Assembly (NCBI RefSeq): GCF_000935025.1
Contig: NZ_CP010836.1
Span: 1,736,001 to 1,800,000 of the forward strand
Source: Sphingomonas hengshuiensis
GTDB lineage: Bacteria > Pseudomonadota > Alphaproteobacteria > Sphingomonadales > Sphingomonadaceae
Direction of reading: 5' to 3'
Length of the DNA stretch: 64,000 nucleotides
Position numbers and translations under genes: made by a program. Shown in pieces: positions 1 to 64,000 of the stretch; the first letter of the stretch is position 1; the number at the start of each line of letters is the position of its first letter. Under the pieces are notes generated by a model, which worked only from the letters and a program-made list of their open reading frames with translations, ran no database searches and was not told where the DNA came from.

Positions 1-659
1 ATCGCGCCCGATCCCTTCTCGTACGGCAACGGACGATGCTCGCCAACGCTCTGCGTGCGCATCTTGCCGAGCTGGGCCACGTTGCCAACCCCGGCATTGG
101 CAACCTCGCCAAGCTGGCCGAGCAGGTGATGGCTGACAGGAATGCCTTGCCATCCTACGCCCGTACGGCATTGGAGATATTGATCCGACAGATCATGGCC
201 GTCAGCGCCGAGATTGCGGAACTGGATCAGCAGCTTGCCGCTTGGCATACCGAGAGCGAGGCCAGTCGCCGACTTGCCGCGATCCCCGGCCTCGGCATCA
301 TCACGGCAACAGCAATAGCTGCAACCGTTACGGATGCCGAGCAGTTCTCTTCAGGCAGGCAGTTCGCCGCCTGGCTCGGTCTGACACCGCAACAACACTC
401 AACCGGGGGAAAAACCAGACTTGGCGGCATCTCCAAACAGGGCGACCGATACCTGCGCCGATTGCTCGTCGTCGGAGCCACCGCAGTCATGCGCCACGTC
501 AAGGATAAGCCAACGCCGATGGCGGACTGGATCAGGAAGCTCTCCGAGAAAAAGCCCTTCCGGCTCGTCTCGGTGGCCCTGGCTAACAAACTCGCTCGGA
601 TCGCTTGGGTCGTGCTGACCCGCAAGGAGGCCTATCACCCTTACGCCAATTTGACCTGA
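1..659 (+). CDS. IS110/IS1111-family transposase, C-terminal part (5' end outside window)
   Basis: The reading frame is open to the left edge: the codons before the first ATG (36) read RARSLLVRQRT, which matches the usual lead-in to this part of IS110 transposases. So the gene is cut by the window, not started at 36. The visible part contains the IS116/IS110/IS902 C-terminal domain, with the helix-hairpin-helix-like IPGLGIITA segment and the signature GGKTRLGGISKQGDRYLRR. Transposases of this family are DEDD/serine recombinases that work with a structured non-coding element RNA. The N-terminal DEDD domain lies outside the window. The element sits directly beside a truncated serine recombinase and may be what broke it. 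Confidence 0.9.
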   Translation, partial: RARSLLVRQRTMLANALRAHLAELGHVANPGIGNLAKLAEQVMADRNALPSYARTALEILIRQIMAVSAEIAELDQQLAAWHTESEASRRLAAIPGLGIITATAIAATVTDAEQFSSGRQFAAWLGLTPQQHSTGGKTRLGGISKQGDRYLRRLLVVGATAVMRHVKDKPTPMADWIRKLSEKKPFRLVSVALANKLARIAWVVLTRKEAYHPYANLT

Positions 660-794
660 TCAGCCCAGGTCACCCGAAATGGTAATGGCAGTCGATGATG
701 AGTAACGATCGAGCCAATGGTGAGACCAACCCGTCTGATTCAATGCGCTTCAACGCGCGGCAGCCTGTTTAGGGACCTCACCGGCGGATTTCCA
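660..794. other. Non-coding right end of the IS110/IS1111 element (possible element RNA region)
   Basis: Non-coding stretch between the transposase stop and the broken recombinase. GGTGAG at 719-724 can pair with CTCACC at 777-782, giving a possible stem. In the IS1111 group the guide RNA (seekRNA/bridge RNA) is reported to lie downstream of the transposase, so this end is a plausible place for it. The exact element boundary is not visible here and may extend to about 900, where the recombinase homology stops. Confidence 0.35.
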
Positions 795-1703
795 TCAGGG
801 CCAGCGGCAACACGTATGCCGCACAAACAGGCCGGACATATGAAAGCAACCGATCAAACCCATCCCGACAAAATGCCCTTGCCAAGGGGGCGTCCACATA
901 TGAATCAGGTCAAAGGTTTCCAGCGAAATCAGGCCCTCATGCTGGGCCTTCTGCAAGGGCAGCTTCCAGCTTGGAACCTCAAGATAGCCCGCATAAAGCG
1001 GCTGGGTCAGTATCTGATGCACGCGCTCATTCAGAACCAAGCCGTCCCGGCCAGTCGGGAAGGGAGGCGTTGCTTCAAAAAACCGCTTCACCTCCGCCTG
1101 TGAATCGAAGCGGCCAGACGCATAGCCTTCCAGCGCCTCTTTGATGATCGAGGCCAGCGGCTCATTGCGCACCAGCACTTTGCCGCCGCCGGACTGGCGC
1201 TCGAAGCGATAACCCCATGGTGCCTGAAACACCCAATAGCCGTTCATGACGCGGGCGCGCATCCGGTTCTTGGTCTGCTCGGCATTCTTCTGGCGCTGAT
1301 GCTGGGCCGCGCTGGCCAGCACGTTCTCCATGAACAGGCTGTCCGAATCCTCGCGGAACACGATGGACGGCGATTCCAGCAGGCCACCGGCTGCGGAAAT
1401 GTCATCACGCAGCTTGCGGAATGAGACGACATCGCGGGCAAGGCGGGAGAGATCATCGATGATGATGACCAGCGGATCGCGGCGATTTTTGCGGAGCATG
1501 GCGAGCGCGGCGCGCATCGCTGGCCGGTCAGCGGTTGCGCCGGTGTAATCCTCACGGAATACTTCCAGCACGTCCAACTGGCGATAAGCCGCATATTCCC
1601 GGCAGCGCGTTTCCTGGCTGCCGAGGCCGTCGCCGCGCACCTTCTGTTTCGCGTCGGACACGCGGCAATAGATAATAGCTTTCTGGTTTGTGTTTCTGCT
1701 CAT
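795..1703 (-). pseudogene. Large serine recombinase, C-terminally truncated
   Basis: Site-specific recombinase of the large serine family, expected to integrate and excise a mobile element. The N-terminal resolvase domain is intact: the catalytic serine lies in YCRVSD near residue 16, and the partner arginines are in DDLSRLARD. The 'recombinase' DNA-binding domain follows, with the typical HEGLISLETFDLI segment near residue 250. After that the family resemblance stops, and the last 33 or so residues (HMWTPPW onwards) look like read-through into foreign DNA. Full members run to roughly 500 residues and carry a zinc-ribbon domain; this one has 302. It is probably inactive for integration, although the catalytic domain could still be made. 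It is coupled to the upstream small gene by an ATGA overlap. Confidence 0.8.
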
Positions 1704-2002
1704 GGCGCAATCTGCCCCTTCGGGCCTGAATCGATATGGTTCGCGCCCCCGGCATCGGGGTCAACAGTTTCATGTTCTGGATTGGCTTGGATGTTAGCAC
1801 GTTCAAAGGCCGCCTGAAAACGGCTCTTTTGACCGGCTGCCAGGGAAATCTGATCGGTCTGAACGCCGAAGGCGCTATCGACAAAATGCGACATGATGGA
1901 ATGGACGATGCAGATCAGCTCGTCCTTGCGTTCTACGGACAAATTGATCCCGGCAACAAGTTGCCGGTACTGCTCCATATCTTGTGTCGAAATCACCGAC
2001 AC
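1700..2002 (-). CDS. Hypothetical protein upstream of recombinase
   Basis: Protein of about 100 residues with no domain I recognise; it has a mixed helical N-terminal half and a polar C-terminus. I start it at a GTG (2002) because AAGGGG lies about 7 bases upstream; TTG at 2023 and an internal ATG are alternatives. Its stop overlaps the recombinase start by four bases (ATGA), so the two are co-translated. A partner role for the recombinase (excision control, for instance) is only inferred from position. Confidence 0.6.
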   Translation of the reverse strand: MSVISTQDMEQYRQLVAGINLSVERKDELICIVHSIMSHFVDSAFGVQTDQISLAAGQKSRFQAAFERANIQANPEHETVDPDAGGANHIDSGPKGQIAP

Positions 2003-2118
2003 TGCCAAACCCCTTCGCTGCAATAAGCAGCGCCTCTATTTGATGAGGCGCAGGAGTTTTGTAATTCACCGTTTATCCTGATTTGGGAGAAACGTCTTAA
2101 ACTCTACTGCGCCGTCTG

Positions 2119-2183
2119 CATTGTTCGTCAATTTGAACAATGGCTGTAAAATAATCATACAATGAATGGTTGAGAGCTTGCAA
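2119..2183 (-). promoter_or_regulatory. Promoter and palindromic operator of the recombinase operon
   Basis: On the minus strand a -35 TTGCAA (2178-2183) and -10 TATGAT (2154-2159) are separated by 18 bases. Just downstream is a perfect inverted repeat, CATTGTTC (2119-2126) and GAACAATG (2135-2142), with an 8-base spacer. The palindrome lies about where transcription would have just begun, so a repressor bound there would block the hypothetical gene and recombinase. The regulator is not identified. Confidence 0.5.
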
Positions 2184-2190
2184 CTTTAGG

Positions 2191-3732
2191 TTAGGTTTTG
2201 TGAGTTGCAATTTGCCCCTTGTGCAGCTCACGCACATCGCCAATCTGATCCTTCCACGGATCGACCGTGTAGAACGGCAGGCGCTCACAGACGAACAGCG
2301 GCGGCACGCCAGCAACTTTGATGATCTGCCTGCCCGCGCCGACCGCGCGGATATCCTCTGATTGCAGCACCGGGCGGCGCGCCTCGCTGCGGTTGGTGCC
2401 TGCGCTTTCCACAGCGCCCCCGCCCACGTTCAGGCCGTGGGTGACGATGGTGCGGTTGCCCGACCATTTCTCGACATCGCGCAGCAGGTCCGGGTCTTCC
2501 ACGCCGGTCATCGTGAACACGGCGGCCTGATCCTCAAATTCCTTCACCGCTTCCCGCGACCAGCGGCTTTCCATCGAAAACCGCCCCTGTGAGAATATCC
2601 ATAGCTGGATGCCCCGGCCACGATACAACCGCAGGGCTTTCAGAATCGCGGGCGCAGGCGGAAGCTGGGGAAACTCATCGAGGATGAAGCAGGTGCGAAG
2701 CTGGCCCGGCTCGCGGGCAATCGCTTCAATCGCATAGTTCACGATGAGGCTGATCCACGGCGCGATGACGCCCAGCTTCTCCGAAGGGGTAATGAGGTAA
2801 ACCGTGTGCGGCTCATGCTTGAGCCGGGCGAAGTCAAAGCCGTGTGACCGCGTGGCGCGTTCCAGCGTCTTGCCCGGCTCGAACGGGTTCAGGGCTTCTA
2901 TGGCTTCCGACTTGTAGGCTTCAAACTGTTTTGGCGCATCGACGAAGGTTGCCCGGAGCGCCCCGGCGCGGCGGGCGATGCCTTCTATGCCGCAGGTTTC
3001 CATCATCATGAACGCTCTATCCAGGTCATCAGTGGAGGCGTTCACGAAGCGCCACAGGCCGCCCAGATTGCACTGGTCAGGCTCGCAATGCGCCAGATAT
3101 TCCATCCGGGTTGCCAGCAGGCGGAGTGCGCCTTTGCGCACCCAGCCATTGCCGCCGTCTTTCGGGCCGGGCGGCAGCAGGATTTGCGCGATCTCATCGG
3201 CCTGCGTGTCAATCTCGCCGCCGCCCTGCACAATGTCGGTCAGGGTTTGCAGCGGGTTGATGGCCGTGTTCGGCAGGCCGAGCAGCCCGAACGGGTTGAG
3301 ATAGATGCAGGGCTGGCCCAGCGTCTGGGAACGATGCTTGAAGGAAGCGAAACAGTTTTCGCCATCCTTCACGTCCACGACCAGCAGCGAGCGGTCACGC
3401 ACATGGGCGAGATTGGGCAGTATCCAGTCCCGCCCCTTGCCGGAACCGGCGCGGGCGTAGCTCAGCATCTGCCCGTCACCGGCAAAGAACAATGCGCGGC
3501 CATCGAGCACGCCGAGAAACAGGCCGTTGGCATCAAGCAGCCCGGCATCATGAGCATCATGGATGCTGGCCAGCCGCCCGTCGCCATATTTGCCGGACGG
3601 GGCAGCCGTGGCCATGAGGTAGTGCTGATACGCAGCATGAGCGCGGGATTCCTCCTCGCGCTCACGCCGGTCGGCATCCTGTGCCATGCTCATCAGGCGC
3701 ATGGACCAGCTTGCCAGTGTTTCAAGCCGCAT
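2191..3732 (-). CDS. VirD4/TraG-family type IV coupling protein (soluble form)
   Basis: ATPase that brings relaxase-bound DNA to a type IV secretion channel. The nucleotide-binding loop is near residues 93-101 (ARAGSGKGR, with lysine 99 but glycine where Ser/Thr is usual). The Walker B segment CFILDEFPQLP is near residue 345, followed by the TraG/TraD C-terminal pattern. At 513 residues it lacks the N-terminal pair of membrane helices normal for VirD4; its N-terminus is a charged helix. Its start overlaps the stop of the upstream single-helix membrane protein (TGATG), which may serve as its anchor. No channel (virB) genes are in the window, so the element probably borrows one. Confidence 0.85.
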   Translation of the reverse strand: MRLETLASWSMRLMSMAQDADRREREEESRAHAAYQHYLMATAAPSGKYGDGRLASIHDAHDAGLLDANGLFLGVLDGRALFFAGDGQMLSYARAGSGKGRDWILPNLAHVRDRSLLVVDVKDGENCFASFKHRSQTLGQPCIYLNPFGLLGLPNTAINPLQTLTDIVQGGGEIDTQADEIAQILLPPGPKDGGNGWVRKGALRLLATRMEYLAHCEPDQCNLGGLWRFVNASTDDLDRAFMMMETCGIEGIARRAGALRATFVDAPKQFEAYKSEAIEALNPFEPGKTLERATRSHGFDFARLKHEPHTVYLITPSEKLGVIAPWISLIVNYAIEAIAREPGQLRTCFILDEFPQLPPAPAILKALRLYRGRGIQLWIFSQGRFSMESRWSREAVKEFEDQAAVFTMTGVEDPDLLRDVEKWSGNRTIVTHGLNVGGGAVESAGTNRSEARRPVLQSEDIRAVGAGRQIIKVAGVPPLFVCERLPFYTVDPWKDQIGDVRELHKGQIATHKT

Positions 3733-4493
3733 CAGTTGCGCGCCTGCTTTGCATCACGGCTGATGCGCGGAGGAGCCGGGATCACGATGGGCTTCACCTT
3801 TTCCAGATCGGCGCGCACCTGTTCGGGCGACGGCAGGCCGGTATCCCAGCCTTCGATATTGATGGTGATGCCCTGCTGAACAGCATCGTCCAGCTTGCTC
3901 CGCATCCGGGAATAGAGGTCATCGGCATATTCGTCGATTTTCTCCGCCGTCTTCGGATCGAACGGGCGCAGCACGTTGGCGAGCGTCTCAGCCCAGTTCA
4001 GGACCGTGCCGCTGCCTTCCTGCTGCTGGCGCTTCTGGATCATAATCTGGTGGGTGTAATCCTGCTGGATGCGGGTGGTGGCTTCCGCAAACAGCCGGGC
4101 GCGCTCATAGGCCGCCTGATAGTTGGCGACGATGGCCTGCACCTGCCCCTGATATCCGACCTGCTGCTGGTTGACGCTGATCTGGGCCTGCTGGACCCAT
4201 GCGTCATACATCGCCTGCGTCTCAAGGTCGCGGGCGCGGATTTCGACCTGAAGGCGGCCCTGATATCCGCCCATGACGGCGGAGGGCCGCATGTTTTCAG
4301 GCGCAAAGGTTTCAGCAGAAAACAGGGCGAGCATCAGCAGCACCATGCCGACGAACATATGGAAGCCCGCCGAGACGATCTTGTGACCGCGTGGCGGCGC
4401 AACAGGCGGCTGGGGCTGGTAGATGGCAGGCGCGGCAGGCAGCGGCAGGACTTCCTGCGTGGCTTCGCCGTTATCGCCGTAATTGATCTTCAT
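3732..4493 (-). CDS. Single-pass membrane protein coupled to the coupling protein
   Basis: 253 residues. A Pro-rich N-terminus is followed by one clear membrane helix (about residues 43-62, GFHMFVGMVLLMLALF) and then a long Gln-rich, probably coiled-coil region. I chose ATG 4493 because GGAG lies 9 bases upstream; the open frame extends further but has no such site. No known family recognised. The one-base stop/start overlap with the coupling-protein gene suggests the two products act together, perhaps with this protein tethering the soluble ATPase at the membrane. That role is inferred. Confidence 0.7.
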   Translation of the reverse strand: MKINYGDNGEATQEVLPLPAAPAIYQPQPPVAPPRGHKIVSAGFHMFVGMVLLMLALFSAETFAPENMRPSAVMGGYQGRLQVEIRARDLETQAMYDAWVQQAQISVNQQQVGYQGQVQAIVANYQAAYERARLFAEATTRIQQDYTHQIMIQKRQQQEGSGTVLNWAETLANVLRPFDPKTAEKIDEYADDLYSRMRSKLDDAVQQGITINIEGWDTGLPSPEQVRADLEKVKPIVIPAPPRISRDAKQARN

Positions 4494-4560
4494 GGGCTGT
4501 CTCCGGTTGAATGAGTGACCGGAGAATGAAAGCAGGCCGGAAGCCGATATGTGGGAGAAA

Positions 4561-4596
4561 GCCAACAAAAAAGCCGTGGCGGATCAGGCCACGGCT
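4561..4596 (-). terminator. Rho-independent terminator
   Basis: Perfect 9-base stem, AGCCGTGGC (4572-4580) with GCCACGGCT (4588-4596), and a 7-base loop; on the minus strand it is followed by a run of T. It lies just after the stop of the 4617-5099 gene and separates it from the coupling-protein pair. Confidence 0.85.
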
Positions 4597-4616
4597 ATCA
4601 GATGTGCAGGATCGGC

Positions 4617-5099
4617 TTATTTCGACTGGCGACTGCGATAGGCGTCATAGGCCATGGCGATCAGACGCAGGCGGGGAATGACCTTTTTCTGGACCGCCTG
4701 TTTCGGCTCCCGGTCGGCCAACTCGTAGAAGCCGTCCACCCAGCGCTCCTCTTCAATGAAGGCAGCTTCGGTTTCCGGCAGGTCTTCAGGATCGATCATT
4801 TTGCCGTCAAACGTCATGTACAGCCCCTGAAATCCGTAGATTTCATCCGCGACCCAATCATAGAAATGGCGGCGGTTGATGCCGAGATCGCGGACATCCC
4901 GCGCCAGCCGCCGAAGGTAGGCACGCCGCATCAACTCCTCGTCGGTCGGAATGCGCAGGAAACGGCTGGGTCTGGCATCTCGCTCCAGAGGCGACCACAG
5001 TGCTTCATTATCGCGTGTCTCGCGAGGCCGCCGTCGCTTGGCTCCCCGTAATGGCCAGATGCGGATGAACTGCCATACAACCCATGCCGAGACGCGCAT
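4617..5099 (-). CDS. Hypothetical protein of the transfer region
   Basis: 160 residues. The first 20 or so (MRVSAWVVWQFIRIWPL) are hydrophobic and are followed by a very basic stretch, which could be a membrane-associated start; the rest is charged and probably helical. AAGGAG lies 9 bases before the ATG. I recognise no family. It is closed by a strong terminator and lies in the same direction as the coupling-protein genes, so a link to DNA transfer is possible but not shown. Confidence 0.65.
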   Translation of the reverse strand: MRVSAWVVWQFIRIWPLRGAKRRRPRETRDNEALWSPLERDARPSRFLRIPTDEELMRRAYLRRLARDVRDLGINRRHFYDWVADEIYGFQGLYMTFDGKMIDPEDLPETEAAFIEEERWVDGFYELADREPKQAVQKKVIPRLRLIAMAYDAYRSRQSK

Positions 5100-5200
5100 T
5101 TTTCTGCTCCTTCATGTTCACGCGCGAATCATCATGACGGGAGGTTATCGTCGGTGCGGGAAAAAGACGGCGAAAAGCATCACATCCTTTTCGTTTAATC

Positions 5201-5231
5201 TTCGGCGCCCGCCAGAGCGGGACCGGTTGAC
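5201..5231 (-). repeat. Relic of a resolvase gene 3' end upstream of arsR
   Basis: This stretch matches 7981-8012, inside the last codons of the intact resolvase gene, at about 28 of 32 positions with one missing base; the core GCGCCCGCCAGAGCG is identical. The missing base breaks the reading frame. The two copies are direct repeats on either side of the arsenic operon. The TTGAC at the end of the relic forms most of the -35 box of arsR. Confidence 0.6.
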
Positions 5232-5269
5232 ATAGAAGCTAATTAAGTCGATATTTCTTGAAATGTCGA
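5227..5269 (+). promoter_or_regulatory. arsR promoter with operator over the start codon
   Basis: A -35 TTGACA (5227-5232), 17-base spacer and weak -10 GATATT (5250-5255) put the transcript start at or within a few bases of the ATG at 5263, with no Shine-Dalgarno site. A 22-base imperfect palindrome (5248-5269, 9 of 11 pairs matching; half-sites TCGA-ATTTC and GAAAT-TCGA) covers the -10 and the start codon. It is the likely ArsR operator, giving self-repression lifted by arsenite. Confidence 0.55.
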
Positions 5270-5640
5270 ATCCAACATCCCCGACCGATGCAGTCGGTGC
5301 TCTCAGCGCCCTCGCTCACGAGCAGAGGCTGGCCGTGTTTCGTCTGCTGGTCAAAGCCGGGCCGGAAGGCTTGTCGGCAGGCGCGATTGCCGAGGCGCTG
5401 CAAAGCGCGCCGTCTTCCCTGTCGTTTCATCTCGCCCACCTTCACCGCGCAGGGCTGGTATCCCAGCGACGCGAAAGCCGGTCGCTGATTTACACCGCCA
5501 GCTATGACAGTCTGGTCGGCCTGATCGGCTTCCTGCTGGAAGATTGCTGCGGTGGTCGCCCCGAATTGTGCGAGCCTTTAACGGATTTGATCCGGCAGGC
5601 GACCTGCTGCCCGGCTCCTGTTCAGAGTGCGCGGGCATGA
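5263..5640 (+). CDS. arsR: ArsR-family arsenite-responsive repressor
   Basis: 125-residue winged-helix repressor that leaves its operator when it binds As(III). The helix-turn-helix is at about residues 38-70, with the typical SSLSFHLAHLHRAGLV. The usual CxC near the recognition helix is absent. Instead cysteines lie near the C-terminus (C95, C96, C103, plus C115 and C116), closely matching the C-terminal triad known from Acidithiobacillus ferrooxidans ArsR. First gene of the arsR-acr3-arsC-arsH operon; its stop overlaps the next start (ATGA). The transcript may be leaderless. Confidence 0.93.
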   Translation: MSNPTSPTDAVGALSALAHEQRLAVFRLLVKAGPEGLSAGAIAEALQSAPSSLSFHLAHLHRAGLVSQRRESRSLIYTASYDSLVGLIGFLLEDCCGGRPELCEPLTDLIRQATCCPAPVQSARA

Positions 5641-6737
5641 GCGGCAAGACGTCCAGCGCCATGTCGCTGTTTGAGCGCTACCTCACGCTTTGGGTGGCGC
5701 TTTGCATCATCGTCGGCGTGGCCCTGGGACATTTCTTCGCGCCCGCCTTTCAAGCGATTGGCGCGGCGGAAGTCGCCCGCGTCAACCTGCCTATGGCCGT
5801 TCTCATATGGCTGATGATTATTCCCATGCTGGTGAAGGTCGATTTCGGTGCGCTTGCTGGCGTTCGCGCCCATTGGCGCGGCATCGGCGTCACCCTGTTC
5901 ATTAACTGGGCCGTAAAGCCCTTTTCAATGGCGCTGCTGGGCTGGCTGTTCATCGGCTATCTGTTTCGCCCGTACCTCCCGGCGGATCAGATCGACAGCT
6001 ATATCGCCGGTCTGATTCTGCTTGCTGCCGCGCCCTGCACAGCGATGGTGTTCGTCTGGAGCAACCTGACGGACGGCGAACCGAATTTCACGCTTTCGCA
6101 GGTGGCGCTGAACGACACGATCATGGTCGTGGCATTCGCGCCTATCGTCGCCCTGCTGCTTGGTATTTCCGCCATTACCGTGCCGTGGGAAACACTGACG
6201 CTATCAGTGGGCCTCTACATCATCGTTCCGGTTATCGCAGCGCAGGTGATCCGCCGCGCCCTCATGGCGCACGGCGGTATCGAGGGACTGAACACCGCCA
6301 TGTGGAAGATGCAGCCGGTTTCGCTCGTATCGCTGCTGGCGACGCTGATCCTGCTGTTCGGCTTTCAGGGCGAGCAGATTATCGACCAGCCGGTCGTGAT
6401 CGCGCTGCTGGCTGTTCCCATCCTGATTCAGGTCTATTTCAATTCCGGGCTGGCCTACCTGCTGAACCGCGCGACGGGCGAAGCGCATTGCGTTGCCGGG
6501 CCGTCTGCCCTGATCGGCGCGAGCAATTTCTTTGAACTGGCGGTCGCCGCCGCAATCAGCATCTTCGGATTTCAGTCCGGCGCGGCGCTGGCGACGGTCG
6601 TAGGCGTCCTGATCGAAGTGCCGGTGATGCTCTCCATTGTTGCCATCGTGAACAGATCAAAAGGCTGGTATGAGGCAGGAGGCGCAGTTTCGCGCCGCCG
6701 TGTCACGCCTGCCGCAACCCCAGAGGCAGAAGCATGA
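5637..6737 (+). CDS. acr3: ACR3-family arsenite efflux permease
   Basis: Inner-membrane arsenite exporter of the ACR3 (BART superfamily) type, about ten helices, 366 residues. The start ERYLTLWVALCIIVGVALG and the helix LLAAAPCTAMVFVWSNL with its conserved cysteine are family hallmarks. I start it at ATG 5637, which overlaps the arsR stop (ATGA); the longer open frame begins inside arsR and is not needed, and an internal ATG at 5661 is also possible. It expels arsenite made by the ArsC encoded next. Confidence 0.93.
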   Translation: MSGKTSSAMSLFERYLTLWVALCIIVGVALGHFFAPAFQAIGAAEVARVNLPMAVLIWLMIIPMLVKVDFGALAGVRAHWRGIGVTLFINWAVKPFSMALLGWLFIGYLFRPYLPADQIDSYIAGLILLAAAPCTAMVFVWSNLTDGEPNFTLSQVALNDTIMVVAFAPIVALLLGISAITVPWETLTLSVGLYIIVPVIAAQVIRRALMAHGGIEGLNTAMWKMQPVSLVSLLATLILLFGFQGEQIIDQPVVIALLAVPILIQVYFNSGLAYLLNRATGEAHCVAGPSALIGASNFFELAVAAAISIFGFQSGAALATVVGVLIEVPVMLSIVAIVNRSKGWYEAGGAVSRRRVTPAATPEAEA

Positions 6738-7165
6738 GCGATTTCCCTATCACCATCTATCACAACCCGGCCTGCGGTACGTCGCGCAATGCCCTCGAAA
6801 TGATCCGGGCGGCTGGCTACGCGCCGAATGTCGTGGAGTACCTGAAAAGCGGCTGGGAACGCGCTCAGATCGAAGGTCTGCTGGCCGATATGAAGGCCGC
6901 GCCGCGCGCCATCATGCGCGAGAAAGGCACACCGGCTGCCGCACTTGGACTGCTGGCAGAAACCGCGACAGACGATGATATACTGGACGCAATGGTCGCA
7001 CATCCCATCCTTGTGAACCGTCCCATCGTCGTGACCCCGAAAGGGACCAAGCTTTGTCGTCCGTCAGAGGCCGTGCTTGACCTGCTCGACCGCCAGCCTG
7101 CGGCGTTCACAAAGGAGGACGGAGAGGTTGTGAAAATTGGCGACGCGTGCGCGCTTCGTCCGTGA
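6734..7165 (+). CDS. arsC: Arsenate reductase, glutaredoxin-linked ArsC type
   Basis: Reduces arsenate to arsenite with glutathione and glutaredoxin, feeding the efflux pump. The catalytic cysteine is C14 in [10 protein letters not shown]; arginines in the RAIMRE region, [15 protein letters not shown] and KLCRPSE match the oxyanion-binding arginines of Escherichia coli plasmid ArsC. At 143 residues it has the usual length. The start overlaps the acr3 stop (ATGA). Confidence 0.94.
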
Positions 7166-7173
7166 GCGCCGAC

Positions 7174-7902
7174 ATGACCGCGTTTCCCGCCCTCTCACCT
7201 GAATACCTGACGACCCCAACGCTCGACCTGCTGGAACCGACGCACCCAGCGTCCCACAGGCCGCGCTTTCTGCTGCTGTATGGTTCACTGCGCGAACGAT
7301 CCTACAGCCGGTTCGTCATCGAGGAATGCGCGCGTCTGCTGGAGCATTTTGGCGGAGAGGTGCGCATATTCGACCCGTCCGGCCTGCCTCTGCCCGACAG
7401 CGTCGATCCGAGCCATCCGAAGGTCGCCGAATTGCGCGAGCTGTTCATCTGGTCGGAAGGTCAGGTTTGGTGCAGCCCGGAGCGTCACGGCACGATCACC
7501 GGCATCATGAAAGCGCAGATCGACTGGATACCATTGGCCATGGGTGGCGTAAGGCCATCACAGGGGAGAACGCTGGCCGTTATGCAGGTCAGCGGCGGTT
7601 CGCAGTCGTTCAACGCCGTGAATGCGTTACGCGTTCTTGGTCGGTGGATGCGAATGGTGACGATCCCTAACCAGTCTTCCGTCGCCAAAGCCTATGAGGA
7701 GTTTGATGACGAAGGCCGCATGAAACCGTCATCCTATTACGACCGGATCGTGGACGTGATGGAGGAGCTGTTCAAATTCACGCTGCTGATCCGCGACCGT
7801 TCGGATTACCTCGTTGACCGCTACAGCGAGCGCAAAGAGTCAGGGCTGGAGACAGCAAAGAATTTAACGGCTGCTGCCATGAGTCACGAAATTGCGAGTT
7901 AG
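7174..7902 (+). CDS. arsH: ArsH, NADPH-dependent FMN reductase (organoarsenical resistance)
   Basis: Flavodoxin-fold FMN reductase; ArsH proteins oxidise trivalent methylated or aromatic arsenicals. The FMN phosphate loop is [10 protein letters not shown], and the ArsH-specific [20 protein letters not shown] follows. The start is uncertain: ATG 7174 gives 242 residues, while GTG 7162 overlaps the arsC stop (GTGA) and GTG 7147 lies inside arsC. None has a strong ribosome site, so translation is probably coupled to arsC. Last gene of the operon. Confidence 0.92.
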
Positions 7903-7970
7903 CGGCTTCTCAAGAGCAATGCCGTTCCATGACCGGCGCGCATCTGACTGAACCTGGCCACAAGAAACCT

Positions 7971-8525
7971 TCACTTCAATTTCAGCGCCCGCCAGAGCGT
8001 GACGCGGTTGACGCCGAGCCGGGATGCGATCCCGGCGACTTTCCCGCCCGCTGCCAGATCGGCCTTTGCTGCGGCCAGATCTGATGGCGCGAGTTTGGGC
8101 CTGCGGCCAAGGCGCTGCCCGCGCCGCCGCCTTGCCTGCAATCCTGCGCGTGTCCGCTCGGAAATCAGCGCCCGCTCAAACTCCGCCAGCGCCCCCATGA
8201 TGTGAAACACCAGCCGACCACCCGCCGAGCTGGTGTCTATCGCTTCCGTCAGGGATACGAGGCCGCAGCCGCGCGCCGCAAGATCACCGGCCACACTGAG
8301 CAGATGCGGCAGCGACCGGCCCAGCCGATCCAGCCGCCACACCACGAGCATGTCGCCCGCCTGTAACGACGCCAGTGCCGCCTCAAGCCCGCGACGCGAC
8401 GTTGCCCCGCCCGATATGCCCTGATCCTCATGGATGATGGCGCAGCCTGATATTCGCAGCGCGTCGCGTTGCAGGTCGAGATTCTGGTCGTCGGTCGAGA
8501 CGCGGGCGTAGCCGATTCTGGTCAT
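7971..8525 (-). CDS. Serine resolvase/invertase (Tn3-type)
   Basis: 184-residue small serine recombinase. The catalytic serine is S10 in YARVSTDDQN, the active-site arginines are in WRLDRLGRS, and a C-terminal helix-turn-helix (VAGIASRLGVNRVTLWRAL) binds the res site. Start ATG 8525 has GGAG 11 bases upstream; the open frame extends further upstream without support. No Tn3 transposase is in the window, so it is an orphan resolvase or multimer-resolution protein. Its 3' end is the source of the relic upstream of arsR. Confidence 0.9.
   Translation of the reverse strand: MTRIGYARVSTDDQNLDLQRDALRISGCAIIHEDQGISGGATSRRGLEAALASLQAGDMLVVWRLDRLGRSLPHLLSVAGDLAARGCGLVSLTEAIDTSSAGGRLVFHIMGALAEFERALISERTRAGLQARRRRGQRLGRRPKLAPSDLAAAKADLAAGGKVAGIASRLGVNRVTLWRALKLK
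7981..8012 (-). repeat. Resolvase 3' segment repeated upstream of arsR
   Basis: Partner of the relic at 5201-5231, in the same orientation. Here it is part of the intact resolvase coding sequence (VNRVTLWRAL). The pair brackets the whole arsenic operon. Confidence 0.6.
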
Positions 8526-8632
8526 GCTGGATGCTCCGTTTGCAGGAGCCTTACCCACGCGGCAAAGCCGGGCGGGTTGCAGAAACGGGCGTTGGCGCAA
8601 CCGCAGGAAGGGCATGCCAGCGCGCGGCCCAT
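8522..8632 (-). CDS. Possible 36-residue CxxCxC peptide coupled to resolvase
   Basis: A short frame, MGRALACPSCGCANARFCNPPG..., ends with a stop that overlaps the resolvase start (ATGA). The cysteine spacing CPSCGC...C suggests a small metal-binding knuckle. The frame stays open upstream to 8725, where it would add a hydrophobic segment. No clear ribosome site for the short version; it may be chance or the remnant of a longer gene. Confidence 0.3.
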   Translation of the reverse strand: MGRALACPSCGCANARFCNPPGFAAWVRLLQTEHPA

Positions 8633-8689
8633 AGACAATATCCCGCCTGAACCGACGATGAACTCGTTGCCGTATAGAAATAACCTGCA

Positions 8690-8775
8690 AATAAAACGCG
8701 ATATATAAATCAAAGCTGCGTACATGGTTTAATATATCCCCGTTTATTAAACGCTCAAACGATCTTTTGACTCGA
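8690..8775. promoter_or_regulatory. AT-rich stretch upstream of resolvase, candidate res/promoter region
   Basis: Strongly AT-rich against its surroundings, with ATATATAAATC, TTTAATATAT and the near-palindrome CGTTTATTAAACG (13 bases). Small serine resolvases act at res sites made of several such imperfect inverted repeats upstream of their own gene, and this is the only candidate nearby. Confidence 0.35.
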
Positions 8776-8836
8776 TTTGATCGTGCCGGTTTGTACGGTG
8801 CGTCGGTTCGTTAAGTCCATTCATGCGGGGGTTTTC

Positions 8837-9532
8837 ATGGGTTGCGGGGTTTCAAGCGCTTGCAGGAGCGCCGCGATGATTGTGGCGGCTGCGTCGGCAT
8901 TCAGCGTCAGTGCAGCGCACGCCATCGAGGAGCGCACCTGCCTGCCGTTCAACGATATGGTGGCCGCCCTTCGCGCCGAAGGGCAGCACACCATCGTGCA
9001 GGGCGACAAGGTCGGGCTGGACAAAGGCCCGCGCGCCCTTGTGATCTACACCGGCAACGATGATGGCTCACGCGGCTATGAGGTTGGCGGCCACCGGAAG
9101 GTCGAAGGCCGGATGCCGCCCGAACTGTGCGTGCGGGCAACGCTGACCAATGTGCGGTTTCACAATGCGCTTGAGCGCACCGTGCCTGCATCGTGGCGGC
9201 TGCCCCGCTCGCTGACGCCGGAACAGGTGCGCGCCGAGGCCGAACGGCGTGGCCTCGCGATGACTGCCGATTATAACCGCTCGCTGGATCAGGGAGCCAG
9301 ATATGGCGGCTATCCCGTGCTGAAGGCCAATCTTGTCATTGGCGGAAAAGCAACGGGCGCCTTTCTCGATGTCCGTATGGCCCCTGCCGATAAAACGGGA
9401 GCGTCTGCTTCCGTCAGTCCGACCGGCTTCTCATGGCAGACCGACGTGCTGGTAAACATGGGCTACGGCCAGTTCGCTCTGGAGCGGTTCAAAAGCCTTG
9501 CCGGGCAAGGTGCGCCAGCCCCTCACCAGTAA
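8837..9532 (+). CDS. Exported hypothetical protein
   Basis: 231 residues with a clear Sec signal peptide (MGCGVSSACRSAAMIVAAASAFSVSAAHA) and probable cleavage after AHA. The mature part has no domain I recognise; cysteines in ERTCLPF and ELCVRA may form a disulfide. I start at ATG 8837, with a run of G about 5 bases upstream; the frame is open to a TTG at 8777 without support. Probably periplasmic cargo of the mobile region. Confidence 0.7.
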   Translation: MGCGVSSACRSAAMIVAAASAFSVSAAHAIEERTCLPFNDMVAALRAEGQHTIVQGDKVGLDKGPRALVIYTGNDDGSRGYEVGGHRKVEGRMPPELCVRATLTNVRFHNALERTVPASWRLPRSLTPEQVRAEAERRGLAMTADYNRSLDQGARYGGYPVLKANLVIGGKATGAFLDVRMAPADKTGASASVSPTGFSWQTDVLVNMGYGQFALERFKSLAGQGAPAPHQ

Positions 9533-9595
9533 ACCGGGCAAACTCGGCCGGCATCATTTTCCGGCCTTCTCACAAAGCACTTATCGGAGGTAGTG

Positions 9596-10018
9596 ATGGA
9601 CATCCTGCGATCTGGGGAAAAATCGCAATCGCGACTGATCGAAAAGTTATTCGTTGTCTGGATGATCGCAGGCCTATTGGTTGCTGCGTTCGGTTTTTGG
9701 AGTTCGGGATATGTGCTTTGCATGCCCGATCCGTATATACCCGCCCACGTGCAAAGGCAGGGAATGTGCCCATCGGACGTTCCGTTTCTGTCGCGGTTTT
9801 TCAGCATTGCGCTTGGTTTTGGCGGGTACGCCATTGCAGCGTTGTTCGCCGCAGTGGCCATGCTGATGGCGGAGCGCCGCTTCAGCTCGCTCTCTGAGCG
9901 CCCGGATTTCTTTTCAAAGGCTTTTGGCTTTGGCCTGACCCTGTGCAGCTTGCCGGTCGGCTTTCTTCTCATCCGATTCATCTCCAACCTGAGCATGCTC
10001 TGGCTGCTGAGCTTTTGA
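9596..10018 (+). CDS. Small integral membrane protein, unknown function
   Basis: 140 residues with three likely membrane helices (about residues 18-40, 70-92 and 108-138). Cysteines flank a short loop between helices 1 and 2 (LCMPDP...GMCPSD). ATG 9596 has GGAGG 6 bases upstream, better than the GTG one codon before. Function unknown. Confidence 0.7.
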   Translation: MDILRSGEKSQSRLIEKLFVVWMIAGLLVAAFGFWSSGYVLCMPDPYIPAHVQRQGMCPSDVPFLSRFFSIALGFGGYAIAALFAAVAMLMAERRFSSLSERPDFFSKAFGFGLTLCSLPVGFLLIRFISNLSMLWLLSF

Positions 10019-10034
10019 CGGTATTGATTAATGG

Positions 10035-10886
10035 TCAGATAGAGAAACTGGCCGCGTTTTGCTGACGCGCGCTATCAGCCGCAAGGGCAAGGTCTTCGGG
10101 TCTGGAAACCACTGGCGGGTTGTTCACGGCGGCTGAGAATTCAGATTGCAAGTCGGATTGCGTGGCCGGAGCCGGTTCGGCAGCCGATGTCGTTGACGCA
10201 TTTGTCTGGCTGGCTTCAAAGGCCACATCGCTGATCAGTGACGCTCTGGTATTCCCGACTTGCGCAAGACCAGCACTGTCAAAGCTTGTCGATGCGGAGC
10301 TGATCTGGGCCATCGTGGCACGTGGCGCGTTCAGATTCTCAGTGTATCTTGTCGCCCCTTGTACGACCGCGCCAAAGCTGGGGTCTGAACTTAGCTCTCG
10401 AATCCGCTCGTTTTGCTCATCCGTGCGCTTGCCCGGCGGGATATTTTTCAGCCGCGCCCATTCGGAATAGCGATCCATGGCCGTGTCAATCTGGGCATCG
10501 GTCAGGTTCGGGTTGTCGGCCTTCATTCTTGCCGACACCGCTGACCGGAATGCGGCATCTTCGGTCAGGCGCTTGCCCAGCCTGCCATGTTCGGCCACGG
10601 TCATGGTTATGCCGCCAATGGTAATCTGTTCCTGAAGGTAAGCCAGTTCGGCCATGCCGTCGCGCAACGCTTCCCACTCATCCTCTTCGCGCTGGCGCTG
10701 TTCATCGGCTTCCGCCGCGTTCAGTTGCACGCCGGATTTGTTGCCAGCCGTGGATGCGTCGAAGGCGTTGGCGAAGAAATCATCGGTGCCGTAGGTGAAT
10801 GCTGCGCGCGCAGTGGCGGGATCGTCCGTCTCTGTTCCCAATATCAGGTCGAGCCGTGGCAGACCCGTTGGCGATCTGTAGACCAT
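10035..10886 (-). CDS. Hypothetical protein, helical middle and Ala/Ser-rich tail
   Basis: About 283 residues. A charged helical segment (EQRQREEDEWEALRDGMAEL) is followed by a conserved-looking block around EHGRLGKRLTEDAAFRSAVSARMKADNPNLTDAQIDTA and a low-complexity Ala/Ser/Asn-rich C-terminus. No known family. Start uncertain: ATG 10886 has GGTGAGG directly before it; GTG 10892 and TTG 10910 are in frame upstream. Divergent from the 11006 gene across a short AT-rich region. Confidence 0.6.
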   Translation of the reverse strand: MVYRSPTGLPRLDLILGTETDDPATARAAFTYGTDDFFANAFDASTAGNKSGVQLNAAEADEQRQREEDEWEALRDGMAELAYLQEQITIGGITMTVAEHGRLGKRLTEDAAFRSAVSARMKADNPNLTDAQIDTAMDRYSEWARLKNIPPGKRTDEQNERIRELSSDPSFGAVVQGATRYTENLNAPRATMAQISSASTSFDSAGLAQVGNTRASLISDVAFEASQTNASTTSAAEPAPATQSDLQSEFSAAVNNPPVVSRPEDLALAADSARQQNAASFSI

Positions 10887-10899
10887 CCTCACCGCGATG

Positions 10900-11005
10900 C
10901 TTGTTTTCAATTATGAAAATACAGAATTTTACTTAAATCAAAGTTAACGGCCCGTATTTATCCTATCTGCTGGTATGTTTTGATTTTAATTGACGGGAGG
11001 TAAAA
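10900..11005. promoter_or_regulatory. AT-rich divergent promoter region
   Basis: Short AT-rich spacer between two divergent genes, very different in base content from its surroundings. It holds TATGTT preceded by TGG (extended -10-like) before the plus-strand gene. Exact promoters cannot be fixed by eye. Confidence 0.4.
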
Positions 11006-11515
11006 GTGGTAAGCGCAACAAGTCTCACTGGCGCGGCTGGCGAGCATTATGCCATGAGCGAACTTCTTCGCCGGGGTATGATCGCAGCGCTTGCTCCGGC
11101 TGGCGTTCCCAACTGTGATATCGTCGTAACCGATGAGATCGGAGATCGGCTCTGCGCGGTTCAGGTCAAGACCCGGAACAGCACCGGCACGGATGGCGGC
11201 TGGCATATGAGCAAAAAGCACGAGACGCTTACCAGCAAGACGCTCTTCTATTGTTTTGTGGATTTCGCGATGGGCAAGGAATGCGGCCCGTTCACCTATG
11301 TCGTTCCGGCTGCCATCGTCGCGCAGACGCTCGCCGAGTGTCATCAGGCATGGCTGGATCAACCGGGCAAAAGGGGGCAGCAGCGCAAGGACAACGACCT
11401 GCGGCGGTTCCTGCCCGATTACAGCCATCTTGAGATGGGCAAGTATCAACAGGGCTGGTTGGAGCCGTTTCGTGAAGCATGGCATCTGCTTGCGCGGGAA
11501 GCCAACCAGAGCTGA
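11006..11515 (+). CDS. PD-(D/E)XK nuclease-like protein
   Basis: 169 residues starting at GTG with GGGAGG 5-6 bases upstream. The layout E13, D38 (PNCDIVV) and Q53-V-K55 (CAVQVKTR) fits the PD-(D/E)XK fold in the variant with glutamine in place of the second acid, as in some Holliday-junction resolvases and Mrr-type domains. It could be a nuclease or an inactive relative; the substrate is unknown. Position among cargo genes suggests a defence or DNA-processing role, but this is inferred. Confidence 0.6.
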   Translation: MVSATSLTGAAGEHYAMSELLRRGMIAALAPAGVPNCDIVVTDEIGDRLCAVQVKTRNSTGTDGGWHMSKKHETLTSKTLFYCFVDFAMGKECGPFTYVVPAAIVAQTLAECHQAWLDQPGKRGQQRKDNDLRRFLPDYSHLEMGKYQQGWLEPFREAWHLLAREANQS

Positions 11516-11619
11516 GCATCTCTGCCCGATGCCTTTTTCCAGCTTTCTCCCAAGCTGCTGAACCCCAGCGCGTAGCCTTCTCCCATCGCGGCAGTTCCGC
11601 CGCATGAGGAGAAAGCGCC

Positions 11620-12045
11620 ATGCTCACCGTTATCGCTTCTGTCGCCGCCCTGACGCTGGCGAGCGCCGCTCCGATAAAGCCAGACCAAGGCTTCGCGATG
11701 GAATGCACGGCTTTGTCGCCTTCCAGTCAGGCCAAACTGGATTATGGTCCGCATGAGGGCAGCGAGAAAGTCACGCTCACCGGCACCATCGACACAAAGC
11801 GCGGCGGTTTCAACCTGTCCAGAATCAGCGGTACGGGTATCGCCCGGACCGGCTGGCTCCCGATCAACAAATTCGACAATTCCGGCCCGTATGCCAGCGC
11901 CAACTGGCAGGGAGCCGATGGCCTCTACCGCTTCTTCGGCATCCATTTCGTGCCGAAAGGCGGGGCCTTCGTGATGATCGGCTTCACCCTGCGCGGTGGC
12001 CGCAAGGTGATGGAATACTACAGCGGCTATTGCACGATTTCCTGA
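11620..12045 (+). CDS. Small secreted protein, unknown function
   Basis: 141 residues with a signal peptide (MLTVIASVAALTLASA). The mature part ends with a Gly-rich, beta-looking segment and a single C-terminal cysteine that may pair with the one near residue 29. GAGGAG precedes the ATG. A strong terminator follows. No family recognised. Confidence 0.65.
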   Translation: MLTVIASVAALTLASAAPIKPDQGFAMECTALSPSSQAKLDYGPHEGSEKVTLTGTIDTKRGGFNLSRISGTGIARTGWLPINKFDNSGPYASANWQGADGLYRFFGIHFVPKGGAFVMIGFTLRGGRKVMEYYSGYCTIS

Positions 12046-12073
12046 CCGCACACTTATGCCGGAACCTGAACCG

Positions 12074-12099
12074 GGCGGGGCGAAAGTCCCGCCTTTTTT
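12074..12099 (+). terminator. Rho-independent terminator
   Basis: Stem GGCGGGGC (12074-12081) with GTCCCGCC (12086-12093), capped by a GAAA tetraloop and followed by six T. It ends the transcript of the secreted-protein gene. Confidence 0.9.
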
Positions 12100-12382
12100 G
12101 TGCCTGGCCCATCGTCGCCGGACTGCGGAATTCAGACGTGAGCGGCGCTTCCCTTACAGCAGGGCGGTGGCAGGTCATTGCCGATTCTTCCCGCCGACCC
12201 CTGAGAATTGAGCCGCGAATTTGCCGAACGAGAGCCGCCGGTCAACAGGCTGCCCGCTCCATTCGCGCCCGTTGCACAGGCGCTCCCGTGTTGCCTGTTC
12301 CGCCCGTGCCGGGCTGACCGCCAGCTTATCCCGTCCGGCCCTTTCCTTCGCGTCCTCAGAGATCAGCGAAAGGAAAACGGAC
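12100..12382. other. Leader region of ardA without a recognised gene
   Basis: After the terminator I see no convincing gene. The stretch presumably holds the ardA promoter and leader. Open frames here run into ardA but lack ribosome sites. Confidence 0.4.
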
Positions 12383-12880
12383 ATGACGACATTCTACGCA
12401 CAGCCCTACGACATCAGCGCCGCAGGCTTCTATTTCGAGAGTTTCGACGACTATCAGGCAAAGGCTTCCCTCGCGCGAAACGATTACGGCCAGCCGGTTG
12501 AAGAGTTCGAGCTTCAGTTCATCGACGGTGCCGATATCGACGCTGCCTTTGCGGAGGCTTTCGGCATCAATCAGGCCAACATCGCCCGGTTCATCGCGCT
12601 TGCCGACGAATGGGACGCCGATCAGAAAACCCGCTTCATCATCGCGGTCGGCGAATGCGGCTATAACAGCGACTGCGATCCCGACGATCTTGATATCGGC
12701 ATCTACGACATCGAATGCCTGACCGAGCTGGCCCGGCAGTTCGTCGATGAAGGCCTGTTCGGCGACATCCCGGAACGCATCGCCAGCTATCTCGACTACG
12801 ACGCCATCGCGCGTGACCTGTCGTTTGATTACGCCATCACCACCGTGGCGGGCCGCAGGCTTACCTACCGGTGCGCCTGA
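12383..12880 (+). CDS. ardA: Antirestriction protein ArdA
   Basis: 165-residue, very acidic protein of the ArdA family, which mimics bent B-DNA and occupies type I restriction enzymes, protecting incoming plasmid DNA. The family pattern is clear: MTTFYAQPYDISAAGFYFES at the start, then the acidic FIDGADIDAAFAEAFGI, and GYNSDCDPDDLDIGIYD. ATG 12383 follows AAAGGA. ArdA is typical of conjugative and mobilizable elements, which supports that reading of this region. It lies about 2.7 kb before the element's own restriction enzyme. Confidence 0.93.
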   Translation: MTTFYAQPYDISAAGFYFESFDDYQAKASLARNDYGQPVEEFELQFIDGADIDAAFAEAFGINQANIARFIALADEWDADQKTRFIIAVGECGYNSDCDPDDLDIGIYDIECLTELARQFVDEGLFGDIPERIASYLDYDAIARDLSFDYAITTVAGRRLTYRCA

Positions 12881-12964
12881 ACCGGCGGCGCTTCTACGCG
12901 GCTTTCTCCCATGGGAGATCAGCCGCGCAGATATCCTCGCTGCAAAGATTTGCAGGAGACAATC

Positions 12965-13273
12965 GTGGCCGCTGTCACCCCCGGACGCATCCAGTACCTC
13001 AAGGGCGAATTGCTGGATGAATGCTATCGCATCGCCGACGATCTCGGCCTTGACCTTGAAGGCGAAGCCATCCGGCACGGCCTGCTCACGCCCCGACAGG
13101 TACGGAACGCATTCGATGGTATGCCGCCGCGCCTGTCGCTGACCCGGCTGGTCGATTTCCTGTTCACGCTGCGTTCGCGGTATAACTTCCCGCTGCCCGA
13201 AGAAGAGTTCATCTCCGATGAGCCATGCCTGCCCTTCCACGAGGGCGACGATGATGACGGCATTCCCTGGTGA
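12965..13273 (+). CDS. Hypothetical protein downstream of ardA
   Basis: 102 residues from a GTG start with AGGAG 7 bases upstream; an ATG at 12911 would add 18 unsupported residues. The protein is acidic, with a C-terminal Asp/Glu-rich tail (FHEGDDDDGIPW). Same direction as ardA and 84 bases behind it, possibly in one transcript. Function unknown. Confidence 0.6.
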   Translation: MAAVTPGRIQYLKGELLDECYRIADDLGLDLEGEAIRHGLLTPRQVRNAFDGMPPRLSLTRLVDFLFTLRSRYNFPLPEEEFISDEPCLPFHEGDDDDGIPW

Positions 13274-13541
13274 CTGATAGCGCAGCGTCGTAATGCTCAA
13301 TCGATAGTCGGACTGGCAGCGTCCCCACATCACCACCGGGCCACACCTGACGGCCTCTTTCATGGGGTTATGACCTGCTGCGCAGGCGATCAATGCGGCT
13401 CGCTTCCTTTCGTGCAGCTCCGCCCCGTTGCCGGTCGCGCGTGTTCCCCGCGCGAGCATTTGATCCCCTGCTTTTCCAGCAGGTCGCGTGACTCCCATGA
13501 GGCCGACGGAATGACCCGGCGGCAAAAACAGGAGAACGCAG

Positions 13542-13742
13542 ATGACCGAACAATCCAACCGCCCGACCTTCCGGCTCTACACCGTCACCGGCGACGGCGA
13601 TCACACCCGCTGGACCGATATCGGGGTGGCATGGCGCACCCGCGACGGCAAAGGCTTCACGCTCAGCCTCAACGCGCTGCCGCTGAATGGCCGGATCGTC
13701 ATGCGCGAGGCAAAACCGAAAGAGGAAGAGGCCGCCGCATAG
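13542..13742 (+). CDS. Small hypothetical protein
   Basis: 66 residues with AGGAG before the ATG. The sequence (RPTFRLYTVTGDGDHTRWTDIGVAWRTRDGKGF) resembles short beta-sheet proteins of unknown function seen on plasmids; the tail is Lys/Glu/Ala-rich. Function unknown. Confidence 0.55.
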   Translation: MTEQSNRPTFRLYTVTGDGDHTRWTDIGVAWRTRDGKGFTLSLNALPLNGRIVMREAKPKEEEAAA

Positions 13743-13753
13743 GCGGCCTCAAC

Positions 13754-13936
13754 TCAGCCGAGGCGCAGGCCGCGACGGGCAAGCTCGTCGCGGATCAGCG
13801 TATATGCGGCGGATGCAGTGACGAAGGCGCTGCTCAGGCGCGGGGCTTTCGCCATCTCGCGTGATGCGGCGCTGAACAGGCCGGTCAGCTGGGCATCGGA
13901 TTTGCTGCGCAGATCGTTCGCGGTCAGTTTGAACAT
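13754..13936 (-). CDS. Small hypothetical helical protein
   Basis: 60 residues (MFKLTANDLRSKSDAQL...). GGAGG lies 5 bases before ATG 13936, which fixes the start over upstream alternatives. The protein looks helical and basic; its function is unknown. Convergent with the previous gene, with 11 bases between stops. Confidence 0.55.
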   Translation of the reverse strand: MFKLTANDLRSKSDAQLTGLFSAASREMAKAPRLSSAFVTASAAYTLIRDELARRGLRLG

Positions 13937-14592
13937 CGTTTCCTCCATGTGGCTGGCAGCCGCCATTGGCTGCGGCTGGAGGAGCCGGAGACTGACCTGC
14001 CCTCGGGCGCATTCCCCGGAATTGAAAGGAACTGGAAAAGGCTGACGCGAAGCCTAAGCCTTGCGCCCTGTGGGGCAGATCAGTCAGGTTCGGACAGACA
14101 TCGGCCATGGCGAATGCCAGCCGGAGGAAGACGATTGAAGAAAAGACAGAGAGAACGTTTGCTGCAATGCCCGGCACCGGCCTTGCGACGCCGGAGAGAT
14201 GATGAATGGCGGGAACTGATGCTCCTGCAATAGTCTCGCAATAGCGATTGATCGGGGGTGGCTTGAACCGGCAGGGATGAAGGTGAAGGCAGTCGAGAAA
14301 AAGTGCGGTCCCGCTATTGAGAATCAATTCCGATACTGATGGTGCTGTCGATTATGGGGCAGCCGCTGCACGGGCGACCATGCGCCACGTTGCCCCTCAA
14401 CTTGCGGCTATAGGTCAAGGGCTGCGAAACAGAGGCTTTGTGATCCGCGCCGCTGGCGATTGGCAAACGGGACCGGGAGGGCATGGCGCGGACAAAGCCA
14501 ACCGTTTCGTTCCCTGTGACCCGCCGCGCGTGAGTGGCCGCCCTGTCGCATGGTCGGGAATAACCCCGCCCATGAACCGACAGGAGAACTAT
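13937..14592. other. Stretch without a recognised gene
   Basis: About 650 bases with several open frames on both strands, none with a ribosome site or recognisable product. GC-rich and without strong repeats. It may hold degraded cargo. Confidence 0.4.
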
Positions 14593-14928
14593 ATGGCCAA
14601 TTCATCCATCTTCAAAGCAATACTCGGCAGGCGCGGCGGGCGGCGTGCCGTCGTGATGACCCGCGATATCCCGGCCTCAGCCGACAGCCACCACTACAAC
14701 GGCATGAAAACGACCTATGACGCGACCGGGGCCGTACAGATCGGCAGCTACGAAACCATCGCATCGGCATGGGCGCTTCATTCCTTCCTGCCCGACGATT
14801 GCGGCTACGGCGACATGAGCGGCGTGTGGATCGTGCTGAGCCATGACACCTGCTTTCGCGCCGGTGAAGGGATATGGCTGACGCCATCCAGCTTCATGCC
14901 AAGACCCCGCATCAAACTTCAGGGCTGA
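14593..14928 (+). CDS. Hypothetical protein
   Basis: 111 residues from ATG 14593 with AGGAG 7 bases upstream. Begins MANSSIFKAILGRRGGRRA; the rest contains SYETIASAWALHSFLPDDCGYG. The frame is open upstream to 14317 without support. No family recognised. Confidence 0.55.
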   Translation: MANSSIFKAILGRRGGRRAVVMTRDIPASADSHHYNGMKTTYDATGAVQIGSYETIASAWALHSFLPDDCGYGDMSGVWIVLSHDTCFRAGEGIWLTPSSFMPRPRIKLQG

Positions 14929-15616
14929 GGGCGTGGCGGGCTGCGGTAAGCGGCCCGTCCCATTGCGAAGACCCGCAGGGTTTGAGCCATTTTCAGCGTT
15001 AGCACGTACCGCAAGATGTGCGTGGTAGTACCACGCTCATCTTGGCAAGGGGGACCCGCTGCGCGTCCCCCGTTGCATCCCCTCCGGCTTATCCGGTGCT
15101 CATCTCTCCCCCATTCCCACCCAGCCGACATCACCAGGCTCGCGCTTGGTGACATGGCTTTGGGTCAGGGGGAGGCTTCGCACCGGAGGCAACGAATGGC
15201 CGTTGCATCGCCAGTCAGGTGGAGCGTTCCTGCTCCTCCCGACACCCGCCATGACCGGGGAGATTTCCGCTATCCCCTGGACCCCATCGACCCTGCATGC
15301 TGCTGCATGCAGCGGCTTAGCCGAAGGGGCGTGCCTGCCCCTTGGAACCCAGCCTCTCCCGATGGGCCAACCCAGCGTGGATTGGATACCCGCCACGGTA
15401 TTCGCCCATGGAGACGACCAAGGGGCTTGCAGCGCCCCTCTGGACACCCGACGCCAGCACACGCCGGTTGGGCTGCGTGCCTCAACCACGCAGTCAACCG
15501 CTTCCCGTTACGCTCATTTCGGTGCAATAGGATACCAAGACGGCTTGGCAAGTTGCGGCGCGGCATGCAACAATTCCGGCCAATATAAAAGACTGCGCTC
15601 AAAGGACTTTTTCTGA
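14929..15616. other. Non-coding stretch carrying strong inverted repeats
   Basis: Nearly 690 bases without a credible gene. It holds two adjacent inverted repeats (listed as a candidate oriT) and a CTGCATG repeat near 15296-15309. The promoter of the restriction-modification operon must lie at the right end, where the sequence becomes AT-richer (CCAATATAAAAGAC, around 15580). Confidence 0.4.
15012..15071. repeat. Two adjacent inverted repeats, candidate oriT
   Basis: First repeat: CAAGATG-T-GCGTGGTA (15012-15027) and TACCACGC-T-CATCTTG (15029-15044), 16-base arms with one mismatch around a single base. Second: GGGGGAC (15049-15055) and GTCCCCC (15065-15071). Adjacent unequal palindromes in non-coding DNA are the usual shape of relaxase recognition regions. 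The relaxase is about 10 kb away, so this is only a candidate. Confidence 0.35.
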
Positions 15617-18600
15617 ATGACGACCCCATTGCGTGAATTATTGGCCGAGTTCAGGTCATCGGCTCAGACCGAGCGCGAGAAGGGTAACTATTTTGAGCGA
15701 CTAGCTGTTGCATTCGCCAAGAACGATCACGGCATGATGCAGGAATATGAGGACGCTTGGCTGTATTCCGAATGGGCAGCCGCTCACAATGTTGATGGGC
15801 GCGACACGGGTATTGATGCCGTTGCCAAGATTCGTGGTGAGGAGGGCTTTTGCGCCATCCAGTGCAAATTCTACCGCGAAGGCCACCGTATCCAGAAGGC
15901 TGACATTGACAGCTTTTTCACTGCATCCGGCAAACGCCATTTCAGCCGCCGCCTGATTATCGACACCACGGATGCCCCGTGGAGCGCGAACGCAGAAGAC
16001 GCGCTCGACAATCAGGATAAGCCGATTTCCCGCATCGGCCTCGACCGCCTTGAGGACAGCCCGATTGATTGGGCGGCCTATCTGTTGCGCGATGAGGTCA
16101 AACTTGCGCCGCCGAAAGAGATTCGCCCGCATCAGCGCGATGCCCTTGAAGCCGTGCGCGACGGTTTGGCCAAGGCTGACCGTGGCAAGCTCATCATGGC
16201 TTGCGGCACGGGCAAGACCTTCACCGGCCTCAAGATTGCCGAAGACCTCGCGGGGGCTGGCAAGACGGTCCTTTTCCTTGTGCCGTCGCTTGCGCTGATG
16301 AGCCAGACCATCCGCGAATGGACAATTGATACCGCAACGCCGCTGCGGGCATTCGCGGTTTGCTCAGACGTGCAGGTTGGCAAGCGCCGGAAATCCAATT
16401 CCGACGTTGCCGAGATTGAAACCCACGACCTCGACTATCCGGCCACGACCAATGCTGCCAAGCTGGCGCAAAAGGCATCGCACCCAGCCGATGACCGGAT
16501 GACGGTCGTGTTTTCAACCTACCAGTCCATTCAGGTGATTTCCGACGCGCAGCGCCTGCATGGCCTGCCGGAATTTGACCTCATTATCTGTGACGAGGCG
16601 CATCGCACCACCGGCGCAACGTTGGACGGCGAGGACGAAAGCAACTTCGTCAAAATCCATAATCAGGATTTTATCGCCGGTAAGAAGCGCCTCTATATGA
16701 CCGCAACGCCCCGCGTGTTTGGCGATGCGGTAAAGACCAAGGCGAACGAGGCTTCCGCCGTCCTTTGCTCAATGGACGACGAAAGCCTGTATGGTGAAAC
16801 ACTGTTCGCCAGAGGCTTTGGCTGGGCAGTCGAGAACGGCCTTTTGACCGATTACAAGGTGCTGGTGCTTGCCGTTGACGAAGGCATGGTCAGCGGCGGC
16901 GTGCAAAACCGCCTTGCAGACGGCACGTCAGAATTGAAGCTGGACGATGCTACCAAGATTATCGGCTGCTATAAGGCGCTTACCAAGCATGGCTTGAAGG
17001 ATGAGCTGCTTACCGACCCGCAGCCGATGAAACGGGCGCTGGCATTCTGCAAAGACATTGCCACGTCCAAACTGGTGCAGAGCGAATTTGCCGCCGTCAT
17101 TGACGAATATCTGGCATCGGACGAGGGCAAAGAGGCCGAGGGCGATACCCAGCCGCTCGAATGCCAGCTTGAGCATGTGGACGGCACTTTCAATGCCAAG
17201 GCGCGAAACCGCTTGCTGGATTGGTTGAAGGAAGAACACGGCGACCATGCTTGCCGCATTCTCACCAATGCCCGCTGCCTGTCCGAAGGCGTGGACGTTC
17301 CCGCCCTTGATGCCATCCTGTTCATGCACCCGCGTAAAAGCCAGATTGACGTAGTGCAGTCGGTTGGCCGCGTCATGCGCCGCGCCACCGGCAAGAACAT
17401 GGGTTACGTCATTTTGCCGATCGGCGTTCCCGCAGGGGTCACGCCGGAAGAAGCATTGAACGACAACGAACGCTACCGCGTCGTTTGGCAGATTCTCAAC
17501 GCCTTGCGTTCGCACGACGAACGCTTTGACGCGATGCTAAACAAGGCCGACCTTGGCGTGGACATTTCCGACCACATCGAGGTCATTGCCGTCAGCAACA
17601 AGCTGCCGACGAAGACCGACAAAAAGGGCGGCAAGGCCAACATCGGCCACGGCAGCGCCGCCGATGATGACGACCGCGAACAGGGCGACATCAATCAGAA
17701 AGAGCCAGTGCAGGGCGCGTTCTTTTTTGACGAGTTTTCCAAGGCCATCATGGCGAAAATCGTCAAGAAATGCGGACGGCGGGATTATTGGGAGGATTGG
17801 GCAAGCGACATCGCCAAGATTGCCCAGACCCATATCACCCGCATCACCGCGCTTGTTGCCAAGCCCGATACTCCCGAACGCACCGCGTTCGAGGCGTTCC
17901 TTGCCGAAATCCGCGACGACCTGAATGACAGCATCGTTGAGGGTGAAGCCATCGAGATGCTGGCGCAGCACATCATCACGCGGCCAGTCTTTGAAGCCTT
18001 GTTCGACGGCTACAGCTTCGCCCAGAACAACCCCGTATCAATGGCCATGCAGGCCGTGCTTGATGCACTGGACGAGCATAGCCTTGAGAAAGAGGCGGAA
18101 AGCCTCAAAAAATTCTACGATAGCGTGAAGCGCCGCGCCGCTGGCATCGACAAGGCCGATGCCAAGCAGAAAATCATTGTCGAGCTTTACGACAAGTTTT
18201 TCCGTAACGCCTTCCCGAAAATGACCGAGCGGCTGGGCATCGTCTATACGCCGGTTGAGGTGGTGGACTTCATCATCCATTCCGTGAACGAGGTGCTGCA
18301 ATCCGAGTTCGACCAGACGCTGGGCAGCAAGGGCGTGCATATCCTTGACCCGTTCACCGGCACGGGGACGTTCATCACCCGCCTGCTGCAATCCGGCCTT
18401 ATCAGGCCAGAGGAGCTGGAACACAAATACCGGCACGAGATCCACGCCAACGAAATCGTGCTGCTGGCCTACTACATCGCGGCCATCAACATCGAAGCCG
18501 CCTATCACGGCGTTGCGGGCGGGGATTACGTGCCTTTCGAGGGCATTTGCTTGACCGACACGTTCCAGCTCTACGAGCAGGAACGCGACCTAATCAGCGA

Positions 18601-20521
18601 CCTCATGGCTGATAATAGCAACCGCCGCACACGTCAGAAAGAGCTGGATATTCGGGTAATTGTCGGCAACCCGCCTTATTCAGTTGGTCAGAAGAGCGAA
18701 AATGATAACGCCGACAACATGGCTTATCCAAAGCTGGATAGTCGTATCCGCGAAACCTACGCAAAGCGCTCCAAGGCGACCCTCGCGAAGGGACTTTATG
18801 ATAGCTATATCCGCGCAATCCGGTGGGCGAGTGACCGCATCGGAGATGCAGGCGTAATCGCCTACGTCTCAAATGCTGGCTGGCTGGATGCAAACACTGC
18901 GGACGGACTTCGCCAGTGTCTGGCGGAGGAGTTTTCAAATATCCATGTTTTCCACTTGCGCGGCAACCAGCGAACGTCTGGCGAGCGTTCGCGGCGTGAA
19001 GGTGGCAAAATCTTTGGCTCAGGCAGCCGCACCCCCGTTGCCATCGCCCTGCTAGCGAAAAATCCCGCTGCCACCGCTCATGGCCAAATTCACTTCCATG
19101 ACATTGGTGACTACCTGTCCCGCGAAGACAAGCTGGCCATCATTTCTCGCTTTGGCAGCCTTGGTGGCATTACCGAGGCGAACGGCTGGCAAACCATCAC
19201 GCCTGACGAGCATGGCGACTGGCTAAATCAGCGCGATAATAGCTTCGAAGCATTTATAGTCATGGGCGACAAAAAGGGTAATGCCGACAAACTGTTCGAT
19301 AATTTTTCGCAAGGCATTCTCACGGCAAGAGATAGTTGGGCATACAACCCTAGTCAACAAGCTGTCGCAAAGAATATGGATGCTCTAATCTCATTCTATA
19401 ACAGCGAATTAGATAGATTTGATGCTGCTTATGCGAATTTCAGTCGCAAAGAGCGAGATTCCAAAGTGGATGGGTTTATTGACACGGAAACGCGTAGCAT
19501 CAGTTGGAGTGGCAATCTTAAAGCAGATTTGGTGCGGTCAAAGCGGATAGCATTCGACAGAAAGCGGCTTGTCCCAAGTTCATATAGGCCATTCATTTCT
19601 CAGTGGCTATACTTTGACCGCAATCTCAATGAGAGGGTTTATCAGATGCCCCGTATCTTCTCGGACGTTCAAGCCGAGAATCGGGTCATTTGTGTTTCTG
19701 GGGTTGCTGCCCGTGATTTTTCCGCTCTGATGAGTTCGACGATTCCGAGCTATGATTTTGTTGAAAAAGGTCAATGTTTTCCACGTTTTCTCTATGGCGA
19801 TGTAGTTGAAGCGGAAGCTGATGCACAAGGGGATATGCTTGAAGCCCCAAGCGATACGGGGCTACAAAGCCGCCGAGACGGCATCACTGACGGGGGGCTG
19901 GCACACTTCCAAGCCGCCTATCCGTCCGAGGCCATCACGAAGGATGACCTGTTCTATTACGTCTATGGCCTGCTGCATTCCGAGGAATACCGCGACCGCT
20001 ATGCCGACAATCTGTCAAAGCAGTTGCCGCGCATTCCAGCAGTCAAGAAGGCAGCAGATTTCTGGGCGTTCGTGGAGGCAGGGCGCAAGCTGGGCGACCT
20101 GCATTGCGACTATGAAGCTGTTGAGCCTTACCCCGTCACCATCGTGCAGGGCGATTTGCGGTTGGCCAACATTCCCGACCCCGAACGCTTCTACCGCGTG
20201 GAGCAGATGAAATTCGCGGGCAAGCGCCCGAACCTCGACAAAACCACGGTCATTTACAACGCCAACATCACCATGACCGGCATTCCGCTGGAAGCCTATG
20301 ATTATGTCGTGAACGGCAAGCCCGCGCTCGAATGGGTTATCGAGCGCCAGTGCGTGAAGACCGACAAAGCAAGCGGCATCGTCAATGACGCAAACCGCTA
20401 CGCCATCGAAACCGTGGGCGATCCTGCCTATCCGCTTAAGCTATTCCAGCGTGTCATCACCGTCAGCTTGGAAACCATGAAAATCGTGCGGTCACTGCCG
20501 CCTTTGGGGGATTTGACATGA
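15617..20521 (+). CDS. Single-chain type ISP restriction-modification enzyme
   Basis: 1634 residues, close to LlaGI/LlaBIII-type enzymes, which combine nuclease, translocase, methyltransferase and target recognition in one chain. Order seen: Mrr-like nuclease (D67 in DTGID, Q82-C-K84); SF2 helicase with Walker A MACGTGKT (about 194-201), DEAH (326-329) and motif VI QSVGRVMRRA; N6-adenine methyltransferase with motif I LDPFTGTGTF (about 910) and NPPY (about 1018); then a target-recognition region and C-terminus. It cuts unmethylated DNA after translocation and protects its own DNA by methylation. The target-recognition part (about 19240-19850) is visibly AT-richer than its flanks, as expected if specificity domains are swapped. 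It overlaps the next gene by ATGA. Confidence 0.92.
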   Translation: MTTPLRELLAEFRSSAQTEREKGNYFERLAVAFAKNDHGMMQEYEDAWLYSEWAAAHNVDGRDTGIDAVAKIRGEEGFCAIQCKFYREGHRIQKADIDSFFTASGKRHFSRRLIIDTTDAPWSANAEDALDNQDKPISRIGLDRLEDSPIDWAAYLLRDEVKLAPPKEIRPHQRDALEAVRDGLAKADRGKLIMACGTGKTFTGLKIAEDLAGAGKTVLFLVPSLALMSQTIREWTIDTATPLRAFAVCSDVQVGKRRKSNSDVAEIETHDLDYPATTNAAKLAQKASHPADDRMTVVFSTYQSIQVISDAQRLHGLPEFDLIICDEAHRTTGATLDGEDESNFVKIHNQDFIAGKKRLYMTATPRVFGDAVKTKANEASAVLCSMDDESLYGETLFARGFGWAVENGLLTDYKVLVLAVDEGMVSGGVQNRLADGTSELKLDDATKIIGCYKALTKHGLKDELLTDPQPMKRALAFCKDIATSKLVQSEFAAVIDEYLASDEGKEAEGDTQPLECQLEHVDGTFNAKARNRLLDWLKEEHGDHACRILTNARCLSEGVDVPALDAILFMHPRKSQIDVVQSVGRVMRRATGKNMGYVILPIGVPAGVTPEEALNDNERYRVVWQILNALRSHDERFDAMLNKADLGVDISDHIEVIAVSNKLPTKTDKKGGKANIGHGSAADDDDREQGDINQKEPVQGAFFFDEFSKAIMAKIVKKCGRRDYWEDWASDIAKIAQTHITRITALVAKPDTPERTAFEAFLAEIRDDLNDSIVEGEAIEMLAQHIITRPVFEALFDGYSFAQNNPVSMAMQAVLDALDEHSLEKEAESLKKFYDSVKRRAAGIDKADAKQKIIVELYDKFFRNAFPKMTERLGIVYTPVEVVDFIIHSVNEVLQSEFDQTLGSKGVHILDPFTGTGTFITRLLQSGLIRPEELEHKYRHEIHANEIVLLAYYIAAINIEAAYHGVAGGDYVPFEGICLTDTFQLYEQERDLISDLMADNSNRRTRQKELDIRVIVGNPPYSVGQKSENDNADNMAYPKLDSRIRETYAKRSKATLAKGLYDSYIRAIRWASDRIGDAGVIAYVSNAGWLDANTADGLRQCLAEEFSNIHVFHLRGNQRTSGERSRREGGKIFGSGSRTPVAIALLAKNPAATAHGQIHFHDIGDYLSREDKLAIISRFGSLGGITEANGWQTITPDEHGDWLNQRDNSFEAFIVMGDKKGNADKLFDNFSQGILTARDSWAYNPSQQAVAKNMDALISFYNSELDRFDAAYANFSRKERDSKVDGFIDTETRSISWSGNLKADLVRSKRIAFDRKRLVPSSYRPFISQWLYFDRNLNERVYQMPRIFSDVQAENRVICVSGVAARDFSALMSSTIPSYDFVEKGQCFPRFLYGDVVEAEADAQGDMLEAPSDTGLQSRRDGITDGGLAHFQAAYPSEAITKDDLFYYVYGLLHSEEYRDRYADNLSKQLPRIPAVKKAADFWAFVEAGRKLGDLHCDYEAVEPYPVTIVQGDLRLANIPDPERFYRVEQMKFAGKRPNLDKTTVIYNANITMTGIPLEAYDYVVNGKPALEWVIERQCVKTDKASGIVNDANRYAIETVGDPAYPLKLFQRVITVSLETMKIVRSLPPLGDLT

Positions 20522-22524
20522 GCAATGTCAACATCCGGCGGGTGATTGAGAACATCCGCTCAGGCACGAATATCTACACCCCGCTTGTTGAGCTTGTGGT
20601 CAACGCCATTCAGGCCATTGACGACAAGAAGTCTGACAAAGGTTTGGTGGACATACAGATTATCCGCGATGGGCAGGAGGACATGGTTGACCGCCTACAG
20701 GCGGTGGACGGCTTCATCGTTTCCGACAATGGTATCGGCTTCAACCAGCGCAACCGCGTCTCCTTCGATACCTTGTTCACCGACCAGAAGCTGGCAGACG
20801 GCGGCAAAGGGTTTGGGCGCTTCACCTGCCTGAAATACTTCGAGCGGATGCACGTTCGTAGCGTTTTCGTGGAAGGGGGCGCTTTCCACGAACGCAAGTT
20901 CAAGATGGGAACGGACAAGGAAATCATTATTGATGAGGAGGTGAAACCATCCACCGAGAGCCACACCGGTGCGGAGATTGAGATTTCCGGCATTCGGTCG
21001 GTCAAGGTTTCCGAAAAGGGTATCGACGTTATCAGTCGCATCCTTGTGGAGCGCCTGCTTCCCTACTTCGTAGATGCGGAAAAGCCATGCCCGCGCGTTG
21101 TTATCAGGGATGCAAACAGCACGGCATTACCGGTTTCCCTCAACGATTATCTGGGCAAAGAAAACAGTCAGATAATCGAAATGCCAATCAAAGAAGGCAA
21201 TTTTACGCTGAACGCCAACGGTGATCAGAAGGCGTTTTCCGTCAGAGTGTTCAAATTTTATTCCCCTCGCACTACGCAGAGCAAGGTCAGTCTGGTAGCC
21301 CACCGCCGCGAGGTCACGGACGTGGCATTGAAGAATTACGTCCCAGAGTTTGCAGAGGAGTTCTGCGAACCCGATTCCGCGCCGGAAGCCGTGAAAGGCC
21401 GTAATTTTGTCATCAAAGCCTATGTCTTCGGTGACTATCTTAACGACAACGTATCCCTTGAGCGCGGCGAGTTTCGTTTCCAAACAGATACCGACCTTCT
21501 GAACGGCATCTCACAGACCCAGATTGAAGAAAAGGCCGCCGAGATCGCGCAGGCCGCGATTGGCGCTGAGATTGCAGAACGCAAACAGCGTAAACAGGCG
21601 CGGATTGAGGACTATGTCACAAACCAAGCGCCTTGGCATCGACGACTGAGCGCGGAGGTGGATTTCAGCAGCTTGCCCATGCGTCCGAGCGCCAATGACA
21701 TCGAGTTGCACCTCCAACGCAAAAAATTCGAGAAGGAAACGGACACGCGCATCAGGGTCGCCGCCATTCTGAGCGACGACCAACAAGCCGATTTGGAACA
21801 AAGGATTGCCGAGGTGATGAGCAGCATTTCCGACACCAGCCGGAACGACCTCATCCATTACGTTTCAATGCGAAAGTGCGTCCTCGACCTATTTTCCAAA
21901 GCCCTCGACGCAGACGATGACGGCAAACACAAGTCCGAAGGCGAAGTTCACGACATCATCATGCAGCGGAAGAAGGACTCGGACGAGCTGGATTTCGAGG
22001 CACATAACCTGTGGATGCTTGATGAGAGGCTGAATTTCTCCGAGTTCATTTCGTCGGAGAAGCCAATCAACAAGGGGAACGGCGACCGTACAGACATAAC
22101 CATCTACAACAAGCGCGTGGCGTTCAGAGGCGAGAACGTAGCCAGCAATCCCATCACGATTTTCGAGTTCAAGAAGCCCCAGCGCACGGATTTTGCCAAC
22201 CCATCGTCCAAGGACGACCCCGTTGCTCAGGTCATACGCTATGTGAACCAGATACGGGACGGCAAATTCAAGACCCCGAAAAACCGCGATATTTTGGTCA
22301 ACGAAAACACACCATTTTACGGCTATATCGTTTGCGACACCCCAAAGAAGGTTGCCGACTGGCTGGAGCTGGAAAAGGATTTCAAGCCCATGCCGGACGG
22401 TCTGGGCTGGTTCTACTGGCACAGTAAAATCAACCTTTACCTTGAGGTCATTAGCTGGACGAAGTTGTTGCGCGACGCTGAGATGAGAAACAGGATATTC
22501 TTCAAGACTTTGGGAATTGAGTAG
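20518..22524 (+). CDS. GHKL ATPase fused to a PD-(D/E)XK/Shedu-like nuclease domain
   Basis: 668 residues. The N-terminal Bergerat-fold ATPase shows all boxes: N-box E25...N29 (ELVVNAIQAI), D70-x-G72-x-G74 (VSDNGIGF) and G96-KGFG100. A helical middle (about 340-500) follows. The C-terminus has DITIYNKR near 524, then PITIFEFKKPQ near 548 and VAQVIRYVNQIR, a D...ExK plus Q arrangement as in DUF4263 (Shedu) nucleases. The four-base overlap with the type ISP gene implies coordinated synthesis. Type ISP enzymes are known as stand-alone proteins, so a partner like this is unusual. A role as a second, ATP-gated nuclease arm is inference. Confidence 0.75.
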   Translation: MSNVNIRRVIENIRSGTNIYTPLVELVVNAIQAIDDKKSDKGLVDIQIIRDGQEDMVDRLQAVDGFIVSDNGIGFNQRNRVSFDTLFTDQKLADGGKGFGRFTCLKYFERMHVRSVFVEGGAFHERKFKMGTDKEIIIDEEVKPSTESHTGAEIEISGIRSVKVSEKGIDVISRILVERLLPYFVDAEKPCPRVVIRDANSTALPVSLNDYLGKENSQIIEMPIKEGNFTLNANGDQKAFSVRVFKFYSPRTTQSKVSLVAHRREVTDVALKNYVPEFAEEFCEPDSAPEAVKGRNFVIKAYVFGDYLNDNVSLERGEFRFQTDTDLLNGISQTQIEEKAAEIAQAAIGAEIAERKQRKQARIEDYVTNQAPWHRRLSAEVDFSSLPMRPSANDIELHLQRKKFEKETDTRIRVAAILSDDQQADLEQRIAEVMSSISDTSRNDLIHYVSMRKCVLDLFSKALDADDDGKHKSEGEVHDIIMQRKKDSDELDFEAHNLWMLDERLNFSEFISSEKPINKGNGDRTDITIYNKRVAFRGENVASNPITIFEFKKPQRTDFANPSSKDDPVAQVIRYVNQIRDGKFKTPKNRDILVNENTPFYGYIVCDTPKKVADWLELEKDFKPMPDGLGWFYWHSKINLYLEVISWTKLLRDAEMRNRIFFKTLGIE

Positions 22525-22532
22525 GAGTCTTG

Positions 22533-23726
22533 ATGGTTGCGCGGAACAAGCAGGGAGCATTGACCGACGATGAAAAGCCCATCGTCAAAGCACTGCTGGC
22601 CAAGGGCTGGCGCAATCAGGACATTCAAGCCCTTGTGAATATCGGACGCACGGCGACCATTAACAGTGCCCGCATCACCGAGGTCAAAAAGAACGCGGCC
22701 ATTGCCGCCGCGAGCGACGATGAGATTGAATTTTTCAGAATTCGGAAGCGTTCCTTTGACCCCAAAACCGGCCTGAACCTCTTCGACCATGAACGCCTGA
22801 TACGCGCCCGCGAAGCCATGATTTTGGCCGTTCAGGTGTTCAATAGCCCCGCGATGTGCTTCAAAACCGAGGTGTTCACCATGCTGGCAAATGTCGCATG
22901 GACATACCTATTGCATGAGTTTTTTGAACGCAAGAAGGTCAAGATTGTAAATAAAAATGGAATGTCTTTGTTTTTGAGTGAAATGATTGAAAGGCATGAT
23001 TGCCCATTATCGAAGGGAATGAAGGATAATCTTCGCGCCTTGAAGGTTCTTAGGGATGATGTCGAGCATAAATTGCTAGGACGTGCTGATAAGAAATGGC
23101 TGGGATTGTTTCAGGCGTGCTGTCTGAATTTTGACAAGGCTATGTGCGACCTTTTCGGAAAGTCGCTTTCACTGTCGCATGAGCTATCTTTCGCCCTTCA
23201 ATTCACAAAATTGAACCTTGAACAGCTTACGACGCTGAACCGTTACGAGATTCCTGCTCATATAGATGCAGTGGATGCCCGATTGGCGGAGGGCATGACC
23301 GAAGATCAAATGGCTGATTTGGAATACCAATTCCGCGTCGTTTACACGCTTGATGCTGTAACGAAATCGCGGGCGCACTTTCAGTTCGTCCAGCCCGACT
23401 CAGCCGAAGGCAAGGACATCCGTAACGTGCTTGTCCAGCATAAGTTGGCCGACCATCTATATCCGCACAAAGCCGGTGCTGTGGTAGCTCTGATTCAGCA
23501 ACGAACCGGCCAAGCCTTTTCTCTGCGTAATCATACACAGGCTTGGCGCAAATTCGATGTGCGTCCGCGCAAAGGAGCGGCGCAGCCGGAGAACACCAAT
23601 CGAGAGTATTGTGTTTATCACACGGCACATGGGGACTACACCTTTTCCGACCAATGGGTGCAGCTCTTGCAGAGCGAAGTGAACGACCCGCAAAAATTTG
23701 AAGCACTCAAGGCTTTCAAGATTTAG
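22533..23726 (+). CDS. DUF3644-domain protein, third gene of the R-M operon
   Basis: 397 residues; ATG 22533 has AGGAG 6 bases upstream and lies 8 bases after the previous stop. The N-terminal 55 residues look like a helix-turn-helix (LTDDEKPIVKALLAKGWRNQDIQALVNIGRTATINS). The DUF3644 region runs from about residue 90 to 200 (EAMILAVQVFNSPAMCFKTE ... LRDDVEHKLLG). DUF3644 has no firmly established activity; its helical RDDVEHK pattern recalls abortive-infection/HEPN-like proteins. Part of the gene (22930-23120) is AT-rich. Tight linkage suggests one functional unit with the two genes before it. Confidence 0.72.
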   Translation: MVARNKQGALTDDEKPIVKALLAKGWRNQDIQALVNIGRTATINSARITEVKKNAAIAAASDDEIEFFRIRKRSFDPKTGLNLFDHERLIRAREAMILAVQVFNSPAMCFKTEVFTMLANVAWTYLLHEFFERKKVKIVNKNGMSLFLSEMIERHDCPLSKGMKDNLRALKVLRDDVEHKLLGRADKKWLGLFQACCLNFDKAMCDLFGKSLSLSHELSFALQFTKLNLEQLTTLNRYEIPAHIDAVDARLAEGMTEDQMADLEYQFRVVYTLDAVTKSRAHFQFVQPDSAEGKDIRNVLVQHKLADHLYPHKAGAVVALIQQRTGQAFSLRNHTQAWRKFDVRPRKGAAQPENTNREYCVYHTAHGDYTFSDQWVQLLQSEVNDPQKFEALKAFKI

Positions 23727-23736
23727 GAATCGCCAT

Positions 23737-24849
23737 TCACGGCCATGGTCCCCGGAGTTTTGTTTCCAACTCCGCAATGCCCGCCAGCAAATCATCGAAG
23801 GACGGTGGCGCGGCCATGAACATTTCCGACATGGCCGCATAATCCTGTTTCAGCTTTGCGCTGATTTCTGCTGATGGAGCGACGCGCAGCGATCCAGGCA
23901 CGGCGGTTTCATAGGAAGCCGAGTTGTCGGCAAACATCAGGCTCTTGTTCCGCACGACCTGTTCGAGAAGATCGGGATAGGCCAGCGCCTCATCGGCAAC
24001 GCCACTCCGGGCCAGCATCAGCGTGTCGTAATAATGGCGGGACATGCCATCACGCAGCTTTCCATTGTAGTGCAGCGCGTGAAGAATCGTCACCTTTTCC
24101 CAGAAGGTGCGAATTACCGATAGCGTTGGAAGTTCGCAAACAACATCGGGCAGTTCATCTGGAAATTCCTCGGCCAGATATGGCGTGATACGCCGCATCT
24201 CGAACGGTTCTGTATCGCCACGCGCGCCAAACTCAAGTTTGATCCGCGGTTTGATATAAGGACTGCTCCAAATAACGTCATGTCCGCTGCCATCGCCGCT
24301 GCCAAAACCATAACCAGAGCCGTCTCCAAAACCCGCGCCGCTGGCATGTGCCCCAAGACTGGCATGTTCAACGCTGGGATAGTTGAACAATAGGGTTTGA
24401 GCGTCTGCGTCTTCGGGATCGAGCGCCACGCTCCACCCCTCCGCCGTGCCGAGCGCGGTTTCAACCTCTTGGATCAGTGCGGGCATGGCGATGGTGGCGA
24501 CATATTGCTGGGCGGCGACCTTCAACGCCTTGGTTCGCCGCTGTCGTTCTTTGCCGCTTATACCGTTTTCCATTGGAGAACCCACGTCACGGATCAGCGG
24601 TGCCGTGCGGCTGATGGTCAGGTCAATGTCTTCGGAAAAGCGGTGAATGAGGCCGTAGGCTTTGGAGAGGGAGGTTCCGCCCTTGAACGTGAAACTCCCT
24701 TCCAGCGCCGCGCTGCCGACCAGCCGCCGGAGCGTCCAGCAAACCCAGAAATCCTTTTCAATGATAACGGGGGTAAGGTCACGCCGATTGGCCGCTTCCT
24801 CGATATAAGCCCGGCGATCTTCCGCCGGTCTGCGTGCGAATTCATCCAT
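23737..24849 (-). CDS. abiEii: AbiEii-type nucleotidyltransferase toxin
   Basis: Toxin of a type IV toxin-antitoxin or abortive-infection pair. The nucleotidyltransferase core is clear: FKGGTSLSKAYGLIHRFSEDIDLTIS, with KGGTS at 56-60 and DID near 75. At 370 residues it is longer than the classic toxin and carries an odd Gly/Ser/Asp-rich stretch (GAGFGDGSGYGFGSGDGSG) in mid-protein. Start ATG 24849 has GGAG 9 bases upstream and overlaps the antitoxin gene by 8 bases. Some members add nucleotides to tRNA ends; the target here is unknown. Confidence 0.87.
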   Translation of the reverse strand: MDEFARRPAEDRRAYIEEAANRRDLTPVIIEKDFWVCWTLRRLVGSAALEGSFTFKGGTSLSKAYGLIHRFSEDIDLTISRTAPLIRDVGSPMENGISGKERQRRTKALKVAAQQYVATIAMPALIQEVETALGTAEGWSVALDPEDADAQTLLFNYPSVEHASLGAHASGAGFGDGSGYGFGSGDGSGHDVIWSSPYIKPRIKLEFGARGDTEPFEMRRITPYLAEEFPDELPDVVCELPTLSVIRTFWEKVTILHALHYNGKLRDGMSRHYYDTLMLARSGVADEALAYPDLLEQVVRNKSLMFADNSASYETAVPGSLRVAPSAEISAKLKQDYAAMSEMFMAAPPSFDDLLAGIAELETKLRGPWP

Positions 24850-25450
24850 GCCGGGCCGCTCCAATCTTTAACACCATGTCCCCCATCCATCCCGGCATTT
24901 GCGGGCGGGAACCGATAAGCACCTTCATATCATTATCATCGAGTCGGTCGGCAAAGCGCCGGATTGTGTCAGCGTCGATATTGTCCCTGCCAAGATGAGC
25001 CATTGCCTGCACAACCGCATTGGCCCGGTCGGAAGCCTTATCAATCAGCGGTGTGCGCGCATGTTTGAGCGCCAATGTGCGACCCGCGACCTTTTTTACG
25101 CGCGAAGGCCCGCTGGTCGCATAGGTCGCTTTGGCGGGGACTTGGGTTGAAAGTCCCAAGCGGTTCGCCGCCGCCGCTCCCGACGGAAACACCTTGTCCC
25201 CGCTTTGTGTGGAAACGGCTTGCGCGAGGCTGTCAGCATCCGGGCTTAATACGCCGAGTTTCGCATGGAGCTTGGGATAATCATACAGGCCGCGTCCGAC
25301 GCGCCGGATCGCGCCGGATTGCGTCAGGCGTGAAAGCGCCATATCGACCGCGCCGCGCGTTCCAAAGTCGATAAAATCCTTGGGCGTGAAGACCCAACCG
25401 CGACCCTTGCCGCGTATGCGCTTCATGATTTTGTCGGCCATAGCGGACAT
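24842..25450 (-). CDS. abiEi: AbiEi-type antitoxin and autorepressor
   Basis: 202 residues. The N-terminal winged helix (KGRGWVFTPKDFIDFGTRGAVDMALSRLTQSGAIRRVGRGLYDYP) is typical of AbiEi/DUF6088 antitoxins, which repress their own promoter and neutralise the toxin without binding it. GGAAGG lies 8 bases before ATG 25450. First gene of the two-gene operon. Confidence 0.87.
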   Translation of the reverse strand: MSAMADKIMKRIRGKGRGWVFTPKDFIDFGTRGAVDMALSRLTQSGAIRRVGRGLYDYPKLHAKLGVLSPDADSLAQAVSTQSGDKVFPSGAAAANRLGLSTQVPAKATYATSGPSRVKKVAGRTLALKHARTPLIDKASDRANAVVQAMAHLGRDNIDADTIRRFADRLDDNDMKVLIGSRPQMPGWMGDMVLKIGAARHG

Positions 25451-25466
25451 GATTCAGCCTTCCTTC

Positions 25467-25502
25467 TTGTTAGATAATACCACTCATATTTCTAACAATC
25501 AA
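25467..25502 (-). promoter_or_regulatory. abiE promoter with inverted-repeat operator
   Basis: On the minus strand -35 TTGATT (25497-25502) and -10 TATTAT (25474-25479) are exactly 17 bases apart. A perfect inverted repeat, TTGTTAGA (25467-25474) and TCTAACAA (25491-25498), brackets the spacer and touches both boxes, as expected for autoregulation by AbiEi. Confidence 0.65.
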
Positions 25503-25658
25503 TGAAGACCGATCAGCGAGGAAACGGTTGTATATCCTTATGTTAAGGAGAATCCGCAAGCGCCATGCCCCTGCCAATTTTAAGACGCGGACGGCTCGCC
25601 CCCAACCCGGCATCGACCGGCTTTCTCCCAAGCCAAGCTACTATGCCGGATCAATCCG

Positions 25659-27005
25659 TCAGCGTTCCAGCCCCGGCCCGCGCGAGCCACGGTCACGCCC
25701 TTGCGGGCGTTCGGCTGTCTGGCTGCGCCCTTCCGCCTGCCGGGTGAACTCACCGCGCGTTGTGCCGCGCTCGCTGCCACGTTGCTGGCGCACATCGGAC
25801 ATAAGCCGGTAATTGGCCGCCTGCTTATGCAGCGCCAATATCTGTTCGGCGTGGCGGGCGCGGGTTTGCCGGATGCGCTCTTGCAGCACCCGGCGTTCCG
25901 CCAGTTGCGCCGCGACCAAAGCTTGCCGCTGTTCCCGGTCGCGCTGAAGAGCAAAGAAGGCTTCGCGCTCGTTCTGCCCCTTGGCCTTCTGATAATCGCC
26001 GGTCACACGATCCCATAGGCCCATGACACCGCCGCGCAGGCGTCCGGCCCGTAGCTTGGTTTCTGCTTCCCACCGCTGTTTCTGACCTTCATCCAGCTTG
26101 CGGCGTTCGTCGGCATGGTGCTGTTGCATCGCCTGCCGCTGATCGTTCAGCGGTTGCATGGCGGCGCGGGCAATGCGGCGGGCTTCTGTGATATAGCCGC
26201 CAAGGCGCGGTGCGATTGCGGCGGCGATATGCGCTTTCGTATCTTCGACCGAGCGCAGATCATCGGGCTTGCCCAGCTTCGCCGTCACTTCCTTCGCCCG
26301 CTTGTCGATCAGGCGTGAGAGGGCAAACACTTCGCCCTCATAGGAAACGACGACATGGCCGCGACGGTCGCCCTTGGCGAGATGCAGGCCACGTTCTTCC
26401 AGCGCCTTGCCGAAGGCATCCCGGCTATCGGACACGGCCCAACATTCCTGCACCATGCCGCGCAGATCGGCGGTGTTCAGCCCGACGCGTTTGGCCTGTT
26501 GCCATTCATCGAGCGTGAAATTGCGCGGGTCGCGCTCCTTGCTGTCCATCAGGCCGCGCGGCATCTTCCAGCCGTTTTCCAGATAGAGCGCCTTCGACAC
26601 GTCGCGGAGCTTGGACTTGAAGAACGACAGTTGCTTGGCGGTCATGGTTTCCGCATCAATGCGTGACCAGACCGCGTGAGCATGGCGACGGCCTTCCTTT
26701 TCGTGGAACACCACGACGCGAGGTTGGCCTTCCAGTCCCAGCTTGGTTTCAATGGCGGCTATCGCGCCCTCAAAAACTTCTGGGCGCACATTCTCCGTTT
26801 CGGGCGGGCTGAGGCTGACCGAGAATAAATACTGCTGGCAGCGCGTCCCACTGGCGAGCGCCTGCGCTTCCTTGAACGCACCGGATACCGACTCGGCCAT
26901 AAAGCCGCGCACTTCCGCAATCTCGACATGTTCGTTCTGTTCCGCGTTGAGCAGATGGAGCGCCAACGCCTTGCCACCACCGCGCTGGGAGCCTTTCAGG
27001 ATCAT
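25659..27005 (-). CDS. Relaxase (MOBP-like mobilization nuclease)
   Basis: 448 residues. Nicks oriT and leads the strand into the recipient. The metal-binding histidine motif is H101-EKEGRR-H108-A-H110 followed by AVWSRID; the N-terminus GSQRGGGKALALHLLN...EHVEIAEVRGF is typical of this alphaproteobacterial relaxase group. The first tyrosine is Y59, so the usual N-terminal catalytic tyrosine of MOBP relaxases is not in its normal place. The C-terminal half is a long Arg/Gln-rich helical region ending in a basic disordered tail. Start overlaps the mobC stop (ATGA). Confidence 0.85.
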   Translation of the reverse strand: MILKGSQRGGGKALALHLLNAEQNEHVEIAEVRGFMAESVSGAFKEAQALASGTRCQQYLFSVSLSPPETENVRPEVFEGAIAAIETKLGLEGQPRVVVFHEKEGRRHAHAVWSRIDAETMTAKQLSFFKSKLRDVSKALYLENGWKMPRGLMDSKERDPRNFTLDEWQQAKRVGLNTADLRGMVQECWAVSDSRDAFGKALEERGLHLAKGDRRGHVVVSYEGEVFALSRLIDKRAKEVTAKLGKPDDLRSVEDTKAHIAAAIAPRLGGYITEARRIARAAMQPLNDQRQAMQQHHADERRKLDEGQKQRWEAETKLRAGRLRGGVMGLWDRVTGDYQKAKGQNEREAFFALQRDREQRQALVAAQLAERRVLQERIRQTRARHAEQILALHKQAANYRLMSDVRQQRGSERGTTRGEFTRQAEGRSQTAERPQGRDRGSRGPGLER

Positions 27006-27370
27006 GGTGCGGCATCCAGACCGAGCGCCTTCACCAGCATTGCCCGCATGGCGGCAATGTCGGCAGCGGCTTCTGCAAGGGCGGCTTCCGTGTCTGGTGT
27101 CACGGGCAGCGTGCCGAGATTGGCTTGCCGGGCAAGCTGGTTCAGATTGTTGGCAATGCGGGACTGGCCGAGAAGACCGATGATGCGCGCTATCGCTTCC
27201 TGATCCTTGACCGGAGCCTTGCCGCGCTGGCGGGGTGGCGGCTGGTCAGGATCGAACAGCCGCCAGTGGATATAGGCGGCAAGCGACATGCCAGCGGCAT
27301 CGGCTTCCAGCCGGGCGCGTTGCTCGAAGGTGAGCCGCAAGGAGAAGGGGGCTTGCCGCTTGCGCGCCAT
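27002..27370 (-). CDS. mobC: MobC-like relaxosome accessory protein
   Basis: 122 residues. The ribbon-helix-helix-like start (PFSLRLTFEQRARLEADAAGMSLAAYIHWRLF) and the MobC block ARIIGLLGQSRIANNLNQLARQANLGTLPV are diagnostic. MobC helps open oriT for the relaxase, whose gene follows with a four-base overlap. Likely first gene of the mobilization operon. Confidence 0.87.
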   Translation of the reverse strand: MARKRQAPFSLRLTFEQRARLEADAAGMSLAAYIHWRLFDPDQPPPRQRGKAPVKDQEAIARIIGLLGQSRIANNLNQLARQANLGTLPVTPDTEAALAEAAADIAAMRAMLVKALGLDAAP

Positions 27371-27893
27371 ATGCCCCCCGATCAGCCGGTTTTGCGCCTC
27401 CGCCCGACACCACGGATGGCGTCGCGCGGGGCGCTTCCATCCTTGCCATCATTCGCAGCGTTGAGGTCGTCCCGGCCAAGGCTGGTATGCCGGAGAATGG
27501 CGTTCCATTCCTCCAGAATACCGAATAGGGAGTTTGCGGGCGCACCTACAGGGTGCGCCAGCAACCCGCCGAAATTGGTGCTGCCTGATCTGAAGTGGCC
27601 GCACGCAAGGTAACGTGCAGGTAACATCGTACGATTCAGCGTCGCTAGCCGCCCCTCCGCAGCACGACGTGCTCGTGATAGGTGGATGGGGCGATCGGCA
27701 GCCCGATGGCTGCTGGCGCCACCCGTCAGCCCGGCGAATCCTTCATCCACGCTCTCCACCGTTCTTCGTGCGCCCAGCCTGTAGTCGCTCGGACCCCGAT
27801 TTCTATTGCATCGCATTGTATCCCACGCATACAATCTACCAACGATAAACGACGCGGCGCCTGAGCGCTGCGCGGTTAGGGCGGGATGAGGAA
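27371..27893. other. Junction region between mobile segment and catabolic cluster
   Basis: About 520 bases with no convincing gene. It contains a GC-rich inverted repeat upstream of mobC (separate entry) and probably the right boundary of the mobile segment, but I could not identify an attachment-site repeat. The MFS promoter must lie at its right end. Confidence 0.4.
27539..27559 (-). repeat. Inverted repeat upstream of mobC, candidate oriT/nic region
   Basis: Perfect 8-base arms GGCGCACC (27539-27546) and GGTGCGCC (27552-27559) with a 5-base loop. On the minus strand this gives TAGGTGCGCCCG, matching the IncQ/RSF1010 nic sequence TAAGTGCGCCCT at 10 of 12 positions. It sits just upstream of mobC-relaxase, the usual oriT position. 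The relaxase looks MOBP rather than MOBQ, so the nic match may be chance. Confidence 0.4.
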
Positions 27894-29330
27894 ATGGCGA
27901 TTGCCCCCGTGGCTACGGCCTCTGAGCTGACCAGCGAGCGCAGCATCGGCGACTCGATGGCCGAGGCCCAGCAGGCGCCGCGTCCAGCGCGGGTCTGGCC
28001 CTCCACCGGCTCGGCCTATTGGGCGCTCAGCGTCATTATCCTGGCGACGTTCCTGACTTTTTTCGATCAGGTCGTGTTCGGTATGCTGGCGCAGCGGATC
28101 AAGGCCGATTTCGGCCTGACCGATTCGCAGCTCGGCTTTCTGGCGGGCCCGGCGAGCATCATCTGCTATCTGTTCGTCGGCATTCCGCTGGCCCGGCTCG
28201 CCGATATCTATCCCCGCAAATATGTCCTGGGCGGCGGTGTCGCCGTCATCGGACTCATCACCGCGCTGGGTGGGATCGCGCAGACCTTCACCCAATTCGT
28301 CGGCACGCGCATCTTCCTGGCAGCGGGGGGATCGGCGCACGCGCCCTCGGCCTATTCGCTGCTCGCCGATGCCTTCCCGCCGCGCACGCTGACGCGCGCT
28401 TTCGCGCTGCTGCAATTCGGCTTTATCGGCGGCACCACGCTTGGCCCGATCATCGGCGGCCAGCTGATCGGCATGACCGCGCAATGGGCGCCGACCGAAT
28501 GGCTGGGCCTGCGCATCTTCGGCTGGCAATGGATCATGATCTGGGTCGGGCTGCCGGGCGTGCTCGTCGCCTTGCTGTTTCTCACCGTCAAGGAGCCACC
28601 GCGGGTCGCGCCGCTGGCAGGCGCGGCCCCGCCGCCACGCGATGTGCCGGTCGGGAGGCGCATCCTGACCTTTACCGGGTTCGATGCGGTCAAGGCGATC
28701 CACGCCAAGCGCCGCGTCTATTATCCCTTGTTCGCCGGCCTGGCGCTGAGCGCGGTCGAGACCTTCGGGCTGCAATTCTGGCGCGTGCCGTTCATGATCC
28801 GCAGTTTCGGCTGGAGCGAGGCGCAGATCGGCGCGGTGATGGGCACCATGTTTCTCGTCGCCTCGCTGCTCGGCCTGATGCTCGGCGGCATCTTCGTCGA
28901 ATGGATGGCCAAACGCTACAAGGACGCCAATGTGCGCGCGGCCGCGATCATTTTCTGCTGCACCACATTGTGCGCGATTACCGCGCCGCTGATGCCCAAC
29001 GGCTATCTGGCGCTTGGCGTCATGGCGCTCGGCGCGATGTTCGGGATTGCCGGCGCGGTGCCGCAGAATGCCGCCATCCAGCGTGTCGCACCCAATTCGA
29101 TGCGCGGGCAAGTCACCGCCGTCTATCTGTTCATGTTCACCTTTTTCGGCGCGATGGGCAGCTTCGTCGTCGGGCTGGTGCAGGATCTGGTGATCGGCGT
29201 GGAAGCCGATCTGTGGAAAGCGCTAGTGCTGACCGCGACTATCCTGTTGCCGCTCGCCACCCTGTGCATGGTGCGCGCGATCCGGCCGTACCGCGAAGAG
29301 GTCGAAAGACTGGAAGCCCTCGGCCGCTGA
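27894..29330 (+). CDS. MFS transporter
   Basis: 478-residue major facilitator with about 12 membrane helices and a 35-residue polar N-terminus. The FDQVVFGMLAQRIKADFGLTDSQLGFL start and GIPLARLADIYPRKYV loop are typical of spinster-like/organic acid MFS carriers. ATGAGGA precedes the ATG. As first gene of the catabolic region it probably imports an aromatic substrate or intermediate across the inner membrane; the substrate is inferred from context only. Confidence 0.85.
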   Translation: MAIAPVATASELTSERSIGDSMAEAQQAPRPARVWPSTGSAYWALSVIILATFLTFFDQVVFGMLAQRIKADFGLTDSQLGFLAGPASIICYLFVGIPLARLADIYPRKYVLGGGVAVIGLITALGGIAQTFTQFVGTRIFLAAGGSAHAPSAYSLLADAFPPRTLTRAFALLQFGFIGGTTLGPIIGGQLIGMTAQWAPTEWLGLRIFGWQWIMIWVGLPGVLVALLFLTVKEPPRVAPLAGAAPPPRDVPVGRRILTFTGFDAVKAIHAKRRVYYPLFAGLALSAVETFGLQFWRVPFMIRSFGWSEAQIGAVMGTMFLVASLLGLMLGGIFVEWMAKRYKDANVRAAAIIFCCTTLCAITAPLMPNGYLALGVMALGAMFGIAGAVPQNAAIQRVAPNSMRGQVTAVYLFMFTFFGAMGSFVVGLVQDLVIGVEADLWKALVLTATILLPLATLCMVRAIRPYREEVERLEALGR

Positions 29331-29952
29331 CCAGCCGCCATCCCAACAGGGCAGCCGCACTGCGGACACCAACGCAGGACACAGGCGCTTGATAGGGTCG
29401 ATGCCGACCGTATCGCGACGCCTGAAAAATTCCTGGGGATTTTCTCCGCCGATGATCGTGCGGGGATCACGGTTCGGGGGCAGTTTCCCCCGGCAGGGGC
29501 GTTGCAACCATGGCAGCGCCTGCCCACCGCAGTCGAAGCGAACGCGGCAACGGTAGCGCACATGCGCGCCGGGAACGGCACGCCATGGCCGCGTACCGAT
29601 ACGCAGCGCTGGCCATTATAGTCAGCGTCGCCGCGCCTATCCTTGATCAAAGAAGCCTTTGCCCGATCGCGCGTGCCCCGGGCGAAGATCGTATCGATCC
29701 TGTCGCTTTCGCCCGTCGCCGGGCTGATGCGCGCAAGACGTGCGCAGCATTGCCGCGACGCGCAAAGCCCGTCGTTACGGTGTCGCCACGAACCTAGCAG
29801 TGCTCATGGGGGTAGTTTTGCTACTTCTTGTCCGCTCCGAAACTGTATGCCTAAGTCACAATCGACACGCCAAAGCGCGGTCAAAATCGGAGGCCACGAT
29901 CCGTCAAAAGGATCGGGCCTGCTGGCCATTCGGCCATTAGGGAGAGGATTCG
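29331..29952. other. Intergenic region upstream of the TonB receptor
   Basis: About 620 bases without a credible gene. The last part leads into the receptor gene and holds a short hairpin (CGATCC 29897-29902 with GGATCG 29910-29915) and the ribosome site GGGAGAGG. No clear promoter boxes. Confidence 0.4.
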
Positions 29953-32457
29953 ATGACTGCTTTCGAACGCACGCGCCGCATGGCGCGGCTGCTGGCTTCC
30001 GCCTCAGCACCGGCGCTGCTCATTGCCACGCCGGCTTTGGCGCAAAATGCGCCGCCCGCCCCCACCCCGCCCGCCGCGACGACGCCGACGGATCCCGCGC
30101 CGGAGAACGAACCCGAAGTTGGGTATGGCACGCAGGACATCGTCGTCACGGCGCAGTTCCGCCAGGAACGGCTGCAGGACACGCCGATCTCGATCACCGC
30201 AGTGAACGCCGCCGAACTGGAGGCGAAGAACCAGACCAATCTGGCGCAGGTCGCCGATGCGGCGCCCAACGTGTTGCTGAAGCCGCAGGGCGCCTCGTTC
30301 GGCCCGTCAATCTCCGCCTCGATCCGCGGCGTCGGCCAGAATGATTTCAATCCCGCCTACGAGCCGGGTGTCGGTATCTATATCGACGACGTCTATTATC
30401 CACAGCTGACAGGTGCGGTGTTCGACCTGCTCGATCTCGACCGCGTCGAGATTCTGCGCGGGCCGCAGGGCACGCTGGCCGGGCGCAACTCCGAAGGCGG
30501 CTCGATCAAACTCTACTCGAAGAAGCCGAGCGGCGAGAATGGCGGGTTCGTCGAGGCTTCCTACGGCTCGCGCAATCTTATCGCAGTGCGCGCCGCAGCC
30601 GATTTCAAGCTGACCGACACGCTGTTCGGGCGCATATCCGGCGTGTTCAAGCAGCAGGAAGGTTTTGTCGACCGGGTCGATTATGGCTGCGCCAATCCGG
30701 GCAGCGGGGTGGCGACCGATCGCTCGCCGGGCGATTGCGTCGTCAGCAAGCTCGGCGGCGTCGGCTATCAGGCGATCCGCGGCATGCTGCGCTGGCAACC
30801 CAATGATGCGATCGAAGTCAATCTGATCGGCGATTACACGCATGACGAGCATACCATCGCGGGCGAAGTGTTGCTCGCCACCAGCACGATCGATTCGCCC
30901 AATGTGAATGCCGCGCCGGGCGTGCCCTATGACAATCGCTTCATCTGCGGAAAATTCTGCAACTATCTCACGACGAGCCAGCCGGGCATCACGTTCAGCG
31001 CGCCACCGGTCGTCCCCGGCGCCAACGGCACCGTCCTGGCCTCCACCCGCGGCACCGATATCAGCCTGTACGACGGGTACGGCTTTTCCGGCCAGATCAG
31101 CTACAAGGTCAGCGATGCAATCACCCTGACCTCGATCACCGGCTACCGCGCGTTCGACACCAAGTTCGATTCCGATGACGATCTGTCGCCGGCCAACACC
31201 AATCTCGGGCGCAACCATCTCACCAACTGGAGCTTCAGCCAGGAACTGCGCGCCAACATCTCCCTCATGGACACGCTGAACTTCACGGTCGGCGGTTATT
31301 ACTTCAAGCAGAAATCGGTCTACGATTCGTACCAGGATCTGCGCTACGTACCGGTGTATCCGCTGCAATTCCGCCAGCCCGATCCGACCAATGCCGAAGC
31401 CAAGGCGGCCTTTGCGCATCTGGCGTGGAATCCAATGGAGAACATGACGGTCAGCGGCGGGCTTCGCTATACCGACGAAAACAAGCAGCAGACCTATTAC
31501 CGTCTGAATTACGACGGGACGGTCAACGGGTTCCTCGACCCGGTCGGCGCTGCCAATGGCATCGGATATGTCTCGCCGGACGGCACCGTCCGCGCCCTGT
31601 CGGGCACCACCGCCAGATATAGCGCCAACCGCGTCGATTATCGCGCTGCAGTGGATTACCGCTTCTCGCCCGCCTTGCTGGTGTACGGATCATTTTCGAC
31701 CGGCTTCAAGGGCGGCGGCAGCAACCCGCGACCGTTCAATGCCGCGCAGGTCATCGCCTTCCAGCCGGAATCGCTCAATGCCTATGAAATCGGCTTCAAG
31801 AGCGATCTGTTCGACCGCAAACTGCGCGTGAATGTTTCGGGCTTCATCAACGATTACAAGGATATCCAGATCCCGGTGCTGCAATGCCCGGGCGCGCCCT
31901 GCGCCGCGCGACTGAATGCCGGCAACGGGCGGATCAAGGGCTTCGAAGCGGAAGTGACCGCCTTCCCGTTGCCCGGCCTGTCGCTCGATGCCTCGCTCAG
32001 CCATCTGGCGTTCAAATATGATATCGATTCGCTCAACCCGTTGGCCACGTCGCCGACCGCAGGCGGGATCAACCCGGGTGGCGTCGATCCCAGCGATCCC
32101 CCCACCTCCCCGCCCTGGAAAGTCAGCGCGGGTGCGCAATATCGCGTCGAGATGGCCGATTTCGGCAGCCTGACGCCGCGCATCGATTATACCTATCAGG
32201 ATCAGCAGTTCACCGGTGCCTCGGTGATCAACGGCGCACGCGTGCGCAATTTCATCCCGTCCTACGCGCTGGTAAATGCCCGGCTGACCTGGACCAATGC
32301 GGGTGGCGACCTCGACATCTCGCTGCAGGCGCTGAACCTGCTCGACAAATATTACTTCCTCACCACGCTCGATCTGCGCGGCGCGGGCGGCGGCGTGCGC
32401 AAGGGCCGCCCGGGCGAGCCGCAGACGTTCGCCATCGCGCTCAAGAAGAAGTTCTGA
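29953..32457 (+). CDS. TonB-dependent receptor of the aryl-ether cluster
   Basis: 834-residue outer-membrane receptor. Signal peptide (ending TPALAQ), Pro-rich linker, TonB box DIVVTAQFR, plug domain with IRGVGQNDF and VEILRGPQGTLAGRNSEGG, then a 22-strand barrel ending in phenylalanine (ALKKKF). Such receptors import large or scarce substrates with TonB energy; in sphingomonads several take up lignin-derived aromatics. First gene of a run with two GSTs and an acyl-CoA synthetase, so an aromatic ligand is a fair inference. Confidence 0.92.
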   Translation: MTAFERTRRMARLLASASAPALLIATPALAQNAPPAPTPPAATTPTDPAPENEPEVGYGTQDIVVTAQFRQERLQDTPISITAVNAAELEAKNQTNLAQVADAAPNVLLKPQGASFGPSISASIRGVGQNDFNPAYEPGVGIYIDDVYYPQLTGAVFDLLDLDRVEILRGPQGTLAGRNSEGGSIKLYSKKPSGENGGFVEASYGSRNLIAVRAAADFKLTDTLFGRISGVFKQQEGFVDRVDYGCANPGSGVATDRSPGDCVVSKLGGVGYQAIRGMLRWQPNDAIEVNLIGDYTHDEHTIAGEVLLATSTIDSPNVNAAPGVPYDNRFICGKFCNYLTTSQPGITFSAPPVVPGANGTVLASTRGTDISLYDGYGFSGQISYKVSDAITLTSITGYRAFDTKFDSDDDLSPANTNLGRNHLTNWSFSQELRANISLMDTLNFTVGGYYFKQKSVYDSYQDLRYVPVYPLQFRQPDPTNAEAKAAFAHLAWNPMENMTVSGGLRYTDENKQQTYYRLNYDGTVNGFLDPVGAANGIGYVSPDGTVRALSGTTARYSANRVDYRAAVDYRFSPALLVYGSFSTGFKGGGSNPRPFNAAQVIAFQPESLNAYEIGFKSDLFDRKLRVNVSGFINDYKDIQIPVLQCPGAPCAARLNAGNGRIKGFEAEVTAFPLPGLSLDASLSHLAFKYDIDSLNPLATSPTAGGINPGGVDPSDPPTSPPWKVSAGAQYRVEMADFGSLTPRIDYTYQDQQFTGASVINGARVRNFIPSYALVNARLTWTNAGGDLDISLQALNLLDKYYFLTTLDLRGAGGGVRKGRPGEPQTFAIALKKKF

Positions 32458-32468
32458 CCGATCTCACC

Positions 32469-32498
32469 GCACGGGCCGGCCACACCGCTGGCCCGTGC
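32469..32498 (+). repeat. Intercistronic hairpin between receptor and GST genes
   Basis: Perfect 9-base stem GCACGGGCC (32469-32477) with GGCCCGTGC (32490-32498), 12-base loop, no T run. Probably an RNA-stabilising or attenuating element that sets receptor versus enzyme levels, not a full terminator. Confidence 0.5.
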
Positions 32499-32511
32499 CG
32501 CTCAAGGAACG

Positions 32512-33291
32512 ATGATGGCGGAAACAGGTCGCGTGAAGCTGTATCATTGGGAGCCCAACGCCAATTCGGGCAAGCCGATGCTGACCTTGTTCGAAAAGGG
32601 CGTGGCGTTCGACAGCCACTATCTCGATCTGCTGGCGTTCGATCAGCACCAGCCGGCCTATCTGGCGGTCAATCCGCTCGGCACGATCCCGGCGATGACG
32701 CATGGCGATCGGGTGCTGACCGAATCCACTGCGATGATGGAATATGTCGATGATGCATTTGCCGGTCCACGGCTGATGCCGGCCGATCCGGTGGATGCGT
32801 GGCGCGTCCGCTGGTGGATGAAATTCATGGATCAGTGGCTCGCGCCGAGCTTCTCGATGATCGGGTGGAGCGTGTTCGTCGGCCCGTCGGTGCGGCAGCG
32901 CGATCCGGCCGAACTCGACGCGGCGATCGAGCGTATCCCGATGCCCGAGCGGCGCGTGGCCTGGCGCAAGGCGATCAGCGGCGCGTTCTCCGAGGAGGAG
33001 ATGACCGAATCGCGCCGCCGCGTGGCATCGGGCATCGGCTTGCTGGAGCAAGCGCTGGCGCAGCGCGAATGGCTTGGCTCGGACGCCTATAGTCTTGCCG
33101 ATATCAACGGCTTCAATCTCGCTTATGCGCTGCCGCTGTCGCAGCCCCAGCTCTCGAACGACACGCTGACGCCCAACATCATGCGCTGGCTCCGCGCGAT
33201 CTACGCCCGCCCGGCGACCAGGGCGTGCTGGGCCTTGGGCCGCACCGACATGGCCAGGCGCGTCACCATATTGGAGGGGGCCGCGGCATGA
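32512..33291 (+). CDS. Glutathione S-transferase, beta-etherase-like (first of a coupled pair)
   Basis: 259 residues. N-terminal thioredoxin-like domain (VKLYHWEPNANSGKPMLTLFEKG) with NPLGTIPAM and the glutathione-binding ES pair in LTESTAMMEYVDD; helical C-terminal domain with WLGSDAYSLADINGF. The layout and the long linker resemble the LigF family. AAGGA precedes the start. Its stop overlaps the next GST start (ATGA), suggesting a heterodimer or consecutive steps. Confidence 0.85.
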   Translation: MMAETGRVKLYHWEPNANSGKPMLTLFEKGVAFDSHYLDLLAFDQHQPAYLAVNPLGTIPAMTHGDRVLTESTAMMEYVDDAFAGPRLMPADPVDAWRVRWWMKFMDQWLAPSFSMIGWSVFVGPSVRQRDPAELDAAIERIPMPERRVAWRKAISGAFSEEEMTESRRRVASGIGLLEQALAQREWLGSDAYSLADINGFNLAYALPLSQPQLSNDTLTPNIMRWLRAIYARPATRACWALGRTDMARRVTILEGAAA

Positions 33292-34037
33292 CGACGATCC
33301 TGTATCACGGCGAACCCAATGGCCCGTCGCTGACCGTGCTGGCGGCCGCATTCGAGAAGCAGGTCGAGCTCACGCTCGAGCGGATCGATCTCGTCGCCGG
33401 CGCGCGCCACGCGGCGCCGGTGCCGCGCGCGATGGAAGTCGACCAGTCGATCGAGGGTGAGGGCCCCGTGCTCGTGGTAGACGGCGTGGCGATGGCGGAC
33501 AGCGTGTTCATCGCCTGCTATCTCGACGCGGTCGGTAGCGGTCCGGCGCTGCGCCCGGCGGATCCCTATGCTCGCTGGCAGATGATGGCGTGGTGCCGCT
33601 ATGTGATCGAACGGCTGGCGCCCGCCGCCGCCTATCTCGGGCTGGAACACAGCCCGCCCGCCGCGGTGCCCGCCGGCATCGCCAGCGTCGACCTGGCGGA
33701 ACGATGGCGCGATGCGGTGGAGGGCCGGTTCGATCCAGGCAAACTGGCCGACAGCCGGGCCAAGGTGACGCAGGCGATCGACAGGATCGCGGCGCAGCTG
33801 GCCGACGGGCGCGACTGGCTGATGGGGGATTTCAGCATCGCCGATCTCGAAACCTATGCCTGGCTGGCCGGCATGCCCGCGCTGCTGCCGGCAGCGTTCG
33901 AGGCAAGCCCGTCGACCACCGCGTGGCTGGCCCGCACCAAGGCGCGCCCCGCCGTCGCGCGCGCGCTGGCGCTGGCGTCGAGCCCGGCACCGGAATCGGT
34001 CTGGGCCCCTGGCCCTGAAATCAATCGGTGGGGGTGA
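33288..34037 (+). CDS. Glutathione S-transferase-like protein (second of a coupled pair)
   Basis: 249 residues, distantly related to the preceding GST: TTILYHGEPNGPSLTVLAAAFEKQVELTLERIDL at the start, a DS pair (MADSVFIACYLD) where ES is usual, and WLMGDFSIADLETYAWL in the C-terminal domain. Start ATG 33288 overlaps the first GST; the preceding GGAGGGG is a good ribosome site. It may be the non-identical subunit of a heterodimeric beta-etherase like BaeA/BaeB, or a glutathione-removing partner. Confidence 0.75.
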   Translation: MTTILYHGEPNGPSLTVLAAAFEKQVELTLERIDLVAGARHAAPVPRAMEVDQSIEGEGPVLVVDGVAMADSVFIACYLDAVGSGPALRPADPYARWQMMAWCRYVIERLAPAAAYLGLEHSPPAAVPAGIASVDLAERWRDAVEGRFDPGKLADSRAKVTQAIDRIAAQLADGRDWLMGDFSIADLETYAWLAGMPALLPAAFEASPSTTAWLARTKARPAVARALALASSPAPESVWAPGPEINRWG

Positions 34038-34038
34038 G

Positions 34039-35601
34039 ATGCGATCGATCGACTATTTCGACCGCGGGCACGATCTCGATCCGCATCGCCCCGCGCTGAT
34101 CGACGTCGCGAGCGACGAGCGGCTGACCTTCGCCGAAGTCAAGCTCCGTACCGAACGGATCGCGGCGGCACTATATGCCGCCGGCTTCGCCAACCAGCAG
34201 CCGATCGCGCTCTATGGCACCAACAGCGCGGCGATCATGATCGCGTTGCTCGCGATCTGGCGCGCCAACGGCATCTGGGTGCCGGTCAACACGCGCAACG
34301 CGGTCGATGCCAACGCCGCCTATCTCAATTATGTGCGCTGCAAGTGGATGTTCTATCATTCCAGCATGGCCACCGATGTCGCCGCGCTGCGCCAGGCAGT
34401 GCCGACGCTGACCAGGTTCGTCTGCCTCGATCGCGCGCTGGGCGAGGATCCGTCGCTGGAGGAATTCGTCGCCACGACGGGCGGCACGACGCTGCCTGAT
34501 TTCTCCGATCCGTTCGGCGCGCCGGACGACGTCGTCGGCCTGTTTCCCACCGGGGGCACGACCGGCCCGTCCAAGGGCGTGGTGGTGACCAACAGCGGCT
34601 GGGGCACGATGTTGGAGACGCTGGGCACTGCGGTGGCTGGCAAGACCGACGATCCGGTGTCGCTGGTAGTTGCGCCGATCACGCACGCCGCCGGTCCGGT
34701 CGCGCTGGGGACGCTGGCGCTGGGCGCGACTCAGGTGATCCTGCCGGGCTTCGACGCGGCGCAGGTGCTGGAGACGATCGCCGCGCACCGCGTGACGCAC
34801 ATGTATCTGCCGCCCACCGCGTTGTACGTCCTGCTCGGCGCGCCCGAGCTAGGCCGCCACGATGTCTCCTCGCTGCGCTTCTTCATCCTGGTCGGATCGC
34901 CCGTATCGCCGGAGAAGCTGCGCCAGGCGGTCGAGGCGTTCGGGCCGTGCATGTGCCAGGCCTATGGCCAGGTCGAATCGCCGATGATCACCACCTGGCT
35001 GCCGCCCGAAACGGTGGCCGCCGCCGCCGCGGGGGTGCATCCCGAGCGACTGGCCAGTTGTGGGCGCCCGACGCGATCGGTGCAGGTGGCGATCATGGAC
35101 GATGCCGGCGCGCTGCTGCCCGATGGCGAACGCGGCGAGATCGTGGTGCGCGGCCTGCTGGTATCGAAGGAATATTTCGACCTGCCCGATGCGACGGCGG
35201 AGGCCCGGACCTTCGGATGGCACCATACCGGCGACGTCGCCTATCGCGACGCGCACGGCTTTTTCTACATCGTCGATCGCAAGAAGGACATGGTGGTGAC
35301 CGGCGGCTTCAACGTCTTCACCGCCGAAGTCGAAGCGGCGGTGACCGAATTGGCGGAGGTCCGCGAATGCGCGGTGATCGGCGTGCCGCACGAAAAATGG
35401 GGCGAAGCCGTGCACGCCATCGTCGTCGCCGACGGGATCGATGCGGCGACGATCATCGCCCATGCCAAGGCGCGGCTCGGCGGGGTCAAGGCGCCCAAGA
35501 GCGTGACCTTCGTTACCGAAATCGCACGCACTCCGGCGGGCAAGATGGATAAGAAAGCGCTGCGTGCCGATCATTGGCGCGGCGATCGGCTGGTCAATTA
35601 A
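34039..35601 (+). CDS. Acyl-CoA synthetase (AMP-forming)
   Basis: 520-residue ANL-family ligase that activates a carboxylic acid as AMP ester, then CoA thioester. Motifs: P-loop FPTGGTTGPSKGV, YGQVES, HHTGDVAYRD, DRKKDMVVTGGFNVF and C-terminal PKSVTFVTEIARTPAGKMDKKAL. GGGGTGAG precedes ATG 34039, one base after the previous stop; the longer frame runs inside the GST gene and is rejected. Substrate probably an aromatic or propanoid acid from ether breakdown (inferred). Confidence 0.92.
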   Translation: MRSIDYFDRGHDLDPHRPALIDVASDERLTFAEVKLRTERIAAALYAAGFANQQPIALYGTNSAAIMIALLAIWRANGIWVPVNTRNAVDANAAYLNYVRCKWMFYHSSMATDVAALRQAVPTLTRFVCLDRALGEDPSLEEFVATTGGTTLPDFSDPFGAPDDVVGLFPTGGTTGPSKGVVVTNSGWGTMLETLGTAVAGKTDDPVSLVVAPITHAAGPVALGTLALGATQVILPGFDAAQVLETIAAHRVTHMYLPPTALYVLLGAPELGRHDVSSLRFFILVGSPVSPEKLRQAVEAFGPCMCQAYGQVESPMITTWLPPETVAAAAAGVHPERLASCGRPTRSVQVAIMDDAGALLPDGERGEIVVRGLLVSKEYFDLPDATAEARTFGWHHTGDVAYRDAHGFFYIVDRKKDMVVTGGFNVFTAEVEAAVTELAEVRECAVIGVPHEKWGEAVHAIVVADGIDAATIIAHAKARLGGVKAPKSVTFVTEIARTPAGKMDKKALRADHWRGDRLVN

Positions 35602-35624
35602 ACCGACGAAATGAGGGGATGACG

Positions 35625-37781
35625 ATGACGAGGCGGGGACGCACGGTTGCCGTAGCCATGGCGGGTATTGCCGCTGTCACAACGATGGCGGCGGTGGCGA
35701 CCCGCCCCGCCGCCCGCGCGCAGGGCGTGGTGGATGCGGCGCGCATCACCGCCGGCGCGCCGGGGGAATGGCTGTCCACCGGGCGCACCTATGACGAGCA
35801 GAGGTTCAGCCCGCTGTCGCAGCTGACTCCCGCCACCATCGCCACGCTCGGCCTGGCCTGGTCGGCCGATCTCGATACCGCGCGCGGCCAGGAGGCGACG
35901 CCGCTGATGATCGATGGTGCGCTCTACGTGTCGACCGCGTGGAGCATGGTAAAGGCCTATGATGCCCGCACCGGCCAGCCCCTCTGGTCCTATGATCCGG
36001 AGGTCCCGCGCGAGACGCTGATCAAGGCGTGCTGCGACGCGGTGAATCGTGGCGTCGCCGCGTGGGGCGATCGGCTGTTCGTCGGCACGCTGGACGGACG
36101 GCTCGTCGCGCTCGATCGCCACAGCGGCAAGCCGGTGTGGAGTGTCGTCACGCTGGATCAGACGGGCAATGCCACGATCACCGGCGCGCCGCGCATCGTC
36201 AACGGGCTGGTCATCATCGGCAATGGCGGCGCCGAATTCGGCGCGCGCGGCTATGTCACCGCCTATGATGCGGCGACCGGCAAACAGGCCTGGCGCTTCT
36301 ATACCGTCCCGGCCAGGCCCGGCAGCGAGCGCGAGCCAGAGTATCTGAAGGCAGCGGCGGCGACCTGGTTCGGCGACTATTGGAAACAGGGCGGCGGCGG
36401 CACGGTGTGGGACGCGATGGCCTATGATCCCGCACTCGATCTGCTGTATATCGGCGTCGGCAACGGATCGCCGTGGAACCAGGCCTATCGATCCGAAGGC
36501 CGGGGCGACAATCTGTATCTGTCGTCGATCGTCGCGATCCACGCCAAGACCGGCGCCTATGCCTGGCATTACCAGACCACGCCGGGCGACAGCTGGGATT
36601 TCACCGCGACGCAGCACATCATGCTCGCCGATGTCACGATCGATGGCCGCCCGCGCAAAGTGCTGATGCAGGCGCCGAAGAACGGCTTTTTCTACGTGCT
36701 GGATCGCACCAATGGAAAGCTGATCTCGGCCAGGAATTACGTGCCGGTCAATTGGGCGACCGGCATCGACATGCAAACCGGGCGGCCGATCGAGACGCCC
36801 GAGGCGCGCTATTACAAGACGGGCAAGCCGTTCATCGGCTCGCCCGGCGCGACCGGCGCGCATAGCTGGCAGCCGATGGCGTTCGATCCCAACACCGGGC
36901 TGGTGTTCATCCCTGCCAATCTCGCGGCCTTTCCCTATATTCCCGATCCGGCCTGGAAACCGGCCAAGCTCGGCTTCAACGTCGGTATCGACCTGGGCAA
37001 GGCGGCGATGCCCGCAATCCCTGCGGTGCGCGATGCCGCCGCCGCCGCGACCACCGGCGCGCTGATCGCCTGGGATCCGATCGCGCAGCAGGAGCGCTGG
37101 CGGGTGTCCTATCAGGGCCCGTGGAATGGTGGCTTGCTGGCGACCGGCGGCGGATTGGTGTTCCAGGGCAGCGCGGCGGGGGAATTCGCTGCCTTCGCCG
37201 CCGCCGATGGCCGCAAATTATGGTCGTTCGCCGCGCAGACCGGGATCGTCGCCGCGCCGATCAGCTACGAGCTCGATGGACAGCAATATATCGCCGTGCT
37301 CGCCGGCTGGGGCGGCGTCTGGGCGCTGGCGCCCGGCACGCTGATCGACAAGAGCGGCCCGGCGCGCAACATCAGCCGGCTGCTGGTGTTCAAGGCGGGC
37401 GGCACGGCGACGCTGCCCCCGCCCCCGCCGCTCGACAAGGCGCCGCTCGATCCGCCGCCTTCGACCGCCACGCCGCAGGTGATTGCCGCGGGCGGCGATC
37501 GTTTTGCCCGGTTCTGCGGCGTCTGCCACGGCGATGCTGCGGTGGGCGGCACGCTGGTGCCCGATCTGCGCCGCAGCGGCGTGATCAACGATGCCGCGGC
37601 GTGGCAGGCGATCGTGCATGGCGGCGCGCTGAAGGACAATGGCATGGTCGGCTTCGCGTCGGTGATGACCGCGTCGGAGATCGAAACCGTGCGGCATTAT
37701 GTGATCAAGCGGGCAAACGAGGATAAGGCGTTGGAGCAGCGCAACACCACGGCCGCCCGGCCCGCCAGCAGGAAGTCCTGA
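35625..37781 (+). CDS. PQQ-dependent dehydrogenase with C-terminal cytochrome c domain
   Basis: 718-residue periplasmic quinohaemoprotein alcohol dehydrogenase. Signal peptide (cleavage after ARA), eight-bladed propeller with W-motifs, the vicinal cysteine pair KACCDA near residue 135 that stacks on PQQ, and a C-terminal haem site CGVCH near 631. ATG 35625 has GAGGGG 7 bases upstream; ATG 35619 is two codons earlier. It oxidises an alcohol and passes electrons to the respiratory chain. In this cluster a side-chain alcohol of an aryl glycerol ether is a likely substrate. PQQ synthesis genes are not in the window. Confidence 0.92.
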   Translation: MTRRGRTVAVAMAGIAAVTTMAAVATRPAARAQGVVDAARITAGAPGEWLSTGRTYDEQRFSPLSQLTPATIATLGLAWSADLDTARGQEATPLMIDGALYVSTAWSMVKAYDARTGQPLWSYDPEVPRETLIKACCDAVNRGVAAWGDRLFVGTLDGRLVALDRHSGKPVWSVVTLDQTGNATITGAPRIVNGLVIIGNGGAEFGARGYVTAYDAATGKQAWRFYTVPARPGSEREPEYLKAAAATWFGDYWKQGGGGTVWDAMAYDPALDLLYIGVGNGSPWNQAYRSEGRGDNLYLSSIVAIHAKTGAYAWHYQTTPGDSWDFTATQHIMLADVTIDGRPRKVLMQAPKNGFFYVLDRTNGKLISARNYVPVNWATGIDMQTGRPIETPEARYYKTGKPFIGSPGATGAHSWQPMAFDPNTGLVFIPANLAAFPYIPDPAWKPAKLGFNVGIDLGKAAMPAIPAVRDAAAAATTGALIAWDPIAQQERWRVSYQGPWNGGLLATGGGLVFQGSAAGEFAAFAAADGRKLWSFAAQTGIVAAPISYELDGQQYIAVLAGWGGVWALAPGTLIDKSGPARNISRLLVFKAGGTATLPPPPPLDKAPLDPPPSTATPQVIAAGGDRFARFCGVCHGDAAVGGTLVPDLRRSGVINDAAAWQAIVHGGALKDNGMVGFASVMTASEIETVRHYVIKRANEDKALEQRNTTAARPASRKS

Positions 37782-37786
37782 AACCT

Positions 37787-38659
37787 ATGACCATCGATCC
37801 CGCAAAGGTCGTCGCGATCGACGTCCACGTCCATGCCGAGGTATCGTGCCATGATCCCGAAGACCCGGTGATGGCCAAGTTCTTCGACGCCGCCTCGACC
37901 TATTTCAAGGCCGATCGCAAGCGCCCGACGATCCCCGAGACGATCGCCTATTATCGCGAGCGCAACATCGCCTTCTGTCTGTTCACGGTGGATGCCGAAT
38001 GCGGCATGGGCACCAAGCGGATCAGCAATTACGAAGTGGCCGATATCGCCGCCGAACATGCCGATATCGTCATCCCGTTCGCGTCGATCGATCCGCACAA
38101 GGGCAAATTGGGCGCGCGCGAGGCACGCGACCTGGTCGAGAATCACGGCGTCAAAGGCTTCAAGTTTCACGGCATCGCGCAGAACGCGCACCCGGCCGAT
38201 CGCATGGCCTATCCGATTTACGAAGTGATCGCGGAATATAAGCTGCCGGCGATTTTCCACACCGGCCATTCGGGCATGGGCACGGGAATGCCGGGTGGCG
38301 GCGGGCTGCGGCTGAAATATGGCCAGCCGATGCTGATCGACGATGTTGCGGTGGATTTCCCCGACATGAAGTTCATCCTCGCGCATCCCAGCTGGCCCTG
38401 GACCGACGAAAGCCTGTCGATGGCGCTGCACAAGGACAATGTGTTCATCGATCTGAGCGGCTGGAGCCCGAAATATTTCCCCAAGCAGGTCATCCAATAT
38501 GCCAACACGCAGCTGAAGCATAAGATGCTGTTCGGCTCCGATTGGCCGCTGATCCGCCCCGAAAAGTGGATCGATGCGGCCAGGGAAGCGGGTTTCCGCG
38601 ATGAGGTGCTGCCGCTGATCATGAAGGACAATGCCGTGCGCGTGCTGGGGCTGGGATAG
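37787..38659 (+). CDS. Amidohydrolase-2 family metal-dependent hydrolase or decarboxylase
   Basis: 290-residue TIM-barrel protein: metal motif DVHVH at the start, GVKGFKFHG, FHTGHSGMG, HPSWPW and the final aspartate in FGSDWPLIRPEKW. This is the family of gamma-resorcylate and related aromatic decarboxylases and hydrolases. It follows the PQQ dehydrogenase by 5 bases, so is surely co-transcribed. Decarboxylation or hydrolysis of an aromatic intermediate is likely, but the reaction cannot be fixed. Confidence 0.88.
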   Translation: MTIDPAKVVAIDVHVHAEVSCHDPEDPVMAKFFDAASTYFKADRKRPTIPETIAYYRERNIAFCLFTVDAECGMGTKRISNYEVADIAAEHADIVIPFASIDPHKGKLGAREARDLVENHGVKGFKFHGIAQNAHPADRMAYPIYEVIAEYKLPAIFHTGHSGMGTGMPGGGGLRLKYGQPMLIDDVAVDFPDMKFILAHPSWPWTDESLSMALHKDNVFIDLSGWSPKYFPKQVIQYANTQLKHKMLFGSDWPLIRPEKWIDAAREAGFRDEVLPLIMKDNAVRVLGLG

Positions 38660-38724
38660 CTCCGGCACGGCGCGGGATTGGCGGGGCGGCGGAAATTGCC
38701 GGGCGGTCGACGCCGCCCAGCCTC

Positions 38725-39615
38725 TTACTGAGCAGGTCGCGGTTTCTGCCCACCGGGTACGCCGTGCGCGGCGCGCGCTTCATACTCCGGATCATCCTCG
38801 GGATTGGCCAGCGCCGTCATCACGCGCGCGTGAATATCCTCCAGCGTGCCCCGGAATTCGGGATAGGGCAGGATGTACAGCTCATCCGCCTCCACGCCCG
38901 CCAGCACATAGCGGGCCAGCGTCTCGGGCTCCATGCCCACCGCGATCACCCGCTTCAGCTGGGCCATGCGCTCGGGGTCGGCGCCGTAATAGCCGGTCTG
39001 CTGGAGATGCGCCGGGCGCGTCAGCACCGCTTCGTGGATATTGGTGTTGACCGCGCCCGGGCACAGCATCGACACGCCGATCCCGGTCTCGGCCAGATCC
39101 ATGGCAAGGCATTCCGAGAGGCCCCGGATCGCCATCTTGGACGTGCAATAAATGCCCGAATTGGGGAGCGCGACGAACGCCGACATCGATGCGGTGTTGA
39201 TGATATGCCCGCCATTGTTGCGCGCGATCATGCGCGGCAGGAAGGTCTGGATACCGTTGATCACGCCCTTCAGATTGACGTCGAGCTGCCAATCCCAATC
39301 GTCGAAGGTCGCGTTCTGCAGCGGGCCGAAGATCGACACGCCGGCGGTGTTGAACAGCAATTCCACCGGCCCCAGCCGCGCCTCCACGGCATCGGCGGCG
39401 GCGGCAAAAGCCGCGCGATCGGTGATGTCGAGCTTGATCGGCATCACCTCGGCATCGGTGCCGGCGAAATAGGCCATCGCTTCGTCAAGATGGTCCTGCC
39501 GAATATCGGCGATGGCGATCTTGCACCCGGCGGCGGCGAAGACCTTCGCCTGGCCCAATGCGACGCCCGATCCGCCGCCGGTGATGAACGCGGTGCGCCC
39601 GGCAACCTTGGTCAT
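38725..39615 (-). CDS. Short-chain dehydrogenase, LigD/LigL-like C-alpha dehydrogenase candidate
   Basis: 296 residues, NAD(P)-binding TGGGSGVALGQA, NTAG segment (LLFNTAGVS) and catalytic YCTSK. The C-terminal extension (GVEADELYILPYPEFRGTLEDI) is the same type as in the Sphingobium C-alpha dehydrogenases LigD, LigL, LigN and LigO, which oxidise the benzylic alcohol of beta-aryl ethers to a ketone. AGGAGG lies 8 bases before ATG 39615, which overlaps the previous stop; the longer upstream frame is antisense noise. Third gene of the BKACE operon. Confidence 0.85.
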   Translation of the reverse strand: MTKVAGRTAFITGGGSGVALGQAKVFAAAGCKIAIADIRQDHLDEAMAYFAGTDAEVMPIKLDITDRAAFAAAADAVEARLGPVELLFNTAGVSIFGPLQNATFDDWDWQLDVNLKGVINGIQTFLPRMIARNNGGHIINTASMSAFVALPNSGIYCTSKMAIRGLSECLAMDLAETGIGVSMLCPGAVNTNIHEAVLTRPAHLQQTGYYGADPERMAQLKRVIAVGMEPETLARYVLAGVEADELYILPYPEFRGTLEDIHARVMTALANPEDDPEYEARAAHGVPGGQKPRPAQ

Positions 39616-40550
39616 GCGAGTTCCTCCTGCTTGGTGCGACGGGCCAGTTGCGCGTCGAACACGGGATTGCCGAGCAGGAAGCCGATTGCCTCGGCGCGCG
39701 GCTGGTTGATCGGCTCGTCGGGCATCGAGGCGAGGATCGCGTCGAACCGCGTGCGCATCCCCGGGGCGAATTCGGGATGCGTCAGGATGTACAAATCGTT
39801 GGCGCGAATGCCGGCAAGTACCCGCTCGCCGACCTCCTCGGGCGTCATCCACAAAGGCGAGACCGGCCGCTTCTCCAGTTGCGCCTCGCGATCGATATAG
39901 CCGCTATCCTGCTTGAACGCCTCGGGGCGCAATTCGCCCGACATGGCGATGTTGGATTGCACGGGACCGGGGAGGAAGGCCGACACGCCGATATTGTCGG
40001 GCGCCAGTTCGCCCCGGATCGTTTCCATCAGCCCCAGCACGGCGGCCTTGGCGGCGGTATAGGTGGCGGTCATCGGCACCGGGATCAGCGCCGATTGCGA
40101 CGAGGTGGTAACCACCTGCCCGCCTTCGCCATGCGCCTTGATGCGCGGCAGGATCGTGACCAGACCATTGATCACGCCGCCGAAATTGACTCCCATCGCC
40201 CAATCCCAATCATCATATTTGGTATCGAGGATCGGCCCCATCACGCCGATCCCGGCATTGCCGATCAGCAGATGGATCTTGCCGAAGCGCGCTTCCGCAG
40301 CATCGGCGGCGCGGGCGAAGCCGGCGCGATCGGTGACGTCGAGCTGCACCGTCTCGACCTGCGAATCCGCCGCCAGCGCGGCCCTGGCCTCGGCCAGCGA
40401 CGAGTCGCGGATATCGGCGATCACGACATTGGCGCCGGCCTTGACCAGCGCGCGCGCGATCCCGAGGCCGATGCCGTTGGCGCCACCGGTGATGAACGCC
40501 GTCTTGCCGCGCACGTCGGCCATAGGGGTTTTGTTGGGCTCTTCGGCCAT
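39612..40550 (-). CDS. Short-chain dehydrogenase, LigD/LigL-like (second)
   Basis: 312 residues with TGGANGIGLG, IGNAG, catalytic YTAAK and the same DLYILTHPEFAPGMRTRFDAI C-terminal segment as its neighbour. Two dehydrogenases side by side fit the known need for separate enzymes for the alpha-R and alpha-S forms of the ether. GGAGAGG precedes ATG 40550. Lies 25 bases after the BKACE gene. Confidence 0.85.
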   Translation of the reverse strand: MAEEPNKTPMADVRGKTAFITGGANGIGLGIARALVKAGANVVIADIRDSSLAEARAALAADSQVETVQLDVTDRAGFARAADAAEARFGKIHLLIGNAGIGVMGPILDTKYDDWDWAMGVNFGGVINGLVTILPRIKAHGEGGQVVTTSSQSALIPVPMTATYTAAKAAVLGLMETIRGELAPDNIGVSAFLPGPVQSNIAMSGELRPEAFKQDSGYIDREAQLEKRPVSPLWMTPEEVGERVLAGIRANDLYILTHPEFAPGMRTRFDAILASMPDEPINQPRAEAIGFLLGNPVFDAQLARRTKQEELA

Positions 40551-40575
40551 GATTATCCTCTCCTGTTATCGTTGA

Positions 40576-41475
40576 TCAGTGCGCGAGACCGAGCAGCTCG
40601 CGGGTTTCCTCGACGCTGGCGATCTCGCCGCCCAGCCGCTCGACCAGATCGACGCCCCAATGGACCAGCGAGGCGTTGTCATTGGCGATCTGCCCGCGCC
40701 GCAGATAGATCGTATCCTCGAATCCGACGCGCACATTGCCGCCGAGCAACACCGCTTGCGCCGCCATCGGGAAGGAATGCCGGCTGACCCCGAACCCGGT
40801 CCAGCGCGCGCCGCGCGGGATCTGGTTCTTGCAATAGGTCATCGCCTCGGTGGTCGCTGGCAGGCCGTATTTGGTGCCCAGCACGAACGAGAAAGGCGCA
40901 TTCTTCGGGAGCGCGCCCTTGGCCATCAGATCGTCGGCAAACACGAAATCGCCCGCTTCGAAACATTCGATCTCGGGCATCACCCCGGCGTCCTGGATCA
41001 TGTGCCCCATCTTCGTGATCATCGGATCGAGATTGATCGCCACCCCGCCCCACAATTGCATCGTGCAGATATCCAGCGTGCACATATCGGGTTTCAGGTC
41101 CAGGATATGCTCCAGCCGACGCTCGGCGGTGAACATCAATGTGCCTGGCCCGGCCACCGCCGGATCCTCCTCGCTCTGCATCCAGGTGCAGCCCGGGCCG
41201 GTCGTCACGTTCAGGATCACCGCATCGTTCTTCGCCCGGATCAGCCCCACCACTTCGCGATAATCGTCGAGCGCCTGGCTCGGCACGCCGGTATCGCGAT
41301 CGCGCACATGCAGATGGATGATCGCCGCGCCGGCCTCCGCCGCGGCCAGCGCCTCGGCGGCGACATGATCGGGTCGGAACGGGAAATTGGGGTGGTGCGG
41401 CATCGGTGCACTGCCGGTAACCGCGCAGGTAATGAAGACCTTGTCGGCCACGTCCTTCTCCTTCTCGGCGAACAT
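40576..41475 (-). CDS. BKACE (DUF849) beta-keto acid cleavage enzyme
   Basis: 299 residues. BKACE enzymes react a beta-keto acid with acetyl-CoA to give acetoacetate and a shortened acyl-CoA. Zinc ligands H54-L-H56 are in IIHLHVRD; the start KVFITCAVTGS and the NVTTGPG and GxxVRVGFEDTIY blocks are family marks. I start it at ATG 41475, since the residues before it are not family-like. With an aroylacetate as substrate it would produce aroyl-CoA, the role reported for VceA in Sphingobium beta-aryl-ether breakdown (recalled, not checked). Confidence 0.9.
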   Translation of the reverse strand: MFAEKEKDVADKVFITCAVTGSAPMPHHPNFPFRPDHVAAEALAAAEAGAAIIHLHVRDRDTGVPSQALDDYREVVGLIRAKNDAVILNVTTGPGCTWMQSEEDPAVAGPGTLMFTAERRLEHILDLKPDMCTLDICTMQLWGGVAINLDPMITKMGHMIQDAGVMPEIECFEAGDFVFADDLMAKGALPKNAPFSFVLGTKYGLPATTEAMTYCKNQIPRGARWTGFGVSRHSFPMAAQAVLLGGNVRVGFEDTIYLRRGQIANDNASLVHWGVDLVERLGGEIASVEETRELLGLAH

Positions 41476-41566
41476 TTTGCTCGCGCTTCGGCGGTTGGCG
41501 TCGCAGAATGATCGGGGGCAGACTAGACAGGTCGATGTGACATCATTGGAAGTAACTGGATAACCC
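41476..41566. promoter_or_regulatory. Divergent control region between BKACE operon and XRE regulator
   Basis: 91 bases between divergent genes. GATGT-G-ACATC (41534-41544) is a short perfect inverted repeat placed to control the regulator gene and possibly the BKACE operon. No convincing -35/-10 pair was identified. Confidence 0.4.
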
Positions 41567-42475
41567 ATGGCGCATAGCGAAGAGCTGTCCCGGTTCCTCA
41601 AATCGGCGCGCGCACGCCTGTCGCCGGCGGATGTCGGCCTGCCCGCGGGGGAGCGGCGGCGCACCAAGGGGCTGCGCCGCGAGGAAGTCGCCGCGCTCGC
41701 CGGGATGAGCGTCACCTGGTACACCTGGTTCGAGCAGGGCCGCGAAGTGCAATTGTCGGTGCCGATGATCGAGCGGCTTGGCCGAACGCTCAGGCTGGAT
41801 GCCAACGAGCGCGAATTTCTGTTCGCGCTGGCGCAGCATCGGCCGCCGCCGCTGGAAAGCCAGATCGACGAAACGATCCGCCCGGCCACGCAACATCTGA
41901 TGGACAGCCTGGCCATCCCCGCGCTGGTGATCGTCGAGGATTGGACCGTGATCGGCTGGAACCGGCTCGTCGCGCGCGCCTTCCGCGATTATGCGCCGCT
42001 GCCGCGCACCGAGCGCAACCTGTTCAAGATATTGATGCTCAGCGAACGCTATCGCAACGATGCGGCGCATTATCGCGAGATGGGGCAGCGGCTCGTCGCC
42101 CGCTTCAAATGGGATTACAGCCGCACCTCACAGCCCGAGATTTTCGACGCGATCATCGCCGAGATGCTGGAGCATTCCGATCTGTTCCGCGAATGCTGGC
42201 AGGAATCGACCATCCTGCCCTATTCGGAACACGTCAATATCGCGCAGATGCCGGGGATCGGCGATATCAGCTTCTGGCATAGCTCCTACGGCGTGGAGGA
42301 AGTGCCCGGCCAGCGGCTGATCCTGTTCGCGCCGCGCGATCCGGAAAGCGCCCGGCGCCTGGCGCAACTTGCCGCAGCGACAAACGAGGCCGCGACCGAC
42401 ACCGGGCCGCCGGCGGGCGAGGCCCAGCCGGCGGCGGATCGGGATCAGGAGGCCAGCGCCACCGGCGTCTCCTGA
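41567..42475 (+). CDS. XRE-family regulator with MmyB-like ligand domain
   Basis: 302 residues. N-terminal helix-turn-helix (GLRREEVAALAGMSVTWYTWFEQGREVQLS, about 36-65) and a C-terminal MmyB-type domain (WTVIGWNRLVARAF ... RFKWDYSR ... EMLEHSDLFRECW) that binds fatty or aromatic ligands in relatives. Divergent from the BKACE/dehydrogenase operon, so the likely local regulator of the aryl-ether genes. Its 3' end overlaps the 3' end of the GMC gene by about 31 bases on opposite strands. Confidence 0.88.
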   Translation: MAHSEELSRFLKSARARLSPADVGLPAGERRRTKGLRREEVAALAGMSVTWYTWFEQGREVQLSVPMIERLGRTLRLDANEREFLFALAQHRPPPLESQIDETIRPATQHLMDSLAIPALVIVEDWTVIGWNRLVARAFRDYAPLPRTERNLFKILMLSERYRNDAAHYREMGQRLVARFKWDYSRTSQPEIFDAIIAEMLEHSDLFRECWQESTILPYSEHVNIAQMPGIGDISFWHSSYGVEEVPGQRLILFAPRDPESARRLAQLAAATNEAATDTGPPAGEAQPAADRDQEASATGVS

Positions 42476-44115
42476 CCGAGGATCAGGTCGCTGGCGCGTT
42501 CGGCGATCATGATCGTCGCGGCATTGGTATTGCCCGAAACGATCCGCGGCATGATCGATGCGTCCACCACGCGCAGCCGCTCCACGCCGTTGACGCGCAG
42601 CTCGGGATCGACCACCGCCGCCGGGTCCGCGCCCATCCGGCACGTACCGACGACATGATACAGCGTCGATCCGGCAACCTTGGCATAGCCCAGCATCGAT
42701 TCGTCGGTGTCGCCGAACGGATCGTCGGGCGAGGCGAGATAGGGCGTGATCGCCGGCTGCTGCATCACCCGGCGGATCAGCTTCACCTGCGCCACCGCGA
42801 CTCGTTGGTCGATCGGATCGGACAGATAATTGGGCACGATCACCGGATACACGCTGGCATCGCCGGATTTGATATGGATATGGCCGCGCGATTCGGGCCG
42901 TACCTGGCACGGCGTGCAGGTCACCCCCGGCGTCCGCTCCAGATCGAACGCCTGCTCGTCATTCTGCTTCTGCAGATCGACCGAGGCGGCCATCAGATGC
43001 AATTGCACATCGGGACTGGCGAGGTCGGGCCGCGTCCTGGTGAAGGCGACGACATGCGCCACGGCATAGCTGAGCAGCCCCTTGCGGGTCAGCGCATATT
43101 TGGCGACTTCGCGCGCCAGCCCCCAGCCATGCGCCATCTGGTTGACGGTACGGTGCCCGGGCTTCACCGGCCATTGCGCGCCGATCATATAGTGATCCTG
43201 CATGTTCTCGCCGACACCGGCGGACTCGTGCACCAGCGGGATGCCGTGCTCGCGCAGCAGCGCGCCCTGCCCGATGCCGGACAATTCGAGCAGCTTGGGG
43301 GATTCGACCGCGCCCGCCGCCAGGATCACCTCGGCATGCGCGCGCGCCCGGACGATCCGCCCGCGCTGTTCGAATTCCACGCCGATCGCGGTCTTGCCGT
43401 CGAACAGCACGCGCCGGGCATAAGCGCGCGTCTCGATGCGCAGATTGGCGCGCCCCTCGACCGGATGGAGATAGCCCACCGCAGTCGAGCAGCGCCGGCC
43501 GTTCCTGGTGGTGAGCTGGAACCAGGTCACACCTTCCTGATCGCGCGCGTTGATATCGGGGGCATAGGGAATGCCCGCTTCGACACAGGCATCAAGCAGC
43601 GCCTGGCTGACCGCGTTGCGCTCGGGAAAGTCGCAGGTGTTGAGCGGCCCGCCGCTGCCATGCGTGTCGCAGGCGCCGCGCTCCTGATTCTGCGCGCGGC
43701 GGAAATAGGGCAGCACATCGTCATACGACCAGCCCCGGCAGCCCATCTGGCCCCAGCCGTCATAATCCTCCACCTGCGCGCGAATATAGAGCAGCCCGTT
43801 GATCGACGACGACCCGCCGAGGACCTTGCCCTTGGGCCATTTGTGCACGCGGCCCTCGGTCCCGGCATCAGGCTCCGTTTCATACATCCAGTTGACCTTG
43901 GGATCGTTCAGCGTCTTGCCGAAGCCGATCGGGGTCTGGATCATCAGGTTGGACAGGAACTGGCCGGGATCCTTGAACGGCCGATCGTCGCCCCCCGCCT
44001 CCAGCAGCAGCACGCGGTTGGAGGGATTGGCGGACAGCCGATTGGCGAGCACGCAGCCCGCGCTGCCGGCACCGACGATGATGTAATCGGCCTCGATATC
44101 GAATCCTTGGGTCAT
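42445..44115 (-). CDS. GMC-family FAD-dependent alcohol oxidase/dehydrogenase
   Basis: 556 residues of the choline dehydrogenase type. FAD loop VGAGSAGCVLANRLS (from residue 15), KVLGGSSSINGLLYIR, and the active-site pair in YHVVGTCRMG and SGNTNAATIMIAE (His and Asn). ATG 44115 overlaps the preceding stop (ATGA). In Sphingobium SYK-6 a GMC enzyme (HpvZ) oxidises the primary alcohol of beta-hydroxypropiovanillone; position here next to beta-etherase genes suggests the same job. Confidence 0.9.
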   Translation of the reverse strand: MTQGFDIEADYIIVGAGSAGCVLANRLSANPSNRVLLLEAGGDDRPFKDPGQFLSNLMIQTPIGFGKTLNDPKVNWMYETEPDAGTEGRVHKWPKGKVLGGSSSINGLLYIRAQVEDYDGWGQMGCRGWSYDDVLPYFRRAQNQERGACDTHGSGGPLNTCDFPERNAVSQALLDACVEAGIPYAPDINARDQEGVTWFQLTTRNGRRCSTAVGYLHPVEGRANLRIETRAYARRVLFDGKTAIGVEFEQRGRIVRARAHAEVILAAGAVESPKLLELSGIGQGALLREHGIPLVHESAGVGENMQDHYMIGAQWPVKPGHRTVNQMAHGWGLAREVAKYALTRKGLLSYAVAHVVAFTRTRPDLASPDVQLHLMAASVDLQKQNDEQAFDLERTPGVTCTPCQVRPESRGHIHIKSGDASVYPVIVPNYLSDPIDQRVAVAQVKLIRRVMQQPAITPYLASPDDPFGDTDESMLGYAKVAGSTLYHVVGTCRMGADPAAVVDPELRVNGVERLRVVDASIMPRIVSGNTNAATIMIAERASDLILGQETPVALAS

Positions 44116-44990
44116 GCTGGCCTCGCGGTTTTGCTGAAATAGGCGATGGCGCGGAACTCGTAGCTCTCGCGCGTCACCGCATCGGGGCGGCTGGAGTCGT
44201 GAAAGGCGGTGTGCGGCGCGCGCCAGGCGCGCGCATGATCGCTGTCGTGAAACTTGATGAAGATGACCTCGTCGGCGGTCATGTCCGGGAAATACCACCA
44301 CCGATGCGCCGGATTGTGATGGAAGATGGTCGCCGCCATCATCTCGTCCTCGCCCGGAATCGGCGCGAACAGCGCGTCCCCGGTCGGGATCTCGTCGACA
44401 TCGACCTTGACGTTGGCGACGGCATCCTCGTCCCCCACGCTGCGGAAATCGCACAGCGCCAGCGGCCAGTCCTGCGGCGGCGCGGAGAAGGTGCGCCACA
44501 GGCTGAAGGCGATGAAGCGATCATAGCCCAGCCCGTCCGGCGCCGCCGTATCGTACAGCCGGCGCGCGAGCTTCTGCGCGCTCCGCGTATTGAAATCGAC
44601 ATGCGCCTCGGCGGCAGGGGGCTGGATGCCCGTGCCGGAAATCACCGGCGAGCGCAGTTGCCCGCCCATCGGCACGACCAGATCGGCGCCGGTCAGGCGC
44701 TGCGTGATGGCGATCACCTCGGCGGGATAGCCGCCCAGCGCATCGGCATCGCGGAAATCGCGGATCGCGCTTGGCTGCGACGACAGGCAGAAGCCGTGCG
44801 TGTCGAGCGTGATCGGCTCCTCGGCCCGCCGCGCGTTGCGGATCGTCACCGGATACGGCCGGTATTGGCCGGTATTATATTCCTTGCCGGGCGCCCAAAA
44901 GCGCCGGTTGATCGTCGATGTCGGGATCAGATAGTCGATCACTGCGTCGATTGCGTCTGCAGCGCGGCTTGGTGCCAGCTTCGCCATCAT
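44112..44990 (-). CDS. CmcJ/NvfI-family putative oxygenase
   Basis: 292 residues resembling the CmcJ/AsaB/NvfI family, whose members include non-haem iron, 2-oxoglutarate-type enzymes and proteins of unknown activity. RPYPVTIRNAR, the HVDFNTRSAQKLA block and WRTFSAPPQDWPLALCDFRSV fit; HxD (HVD) could be part of an iron site. GAGGAG lies before a double ATG at 44990. The gene sits between a thioesterase and the GMC gene; its step in the pathway is not obvious. It could act on methoxyl or side-chain carbons, which is speculation. Confidence 0.75.
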   Translation of the reverse strand: MMAKLAPSRAADAIDAVIDYLIPTSTINRRFWAPGKEYNTGQYRPYPVTIRNARRAEEPITLDTHGFCLSSQPSAIRDFRDADALGGYPAEVIAITQRLTGADLVVPMGGQLRSPVISGTGIQPPAAEAHVDFNTRSAQKLARRLYDTAAPDGLGYDRFIAFSLWRTFSAPPQDWPLALCDFRSVGDEDAVANVKVDVDEIPTGDALFAPIPGEDEMMAATIFHHNPAHRWWYFPDMTADEVIFIKFHDSDHARAWRAPHTAFHDSSRPDAVTRESYEFRAIAYFSKTARPA

Positions 44991-44998
44991 CGCTCTCC

Positions 44999-45418
44999 TC
45001 AGGCGAACAGGTTCCGCACCGCATCCGGCACGCGTTCGGCCTTGAGCCCGCCCGGCCGGTCCGCCGCCGGCACGGTCCACACGCGCGTCTCGGTACATTC
45101 CACGCAGATCCGGCCATCGAGCGAGATGCGGTGCTGTATCGTGAAGCTGCTATTGCCGAATACCGGCGCGGCGGTGTCGACCGTCACCTCGTCGCCATAG
45201 CTGCACGTCGACAGGAAACGCGCGGCGACATCCACCATGGGATAGCCCGCGACCTCCATTTCGCGCAGCATATCGCGCTTCTTGGGCAGGCCCGCCGCTT
45301 CGAACAGCCGGATCGTGTTTTCGCCGCAGATATCCAGGAAGCGCGGCGCATAGACGATGCCGGCGGGATCGCACTGGCCCCATTCGATGCGCACGATGCG
45401 GGTGAAGAACGGCGTCAC
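44999..45418 (-). CDS. 4-hydroxybenzoyl-CoA-type thioesterase
   Basis: 139-residue hotdog-fold thioesterase. The catalytic aspartate D17 lies in WGQCDPAGIVYAPRFLD, the classic 4HBT motif. The start is a GTG (45418) overlapping the upstream GST stop (GTGA); longer frames run antisense within the GST. It would hydrolyse an aroyl-CoA to the acid, complementing the BKACE enzyme. VceB of Sphingobium is reported to have that role (recalled, not checked). Confidence 0.87.
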   Translation of the reverse strand: MTPFFTRIVRIEWGQCDPAGIVYAPRFLDICGENTIRLFEAAGLPKKRDMLREMEVAGYPMVDVAARFLSTCSYGDEVTVDTAAPVFGNSSFTIQHRISLDGRICVECTETRVWTVPAADRPGGLKAERVPDAVRNLFA

Positions 45419-46101
45419 GCGAGGATATTCTTGCCTTGCGCCACGGTCTTTTCCGCCATCTCCTCGGGCTTGGGCGGTTCGGGCACGAGCAGGCCGCGCT
45501 GCACCGCGGGGCGCGCGGCGATCGCGTCGAACCAGCGCTGGAGATGCGCGAACCCCTCCATCGGCACCTGCGCCCAATCATGCCCGCGCACCCACGGGAA
45601 GCAGGCGATGTCGGCGATCGAATAGTCGCCGGCGAGATACTCGTGCGCTGCCAGATGCGTGTCCATCACGCCGAACAGCCGCTGGCTCTCGCGCACATAG
45701 CGATCGATCACCTTGGGCAATTTGTCCTCGAAATAGCGATTGAACACGGTCGCCTGGCCCATCATCGGCCCCAGCCCGGACATCTGCCACATCACCCACT
45801 GGATCACGCGGCTGCGCCCGGCGACGTCGCTCGGCATGAAGCGGCCGAATTTCTCCGCCAGATAGATCAGGATCGCGCCCGATTCGAAGATCGCGAAGTC
45901 GCCGGCGTCATGATCGACCCCCGCGTCATGATCGATCAATGTCGGGATGCGGCCGTTGGGATTGAGCGCGACATACCAATCCTCCTTCTGCACGCGATTG
46001 GTGAGCGAGATCGGCGTGACCTTGTAGGGCACCTCCAGCTCCTCGAGCAGGATCGCCACCTTCCAGCCATTGGGGGTTTCGGATGTCAACAATTCCAGCA
46101 T
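45415..46101 (-). CDS. Nu-class-like glutathione S-transferase
   Basis: 228 residues. N-terminal domain MLELLTSETPNGWKVAILLEELEVPYKV with LNPNGRIPTLID and the FESGAILIYLAE glutathione motif; the TPNGWKV segment marks the YfcG/YghU/Nu class. A Nu-class GST of Novosphingobium aromaticivorans removes glutathione in the beta-aryl ether route, so this may duplicate the LigG-like enzyme with a different stereo-preference. GGAGAGG precedes ATG 46101. First gene of the minus-strand operon with the thioesterase. Confidence 0.87.
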   Translation of the reverse strand: MLELLTSETPNGWKVAILLEELEVPYKVTPISLTNRVQKEDWYVALNPNGRIPTLIDHDAGVDHDAGDFAIFESGAILIYLAEKFGRFMPSDVAGRSRVIQWVMWQMSGLGPMMGQATVFNRYFEDKLPKVIDRYVRESQRLFGVMDTHLAAHEYLAGDYSIADIACFPWVRGHDWAQVPMEGFAHLQRWFDAIAARPAVQRGLLVPEPPKPEEMAEKTVAQGKNILA

Positions 46102-46369
46102 GTTCAGGCCTCTCCCGGGCATCGGCGCACCTTCGCGGTGGTCCGTCCCCGCCGCCGATCAAGCAAAGTCGCGGCGCTTCGGCAAGACGAGTGGCGGCGC
46201 TATCATTGCCACTGACAGGTTGGCGACGCGGTCGGCGGCACCGGTTAGTCCGGCTGATAGTATAGCCAGACGACTTGCAGGCAGCGCGCCCGCCCGTCAC
46301 CAACCGCAGCAACGCACAATCGTGCGACCCGATCGGGATCACCCCCGATCAGCACGCCATGGAGAGACT
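46102..46369. promoter_or_regulatory. Divergent intergenic region between two aryl-ether operons
   Basis: 268 bases between the Nu-GST operon and the ligF-like operon. It must hold promoters for both. An AT-richer spot with GATAGTATAGCC lies near 46255; no unambiguous promoter boxes or operators identified. Confidence 0.4.
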
Positions 46370-47125
46370 ATGCTGACCCTGTACAGCTTTGGCCCCGCCG
46401 CCAATTCCCTGAAGCCGCTGCTCGCGCTGTACGAAAAGGGCCTCGATTTCACGCCGCGCTTTGTCGATCCGACGCGGTTCGAGCATCATGAGGATTGGTT
46501 CAAGCAGCTCAATCCGCGCGGCCAGGTGCCGGCGCTGGATCATGACGGGCATATCATCACCGAATCCACCGTGATCTGCGAATATCTGGAAGACGCGTTT
46601 CCAGACTGCGCGATCAAGCTGCGCCCGGCCGATCCGATCCGCATCGCCGAAATGCGCGTGTGGACCAAATGGGTCGACGAATATTTCTGCTGGTGCGTCT
46701 CGACGATCGGCTGGGAACGCATGATCGGGCCGATGGCGCGCGCCTATTCGGATGCGGAGTTTGAGGAGAAGATGGCGCGCATCCCGATTCCCGAGCAGCA
46801 GGCCAAATGGCGCGCTGCGCGTGCCGGCTTCCCCAAAGCCACGCTCGATGAGGAGATGCGCAAGATCGGCGTCTCGGTGGCCAAGCTGGAGGCGCGGCTG
46901 GCCGAAAGCGAATGGCTCGCCGGGCCCGACTACACGCTGGCCGACATCTGCAATTTCGCCATCGCCAATCGCATGCAGCACGGCTTTGCCGAACTGGTCA
47001 ACACCGCGGCGACGCCGCATCTGGTGGCCTGGATCGACCGCATCAACGCGCGGCCGGCGGCGCAGGCCATGTTCGCCCAGTCGAAGAGCGAGATGCCCGC
47101 CCCCCGTCCCGCAGCCGCAGCTTGA
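46370..47125 (+). CDS. ligF: LigF-like beta-etherase (glutathione S-transferase)
   Basis: 251 residues. Cleaves the beta-aryl ether bond of C-alpha-keto dimers by glutathione attack. It shares long blocks with Sphingobium SYK-6 LigF as I recall that sequence: LYSFGPAANSLKP, ALYEKGL, NPRGQVPAL, TESTVICEYLED and RVWTKWVDEYFCWCVSTIG, plus the C-terminal YTLADICNFAIAN and WIDRINARPA. GGAGAG lies just before ATG 46370. First gene of ligF-ligE-ligG-aldehyde dehydrogenase. Confidence 0.9.
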   Translation: MLTLYSFGPAANSLKPLLALYEKGLDFTPRFVDPTRFEHHEDWFKQLNPRGQVPALDHDGHIITESTVICEYLEDAFPDCAIKLRPADPIRIAEMRVWTKWVDEYFCWCVSTIGWERMIGPMARAYSDAEFEEKMARIPIPEQQAKWRAARAGFPKATLDEEMRKIGVSVAKLEARLAESEWLAGPDYTLADICNFAIANRMQHGFAELVNTAATPHLVAWIDRINARPAAQAMFAQSKSEMPAPRPAAAA

Positions 47126-47135
47126 GGCGCCCGAC

Positions 47136-47966
47136 ATGACCGACCGACACAGCGTCACGCTCTACGATCTCAATCTCGCCTCGGGCTGCACGATCAGCCC
47201 GTTCGTGTGGCGCACCAAATATGCCCTCGCCCACAAGGGGCTGGCGATCGACATCGTGCCCGGCGGCTTCACCGGCATCCTGGAGCGCACCGGCGGCCGA
47301 TCGGAGCGACTGCCGGCGATCATCGATAACGGCGAATGGGTGCTCGATAGCTGGCTGATCGCCGAATATCTCGACGGCAAATATCCGGAGAGGCCGCTGT
47401 TCGAGGGGCCGAGCATGAAAGTACTGACCAAATTCATCGATCAATGGCTGTGGCGCACCGCGATCGGCCCGTGGTTCCGCTGCTACATCCTCGATTATCA
47501 CAATCTCTCCTACCCGCACGATCACGATTATATCCGCACCACGCGCGAGACGATGTTCCTCGGCGGGCAGAAGCTGGAAGACGTGCAGGCCGGGCGCGAG
47601 GAGCGGCTGCCGCTGGTGCCGCCGTTGCTCGAGCCGCTGCGGCAATTGCTGCGCGATACGCCGTGGCTGGGCGGCGATACGCCCAATTATGCCGATTATT
47701 GTGCGCTGGCGGTGTTCCTGTGGACCGCATCGGTCGCGACCACGCCACCACTTACCGACGACGATCCGTTACGCGACTGGCTGGATCGCGGCTTCGATCT
47801 ATATGATGGTCTGGGGCGCCATCCGGGCATGCATTCGCTGTTCGGACTGCAGCTGCGCGAGGGCGATCCCGCGCCGTTTCTGAAAGCCGGGATCGGCACC
47901 GCGCCGGCGCCGGTCAATCGCGGCGCGGGGACCACGCCGTTCCCCGAACCGGCCAGGGCGGCCTGA
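47136..47966 (+). CDS. ligE: LigE/LigP-like beta-etherase (glutathione S-transferase)
   Basis: 276 residues. Beta-etherase for the opposite stereoisomer to LigF. Recalled LigE blocks are present: TLYDLNLASGCTISPFVWRT, PGGFTGILERTGGRSER, VLDSWLIAEYLDGKYP, GPWFRCYILDYH, FLGGQKLEDVQAGREERLP and LFGLQLREGDP. LigP is a close paralogue, so E versus P cannot be settled by eye. ATG 47136 lies 10 bases after the ligF stop. Confidence 0.9.
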   Translation: MTDRHSVTLYDLNLASGCTISPFVWRTKYALAHKGLAIDIVPGGFTGILERTGGRSERLPAIIDNGEWVLDSWLIAEYLDGKYPERPLFEGPSMKVLTKFIDQWLWRTAIGPWFRCYILDYHNLSYPHDHDYIRTTRETMFLGGQKLEDVQAGREERLPLVPPLLEPLRQLLRDTPWLGGDTPNYADYCALAVFLWTASVATTPPLTDDDPLRDWLDRGFDLYDGLGRHPGMHSLFGLQLREGDPAPFLKAGIGTAPAPVNRGAGTTPFPEPARAA

Positions 47967-47984
47967 TCGCATGAGGAGCAAGGC

Positions 47985-48806
47985 ATGAGCTGGAGCGAAG
48001 AACCCGCCGGCGGCACGCTCCGGATGTACCATATTCCGGGCTGTCCGTTCAGCGAGCGGGTCGAGCTGCTGCTCGATCTGAAGGGGCTGCACGGCGCGAT
48101 GGCCGATCACGTCATCGATATTTCCAAGCCGCGCCCCGATTGGCTGCTGCGCAAGACGCGCGGCACCACCGCGCTCCCCGCGCTGGAGCTGGAAAACGGC
48201 GAGACGCTGAAGGAGAGCATGGTCATCCTGCGCTATTTCGAGGATCGCTTTCCCACGCAGCCGGTGGCGCGCGCCGATCCGTACGAACATGCCGTGGAGG
48301 CGATGCTGTGCGCCACCGATGGGGCCTTTACCGGCGCTGGCTATCGCATGATCCTCAATCGCGATCCGGCGCAGCGCGACGCGTTGAAGGCCGAGGTGGA
48401 TGCGCAATATGCCCGGCTGGACGATTTTCTGCGCCATTATGCGCCCGATGGCGATTTCCTGTTCGATCGCTTCGGCTGGGCCGAAGTGGCGTTCACGCCG
48501 ATGTTCAAGCGGCTGTGGTTCCTCGACTATTATGAGGCCTATACGGTGCCACAGCAGCTCACCCGGGTGCTGCGCTGGCGCGAGGCGTGCGTGTCGCATC
48601 CGGTCGCGCAGGCGCATCACAGCCATCGCGAGCTGATGACGCTCTATTATGATTACAGCCAGGGCGGCGGCAACGGCAAGATTCCGGAAGGCCGCAGCGT
48701 CTCCAGCTTCACGCTCGATCCCGCCTGGGACACGCGCCCGATGCCGCCGCGCGACAAATGGGGCGCGCCCGCCACCGATGCCCAATTGGGCCTGATTCCC
48801 GCCTGA
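47985..48806 (+). CDS. ligG: LigG-like glutathione lyase (omega-type GST)
   Basis: 273 residues. LigG removes glutathione from the thioether left by the beta-etherases, releasing beta-hydroxypropiovanillone. The omega-class catalytic cysteine is C20 in HIPGCPFSERVELLLDLKG; further LigG-type blocks are ISKPRPDWLL, KESMVILRYFEDR, FGWAEVAFTPMFKRLWFLDYYE and YDYSQGGGNGKIPEGRS. GAGGAG precedes the ATG. Confidence 0.9.
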   Translation: MSWSEEPAGGTLRMYHIPGCPFSERVELLLDLKGLHGAMADHVIDISKPRPDWLLRKTRGTTALPALELENGETLKESMVILRYFEDRFPTQPVARADPYEHAVEAMLCATDGAFTGAGYRMILNRDPAQRDALKAEVDAQYARLDDFLRHYAPDGDFLFDRFGWAEVAFTPMFKRLWFLDYYEAYTVPQQLTRVLRWREACVSHPVAQAHHSHRELMTLYYDYSQGGGNGKIPEGRSVSSFTLDPAWDTRPMPPRDKWGAPATDAQLGLIPA

Positions 48807-48828
48807 CCCCTTCCCAAAGGACAAACCG

Positions 48829-50274
48829 ATGAACAATTATCCGCAGCATTATATCGATGGCGCCTGGGTCGACAGCAAGGGCGGCCGCACCCACACCGTG
48901 ATCAACCCTGCCACCGAAGGCCCGGCCAGCGAGATCACGCTGGGCACCGCCGCGGATGTCGACGCCGCGGTGATCGCCGCGCGCCGCGCGTTCGAGAGTT
49001 TCTCGCAGACGAGCAAGGCCGAGCGCATCGCGCTGCTGCAGCGCATCACCGAGGAATATGCCAAGCGCATCCCCGACATCGCCGAGGCAATCGCGATCGA
49101 AATGGGCTGCCCCATCTCGATCGCCAAGACCGCGCAGGCCGGCTCCGGCATGGGCCATCTCGGCAACGCGCTGAAGGCGCTGGAGGCCTATAACTTCCGC
49201 GAGAAGATCGGCGACAACACGGTGGTGCGCGAGGCGATCGGCGTGGTCGCGCTGATCACGCCGTGGAACTGGCCGATGAACCAGATCGTCGCCAAGGTCG
49301 GCCCGGCGCTCGCCGCCGGCTGCACGATGATCCTGAAGCCATCGGAAGAAGCGCCGAGCTCGGCGGCGATCTTCGCCGAGGTGATGCATGCGGCGGGCGT
49401 GCCGGCCGGCGTGTTCAATCTCGTCCAGGGGGATGGCGCCGGAGTCGGCACCGCGCTGGCGCAGCATCCCGATATCGACATGATCAGCTTCACCGGATCG
49501 ACCCGCGCCGGCATCATGGTCGCCAAGAATGCCGCCGACACGGTCAAGCGCGTGGCGCAGGAACTGGGCGGCAAATCGCCCAACATCATCCTCGAAGGCA
49601 CGCCGCTCGACAAGGCATTGCCCGGCGGCGCGGGCGGCGTGCTGCTCAATTCGGGGCAGAGCTGCATCGCGCCGACGCGCATGCTGGTGCATCGCTCGCA
49701 GCATGACGAAGCCGCGCAGAAGGTTGGCGCGATGTTCGACGCCAAGAAGGTCGATGCGCCGCTCACCGAGGGCGATCATATCGGCCCGGTGGTGAATGAG
49801 AGCCAGTGGAACCGCATCCAGGGCCTGATCCAGCAGGGCATCGACGAAGGCGCCACGCTGGTCGCGGGCGGCACCGGCCGGCCCGAGGGCAAGGAGCATG
49901 GCTTTTATGTCCGGCCGACGGTGTTCGCTGATGTCACACCTGACATGACGATCGCCAGGGAGGAGATTTTCGGACCGGTACTGGTGATCATGCCCTATGC
50001 CGACGATGCCGAGGCGGTGAAGATCGCCAACGACACGCCCTACGGGCTGGGCGCCTATATCGCCGGCGATCCGGCGCGCGCCAAGACGATCGTGCCGAAG
50101 ATCCGCGCCGGCGCGGTGTTCGTCAATGCCGGCGGGCTGGCGTTCGACATGCCGTTCGGCGGCTACAAGCAATCGGGCAATGGCCGCGAGTTCGGCAAGT
50201 TCGGGCTCGAGGAGTTCCTCGAGGTCAAATCGGTGATCGGCGCGCTGCCCGAAGACGATCTGGTCGCCGCCTGA
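48829..50274 (+). CDS. Aldehyde dehydrogenase
   Basis: 481-residue NAD(P)-dependent aldehyde dehydrogenase. Catalytic C279 in NSGQSCIAPTR and E245 in ELGGKSPNII; the cofactor loop is FTGSTRAG. Last gene of the lig operon, 22 bases after ligG. It would oxidise the aldehyde made by the GMC enzyme to the beta-keto acid that BKACE then cleaves. Several sphingomonad dehydrogenases can do this step. Confidence 0.92.
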   Translation: MNNYPQHYIDGAWVDSKGGRTHTVINPATEGPASEITLGTAADVDAAVIAARRAFESFSQTSKAERIALLQRITEEYAKRIPDIAEAIAIEMGCPISIAKTAQAGSGMGHLGNALKALEAYNFREKIGDNTVVREAIGVVALITPWNWPMNQIVAKVGPALAAGCTMILKPSEEAPSSAAIFAEVMHAAGVPAGVFNLVQGDGAGVGTALAQHPDIDMISFTGSTRAGIMVAKNAADTVKRVAQELGGKSPNIILEGTPLDKALPGGAGGVLLNSGQSCIAPTRMLVHRSQHDEAAQKVGAMFDAKKVDAPLTEGDHIGPVVNESQWNRIQGLIQQGIDEGATLVAGGTGRPEGKEHGFYVRPTVFADVTPDMTIAREEIFGPVLVIMPYADDAEAVKIANDTPYGLGAYIAGDPARAKTIVPKIRAGAVFVNAGGLAFDMPFGGYKQSGNGREFGKFGLEEFLEVKSVIGALPEDDLVAA

Positions 50275-50319
50275 TCGGCTCGGGGGCGCCAATCACCCTG
50301 ACCCTCGGGCCAGCCAACT

Positions 50320-50559
50320 CTATTTGCGGTCCTTGCGCCCACCACGCCAGTAGAGCAGCCCCGCCACGATCGCCGCGGAGCCTATCCCGACCGCGGCGCC
50401 CAGCCCGATCTGCTGCTTGGACGGCGCCCGGCGCTTCTTCGCCGCGGCCAGTTCCTTGGCGGCGGCGATCGCCTCGCCTTCGCCCGACTCCGCATGGGGA
50501 GCGTCGGTGCGCGGATAGGGCGACTGGTTGTCGGCGGGAACGGGCGGGATCTTGGTCAT
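50320..50559 (-). CDS. Small membrane-anchored protein, copy 1
   Basis: 79 residues. A polar Pro-rich N-terminus (MTKIPPVPADNQSPYPRTD), a charged Ala/Lys helix and one membrane helix (QIGLGAAVGIGSAAIVAGLLYW) with a basic tail. Function unknown. A nearly identical gene lies at 55231-55470, and the similarity reaches into the upstream region (GTCGTCCTTCG, GCGTTTCGCAAC), so this is a DNA duplication. Confidence 0.8.
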   Translation of the reverse strand: MTKIPPVPADNQSPYPRTDAPHAESGEGEAIAAAKELAAAKKRRAPSKQQIGLGAAVGIGSAAIVAGLLYWRGGRKDRK

Positions 50560-50703
50560 GGTCGTCCTTCGGTCACTGCATACTCCAACGAACCGCTACG
50601 TCGTGGGTTGCGGTGCGTTTCGCAACGGGCGCGTTTGCATATTTGGCGCGTCGCAGCGGTCGCGAGCACGCGATGATCCGGACAGCGATCGCAGGCGTTG
50701 CCC

Positions 50704-51426
50704 TCAGCCGGCCTCGCCCAGCCGCATCTGCTTGCGCTCGATCAACTGCTGGACATTGCCCAGCGACGCCGCCGCCAGGATGGCAAGCCGGACCACGCCC
50801 GAGCGATGCAGCGCCTCCAGCGGCGGGCCGGACAGCGCCGCAAGCTGCTCGACATCGACCACCAGCACGTCGGGCAGCGTGTAGCGGCGTTCCTCGCTGA
50901 CATCGATACTGAGCGTTACCGGTGCGAGCAGCCCGGCCTCGTCGAGCGCGGCATAGGCTGCCGGTGCGGTTTCAATCCCCTCGTACAGCAGCCGAAGTAC
51001 GCCCGATATGTGGTTGAGATACGGTGCGTTACCGCCGTGCTTGAGGAACAGCGGCAAACCCTCTTCGCCCCCAACGCGGGGATCGTCCATATCGACCTGG
51101 ATCATCGCCTCCCCAAGCTCCGTGCCGTCGGGAGCCCGTGTCATGGCGATGGAAAACGGCCCGCGCCGGTGGCTGGCGGGCACATAGCGGCTCGTCCAGC
51201 GATCGTCCGACAGGAACAGATTCTCGTCGCGGTCCAGTCCCAGCAAGGCATAGGCCTGCAGCCCGGTCTCGCGACGGCGGAACAGGATCGCGAACTCGCG
51301 CTGCACCTCTTCGAATTCGGCGGGGTAGATCGGCGCCTGGTTGGCCGCGTCGCCGAAGCGGGCGCCCGCCTGCGGGCTGACGCGCAGCGTTGCGTGATCG
51401 ATATTGTTGATCTGTACGGGGTTCAT
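50704..51426 (-). CDS. SapC-family protein
   Basis: 240 residues. SapC-type start (VQINNIDHATLRVSPQAG, then APIYPAEFEEVQREFAILF) and the ENLFLSDDRWTSRYVPASHRRGPFSI block. In sphingomonads and Caulobacter relatives SapC genes often follow large TonB receptors used for carbohydrate-type ligands; the biochemical role is unclear. ATG 51426 chosen because the family begins there. Confidence 0.85.
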   Translation of the reverse strand: MNPVQINNIDHATLRVSPQAGARFGDAANQAPIYPAEFEEVQREFAILFRRRETGLQAYALLGLDRDENLFLSDDRWTSRYVPASHRRGPFSIAMTRAPDGTELGEAMIQVDMDDPRVGGEEGLPLFLKHGGNAPYLNHISGVLRLLYEGIETAPAAYAALDEAGLLAPVTLSIDVSEERRYTLPDVLVVDVEQLAALSGPPLEALHRSGVVRLAILAAASLGNVQQLIERKQMRLGEAG

Positions 51427-51480
51427 GCGCTGCGGTCCTGCTTTCCGCTCGAGTCTAGCACCGCACGGGCGGTGAACAAG

Positions 51481-51513
51481 AAAAGGCCGCTGCCCAATGG
51501 CGGCGGCCTTCCC
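51481..51513 (-). terminator. Terminator after the large TonB receptor
   Basis: Stem AAGGCCGC-T-GCC (51483-51494) with GGC-G-GCGGCCTT (51499-51510), loop CAAT, followed by T-rich DNA on the minus strand. A second hairpin (GGGAGCG 51522-51528 with CGCTCCC 51540-51546) lies just before it. Together they separate the receptor from SapC transcription. Confidence 0.75.
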
Positions 51514-51554
51514 CCTTTTTCGGGAGCGGACCAACGGCCCGCTCCCAATCGCAA

Positions 51555-54500
51555 TCAGAAGCGGTAGCGCGCACCCAGATAGAAGCGCGGCTTCAGTTCC
51601 TGCACATAGACCAGGTTGGTCTCGGTGCGGCCATATTGACGAAATGCCTCGCTCGTCAGGTTGACGCCTTCGATCGAGACCGAGAAGTCCTTCGTCACAT
51701 CGTAGCTGATGCTCGCATCCAGCGTGCCGAACGGCGCGGTGAACTGCGGATTGCGGTTGCCGCCCTGGTTGGTGCCGGACAGATATTTGTCGCGCCAGTT
51801 GTACGAGACGCGAGCCGAAAGACCGTTCTTGTCGTAGATGCCGGTGAAGTTGGCACTGTCGCCCAGGCCGGTCAGCGCGAAGACGTTGACATTGGGATCG
51901 GCATAGGGGTCGACGTTCACGTTACCAAAGACCTTGGTATACGAAGCAGCGAAGCCGAAGCCGGTCTGCCCGAAGAAGTTGGTCCAGGCGACTTCGAAGC
52001 CGTGGATCTTGCCGTCGCGGTTGTTGACCGGGCTGCTGATCGCGAATTCGAACAGCGGGTCGGTCGAGTTGGGGAGAATGTCAACTGCAAGAGCGAGCTG
52101 ATTGTAGAACGCCGAGTCGAGGGTTCCGACCTGATCATGGCCGTAATTCGCCTGGAAGGTTGCTGCTGCAGCCGCCTCGTTACCGTTATTCTGCACGAGC
52201 AGAGCGGTATAGCCGAACATGTTGATATCGCTCAGCGGGATGCTGTTGTTCCTGAGATAGGCCAGGGCAACAGCCGACCGCGTGCCCGCGGCGCCCGAGC
52301 TCGGGTCCCGCAGACCGAACAGATTGCCGTTGGTGACCTGGGTGCCGATGAAATTCCGGACGTTCTTGTAGAAGAAGCCGGCCGATACGAAGCTCGAAGG
52401 CTTGTAATACCATTCCACCGATACGTCGAAATTGTCCGAAACCAGCGGCAACAGCGCAGGATCCTGCCGCGTCGCGGACGCTGCAGCAGCGCCCAGAGCG
52501 GTCGGACGGTTGGGTGCCCCCACGCCTACCGAAGCGAAGAGGTTGCCATAGTCGGCGCGGGCCAGCGTGCGGCTGAACGACGTACGGGCTACCACATTGT
52601 CGACCACTTCGATGTTGAAGTCGAGCGACGGCAGCAAATTGTCATACTTCGCATTCACGACGACCGAGCCACCGGGGGGGCCACCATCGACATAGAGATC
52701 ATTGTCCGACGCCCAGCGGATCGTGACCGGCACCGACTGTACGCCGATCGACTTGACACTGGTCTGTTCGTACCGAACCCCGAACAGCGCCTTTGCCTTG
52801 CGTCCGCCGATTTCACCGTCCCAGTTCATCTGGCCATAGACCGCCCAGGTCTTTTCGCCGACCGTGTCGTCCGACGTTCCCTGGAGCACGGTATTCCGAC
52901 CGGCCTGGGGCTCGTAGAAAGGCGAGAAGACGTTGAGCAGGTCGACCGCGTCGGCGCGGAAAGCGACCAGCGACGAACCCGACGAGGCGGGATCATATTT
53001 GTCGAACTTGCAGGTCATGCAGAAGGTTTTGACCAGGTCGCCCGCCATCGACTTGACCAGTCCGGTGTCGTTGATGCCCCAGTCGCCCAGCATCTGCTGC
53101 GTGTTCGAACTCGTCGACCGCATCTTCACATCGACATAATCGCCGCCGAAGTTGAACCGGCTCCCCTCGCCCAGATCCCATGCGAAATCCGCGCCGAACT
53201 GGTTGATCCGCGATTCCTGCTCCGAGGTGATCTTGCGCGCGATCTGCGTTCCCACGTCGCCGATGTCGAGCACGCCGTTGCAGTTGCCGCCACGACCACC
53301 ATTGGTTGCATTACAATCGTTGAGCGTTTCCGATTGCTGCGGGAAGCCGCTGGTGAAATTGAGCTTGTGAGTCGCACGGACGGGGGCGCCGATCGAGATC
53401 GTCGTGGCGGACGTGCCGTTCGAATTATCCGGGCTGGTCGTCGACTTCGAGTGATTGGCATCGACCGTCAGCGACAGCGCGTCGGTGAAGTTCCATTTCA
53501 GGTTGCCGCCGATCGAATAGAGTTCGGTGTCGGTCGCGTAGCGCTGCTGCTCATAGCCCTTGTCCGCCTGCTTGGCCTCGGCCAGGATGACAGCGCTCTG
53601 CATCTCCTTGTTGTCGTCGAAGGTGACTTCGGTGAACGGCCGCTGGAACCAGTTGGTCTGCTCGCTGCGCTCCTCGCTCAGCTTGTTGCGGGCGTAGAGG
53701 CCATCGACGGTGATCTCCAGCCGATCCGACGGCTTGAACTGCATGACCGCCTGGCTGTTGATGCGCTCGCGGCGATTTTCGGAGAACTGGTAGCGGCTGT
53801 CGTTCGGGATCTGGACGTATTTGGTCGTCGGAGCGTTGGTGATCTTCGTCGTCGGCGTGATGTACGCACCGGCGGTGTCCAGGAAAGCAGCCAGCGGAAC
53901 GATGTTCCAATAGTTCGGGTTTGCCTGAATCGACGTCGATTCGCGCAGCTGATAGCTACCGAAGACGGTAACGCCGAAGGTGTCCGCTGCGTTCTTCCAG
54001 TTGAGCAGGCCCGAAACTTCCGGCGTGATCTTGCTCAGGTCGCCCTCGGCATCCTCGACCGTGGTATCATACAGCGCCTTGGCGCCGATCGAGCCCGAGA
54101 AGCCGTCTTCGCGCGAGTCGAGCGGACGGCGGGTGACGACGTTGATCGCCGCGCCGATACCGCCCGAGGGAATGTTGGCGCGCCCGGTCTTGTAGACCTC
54201 GAGCCGCGAGACGCCTTCCGACGCCATGTTCTGGAAGTCGAACGAACGGCTGGTGCCGCGCGCAAAGGCGTTGCCCGTGCTGGTGTCGATGTTCGTCGTC
54301 GCAAGCTGGCGACCGTTCAGCGTGACAAGGTTGAAACCGCCGCTGAAGCCGCGAACCGCGACCTGCGACCCTTCGCCGTTGGCGCGGGTGATCGAAACGC
54401 CGGTGATGCGCTGCAGCGACTCGGCGAGGTTGGTGTCGGGGAACTTGCCGATATCTTCGGCCGAGATCGCATCGACGACGCCGTCGGAATTGCGCTTGAT

Positions 54501-54689
54501 CGAGATCGCCTGGTCCAGCGAGGCGCGGATGCCGGTTACGACGATCTCGTCGCCGCTCGCTTCATCCTGCGCGACGGGCGCGCTGGCCGCATCCTGGGCC
54601 AGGGCCATGCCCGGCGCGATCAGACATGCGGTGATTGCGATAGCGGATGCAGTGCGCGCAAGCGTGCGCGTAAGCCGAATGCTCTTCAT
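51555..54689 (-). CDS. Large TonB-dependent receptor (Xanthomonas/Caulobacter oligosaccharide type)
   Basis: 1044 residues. Signal peptide ending GMALAQ, TonB box DEIVVTGIRASL, plug domain with FPDTNLAESLQRITGVSI and VAVRGFSGGFNLVTLNGRQLA, barrel ending in YLGARYRF. This is the large receptor class used for carbohydrate and related ligands. GGAGGAGGGG lies before ATG 54689; the longer frame is unsupported. Controlled by a LacI-type operator (see separate entry), which points to a sugar ligand. Confidence 0.93.
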   Translation of the reverse strand: MKSIRLTRTLARTASAIAITACLIAPGMALAQDAASAPVAQDEASGDEIVVTGIRASLDQAISIKRNSDGVVDAISAEDIGKFPDTNLAESLQRITGVSITRANGEGSQVAVRGFSGGFNLVTLNGRQLATTNIDTSTGNAFARGTSRSFDFQNMASEGVSRLEVYKTGRANIPSGGIGAAINVVTRRPLDSREDGFSGSIGAKALYDTTVEDAEGDLSKITPEVSGLLNWKNAADTFGVTVFGSYQLRESTSIQANPNYWNIVPLAAFLDTAGAYITPTTKITNAPTTKYVQIPNDSRYQFSENRRERINSQAVMQFKPSDRLEITVDGLYARNKLSEERSEQTNWFQRPFTEVTFDDNKEMQSAVILAEAKQADKGYEQQRYATDTELYSIGGNLKWNFTDALSLTVDANHSKSTTSPDNSNGTSATTISIGAPVRATHKLNFTSGFPQQSETLNDCNATNGGRGGNCNGVLDIGDVGTQIARKITSEQESRINQFGADFAWDLGEGSRFNFGGDYVDVKMRSTSSNTQQMLGDWGINDTGLVKSMAGDLVKTFCMTCKFDKYDPASSGSSLVAFRADAVDLLNVFSPFYEPQAGRNTVLQGTSDDTVGEKTWAVYGQMNWDGEIGGRKAKALFGVRYEQTSVKSIGVQSVPVTIRWASDNDLYVDGGPPGGSVVVNAKYDNLLPSLDFNIEVVDNVVARTSFSRTLARADYGNLFASVGVGAPNRPTALGAAAASATRQDPALLPLVSDNFDVSVEWYYKPSSFVSAGFFYKNVRNFIGTQVTNGNLFGLRDPSSGAAGTRSAVALAYLRNNSIPLSDINMFGYTALLVQNNGNEAAAAATFQANYGHDQVGTLDSAFYNQLALAVDILPNSTDPLFEFAISSPVNNRDGKIHGFEVAWTNFFGQTGFGFAASYTKVFGNVNVDPYADPNVNVFALTGLGDSANFTGIYDKNGLSARVSYNWRDKYLSGTNQGGNRNPQFTAPFGTLDASISYDVTKDFSVSIEGVNLTSEAFRQYGRTETNLVYVQELKPRFYLGARYRF

Positions 54690-55230
54690 GATTCCCCTCC
54701 TCCTAAGTCGGCGCGCATCTCTCGCGCGCCGCATGGTTATTATTTCTGAGCCAGCACTGCGGCTCGGTGTTAACGCTACCAGCCTGTCCGGCGTTGTCAA
54801 CACGCATATTTGCGGCATGACAGCGATGACAAATGGACTAACCCGTTTTACCTACGCGCTTTTCTTGGGGCAGCAAATTTCGGGGACTTGTTTTCGCGAA
54901 GGTGCGACAAAATTCCCACACGATACCTGCCCGAATGCCGCCCGGGACAGCCCGACACTTTCGCTGCCGGCCGCGCGTCTACGCCCGCCCGCGCGAACAT
55001 TGCGGCGGGACTTGCAAAAGCCTTTGCGGGAGGTTCCAGCCGGCGCCGGGCTGCGGTGGCGGGGGGCACGCCACGAAGGGCATCCCGGTCGGTCGCTGAT
55101 GGATCAGCGCGCGATCGGGGACCGAGGCAAATGGGACGATGGGCTGTGGGCGATGATCGCCACGTTCGGCATCTCGGCAAGCGCCCGCGGCGCGGCCCGG
55201 CCACCCCGAATCAGCCGCCGGGCGGCAGGG
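54690..55230. other. Upstream region of the large receptor
   Basis: About 540 bases. The first 110 carry the receptor promoter and leader. I find no convincing gene in the rest, up to the stop of the second 79-residue gene. Confidence 0.5.
54768..54800 (-). promoter_or_regulatory. Receptor promoter with LacI-type (xyl-box-like) operator
   Basis: On the minus strand -35 TTGACA (54795-54800) is followed after 16 bases by -10 TAGCGT (54773-54778). The -10 is embedded in TGGTAGCGTTAACA (54768-54781), which differs at one of 14 positions from the xyl-box TGGTAGCGCTAACA known upstream of Xanthomonas TonB receptors. A LacI-family repressor is therefore expected; no such gene is in the window. Confidence 0.6.
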
Positions 55231-55470
55231 CTATTTGCGGTCCTTGCGCCCGCCACGCCAGTAGAGCAGCCCGGCGACGATCGCGGCGGATCCGATCCCG
55301 ACAGCGGCGCCCAGGCCGATCTGCTGCTTCGACGGCGCCCAGCGCTTTTTCGCCTCGGCCAGTTCCTTGGCCACGGCAATCGCTTCGCCCTCGCCCGACG
55401 CGCCATGCGGCACCTCGTCGCGCGGATAGGGCGACGGGTTCTGGGCGGGCACGGGCGGGGTCTTGGTCAT
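55231..55470 (-). CDS. Small membrane-anchored protein, copy 2
   Basis: 79 residues (MTKTPPVPAQNPSPYPRDEV...), same length and almost the same sequence as the 50320-50559 gene; the membrane helix and GGRKDRK tail are identical. The N-terminal linker and many third codon positions differ, so the duplication is not very recent. The two copies are direct repeats around the SapC-receptor pair. ATG 55470 chosen to match copy 1. Confidence 0.8.
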   Translation of the reverse strand: MTKTPPVPAQNPSPYPRDEVPHGASGEGEAIAVAKELAEAKKRWAPSKQQIGLGAAVGIGSAAIVAGLLYWRGGRKDRK

Positions 55471-55595
55471 CGTCGTCCTTCGCTCACTAACGCTCCAACG
55501 GATGTTGCGTCGTCGCTCCCGGCGCATTTCGCAACTGGTGAATTGCCGTAATTGACGCTTTCCAGCGCCGCAAGGGAGCGGCAAAGCTGGCAGGC

Positions 55596-56750
55596 ATGAA
55601 CCCGCTTTACGCCCGGATGGGCACTACGATCTTCGAAGCGATGTCGGCACGCGCGCGCGCTACCGGGGCGATCAACCTGGGCCAGGGCTTTGCCGACGGC
55701 CCGGGACCGCGGGCGGTGCTCGAGGCATCGGCGGCGGCGTTGCTCGAAAAGTCGAATCAGTACCCGCCGATGATCGGGCTGCCCGAACTGCGCGCGGCGG
55801 TGGCGGATCATTATGCCCGGCACCAGGGGATCAACCTGACCCCCGACGAGGTCGTCGTGACATCGGGCGCGACCGAGGCGCTGGCGGCATCGCTGTTCGC
55901 GCTGATCGCGCCGGGCGACGAAGTGCTGTGCTTCCAGCCGCTCTACGACGCCTATGTCCCGCTGATCCGCCAGGCGGGGGGCGTGCCGCGCTTCGTCCGG
56001 CTGGAGCCGCCGCACTGGCGAATCGACTCGGCGGCGCTGGCGGCGGCGGTAACGCCGCGGACCCGGCTGGTGCTGCTCAACAACCCGCTGAACCCGGCCG
56101 CGACGATGGCGAGCGCCGCCGAACTGGCCGCGATCGCCGCGCTGTGTGTCGAGCACGACCTGATCGCGATTTGCGACGAAGTCTGGGAGCATGTGACCTT
56201 CGACGGCGCCCGGCACCTGCCACTGATCGGCTTTCCCGGGATGCGCGAGCGGACGGTGAAAATCGGCAGCGCGGGCAAGATCTTCGCGCTCACCGGGTTC
56301 AAGGTCGGATGGATGTGCGCCGCCCCGCCCCTCGCGCGCGTGCTGGCCAAGGCGCACCAGTTCCTGACCTTCACCACCCCGCCAAACCTGCAATGGGGCG
56401 TGGCTGCGGGGCTTGCGAGCGAGGACGAATGGGTCGCGGCCGCCAGCGCCCGGTTCCAGGCGGGGCGCGATCGGCTCGCGACCGGCCTGCGAGACGCGGG
56501 GCTGGCCGTCTTGCCCAGCGCGGCGACCTATTTCCTGTCGGTGGACCTGGCCGAATCGGGGCTGGTGATGGACGATGTGACGTTCAGCGAGCGGCTGGTC
56601 GACGAAGCCGGGGTCGCGACGGTCCCGGTCTCCGCCTTCTACGCCGAGGCGCCCGTTACGAACGTAGTGCGCTTCTGCTTCGTCAAGGAGGATGCGACGC
56701 TGGATGCGGCGATTGCCCGCGTCGCCGGATGGGTCGCGGGCCAGCGCTGA
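55596..56750 (+). CDS. Class I/II aminotransferase, candidate last step of methionine salvage
   Basis: 384-residue PLP enzyme. Lysine in GSAGKIFALTGFKVGW binds PLP; NNPLNP and CDEVWEHV contain the asparagine and aspartate of the fold type I site. It resembles the YbdL/kynurenine-glutamine transaminase group, members of which convert 4-methylthio-2-oxobutanoate to methionine. The mtn operon a few kb away makes that the favoured role, but other keto acids are possible. Confidence 0.85.
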   Translation: MNPLYARMGTTIFEAMSARARATGAINLGQGFADGPGPRAVLEASAAALLEKSNQYPPMIGLPELRAAVADHYARHQGINLTPDEVVVTSGATEALAASLFALIAPGDEVLCFQPLYDAYVPLIRQAGGVPRFVRLEPPHWRIDSAALAAAVTPRTRLVLLNNPLNPAATMASAAELAAIAALCVEHDLIAICDEVWEHVTFDGARHLPLIGFPGMRERTVKIGSAGKIFALTGFKVGWMCAAPPLARVLAKAHQFLTFTTPPNLQWGVAAGLASEDEWVAAASARFQAGRDRLATGLRDAGLAVLPSAATYFLSVDLAESGLVMDDVTFSERLVDEAGVATVPVSAFYAEAPVTNVVRFCFVKEDATLDAAIARVAGWVAGQR

Positions 56751-56762
56751 TCCGCGCCACGG

Positions 56763-56796
56763 AAAAGGGCGGCGCGACCCATGGCCGCGCCGCCCC
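56763..56796 (-). terminator. Terminator after the second TonB receptor
   Basis: Perfect 10-base stem GGGCGGCGCG (56767-56776) with CGCGCCGCCC (56786-56795) and 9-base loop; on the minus strand four T follow. It lies between the convergent aminotransferase and receptor genes. Confidence 0.75.
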
Positions 56797-56814
56797 TTCC
56801 CCGGGGCAGGGTCT

Positions 56815-59286
56815 TCAGAAATCGAACCGGATCGAACCGCTGATCGTGCGACCGTTCAGCACGCGGGCCTGGACGATCCCGCTCGCCGGGATGGTGCCGT
56901 CATTGGCGCTGGCGATTGCAAGCTTGTCGAACACGTTGTTGGCGTTGAGCGACACTGCCAGCCGGTCGGTCAGCCGGTATTCGGCGAACAGATCGGTGGT
57001 GACATATCCGGGCAGGCGCAGGCGGTTGCTGACGTCGGTATAGCTGCCGGTGGTGCCGACGAACACCGCGCCCGCAGCGACCTTGCCGAACGCCACCTGC
57101 GGCATCGCCTGGAAGATCAGGTCCGCCTGGCGACCGGGCTTCTTGCCGACGTTCGCCGGCGTCAGGCTGTCGGTCTTGATCTCCGCCTTGGTATAGGTGG
57201 CGCCGGTCGTCAGGCTGAACCAGCCGCGCTGGAACGCCCCTTCGAACTCGACGCCCTTCGCCTGATACAGCCGCGTGAAACGCGCGCCGAGCAGGACGTT
57301 GCTGTCATTGGCCTCGGCCCAGAAGCCGGTGATCTGGGCAGACAGCCCGGCCTTGCGGAACTTCACCCCGCCTTCCAGCTGCCGGACCATGTCCACCGCG
57401 TTGGACATGTCGAACAGCGATCCCGTGGCCGGGTTGACGAAGCCGCCACGGACCAGCCGATCGGCATTGGCGCGCCCGCCGCGGCTATAGCGCACAAAGG
57501 TCGATAGCGGCTCGGCGATGCGATAATTGGCGCTCAGCGAGTAGGAGACATAGCCCTTGCCATAGTCGATCGCGACCGGCGCCGTCAGCGCCAGCGACGA
57601 CACGCGCTGCTCCGCACCGGTGATCTGGCCGTCGCCGTTGACGTCGAACCCGCTCTGCCCGGCGTCGCGGATCAGCGTGCCGCTGGCATCGATATGGTCG
57701 TATCGAACGCTGCCGCCGATCGCCAGCTTGCCGATCTGGTAGTTGAGCGAGCCATAGGGAGCATTGATGTCATAGGCGGTATCGATGCTCATCCGGCAGC
57801 AGGTGCGCGGGAAGCCGGGGAATGCCGCGCCATAGCCGTAATAGCCATTCGAGGTCACCGGCACGCCGCCCGCCGTGGTGATGTTCACCAGCGCCGCATC
57901 GCCGCCGCCGCGCACTTCCGAAAGCATCGCGGCCCAAAGATTGTCGATCGCGATCTCCTGTCGCGACTTGTAGAAACCAACCGTGGTGGTGAGCTCACCA
58001 CCGCCCAGCTTCCACACCCGCGTCGCCCGCAGATCGTTGGTCATGTTATCCAGGCTGCGGATATTGTTGTTGAAATAGGTCAGCTGCGCAAGCAGGCCAT
58101 TGCCGTTCAGCGCGGCGGGATTGGCGATCGACTGGCCCGCACTCGGCCCGTTGGCATAGCTGAGCGTCGCGCCGGCGCCGCCCAGTTGCGGCACCAGATC
58201 GACTGCGCGCCCGAAGGGAATGGCATCGAGCGTGACGAGGCTGCCCGACATGCCCGAATAGCGGAAACGATCGGTGATGGTCCAACCGGCCAGCCCGAAC
58301 TGGGTTTCGATCCCGAACGCCTTGGCAACCGGGTGCTGGCCGTCAGTGATGTCATAGCGGGCGAGCTGGTTCTCGCGGTCGCGCGAGAGCAACTGGGTGA
58401 CGTTGCGCGAATAGAGCAGATCGTGCTTCGGGTCGAAACCGGCAATCGCCTGATATTCCGGCTTCGCATCGGTCCCCGTCGCGCGAAGCGGCACCACGCC
58501 ATATGCCGGGCTGCGATCGTCCAGATACTTGCCATAGACGCGGATATAGCCGCCGCTGAATTCCTTCGTCAGGTTGAACTTGATCTGGCCGCCGCGCTGG
58601 CCGTCGAAGCCGGTGTCGCGCGGCCCCTTGCCCTGGCGATAGAAGCCGCCGACGTGCATCCGGACCGTGTCCGAGAGATGCGCGCCGTAATCGAAATCGA
58701 GGCGATAGCTCTTGTAATCGATCCCGAACGTGGTCTGGATCGTGCCACCTTCCTCCACCCCGGTCTTCGAAATGAAGTTGATGACGCCGCCGGGCGAGTT
58801 CGAGGCGAAGGTGGACGAAGAGCCGCCGCGGATCGCCTGGATGCCGGCAAGGTTCATATCCGCGCGCAGGAACGTGTCGACGCTGGTATAGGTGATGTCG
58901 CCGAATTCCAGCACCGGCAGGCCGTCTTCCTGGAACTGGACGAACTTGGCCCCGGTCGATGAGAGCGGCAGGCCGCGGATCGTGAAGCTGCCATAGCCGT
59001 CGCCCGCATCCGCCTCGGAACGGACGCCGGGCAGCACGCGCAGCAGGTCCGATACCGAGCGCATGCCCAGCCGGCCCAGCTTGGCTTCGTCGACCACGCT
59101 CGTCGAGGTCGCGCTGTCGAGCTGGTCGCGCGCCTTGGCGACGCCGGTGGAGAAATTCTCCTGCTTCGCGGGCGCTGCGTCGCCCTTCTTGGCTGCGTCG
59201 GGCTTTTCGCTCTGCGCCAGCGCCGGGGTTGCGAGCAATGCCAGGGGAGCCGCCGCGAGCAGCAGTCGATAGTCACGGAAACGCAT
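56815..59286 (-). CDS. TonB-dependent receptor near methionine salvage genes
   Basis: 823 residues. Signal peptide ending TPALAQ, a Lys/Ala-rich linker and an unusual, weak TonB-box region, a plug with RSVSDLLRVLPGVRSE and IQAIRGGSSSTFASNSPGGVINF, barrel ending IRFDF. GGAAAGGA lies before the ATG. It is not of the same class as the large receptor at 51555. The ligand is unknown; proximity to mtn genes suggests a methylthio or sulfur compound, which is speculative. Confidence 0.88.
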   Translation of the reverse strand: MRFRDYRLLLAAAPLALLATPALAQSEKPDAAKKGDAAPAKQENFSTGVAKARDQLDSATSTSVVDEAKLGRLGMRSVSDLLRVLPGVRSEADAGDGYGSFTIRGLPLSSTGAKFVQFQEDGLPVLEFGDITYTSVDTFLRADMNLAGIQAIRGGSSSTFASNSPGGVINFISKTGVEEGGTIQTTFGIDYKSYRLDFDYGAHLSDTVRMHVGGFYRQGKGPRDTGFDGQRGGQIKFNLTKEFSGGYIRVYGKYLDDRSPAYGVVPLRATGTDAKPEYQAIAGFDPKHDLLYSRNVTQLLSRDRENQLARYDITDGQHPVAKAFGIETQFGLAGWTITDRFRYSGMSGSLVTLDAIPFGRAVDLVPQLGGAGATLSYANGPSAGQSIANPAALNGNGLLAQLTYFNNNIRSLDNMTNDLRATRVWKLGGGELTTTVGFYKSRQEIAIDNLWAAMLSEVRGGGDAALVNITTAGGVPVTSNGYYGYGAAFPGFPRTCCRMSIDTAYDINAPYGSLNYQIGKLAIGGSVRYDHIDASGTLIRDAGQSGFDVNGDGQITGAEQRVSSLALTAPVAIDYGKGYVSYSLSANYRIAEPLSTFVRYSRGGRANADRLVRGGFVNPATGSLFDMSNAVDMVRQLEGGVKFRKAGLSAQITGFWAEANDSNVLLGARFTRLYQAKGVEFEGAFQRGWFSLTTGATYTKAEIKTDSLTPANVGKKPGRQADLIFQAMPQVAFGKVAAGAVFVGTTGSYTDVSNRLRLPGYVTTDLFAEYRLTDRLAVSLNANNVFDKLAIASANDGTIPASGIVQARVLNGRTISGSIRFDF

Positions 59287-59603
59287 TCATCATCCTTTCC
59301 AAGCGACGACGCGCCTCCGCCCCCGCGCAAGCAGGGCGCAGCCGTGGACGAAGGGCGCACGATCGCTTTATTTATAGGAAGGTCTCAGATGCTGGCGGGA
59401 ACCGAGACGTCGCTCTTGGTCGAGGTCTGTGGCAGATCTGCTACGATGTACGGAGATATCTACTTCAAACTACTGAAACCAGGATTGAGCCCTGCTATCG
59501 GCGCATATCCTAAGGACAATCCTGGGCCCCGCGCGACAAGGGCCGCTTCCGGCGCGGATCGAACCGCGCTATCTCCGCTCGCGCCCGCACAGGAGGAACC
59601 GCG
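59287..59603. other. Divergent region between receptor and VOC genes
   Basis: About 317 bases. On the minus strand TATAAA (59371-59376) could be the receptor -10; no matching -35 seen. I looked for a SAM or cobalamin riboswitch because of the methionine context and could not recognise one. Confidence 0.4.
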
Positions 59604-59987
59604 ATGTCCGATGCCCCAACGGTTGGAGCGTTCGCGATCGTGCCGAGCAACGATCTGCCCGCCGCGATCCCCTTCTGGGAGCAGCTTGGTTTCGAACGTG
59701 CGGGCGGCGCCCCCGATTATGTGATCCTGCGCGGCTGGGGGTGCGAGGTGCATCTGACCCAGGCCGGCACCGGGCCGTGGCGCGTGCCGGAGATGCACAA
59801 TCCGTTCGGCATATTCCTCCGCACGCCCGAGGTCGAGGCGATCGCCGCGCGGGCGCGGGATCGGATCATCCGCCCCGGCGGCATCCTCCGCCACCGCGAA
59901 TGGGGGCTGTACGAAGTTGGGATCGCCGGCCCTGACGGGCTGCTGGTCCGCGTCGGATGGCCGTCCGCGCTGATCAGGGCCGGGTAG
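59604..59987 (+). CDS. VOC/bleomycin-resistance-like protein
   Basis: 127-residue VOC-fold protein: FAIVPSNDLPAAIPFWEQLGFERAGGAPDYVILRGWGCEVHLT and the second module with FGIFLRTPEVEAIAARA and LYEVGIAGPDGLLVRVGWP. This is the bleomycin-binding (Ble) type, which sequesters a ligand and is not catalytic. AGGAGG precedes the ATG. Convergent with mtnA, 7 bases between stops. Confidence 0.82.
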   Translation: MSDAPTVGAFAIVPSNDLPAAIPFWEQLGFERAGGAPDYVILRGWGCEVHLTQAGTGPWRVPEMHNPFGIFLRTPEVEAIAARARDRIIRPGGILRHREWGLYEVGIAGPDGLLVRVGWPSALIRAG

Positions 59988-59994
59988 TGCCCGA

Positions 59995-61041
59995 TCAGAC
60001 GCGCGCGAGCACGCCCCTTTCGGTGATATAGCCGGTCACCAGCCGCGCGGGAGTCACGTCGAACGCCGGGTTGAGCGCGGGCGAGTCGGTTACCCGGATC
60101 GTGGCGATCCGCCCCGTCTCGTCGGGCCCGGTCAGCCGGGCCACTTCCTCGGCGCTGCGTTCCTCGATCGGGATATCGGCGCCGGTGGCGGTGGCGGGAT
60201 CGAAGGTGGTGTAGGGCAGCGCGACGTAGAAGGGCACGTCGTTATCGCGCGCCGCCAGCGCCTTCAGATACGTCCCGATCTTGTTGCAGACATCGCCGTT
60301 CGCCGTAACCCGATCGGTGCCGACGATCACCGCATCGACTCGACCCTGCATCATGAGCAGCCCGCCGGCATTGTCGGCGATCACCGTGTGCGGCACGCCA
60401 TGGTTGCGCAGTTCGAATGCGGTCAGCAGCGCGCCCTGGTTGCGCGGGCGCGTCTCGTCGACCCAGACATGGACGGGGATGCCGGCATCATGCGCGAGAT
60501 AGATCGGCGCGGTGGCGGTGCCGTAATCGACCGTGGCGAGCCAGCCCGCATTGCAATGGGTGAGGATGTTGAGCGGGCGATCCGGGTGGCGCGCATGGAG
60601 ATCGCGGAATAGCGCGAGGCCATGCTCGCCGATCGCGCGGCACAGCGCCGCATCCTCGTCGCAGATCGCATCGGCGCGGGCGAACGCCGCCTCGGCGCGG
60701 GCGGCGGGCGGCAGCGCGGCGACGGCGTCGCGCACCGTATCGAGCGCCCAGCGCAGGTTGATCGCCGTGGGCCGCGTCTCGACCAGCATCGCGTGTGCCG
60801 CCGCCAGCGCTGCGTCGCCGCCATCCTCCGCAAGCGCCATTGCCAGCCCATAGGCAGCGGTGGCGCCGATCATCGGCGCGCCGCGGGTCCACATCTCACG
60901 GATCGCGACCGCCGCCGCATCGGCGCTGCGCAGTTCGACCCAGCGCACTTCCCACGGAAGCTGGCGCTGGTCGAGGATGCAGACCCCTGCCCCGTCCGCG
61001 GTGCGGCGGATCGAGCGAGTCGGCTGGCCTTCGAGGATCAT
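59995..61041 (-). CDS. mtnA: S-methyl-5-thioribose-1-phosphate isomerase
   Basis: 348 residues. Converts methylthioribose-1-phosphate to methylthioribulose-1-phosphate. Motifs: RGAPMIGATAAYG, the catalytic cysteine in THCNAGWLATVDYGTATAPIY and aspartate in GTDRVTANGDVCNKIGTY. Fourth gene of the mtnBDCA operon; starts inside the mtnC stop (ATGA). Confidence 0.95.
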   Translation of the reverse strand: MILEGQPTRSIRRTADGAGVCILDQRQLPWEVRWVELRSADAAAVAIREMWTRGAPMIGATAAYGLAMALAEDGGDAALAAAHAMLVETRPTAINLRWALDTVRDAVAALPPAARAEAAFARADAICDEDAALCRAIGEHGLALFRDLHARHPDRPLNILTHCNAGWLATVDYGTATAPIYLAHDAGIPVHVWVDETRPRNQGALLTAFELRNHGVPHTVIADNAGGLLMMQGRVDAVIVGTDRVTANGDVCNKIGTYLKALAARDNDVPFYVALPYTTFDPATATGADIPIEERSAEEVARLTGPDETGRIATIRVTDSPALNPAFDVTPARLVTGYITERGVLARV

Positions 61042-61667
61042 GGCAATACCTGCGCTAAGCTATGGACGTCGCCGCCGGTGCCGTCGCGATCGATCAGCAG
61101 CGCCTGGAGCCCGGCGGCGCGGGCGGCATCGACTTCGGGCTGGATGTCCGAGACGAACAGGATGGCGGAGGGCGGGAGCGACAGCGCGGCGGCGATCCGG
61201 GCATAGGAATCCGCCTCGCGTTTCGGGCCGGTGGTGGTGTCGAAATAGCCGCCGAGGAAGCGCGTCAGGTCGCCCGCGACGCTGTGGCCGAAGAGCAGCT
61301 TCTGCGCCGCGACTGAGCCCGAGGAATAGATATGGATCGCGATTCCCGCCGCGTGCCAGCGCTGCAGCGCGTCGGGCGTATCGGGATAGACATGCCCGGC
61401 CAGTTCGCCGCTGGCATAGCCCGCTTCCCAGATCAGCCCCTGGAGCGTCTTGAGCGGGGTCGCCTTGCGGTCCTCATCGATCCAGCCGAGCAGCGTCGCG
61501 ACCTTGTCGTCGCCCGGAACCTCGGCGAGAATGGGGGCCGACACTTCAGGATTGGCGCAGACAAACTCTACCAAATGCTTGCGTGCGAACGGGAAAAGCG
61601 TTTCCGCCACAAAGGCGATGCTGGTCGTCGTGCCTTCGATGTCGAGCAGGATCGCGCGCGGGGTCAT
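61038..61667 (-). CDS. mtnC: Enolase-phosphatase E1
   Basis: 209-residue HAD enzyme that enolises and dephosphorylates diketo-methylthiopentyl phosphate to the acireductone. HAD motif I LLDIEGTTTS (D9), motif II IHIYSSGS, motif III lysine in TGPKREADSY, motif IV FVSDIQPEVDAA. Overlaps its neighbours by four bases at both ends. Confidence 0.95.
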   Translation of the reverse strand: MTPRAILLDIEGTTTSIAFVAETLFPFARKHLVEFVCANPEVSAPILAEVPGDDKVATLLGWIDEDRKATPLKTLQGLIWEAGYASGELAGHVYPDTPDALQRWHAAGIAIHIYSSGSVAAQKLLFGHSVAGDLTRFLGGYFDTTTGPKREADSYARIAAALSLPPSAILFVSDIQPEVDAARAAGLQALLIDRDGTGGDVHSLAQVLP

Positions 61668-62221
61668 CGCGCTGCCCCCGCCGGCTCATGCCGGGGATAG
61701 CGATCCGCGATCGCGTCGCCGGTGAAGTGCGCCACCCATCCGTCGGGATTGAGGAACAGCCGGATCGCAGTGAAACGCGGGCTCGGCCCCATGTCGAACC
61801 AGTGGCGCATGCCCGCGGGGACCGAGATCAGGTCGCCGGCGGTGCAGAGCAGCGCGTAGACGCGATCGTCCTCGCGCAGCGTGAACAGCCCCTCGCCCTC
61901 GACGAAGAAGCGCACCTCGTCCTCCGAATGGCGGTGCTCGGACAGGAATTTGGTGCGCAGCGCCCCGCGATCGGGATGGTCGGGCGCCATGCGGATGACA
62001 TCGACGGCGCGATAGCCTTTCTCCGCCTTCAGCCGCGCAACGTCGTCGGCATAAGCGTCGAGCACCGCCGCCGGATCGGCATCGCGCGCAAGCGGTCGCG
62101 CGGGCCATTGTTCGAACCGCACCCCGAGCGGGGCGACCGCGGCGGCGATCTGCGCGGGGTCGTGCGACACCAATAGCGGCGCGTCCGCGCTGCCGATGTC
62201 GTAGATGCTGAGCTGCGTCAT
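61664..62221 (-). CDS. mtnD: Acireductone dioxygenase
   Basis: 185 residues. Metal ligands H96, H98, E102 (SEHRHSEDE) and H140 (PAGMRHWFDMG) match the Klebsiella enzyme in spacing. With iron it yields the keto acid precursor of methionine and formate; with nickel an off-pathway product. ATG 62221 overlaps the mtnB stop (ATGA); earlier in-frame ATGs lie within mtnB. Confidence 0.95.
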   Translation of the reverse strand: MTQLSIYDIGSADAPLLVSHDPAQIAAAVAPLGVRFEQWPARPLARDADPAAVLDAYADDVARLKAEKGYRAVDVIRMAPDHPDRGALRTKFLSEHRHSEDEVRFFVEGEGLFTLREDDRVYALLCTAGDLISVPAGMRHWFDMGPSPRFTAIRLFLNPDGWVAHFTGDAIADRYPRHEPAGAAR

Positions 62222-62850
62222 GGCTGCCATGCCCTTCTGAAGCCTGCTTCGGCGCGTTCGGCGGCGATCAGCCATTCGGTGCCCTCCAGCACGCGCTCGG
62301 CCTCGGCCAGATCCTGTCCCCAGGCATAGAGCCCGTGGCTGCGGATCAGATAGGCGGGGATCGCGCCGGGAGTGAGCAGCGCGGGGCGCACCGCATCCTC
62401 GATCTCGCGCATGTCCTGGCTGTTCTCGACGATCGGCAGGCTGCGCTCGGTATCGTGCGTGGTCGTGCCCGGAAACGCCTTGAGCATCTCATGCCCGCGG
62501 AACACCCATTCGGATGCACCCGATGCCGCGCGGCTGAGCCCGACTGCCTCGGGCGAATGGCCGTGGAGCACGGCACCGGCATCGGGGAACATGCGGTAGA
62601 TCGCCAGATGGAGCGCGGTCTCCGCCGAGGGCTTGCCGGGGGAGAGCGCCCGACCCTGGCCATCGACGCGCATGATGCCGTCGACGGTCAGCCGCCCCTT
62701 GTGCCAGCCCGACACGGTGACGGCGATGCTGCCATCGTCGAGCCGCACCGAATAATTACCCGCGGTCGCCGGCGCCCAGCCGCGCGAATCGATCCGCCGC
62801 CCGGTTTCCACCAGCGCCTGTGCGGCGTCCTGATATGCCATCGTCCCCAT
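62218..62850 (-). CDS. mtnB: Methylthioribulose-1-phosphate dehydratase
   Basis: 210-residue class II aldolase-fold enzyme. Zinc ligands in LHGHSPEAV and RSHGLYAWG; NYSVRL and SGWHKG bind phosphate. AGGAG lies 8 bases before ATG 62850. First gene of the operon; no methylthioribose kinase or MTA phosphorylase gene is visible, so the upstream steps are encoded elsewhere. Confidence 0.95.
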   Translation of the reverse strand: MGTMAYQDAAQALVETGRRIDSRGWAPATAGNYSVRLDDGSIAVTVSGWHKGRLTVDGIMRVDGQGRALSPGKPSAETALHLAIYRMFPDAGAVLHGHSPEAVGLSRAASGASEWVFRGHEMLKAFPGTTTHDTERSLPIVENSQDMREIEDAVRPALLTPGAIPAYLIRSHGLYAWGQDLAEAERVLEGTEWLIAAERAEAGFRRAWQP

Positions 62851-62895
62851 CGCGGCGCTCCTTTAGCGCATCGCGCGCGCGGGGCATCAGAAGAT

Positions 62896-63648
62896 TTAGT
62901 TTCGCGTGCGCGCCAGCGGCTGGACGATCTCGCGCGGGGCGCTGGAATAGCTCACCGGGCTCGGGATGAGCTGCGCGGCGGGGGGATCGCCGCGCATCGT
63001 CACGACATTATAGGATTCGCCGCCCAGGCCACGCGTCTCGGCAACGAGCAGCGGCGCGGGGCGCGGGGTCGGCATCGGGGCGGGCAGCATTTCGGGAAGC
63101 GGCTCGCCGAGGACCTCGTCGACGACCGAGACGGTGCCGCCGAGCGCTGTGATCTCATAGAGCTGGCGCGCGAACTTCGCGGGCAGGCGGATGCAGCCAT
63201 GCGATGCGGGATAGCCCGGCAGATGCCCGGCGTGCATCGCGATCCCGGTCCAGGTCAGCCGCTGCATATAAGGCATCGGGGCATTGCTGTAGAGATTGGA
63301 GCGGTGGAAGGGCTTTTTCTGGAGGATGGTGAACTCGCCCAGCGGCGTTTCATGCCCGCGCGACCCGGTGGAAACGGTGGTAACTGCGATCAGGCGACCG
63401 TCGCGATACACATAGGCACGCTGTTCGGGGATGCTGACGACGATCATCACCGGGCCGCTCGCGCCGGTGCTGACGCCGATATACTCCGGCGTGTCGAACC
63501 AACGGAACTCGCCGGGGCGCATTTTCGGGATCGCCGGGCGCATCACATCGGAAGCGACCTGCGCGGCAACCGGCGTCGCGGGGGCGAGCCCCGCGCTCAG
63601 CAGCGCGATCAGGATCGGGGCAAGGGCGGCGCGGGCGCCAGGATGCAT
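62896..63648 (-). CDS. L,D-transpeptidase (YkuD family)
   Basis: 250 residues with a signal peptide (ending PVAAQ). The YkuD site is H139 (AMHAGHLPGYP), H150 and C152 (SHGCIRLP). Such enzymes make 3-3 crosslinks in peptidoglycan or attach outer-membrane proteins. The C-terminal 80 residues are Pro-rich and probably disordered. Upstream of the mtn operon by 45 bases on the same strand. Confidence 0.92.
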   Translation of the reverse strand: MHPGARAALAPILIALLSAGLAPATPVAAQVASDVMRPAIPKMRPGEFRWFDTPEYIGVSTGASGPVMIVVSIPEQRAYVYRDGRLIAVTTVSTGSRGHETPLGEFTILQKKPFHRSNLYSNAPMPYMQRLTWTGIAMHAGHLPGYPASHGCIRLPAKFARQLYEITALGGTVSVVDEVLGEPLPEMLPAPMPTPRPAPLLVAETRGLGGESYNVVTMRGDPPAAQLIPSPVSYSSAPREIVQPLARTRN

Positions 63649-63878
63649 CGTCGTTCGTCTCCAGCAACCCGCGCGGACTAAAGGGATTGGCGAATCGTTA
63701 ACGCCTGTTAACCCAGTTTCGTGCCGCTGCCGAATCGCAGCGGCGTGTCCCGATTTGGGCGCATCGACGGCGAACCGGGCACGCGACGCGGCGAATCGCC
63801 TGCCGGGCGGGCGATGCGGATGCGCGGACTGGGAACCAATCTGCTATAAATGCCGGAGGGGCATATTCTTAGCGGGCA
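63649..63878. promoter_or_regulatory. Divergent promoter region
   Basis: 230 bases between the L,D-transpeptidase gene and the partial plus-strand gene. TATAAA (63845-63850) is a likely -10 for the plus-strand gene, with GGAACC about 9 bases upstream; no matching -35 at normal spacing. Confidence 0.4.
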
Positions 63879-64000
63879 ATGGGTAGAGTGACGGATAATC
63901 TCAATTCTGTTCAGACGCGGCGCGCGCTGATCCGATCGGCGTTCGTGATGGCCAGCGGCGCGGCGGTTTCCGCCTGCGTCTCCAGGTCGATGGAGATTGC
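63879..64000 (+). CDS. Lipoprotein-like protein, N-terminal part (runs off window)
   Basis: Open frame to the right edge from ATG 63879 (GTG 63888 is an alternative). The start has a twin arginine (TRRALIRSAF) and a lipobox-like AVSAC, suggesting export and lipid attachment. Too short to assign a family. Confidence 0.5.
   Translation, partial: MGRVTDNLNSVQTRRALIRSAFVMASGAAVSACVSRSMEI

Follow-up and report, generated by a model that had tools for sequence, protein, structure and literature searches.

Bacterial cleavage of the β-O-4 bond is a route for lignin use, and in the model strain Sphingobium SYK-6 its genes are spread out. Most of them lie at separate loci (about 0.92, 1.36, 1.40, 2.69, 3.64 and 3.87 Mb), as the first-pass annotation of the DNA studied here had described, but this description was too broad for ligD-ligF-ligE-ligG, which form one operon according to the available text of PMC7691349. 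The genes for hpvZ, BKACE, the CmcJ-thioesterase pair, LigL, LigN/LigO and those taken to be LigP and LigQ are located apart from ligDFEG. A compact layout is not new as such, since clusters of MBES04 and PP1Y have been published (PMC4609964, PMC7691349). These two were compared here at the level of published text and a figure legend. At this level, MBES04 resembles our locus in having a Nu GST gene divergent from ligF-ligE-ligG (PMC4609964, PMC7691349, PMC6369299), and in PP1Y baeAB (AT11532/11540) and ligFEG (AT11650-11674) carry close locus tags.

The window, i.e. the whole 64-kb stretch of Sphingomonas hengshuiensis DNA that was analysed and to which our coordinates refer, contains a chromosomal region of about 22 kb (27894-50274) in which every gene type named earlier is present. 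We assign this region, with a probability of roughly 0.8, to the catabolism of β-O-4 (arylglycerol-β-aryl ether) lignin dimers, which it is predicted to carry as far as vanillate. The cluster is directly supported by orthology, gene order, overlaps, conservation and a motif. All catalytic steps, transport and regulation described below are predictions from sequence. The genes form tight runs with overlaps of 4-10 bp, and much the same gene order recurs in other genera, which argues that the arrangement is more than chance. The first-pass annotation called the pathway complete; this holds from the β-aryl ether dimer to vanillate but not beyond it, a LigB-family ring-cleavage gene being 2.3 Mb away. 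GST1/GST2, an acyl-CoA ligase, a PQQ dehydrogenase, an amidohydrolase, a CmcJ-like gene and an XRE regulator were added to the earlier gene list. Rfam and tRNA scans of the 64-kb window gave no matches.

From uptake to glutathione removal

The cluster begins with a gene for an MFS transporter (27894..29330, +; PF07690), possibly for uptake or export of aromatics, which shares 60% identity with an MFS protein of SYK-6 whose gene (1392132-1393664) precedes hpvZ by a few genes; in locus L014, a 72% copy is found close to an hpvZ-like gene. It is followed by a TonB-dependent receptor, TBDT1 (29953..32457, +; PF00593, PF07715), a candidate dimer importer with homologues (42-75%) upstream of GST1 in G018, L057+L016, L056+L015, L122, L059 and L060. 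The receptor and the MFS protein would import the substrate; this import, already suggested in the first-pass annotation, is a guess from protein family.

Both of the proposed Cα-dehydrogenases were recognized. SDR-H (38725..39615, −), predicted to act on the α-R isomer, groups with SYK-6 LigO (94/96; 58% identity) and scored 350 bits with LigO (4ya6) vs 227 with LigD and 198 with LigL. The adjoining gene (39612..40550, −), with predicted α-S specificity, has LigL (4yae, 245 bits) as its best match and is 47-48% identical to SYK-6 LigL and to the product of the gene at the LigN position. It belongs to the LigL/LigN group (88/87), which we draw open, as its placing within subgroups is weak and it is nearest to neither enzyme. 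The two proteins would oxidise the two Cα isomers.

The LigF-, LigE- and LigG-like genes are contiguous, as first noted. The SYK-6 LigF, LigE, LigG, LigO and LigL genes used for comparison were identified through exact matches to peptides from the respective PDB chains. A placing of the GSTs outside the LigE, LigF and LigG clades had been named in advance as evidence against the assignment; in our phylogeny all three fall with the SYK-6 enzymes. LigF (46370..47125, +; predicted β-S etherase) is 65% identical to SYK-6 LigF (clade 100/99), its best PDB match is the SYK-6 protein (351 bits, next 72 bits), and its AANS motif keeps the active-site Asn-Ser named in the accessible part of PMC6369299. 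LigE (47136..47966, +; predicted β-R etherase) shows 73% identity to its SYK-6 counterpart (clade 99/98), which is again the best PDB match (473 bits, next 50 bits), and the serine at LigE Ser-21, a residue whose role is described in PMC4777856, is kept (SGCTISPFVWRTKY aligned to SGCTISPYVWRTKY of 4yam). LigG (47985..48806, +; glutathione lyase) is 68% identical to the SYK-6 protein (398 bits, next 68 bits), and both its Cys-Pro active site, in a GCPF motif, and its position in the LigG clade (100/100) agree with the assignment. In glutathione-dependent reactions, LigF would cleave the β-S ether, and LigE together with a BaeAB-type heterodimer the β-R ether.

The putative heterodimer is encoded by GST1 (32512..33291, +) and GST2 (33288..34037, +), which overlap by 4 bp. 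GST1, the BaeA-like subunit, matches LigF best among the PDB chains (154 bits, next 70), forms its own clade beside LigF (100/99) and keeps the Asn-Ser pair, which is present in all six rows of that clade. GST2, the predicted BaeB-like partner, scored 45 bits with LigF and falls into a separate clade (100/100), all seven rows of which have Pro-Ser, with Pro at the position of the catalytic Asn; its longer ORF had no Pfam match at 1e-3. In the SYK-6 stretches examined (part of the genome), nothing above 42% was found for GST1 or GST2, and the acyl-CoA ligase and the XRE regulator were without a match. The overlap, the kinship with LigF and the loss of Asn in one subunit are marks of the etherase BaeAB as it has been described, and a likewise overlapping LigF-related GST pair occurs in the baeAB-ligF2 cluster of N. 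aromaticivorans, as far as the available text of PMC6369299 goes. LigF2 stands beside baeAB in that account; no such gene is found there in the window, but in G018 and L016 the cluster with GST1/GST2 also includes a LigF2-like gene. It is unlikely that the pair is LigF-related in origin but serves some other role, although the likeness to BaeAB is one of published description, and GST2 has Pro where N. aromaticivorans BaeB has Ala.

The Nu-class GST named earlier is present as a Nu-type protein (45415..46101, −; divergent from ligF at 46370, +), but it is closer to YfcG-like chains (4eci, 269 bits) than to NaGSTNu (5uun, 122 bits). In the tree it is sister to the clade of the SYK-6 gene taken to be LigQ (421791), which groups with a different S. 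hengshuiensis gene (4775422; 100/99). An identity with NaGSTNu/LigQ was rejected on the PDB scores and on this position outside the clade of the putative LigQ. We propose a likeness to NmGST3 by divergent position beside ligFEG, not by sequence; this layout is the one published for MBES04 in the part of PMC7691349 concerned. LigG and the NmGST3-like protein would strip glutathione and release β-hydroxypropiovanillone (HPV).

Side-chain shortening and genes without a clear place

The remaining enzymes named earlier (GMC oxidase, aldehyde dehydrogenase, BKACE and thioesterase) were all located. The GMC oxidoreductase (42445..44115, −; PF00732/PF05199 in the longer ORF) is an orthologue of HpvZ, with 64% identity to the product of SYK-6 1398067-1399785 vs 43% for the next SYK-6 paralogue. 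That SYK-6 gene was placed by its neighbours: a 355-aa Amidohydro_2 gene (1395318-1396385), an MFS-like ORF and then the GMC gene, an order which fits the numbering of ligW2 (SLG_12810) and hpvZ (SLG_12830) (PMC12997858) and thus identifies the GMC gene as hpvZ. BKACE (40576..41475, −; PF05853 in the longer ORF) is 73-74% identical to the protein encoded at SYK-6 2690059-2690937. The hotdog acyl-CoA thioesterase (44999..45424, −) scored 27 bits with TIGR00051, below the NCBIfam cut-off of 69, and is 62% identical to the product of SYK-6 1358645-1359058, its sole SYK-6 match at 1e-3. By family and reaction logic, BKACE and the thioesterase are candidates for VceA and VceB, respectively. The oxidoreductase of the CmcJ/NvfI family (44112..44987, −) matched NF041278 with 261 bits (cut-off 80), and in SYK-6 its 53% homologue adjoins the thioesterase homologue. 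The aldehyde dehydrogenase (48829..50274, +; PF00171), for which vanilloyl acetaldehyde is the proposed substrate, has a homologue (79-89%) directly after ligG in 11/11 relatives with ligG in one set, but in L017 and SYK-6 ligG is followed by no such gene.

The HpvZ-like oxidase and the aldehyde dehydrogenase would convert HPV into vanilloyl acetate, and BKACE and the thioesterase would carry this through vanilloyl-CoA to vanillate, which would be handed to genes elsewhere in the genome, where LigB- and VanA-type genes are present. The earlier suggestion that one compact region could carry both ether cleavage and side-chain shortening is thus consistent with the orthologues of SYK-6 LigF, LigE, LigG and HpvZ and with the VceA and VceB candidates.

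Three further genes lie between GST2 and SDR-H. The AMP-forming acyl-CoA ligase (34039..35601, +; PF00501 in the longer ORF) exceeded no cut-off among the best 25 of 104 NCBIfam models. The PQQ-dependent alcohol dehydrogenase with a C-terminal cytochrome c domain (35619..37781, +) scored 628 bits with TIGR03075, above the cut-off (PF01011 and PF13442 in the longer ORF). The amidohydrolase (37787..38659, +; PF04909) is 81% identical to the product of SYK-6 1379891-1380763; 7997 of the 8000 scored candidates passed 1e-40, and the protein is common in Sphingomonadales. A second vanilloyl acetate route, with the ligase and the amidohydrolase as HpeE/HpeF- or CouO-like enzymes, was set aside for these reasons, since the amidohydrolase has such a close SYK-6 match, yet SYK-6 lacks HpeF homologues (PMC9618137).

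The route given in the published text consulted has no role for the acyl-CoA ligase, the PQQ dehydrogenase or the CmcJ-like gene, a gap that would fit other aryl-glycerol or aryl-propane substrates and Lig-like enzymes that have drifted in specificity. Such drift has precedents in the portions of the literature consulted: an Agrobacterium LigE-type enzyme does not perform the SYK-6 reaction (PMC11497285), and LigE-like GSTs sharing 37-39% identity with NaLigE showed no activity (PMC6369299). However, the LigE studied here, at 73% to SYK-6 LigE, is far above those cases, and all three Lig enzymes occur together with both dehydrogenases, so that we regard drifted specificity as very improbable.

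The XRE/MLTR regulator and its predicted operators

The XRE-type regulator (41567..42475, +; PF13560) carries an MLTR ligand-binding domain (PF17765). A palindrome with the consensus of about TATCAyTnnnAgTrAcAGG occurs in both divergent promoters, BKACE/XRE and Nu-GST/ligF, and this is what is new in the S. hengshuiensis cluster. Predicted operators were assigned by a PWM at 41539..41561 (+) in the BKACE/XRE promoter, with 0 mismatches, by construction, to the pattern of the two window sites, and at 46199..46221 (+) in the Nu-GST/ligF promoter. The latter contains a second predicted operator (46239..46261, −), which was outside the training and ranks third among the window sites (16.0-16.2 bits). 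When Sphingomonas was left out of PWM training, 46199, 41539 and 46239 were still the three best-scoring sites in the 64 kb. In two plasmid loci kept out of the training, the two highest-ranking sites within 40 kb were those of the same two promoters. The L009 site was outside the top 5 with a Sphingomonas-only PWM. Among 29 loci, both sites reached at least 20 bits in 7/7 with an XRE gene in the stretch (six being training loci and the seventh, L035, closely resembling L010), and such a site was found in none of the 22 without it.

The motif in both promoters, its recurrence in the plasmid loci and its strength only where the XRE gene is present suggest that the cluster operons may share one regulon. 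The XRE/MLTR protein would bind the palindrome in its own promoter, common to the divergent BKACE-SDR operon, as well as the Nu-GST/ligF promoter, and the dehydrogenase, etherase and side-chain operons would answer one effector. It is possible, if doubtful, that the palindrome is instead a promoter element or another regulator's site: the operator is predicted from a motif, and many elements are conserved in promoters of orthologous genes. Against this, the motif has palindromic symmetry, one promoter contains two copies of it and a dissimilar promoter a further one, and it was never strong in the 22 loci lacking the XRE gene in the stretch examined. In S. canadensis, where XRE is on another contig, weaker sites (14-16 bits) precede XRE and the SDR-ligFE run. 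The PWM scan of the window detected no operator-like site upstream of TBDT1/GST1, and the bae half may therefore be regulated otherwise. Outside the cluster, the genome has sites at 692980 (1 mismatch) and 946124 (2 mismatches), with no visible pathway gene nearby; by eye, the 692980 site adjoins a transposase-like ORF.

No XRE-type regulator of etherase genes was found in the literature searched, and one of the enzymes that turn vanilloyl acetate into vanillate is missing according to PMC11837543. The joint proposal that the XRE/MLTR protein serves as a dedicated sensor for a β-aryl ether metabolite, switching the three sets of operons together, and that the CmcJ/NvfI protein is the missing enzyme is speculative and somewhat unlikely. 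The predicted operator offers a cheap handle on how the cluster genes are switched.

Related clusters and comparison with known systems

Related clusters were found in Novosphingobium, Sphingobium and Sphingomonas, two of them on megaplasmids, and LigE is patchy in the genus (4/295 genomes at 1e-50, S. hengshuiensis included). Horizontal transfer in the history of the cluster is likely; for the S. hengshuiensis copy itself we draw no such conclusion. Genes for a relaxase and MobC are situated 0.5 kb left of the cluster, in DNA with a GC content of 0.55-0.61. A mobile island was rejected, as the GC of the cluster itself (0.654) agrees with the right flank (0.660) and comes close to the values of eight other genome stretches (0.66-0.69).

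Among the closest known systems are the Sphingomonas clusters of G018 and Sphingomonas sp. AR_OL41 (L016 with L057), in which gene content and order from TBDT1 through the aldehyde dehydrogenase are those of the window, at 60-94% identity. Unlike the window, both have a gene for a LigF2-like GST, along with additional DNA, between the amidohydrolase and SDR-H; G018 has one extra aldehyde dehydrogenase, and in AR_OL41 an MFS gene also stands beside GMC. In MBES04, according to the published text, the α-R dehydrogenase SDR3 (GAM05523) precedes GST3 (GAM05529) by six accession numbers, matching SDR-H, whereas the α-S dehydrogenase SDR5 (GAM05547) is 15 numbers after GST6 and not in tandem with SDR3 as in the window pair. 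Tandem dehydrogenase pairs are reported for 6/9 other strains besides MBES04 in the parts of PMC4609964, PMC7691349 and PMC6369299 that cover them.

The slot between XRE and CmcJ holds an HpvZ-like gene in the window and an MFS gene in 7 of the 11 readable loci, one of which has both MFS and GMC (two MFS genes first named by eye were checked against Pfam). The six loci with MFS and no GMC recall MBES04, which lacks hpvZ and accumulates phenylpropanones but does not use them, as stated in the available text of PMC10866074. By this precedent, the etherase half could mainly serve to produce HPV for signalling or excretion, with no growth on the dimer. We consider this quite unlikely for S. hengshuiensis, whose slot holds the HpvZ orthologue within a cluster that also encodes BKACE, the thioesterase and the aldehyde dehydrogenase. 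The exchange of MFS and HpvZ in one slot gives a testable genetic explanation for HPV-accumulating vs HPV-consuming strains. With the route to vanillate as the preferred reading, the compact set with HpvZ, BKACE and the thioesterase could be transferred to a production strain as a single block. As predicted from its genes, the S. hengshuiensis cluster would cut the commonest lignin bond and turn one half of the dimer into vanillic acid, adding a later step to what the clusters of its relatives contain.

Organisation of the predicted β-aryl ether cluster and its surroundings

Gene calling in the window (bases 1736001–1800000 of the 5.23-Mb genome, which is in two contigs) drew on ORF lists, GC by codon position and matches to protein families, and the start codons are predicted. 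An MFS gene (27894–29330) is followed on the forward strand by genes for the TonB receptor TBDT1 (29953–32457), GST1 (32512–33291), GST2 (33288–34037), an acyl-CoA ligase (34039–35601), a PQQ dehydrogenase (35619–37781) and an amidohydrolase (37787–38659). The reverse strand then carries the candidate Cα-dehydrogenase genes SDR-H (38725–39615) and SDR-I (39612–40550) and the BKACE gene (40576–41475). Beyond the forward-strand XRE/MLTR regulator gene (41567–42475), the genes for a GMC oxidoreductase (42445–44115), a CmcJ-like protein (44112–44987), a thioesterase (44999–45424) and a Nu GST (45415–46101) also lie on the reverse strand, and those for LigF (46370–47125), LigE (47136–47966), LigG (47985–48806) and an aldehyde dehydrogenase (48829–50274) on the forward strand. 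All the β-aryl ether degradation genes listed in the first-pass annotation (LigF/LigE/LigG, dehydrogenases, Nu GST, GMC, BKACE, thioesterase and aldehyde dehydrogenase) are in place. Since neighbours within the gene runs overlap by 4–10 bp or sit less than 30 bp apart, the layout suggests four catabolic operons plus the regulator gene.

The lower-GC DNA to the left (2191–27370) encodes a TraG/TrwB-like coupling protein, a resolvase, a MobA/VirD2-type relaxase and MobC, and is a putative mobilisable element abutting the catabolic cluster. At 15617–25450, a type ISP restriction-modification protein (1634 aa) is followed by HATPase-like and DUF3644 proteins, and the same stretch holds an AbiEii toxin-like gene with its DUF6088/AbiEi partner; it looks like a defence island. 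At 50704–54818, a SapC-family gene adjoins that of a 1087-aa TonB receptor, and a second SapC homologue (50%) is found about 27 kb further on (L082). LigB-family and VanA-type genes and further ring-cleavage candidates, named by eye, are present elsewhere in the genome.

Predicted etherases, dehydrogenases and side-chain enzymes

LigF, LigE and LigG matched the respective Sphingobium SYK-6 structures in PDB with 351, 473 and 398 bits, the next matches scoring 72, 50 and 68. Their identities to the SYK-6 proteins, whose genes were verified via exact peptides of the PDB chains, are 65, 73 and 68%, and the active-site residues (LigE serine, PMC4777856; LigF Asn-Ser, PMC6369299; LigG Cys-Pro, PMC7691349) are retained. 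A GST phylogeny placing these proteins outside the Lig clades had been named as a possible refutation. In the maximum-likelihood tree (67 rows, with a software warning that long branches may have been joined in part of the outgroup), all three fall inside: LigF with SYK-6 LigF (support 100/99), LigE with its SYK-6 namesake and the gene occupying the LigP position (99/98), and LigG with SYK-6 LigG (100/100).

SDR-H is closest to LigO in PDB (350 bits; LigD 227, LigL 198) and clusters with SYK-6 LigO in the dehydrogenase tree (94/96). The best PDB match of SDR-I is LigL (245 bits), but its placing within the LigL/LigN group is weak (88/87), closest to neither. LigD and LigO are described as acting on α-R and LigL and LigN on α-S substrates (PMC4858972).

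The Nu GST matched 4eci with 269 bits and NaGSTNu (5uun) with 122 bits, and is sister in the GST tree to a pair formed by the SYK-6 gene at 421791–422444, taken to be LigQ, and a gene at 4775422 of the same genome as the window. By position alone, divergent from ligF, it is like NmGST3 of strain MBES04, for which activity on both glutathione conjugates was reported (PMC4609964, PMC7691349).

GST1 and GST2, whose genes overlap by 4 bp, are not named in the first-pass annotation. GST1 is LigF-like (154 bits) and keeps Asn-Ser; GST2 is distant from LigF (45 bits), and Pro replaces Asn in all seven rows of its clade. The pair resembles, by published description, BaeA (Asn14) and BaeB (Ala there), a β-R etherase encoded by overlapping LigF-related genes and clustered with LigF2 (PMC6369299), but GST2 has Pro in place of the BaeB Ala. 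A LigF2-like GST gene follows the amidohydrolase gene in G018, a genome of the same genus, and in Sphingomonas sp. AR_OL41 (79% identity to each other), and is absent there from the window.

BKACE is 73–74% identical to one SYK-6 protein; we take VceA to be a BKACE. The thioesterase shares 62% identity with a SYK-6 protein, and the CmcJ-like gene (NF041278, 261 bits) adjoins the thioesterase gene both in the window and in SYK-6. No CmcJ homologue occurs at that place in L015 or in the Sphingobium sp. V4 plasmid, which argues against its being strictly required. With its best SYK-6 match the GMC protein shares 64% identity, and with the next paralogue 43%. In SYK-6, an Amidohydro_2 gene comes first, then an MFS-like ORF and then this GMC gene, an order which fits the numbering of ligW2 (SLG_12810) and hpvZ (SLG_12830) in PMC12997858.

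A predicted operator in two divergent promoters

The aligned promoters Nu-GST|ligF (10 loci) and BKACE|XRE (9 loci) share a palindromic block, and a PWM was built from 18 of these 19 sites. Across the 64-kb window, it ranked the training sites 46199 and 41539 first and second and 46239, absent from the training set, third. The same three led when Sphingomonas was left out of training, and the top four in G018 were then three matching sites and one before an MFS gene. A Sphingomonas-only PWM ranked both promoters 1–2 in L010, L013, L014 and L015 and the BKACE|XRE site first in L061; in L009, a contig that ends short of XRE, the top five did not include the site expected there. Both promoters also ranked 1–2 in two plasmid loci outside the training set. 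Among 29 loci, both sites reached at least 20 bits in all seven with XRE in the stretch (six being training loci), and no site did so in the 22 without it (highest 16.0).

Genome-wide, an IUPAC pattern from the two window sites gave four places with up to two mismatches, these two and two others of no visible relevance, and 39 with up to three, against 14 for the reversed control. A one-mismatch copy at G000:C1:692980-692998 of the same genome lies next to a transposase-like ORF, and no gene there could be recognised as its target. There is no site before TBDT1/GST1 in the window. With the terms used, the open-access literature searched linked no XRE-type regulator with this gene set. The regulon around the predicted operator is a new hypothesis.

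Distribution and comparison with known clusters

A LigE scan of genome contigs gave 29 loci, a count which is too low because an exact 8-residue match was required; SYK-6 LigE, for one, escaped it. The greater part of the cluster's right half recurs in eight of them (L009, L010, L011, L013–L016 and L035), in G018 and on one plasmid each of Sphingobium sp. V4 and Novosphingobium sp. RL4. The fetched V4 stretch lacks ligE, with none between ligF and ligG. Within the genus, LigE was found at 1e-50 in 4 of 295 genomes, including that of the window. The V4 plasmid (NZ_CP081002.1), a 1.25-Mb megaplasmid, is typed conjugative, and that of RL4 (NZ_CP141945.1; 1.82 Mb) non-mobilizable; each carries a cluster relative. 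In AR_OL41, an RPE65/carotenoid-cleavage family gene (13781–15355 of L016), of the lignostilbene dioxygenase type, lies about 0.6 kb past the cluster end. The SYK-6 stretch 745000–764900 may include a paralogous dimer locus: 8 kb of it hold genes for a LigF-like GST (42%), an SDR (46% to SDR-I), and aldehyde and PQQ dehydrogenases (36 and 40%, respectively).

The slot between XRE and CmcJ was readable in 11 loci (window, G018, L010, L011, L013–L016, L035 and both plasmids). An HpvZ-like GMC gene occupies it in the three Sphingomonas loci (window, G018 and L016). In seven loci it holds MFS genes that are related to the one in L016 (two of these were checked in Pfam); L016 has both, and L015 and the V4 plasmid have neither. 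In L014, a GMC gene (66%) lies elsewhere within its stretch.

The cluster is real, conserved and patchily spread, its catalytic roles being predicted from homology. The first-pass reading of it is supported in part. Its compact layout has precedents: the Nu GST-ligFEG arrangement was published for MBES04 and PP1Y, and in SYK-6, where that reading had the equivalent steps scattered over several loci, ligD-F-E-G was reported as an operon (PMC7691349). The tandem dehydrogenase pair is not new either, since tandem SDR3-SDR5 homologues were already reported for six of nine strains. The six-gene spacing from SDR3 (GAM05523) to GST3 in MBES04 (four GSTs, GAM05529-05532; SDR5, GAM05547) is that of the Novosphingobium loci analysed here. 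MBES04 is described as being without hpvZ and not using the product (PMC10866074). The window cluster is a variant of this published kind with HpvZ inside it, and its main difference from the published clusters is the content of the XRE–CmcJ slot, filled here by the HpvZ-like GMC.
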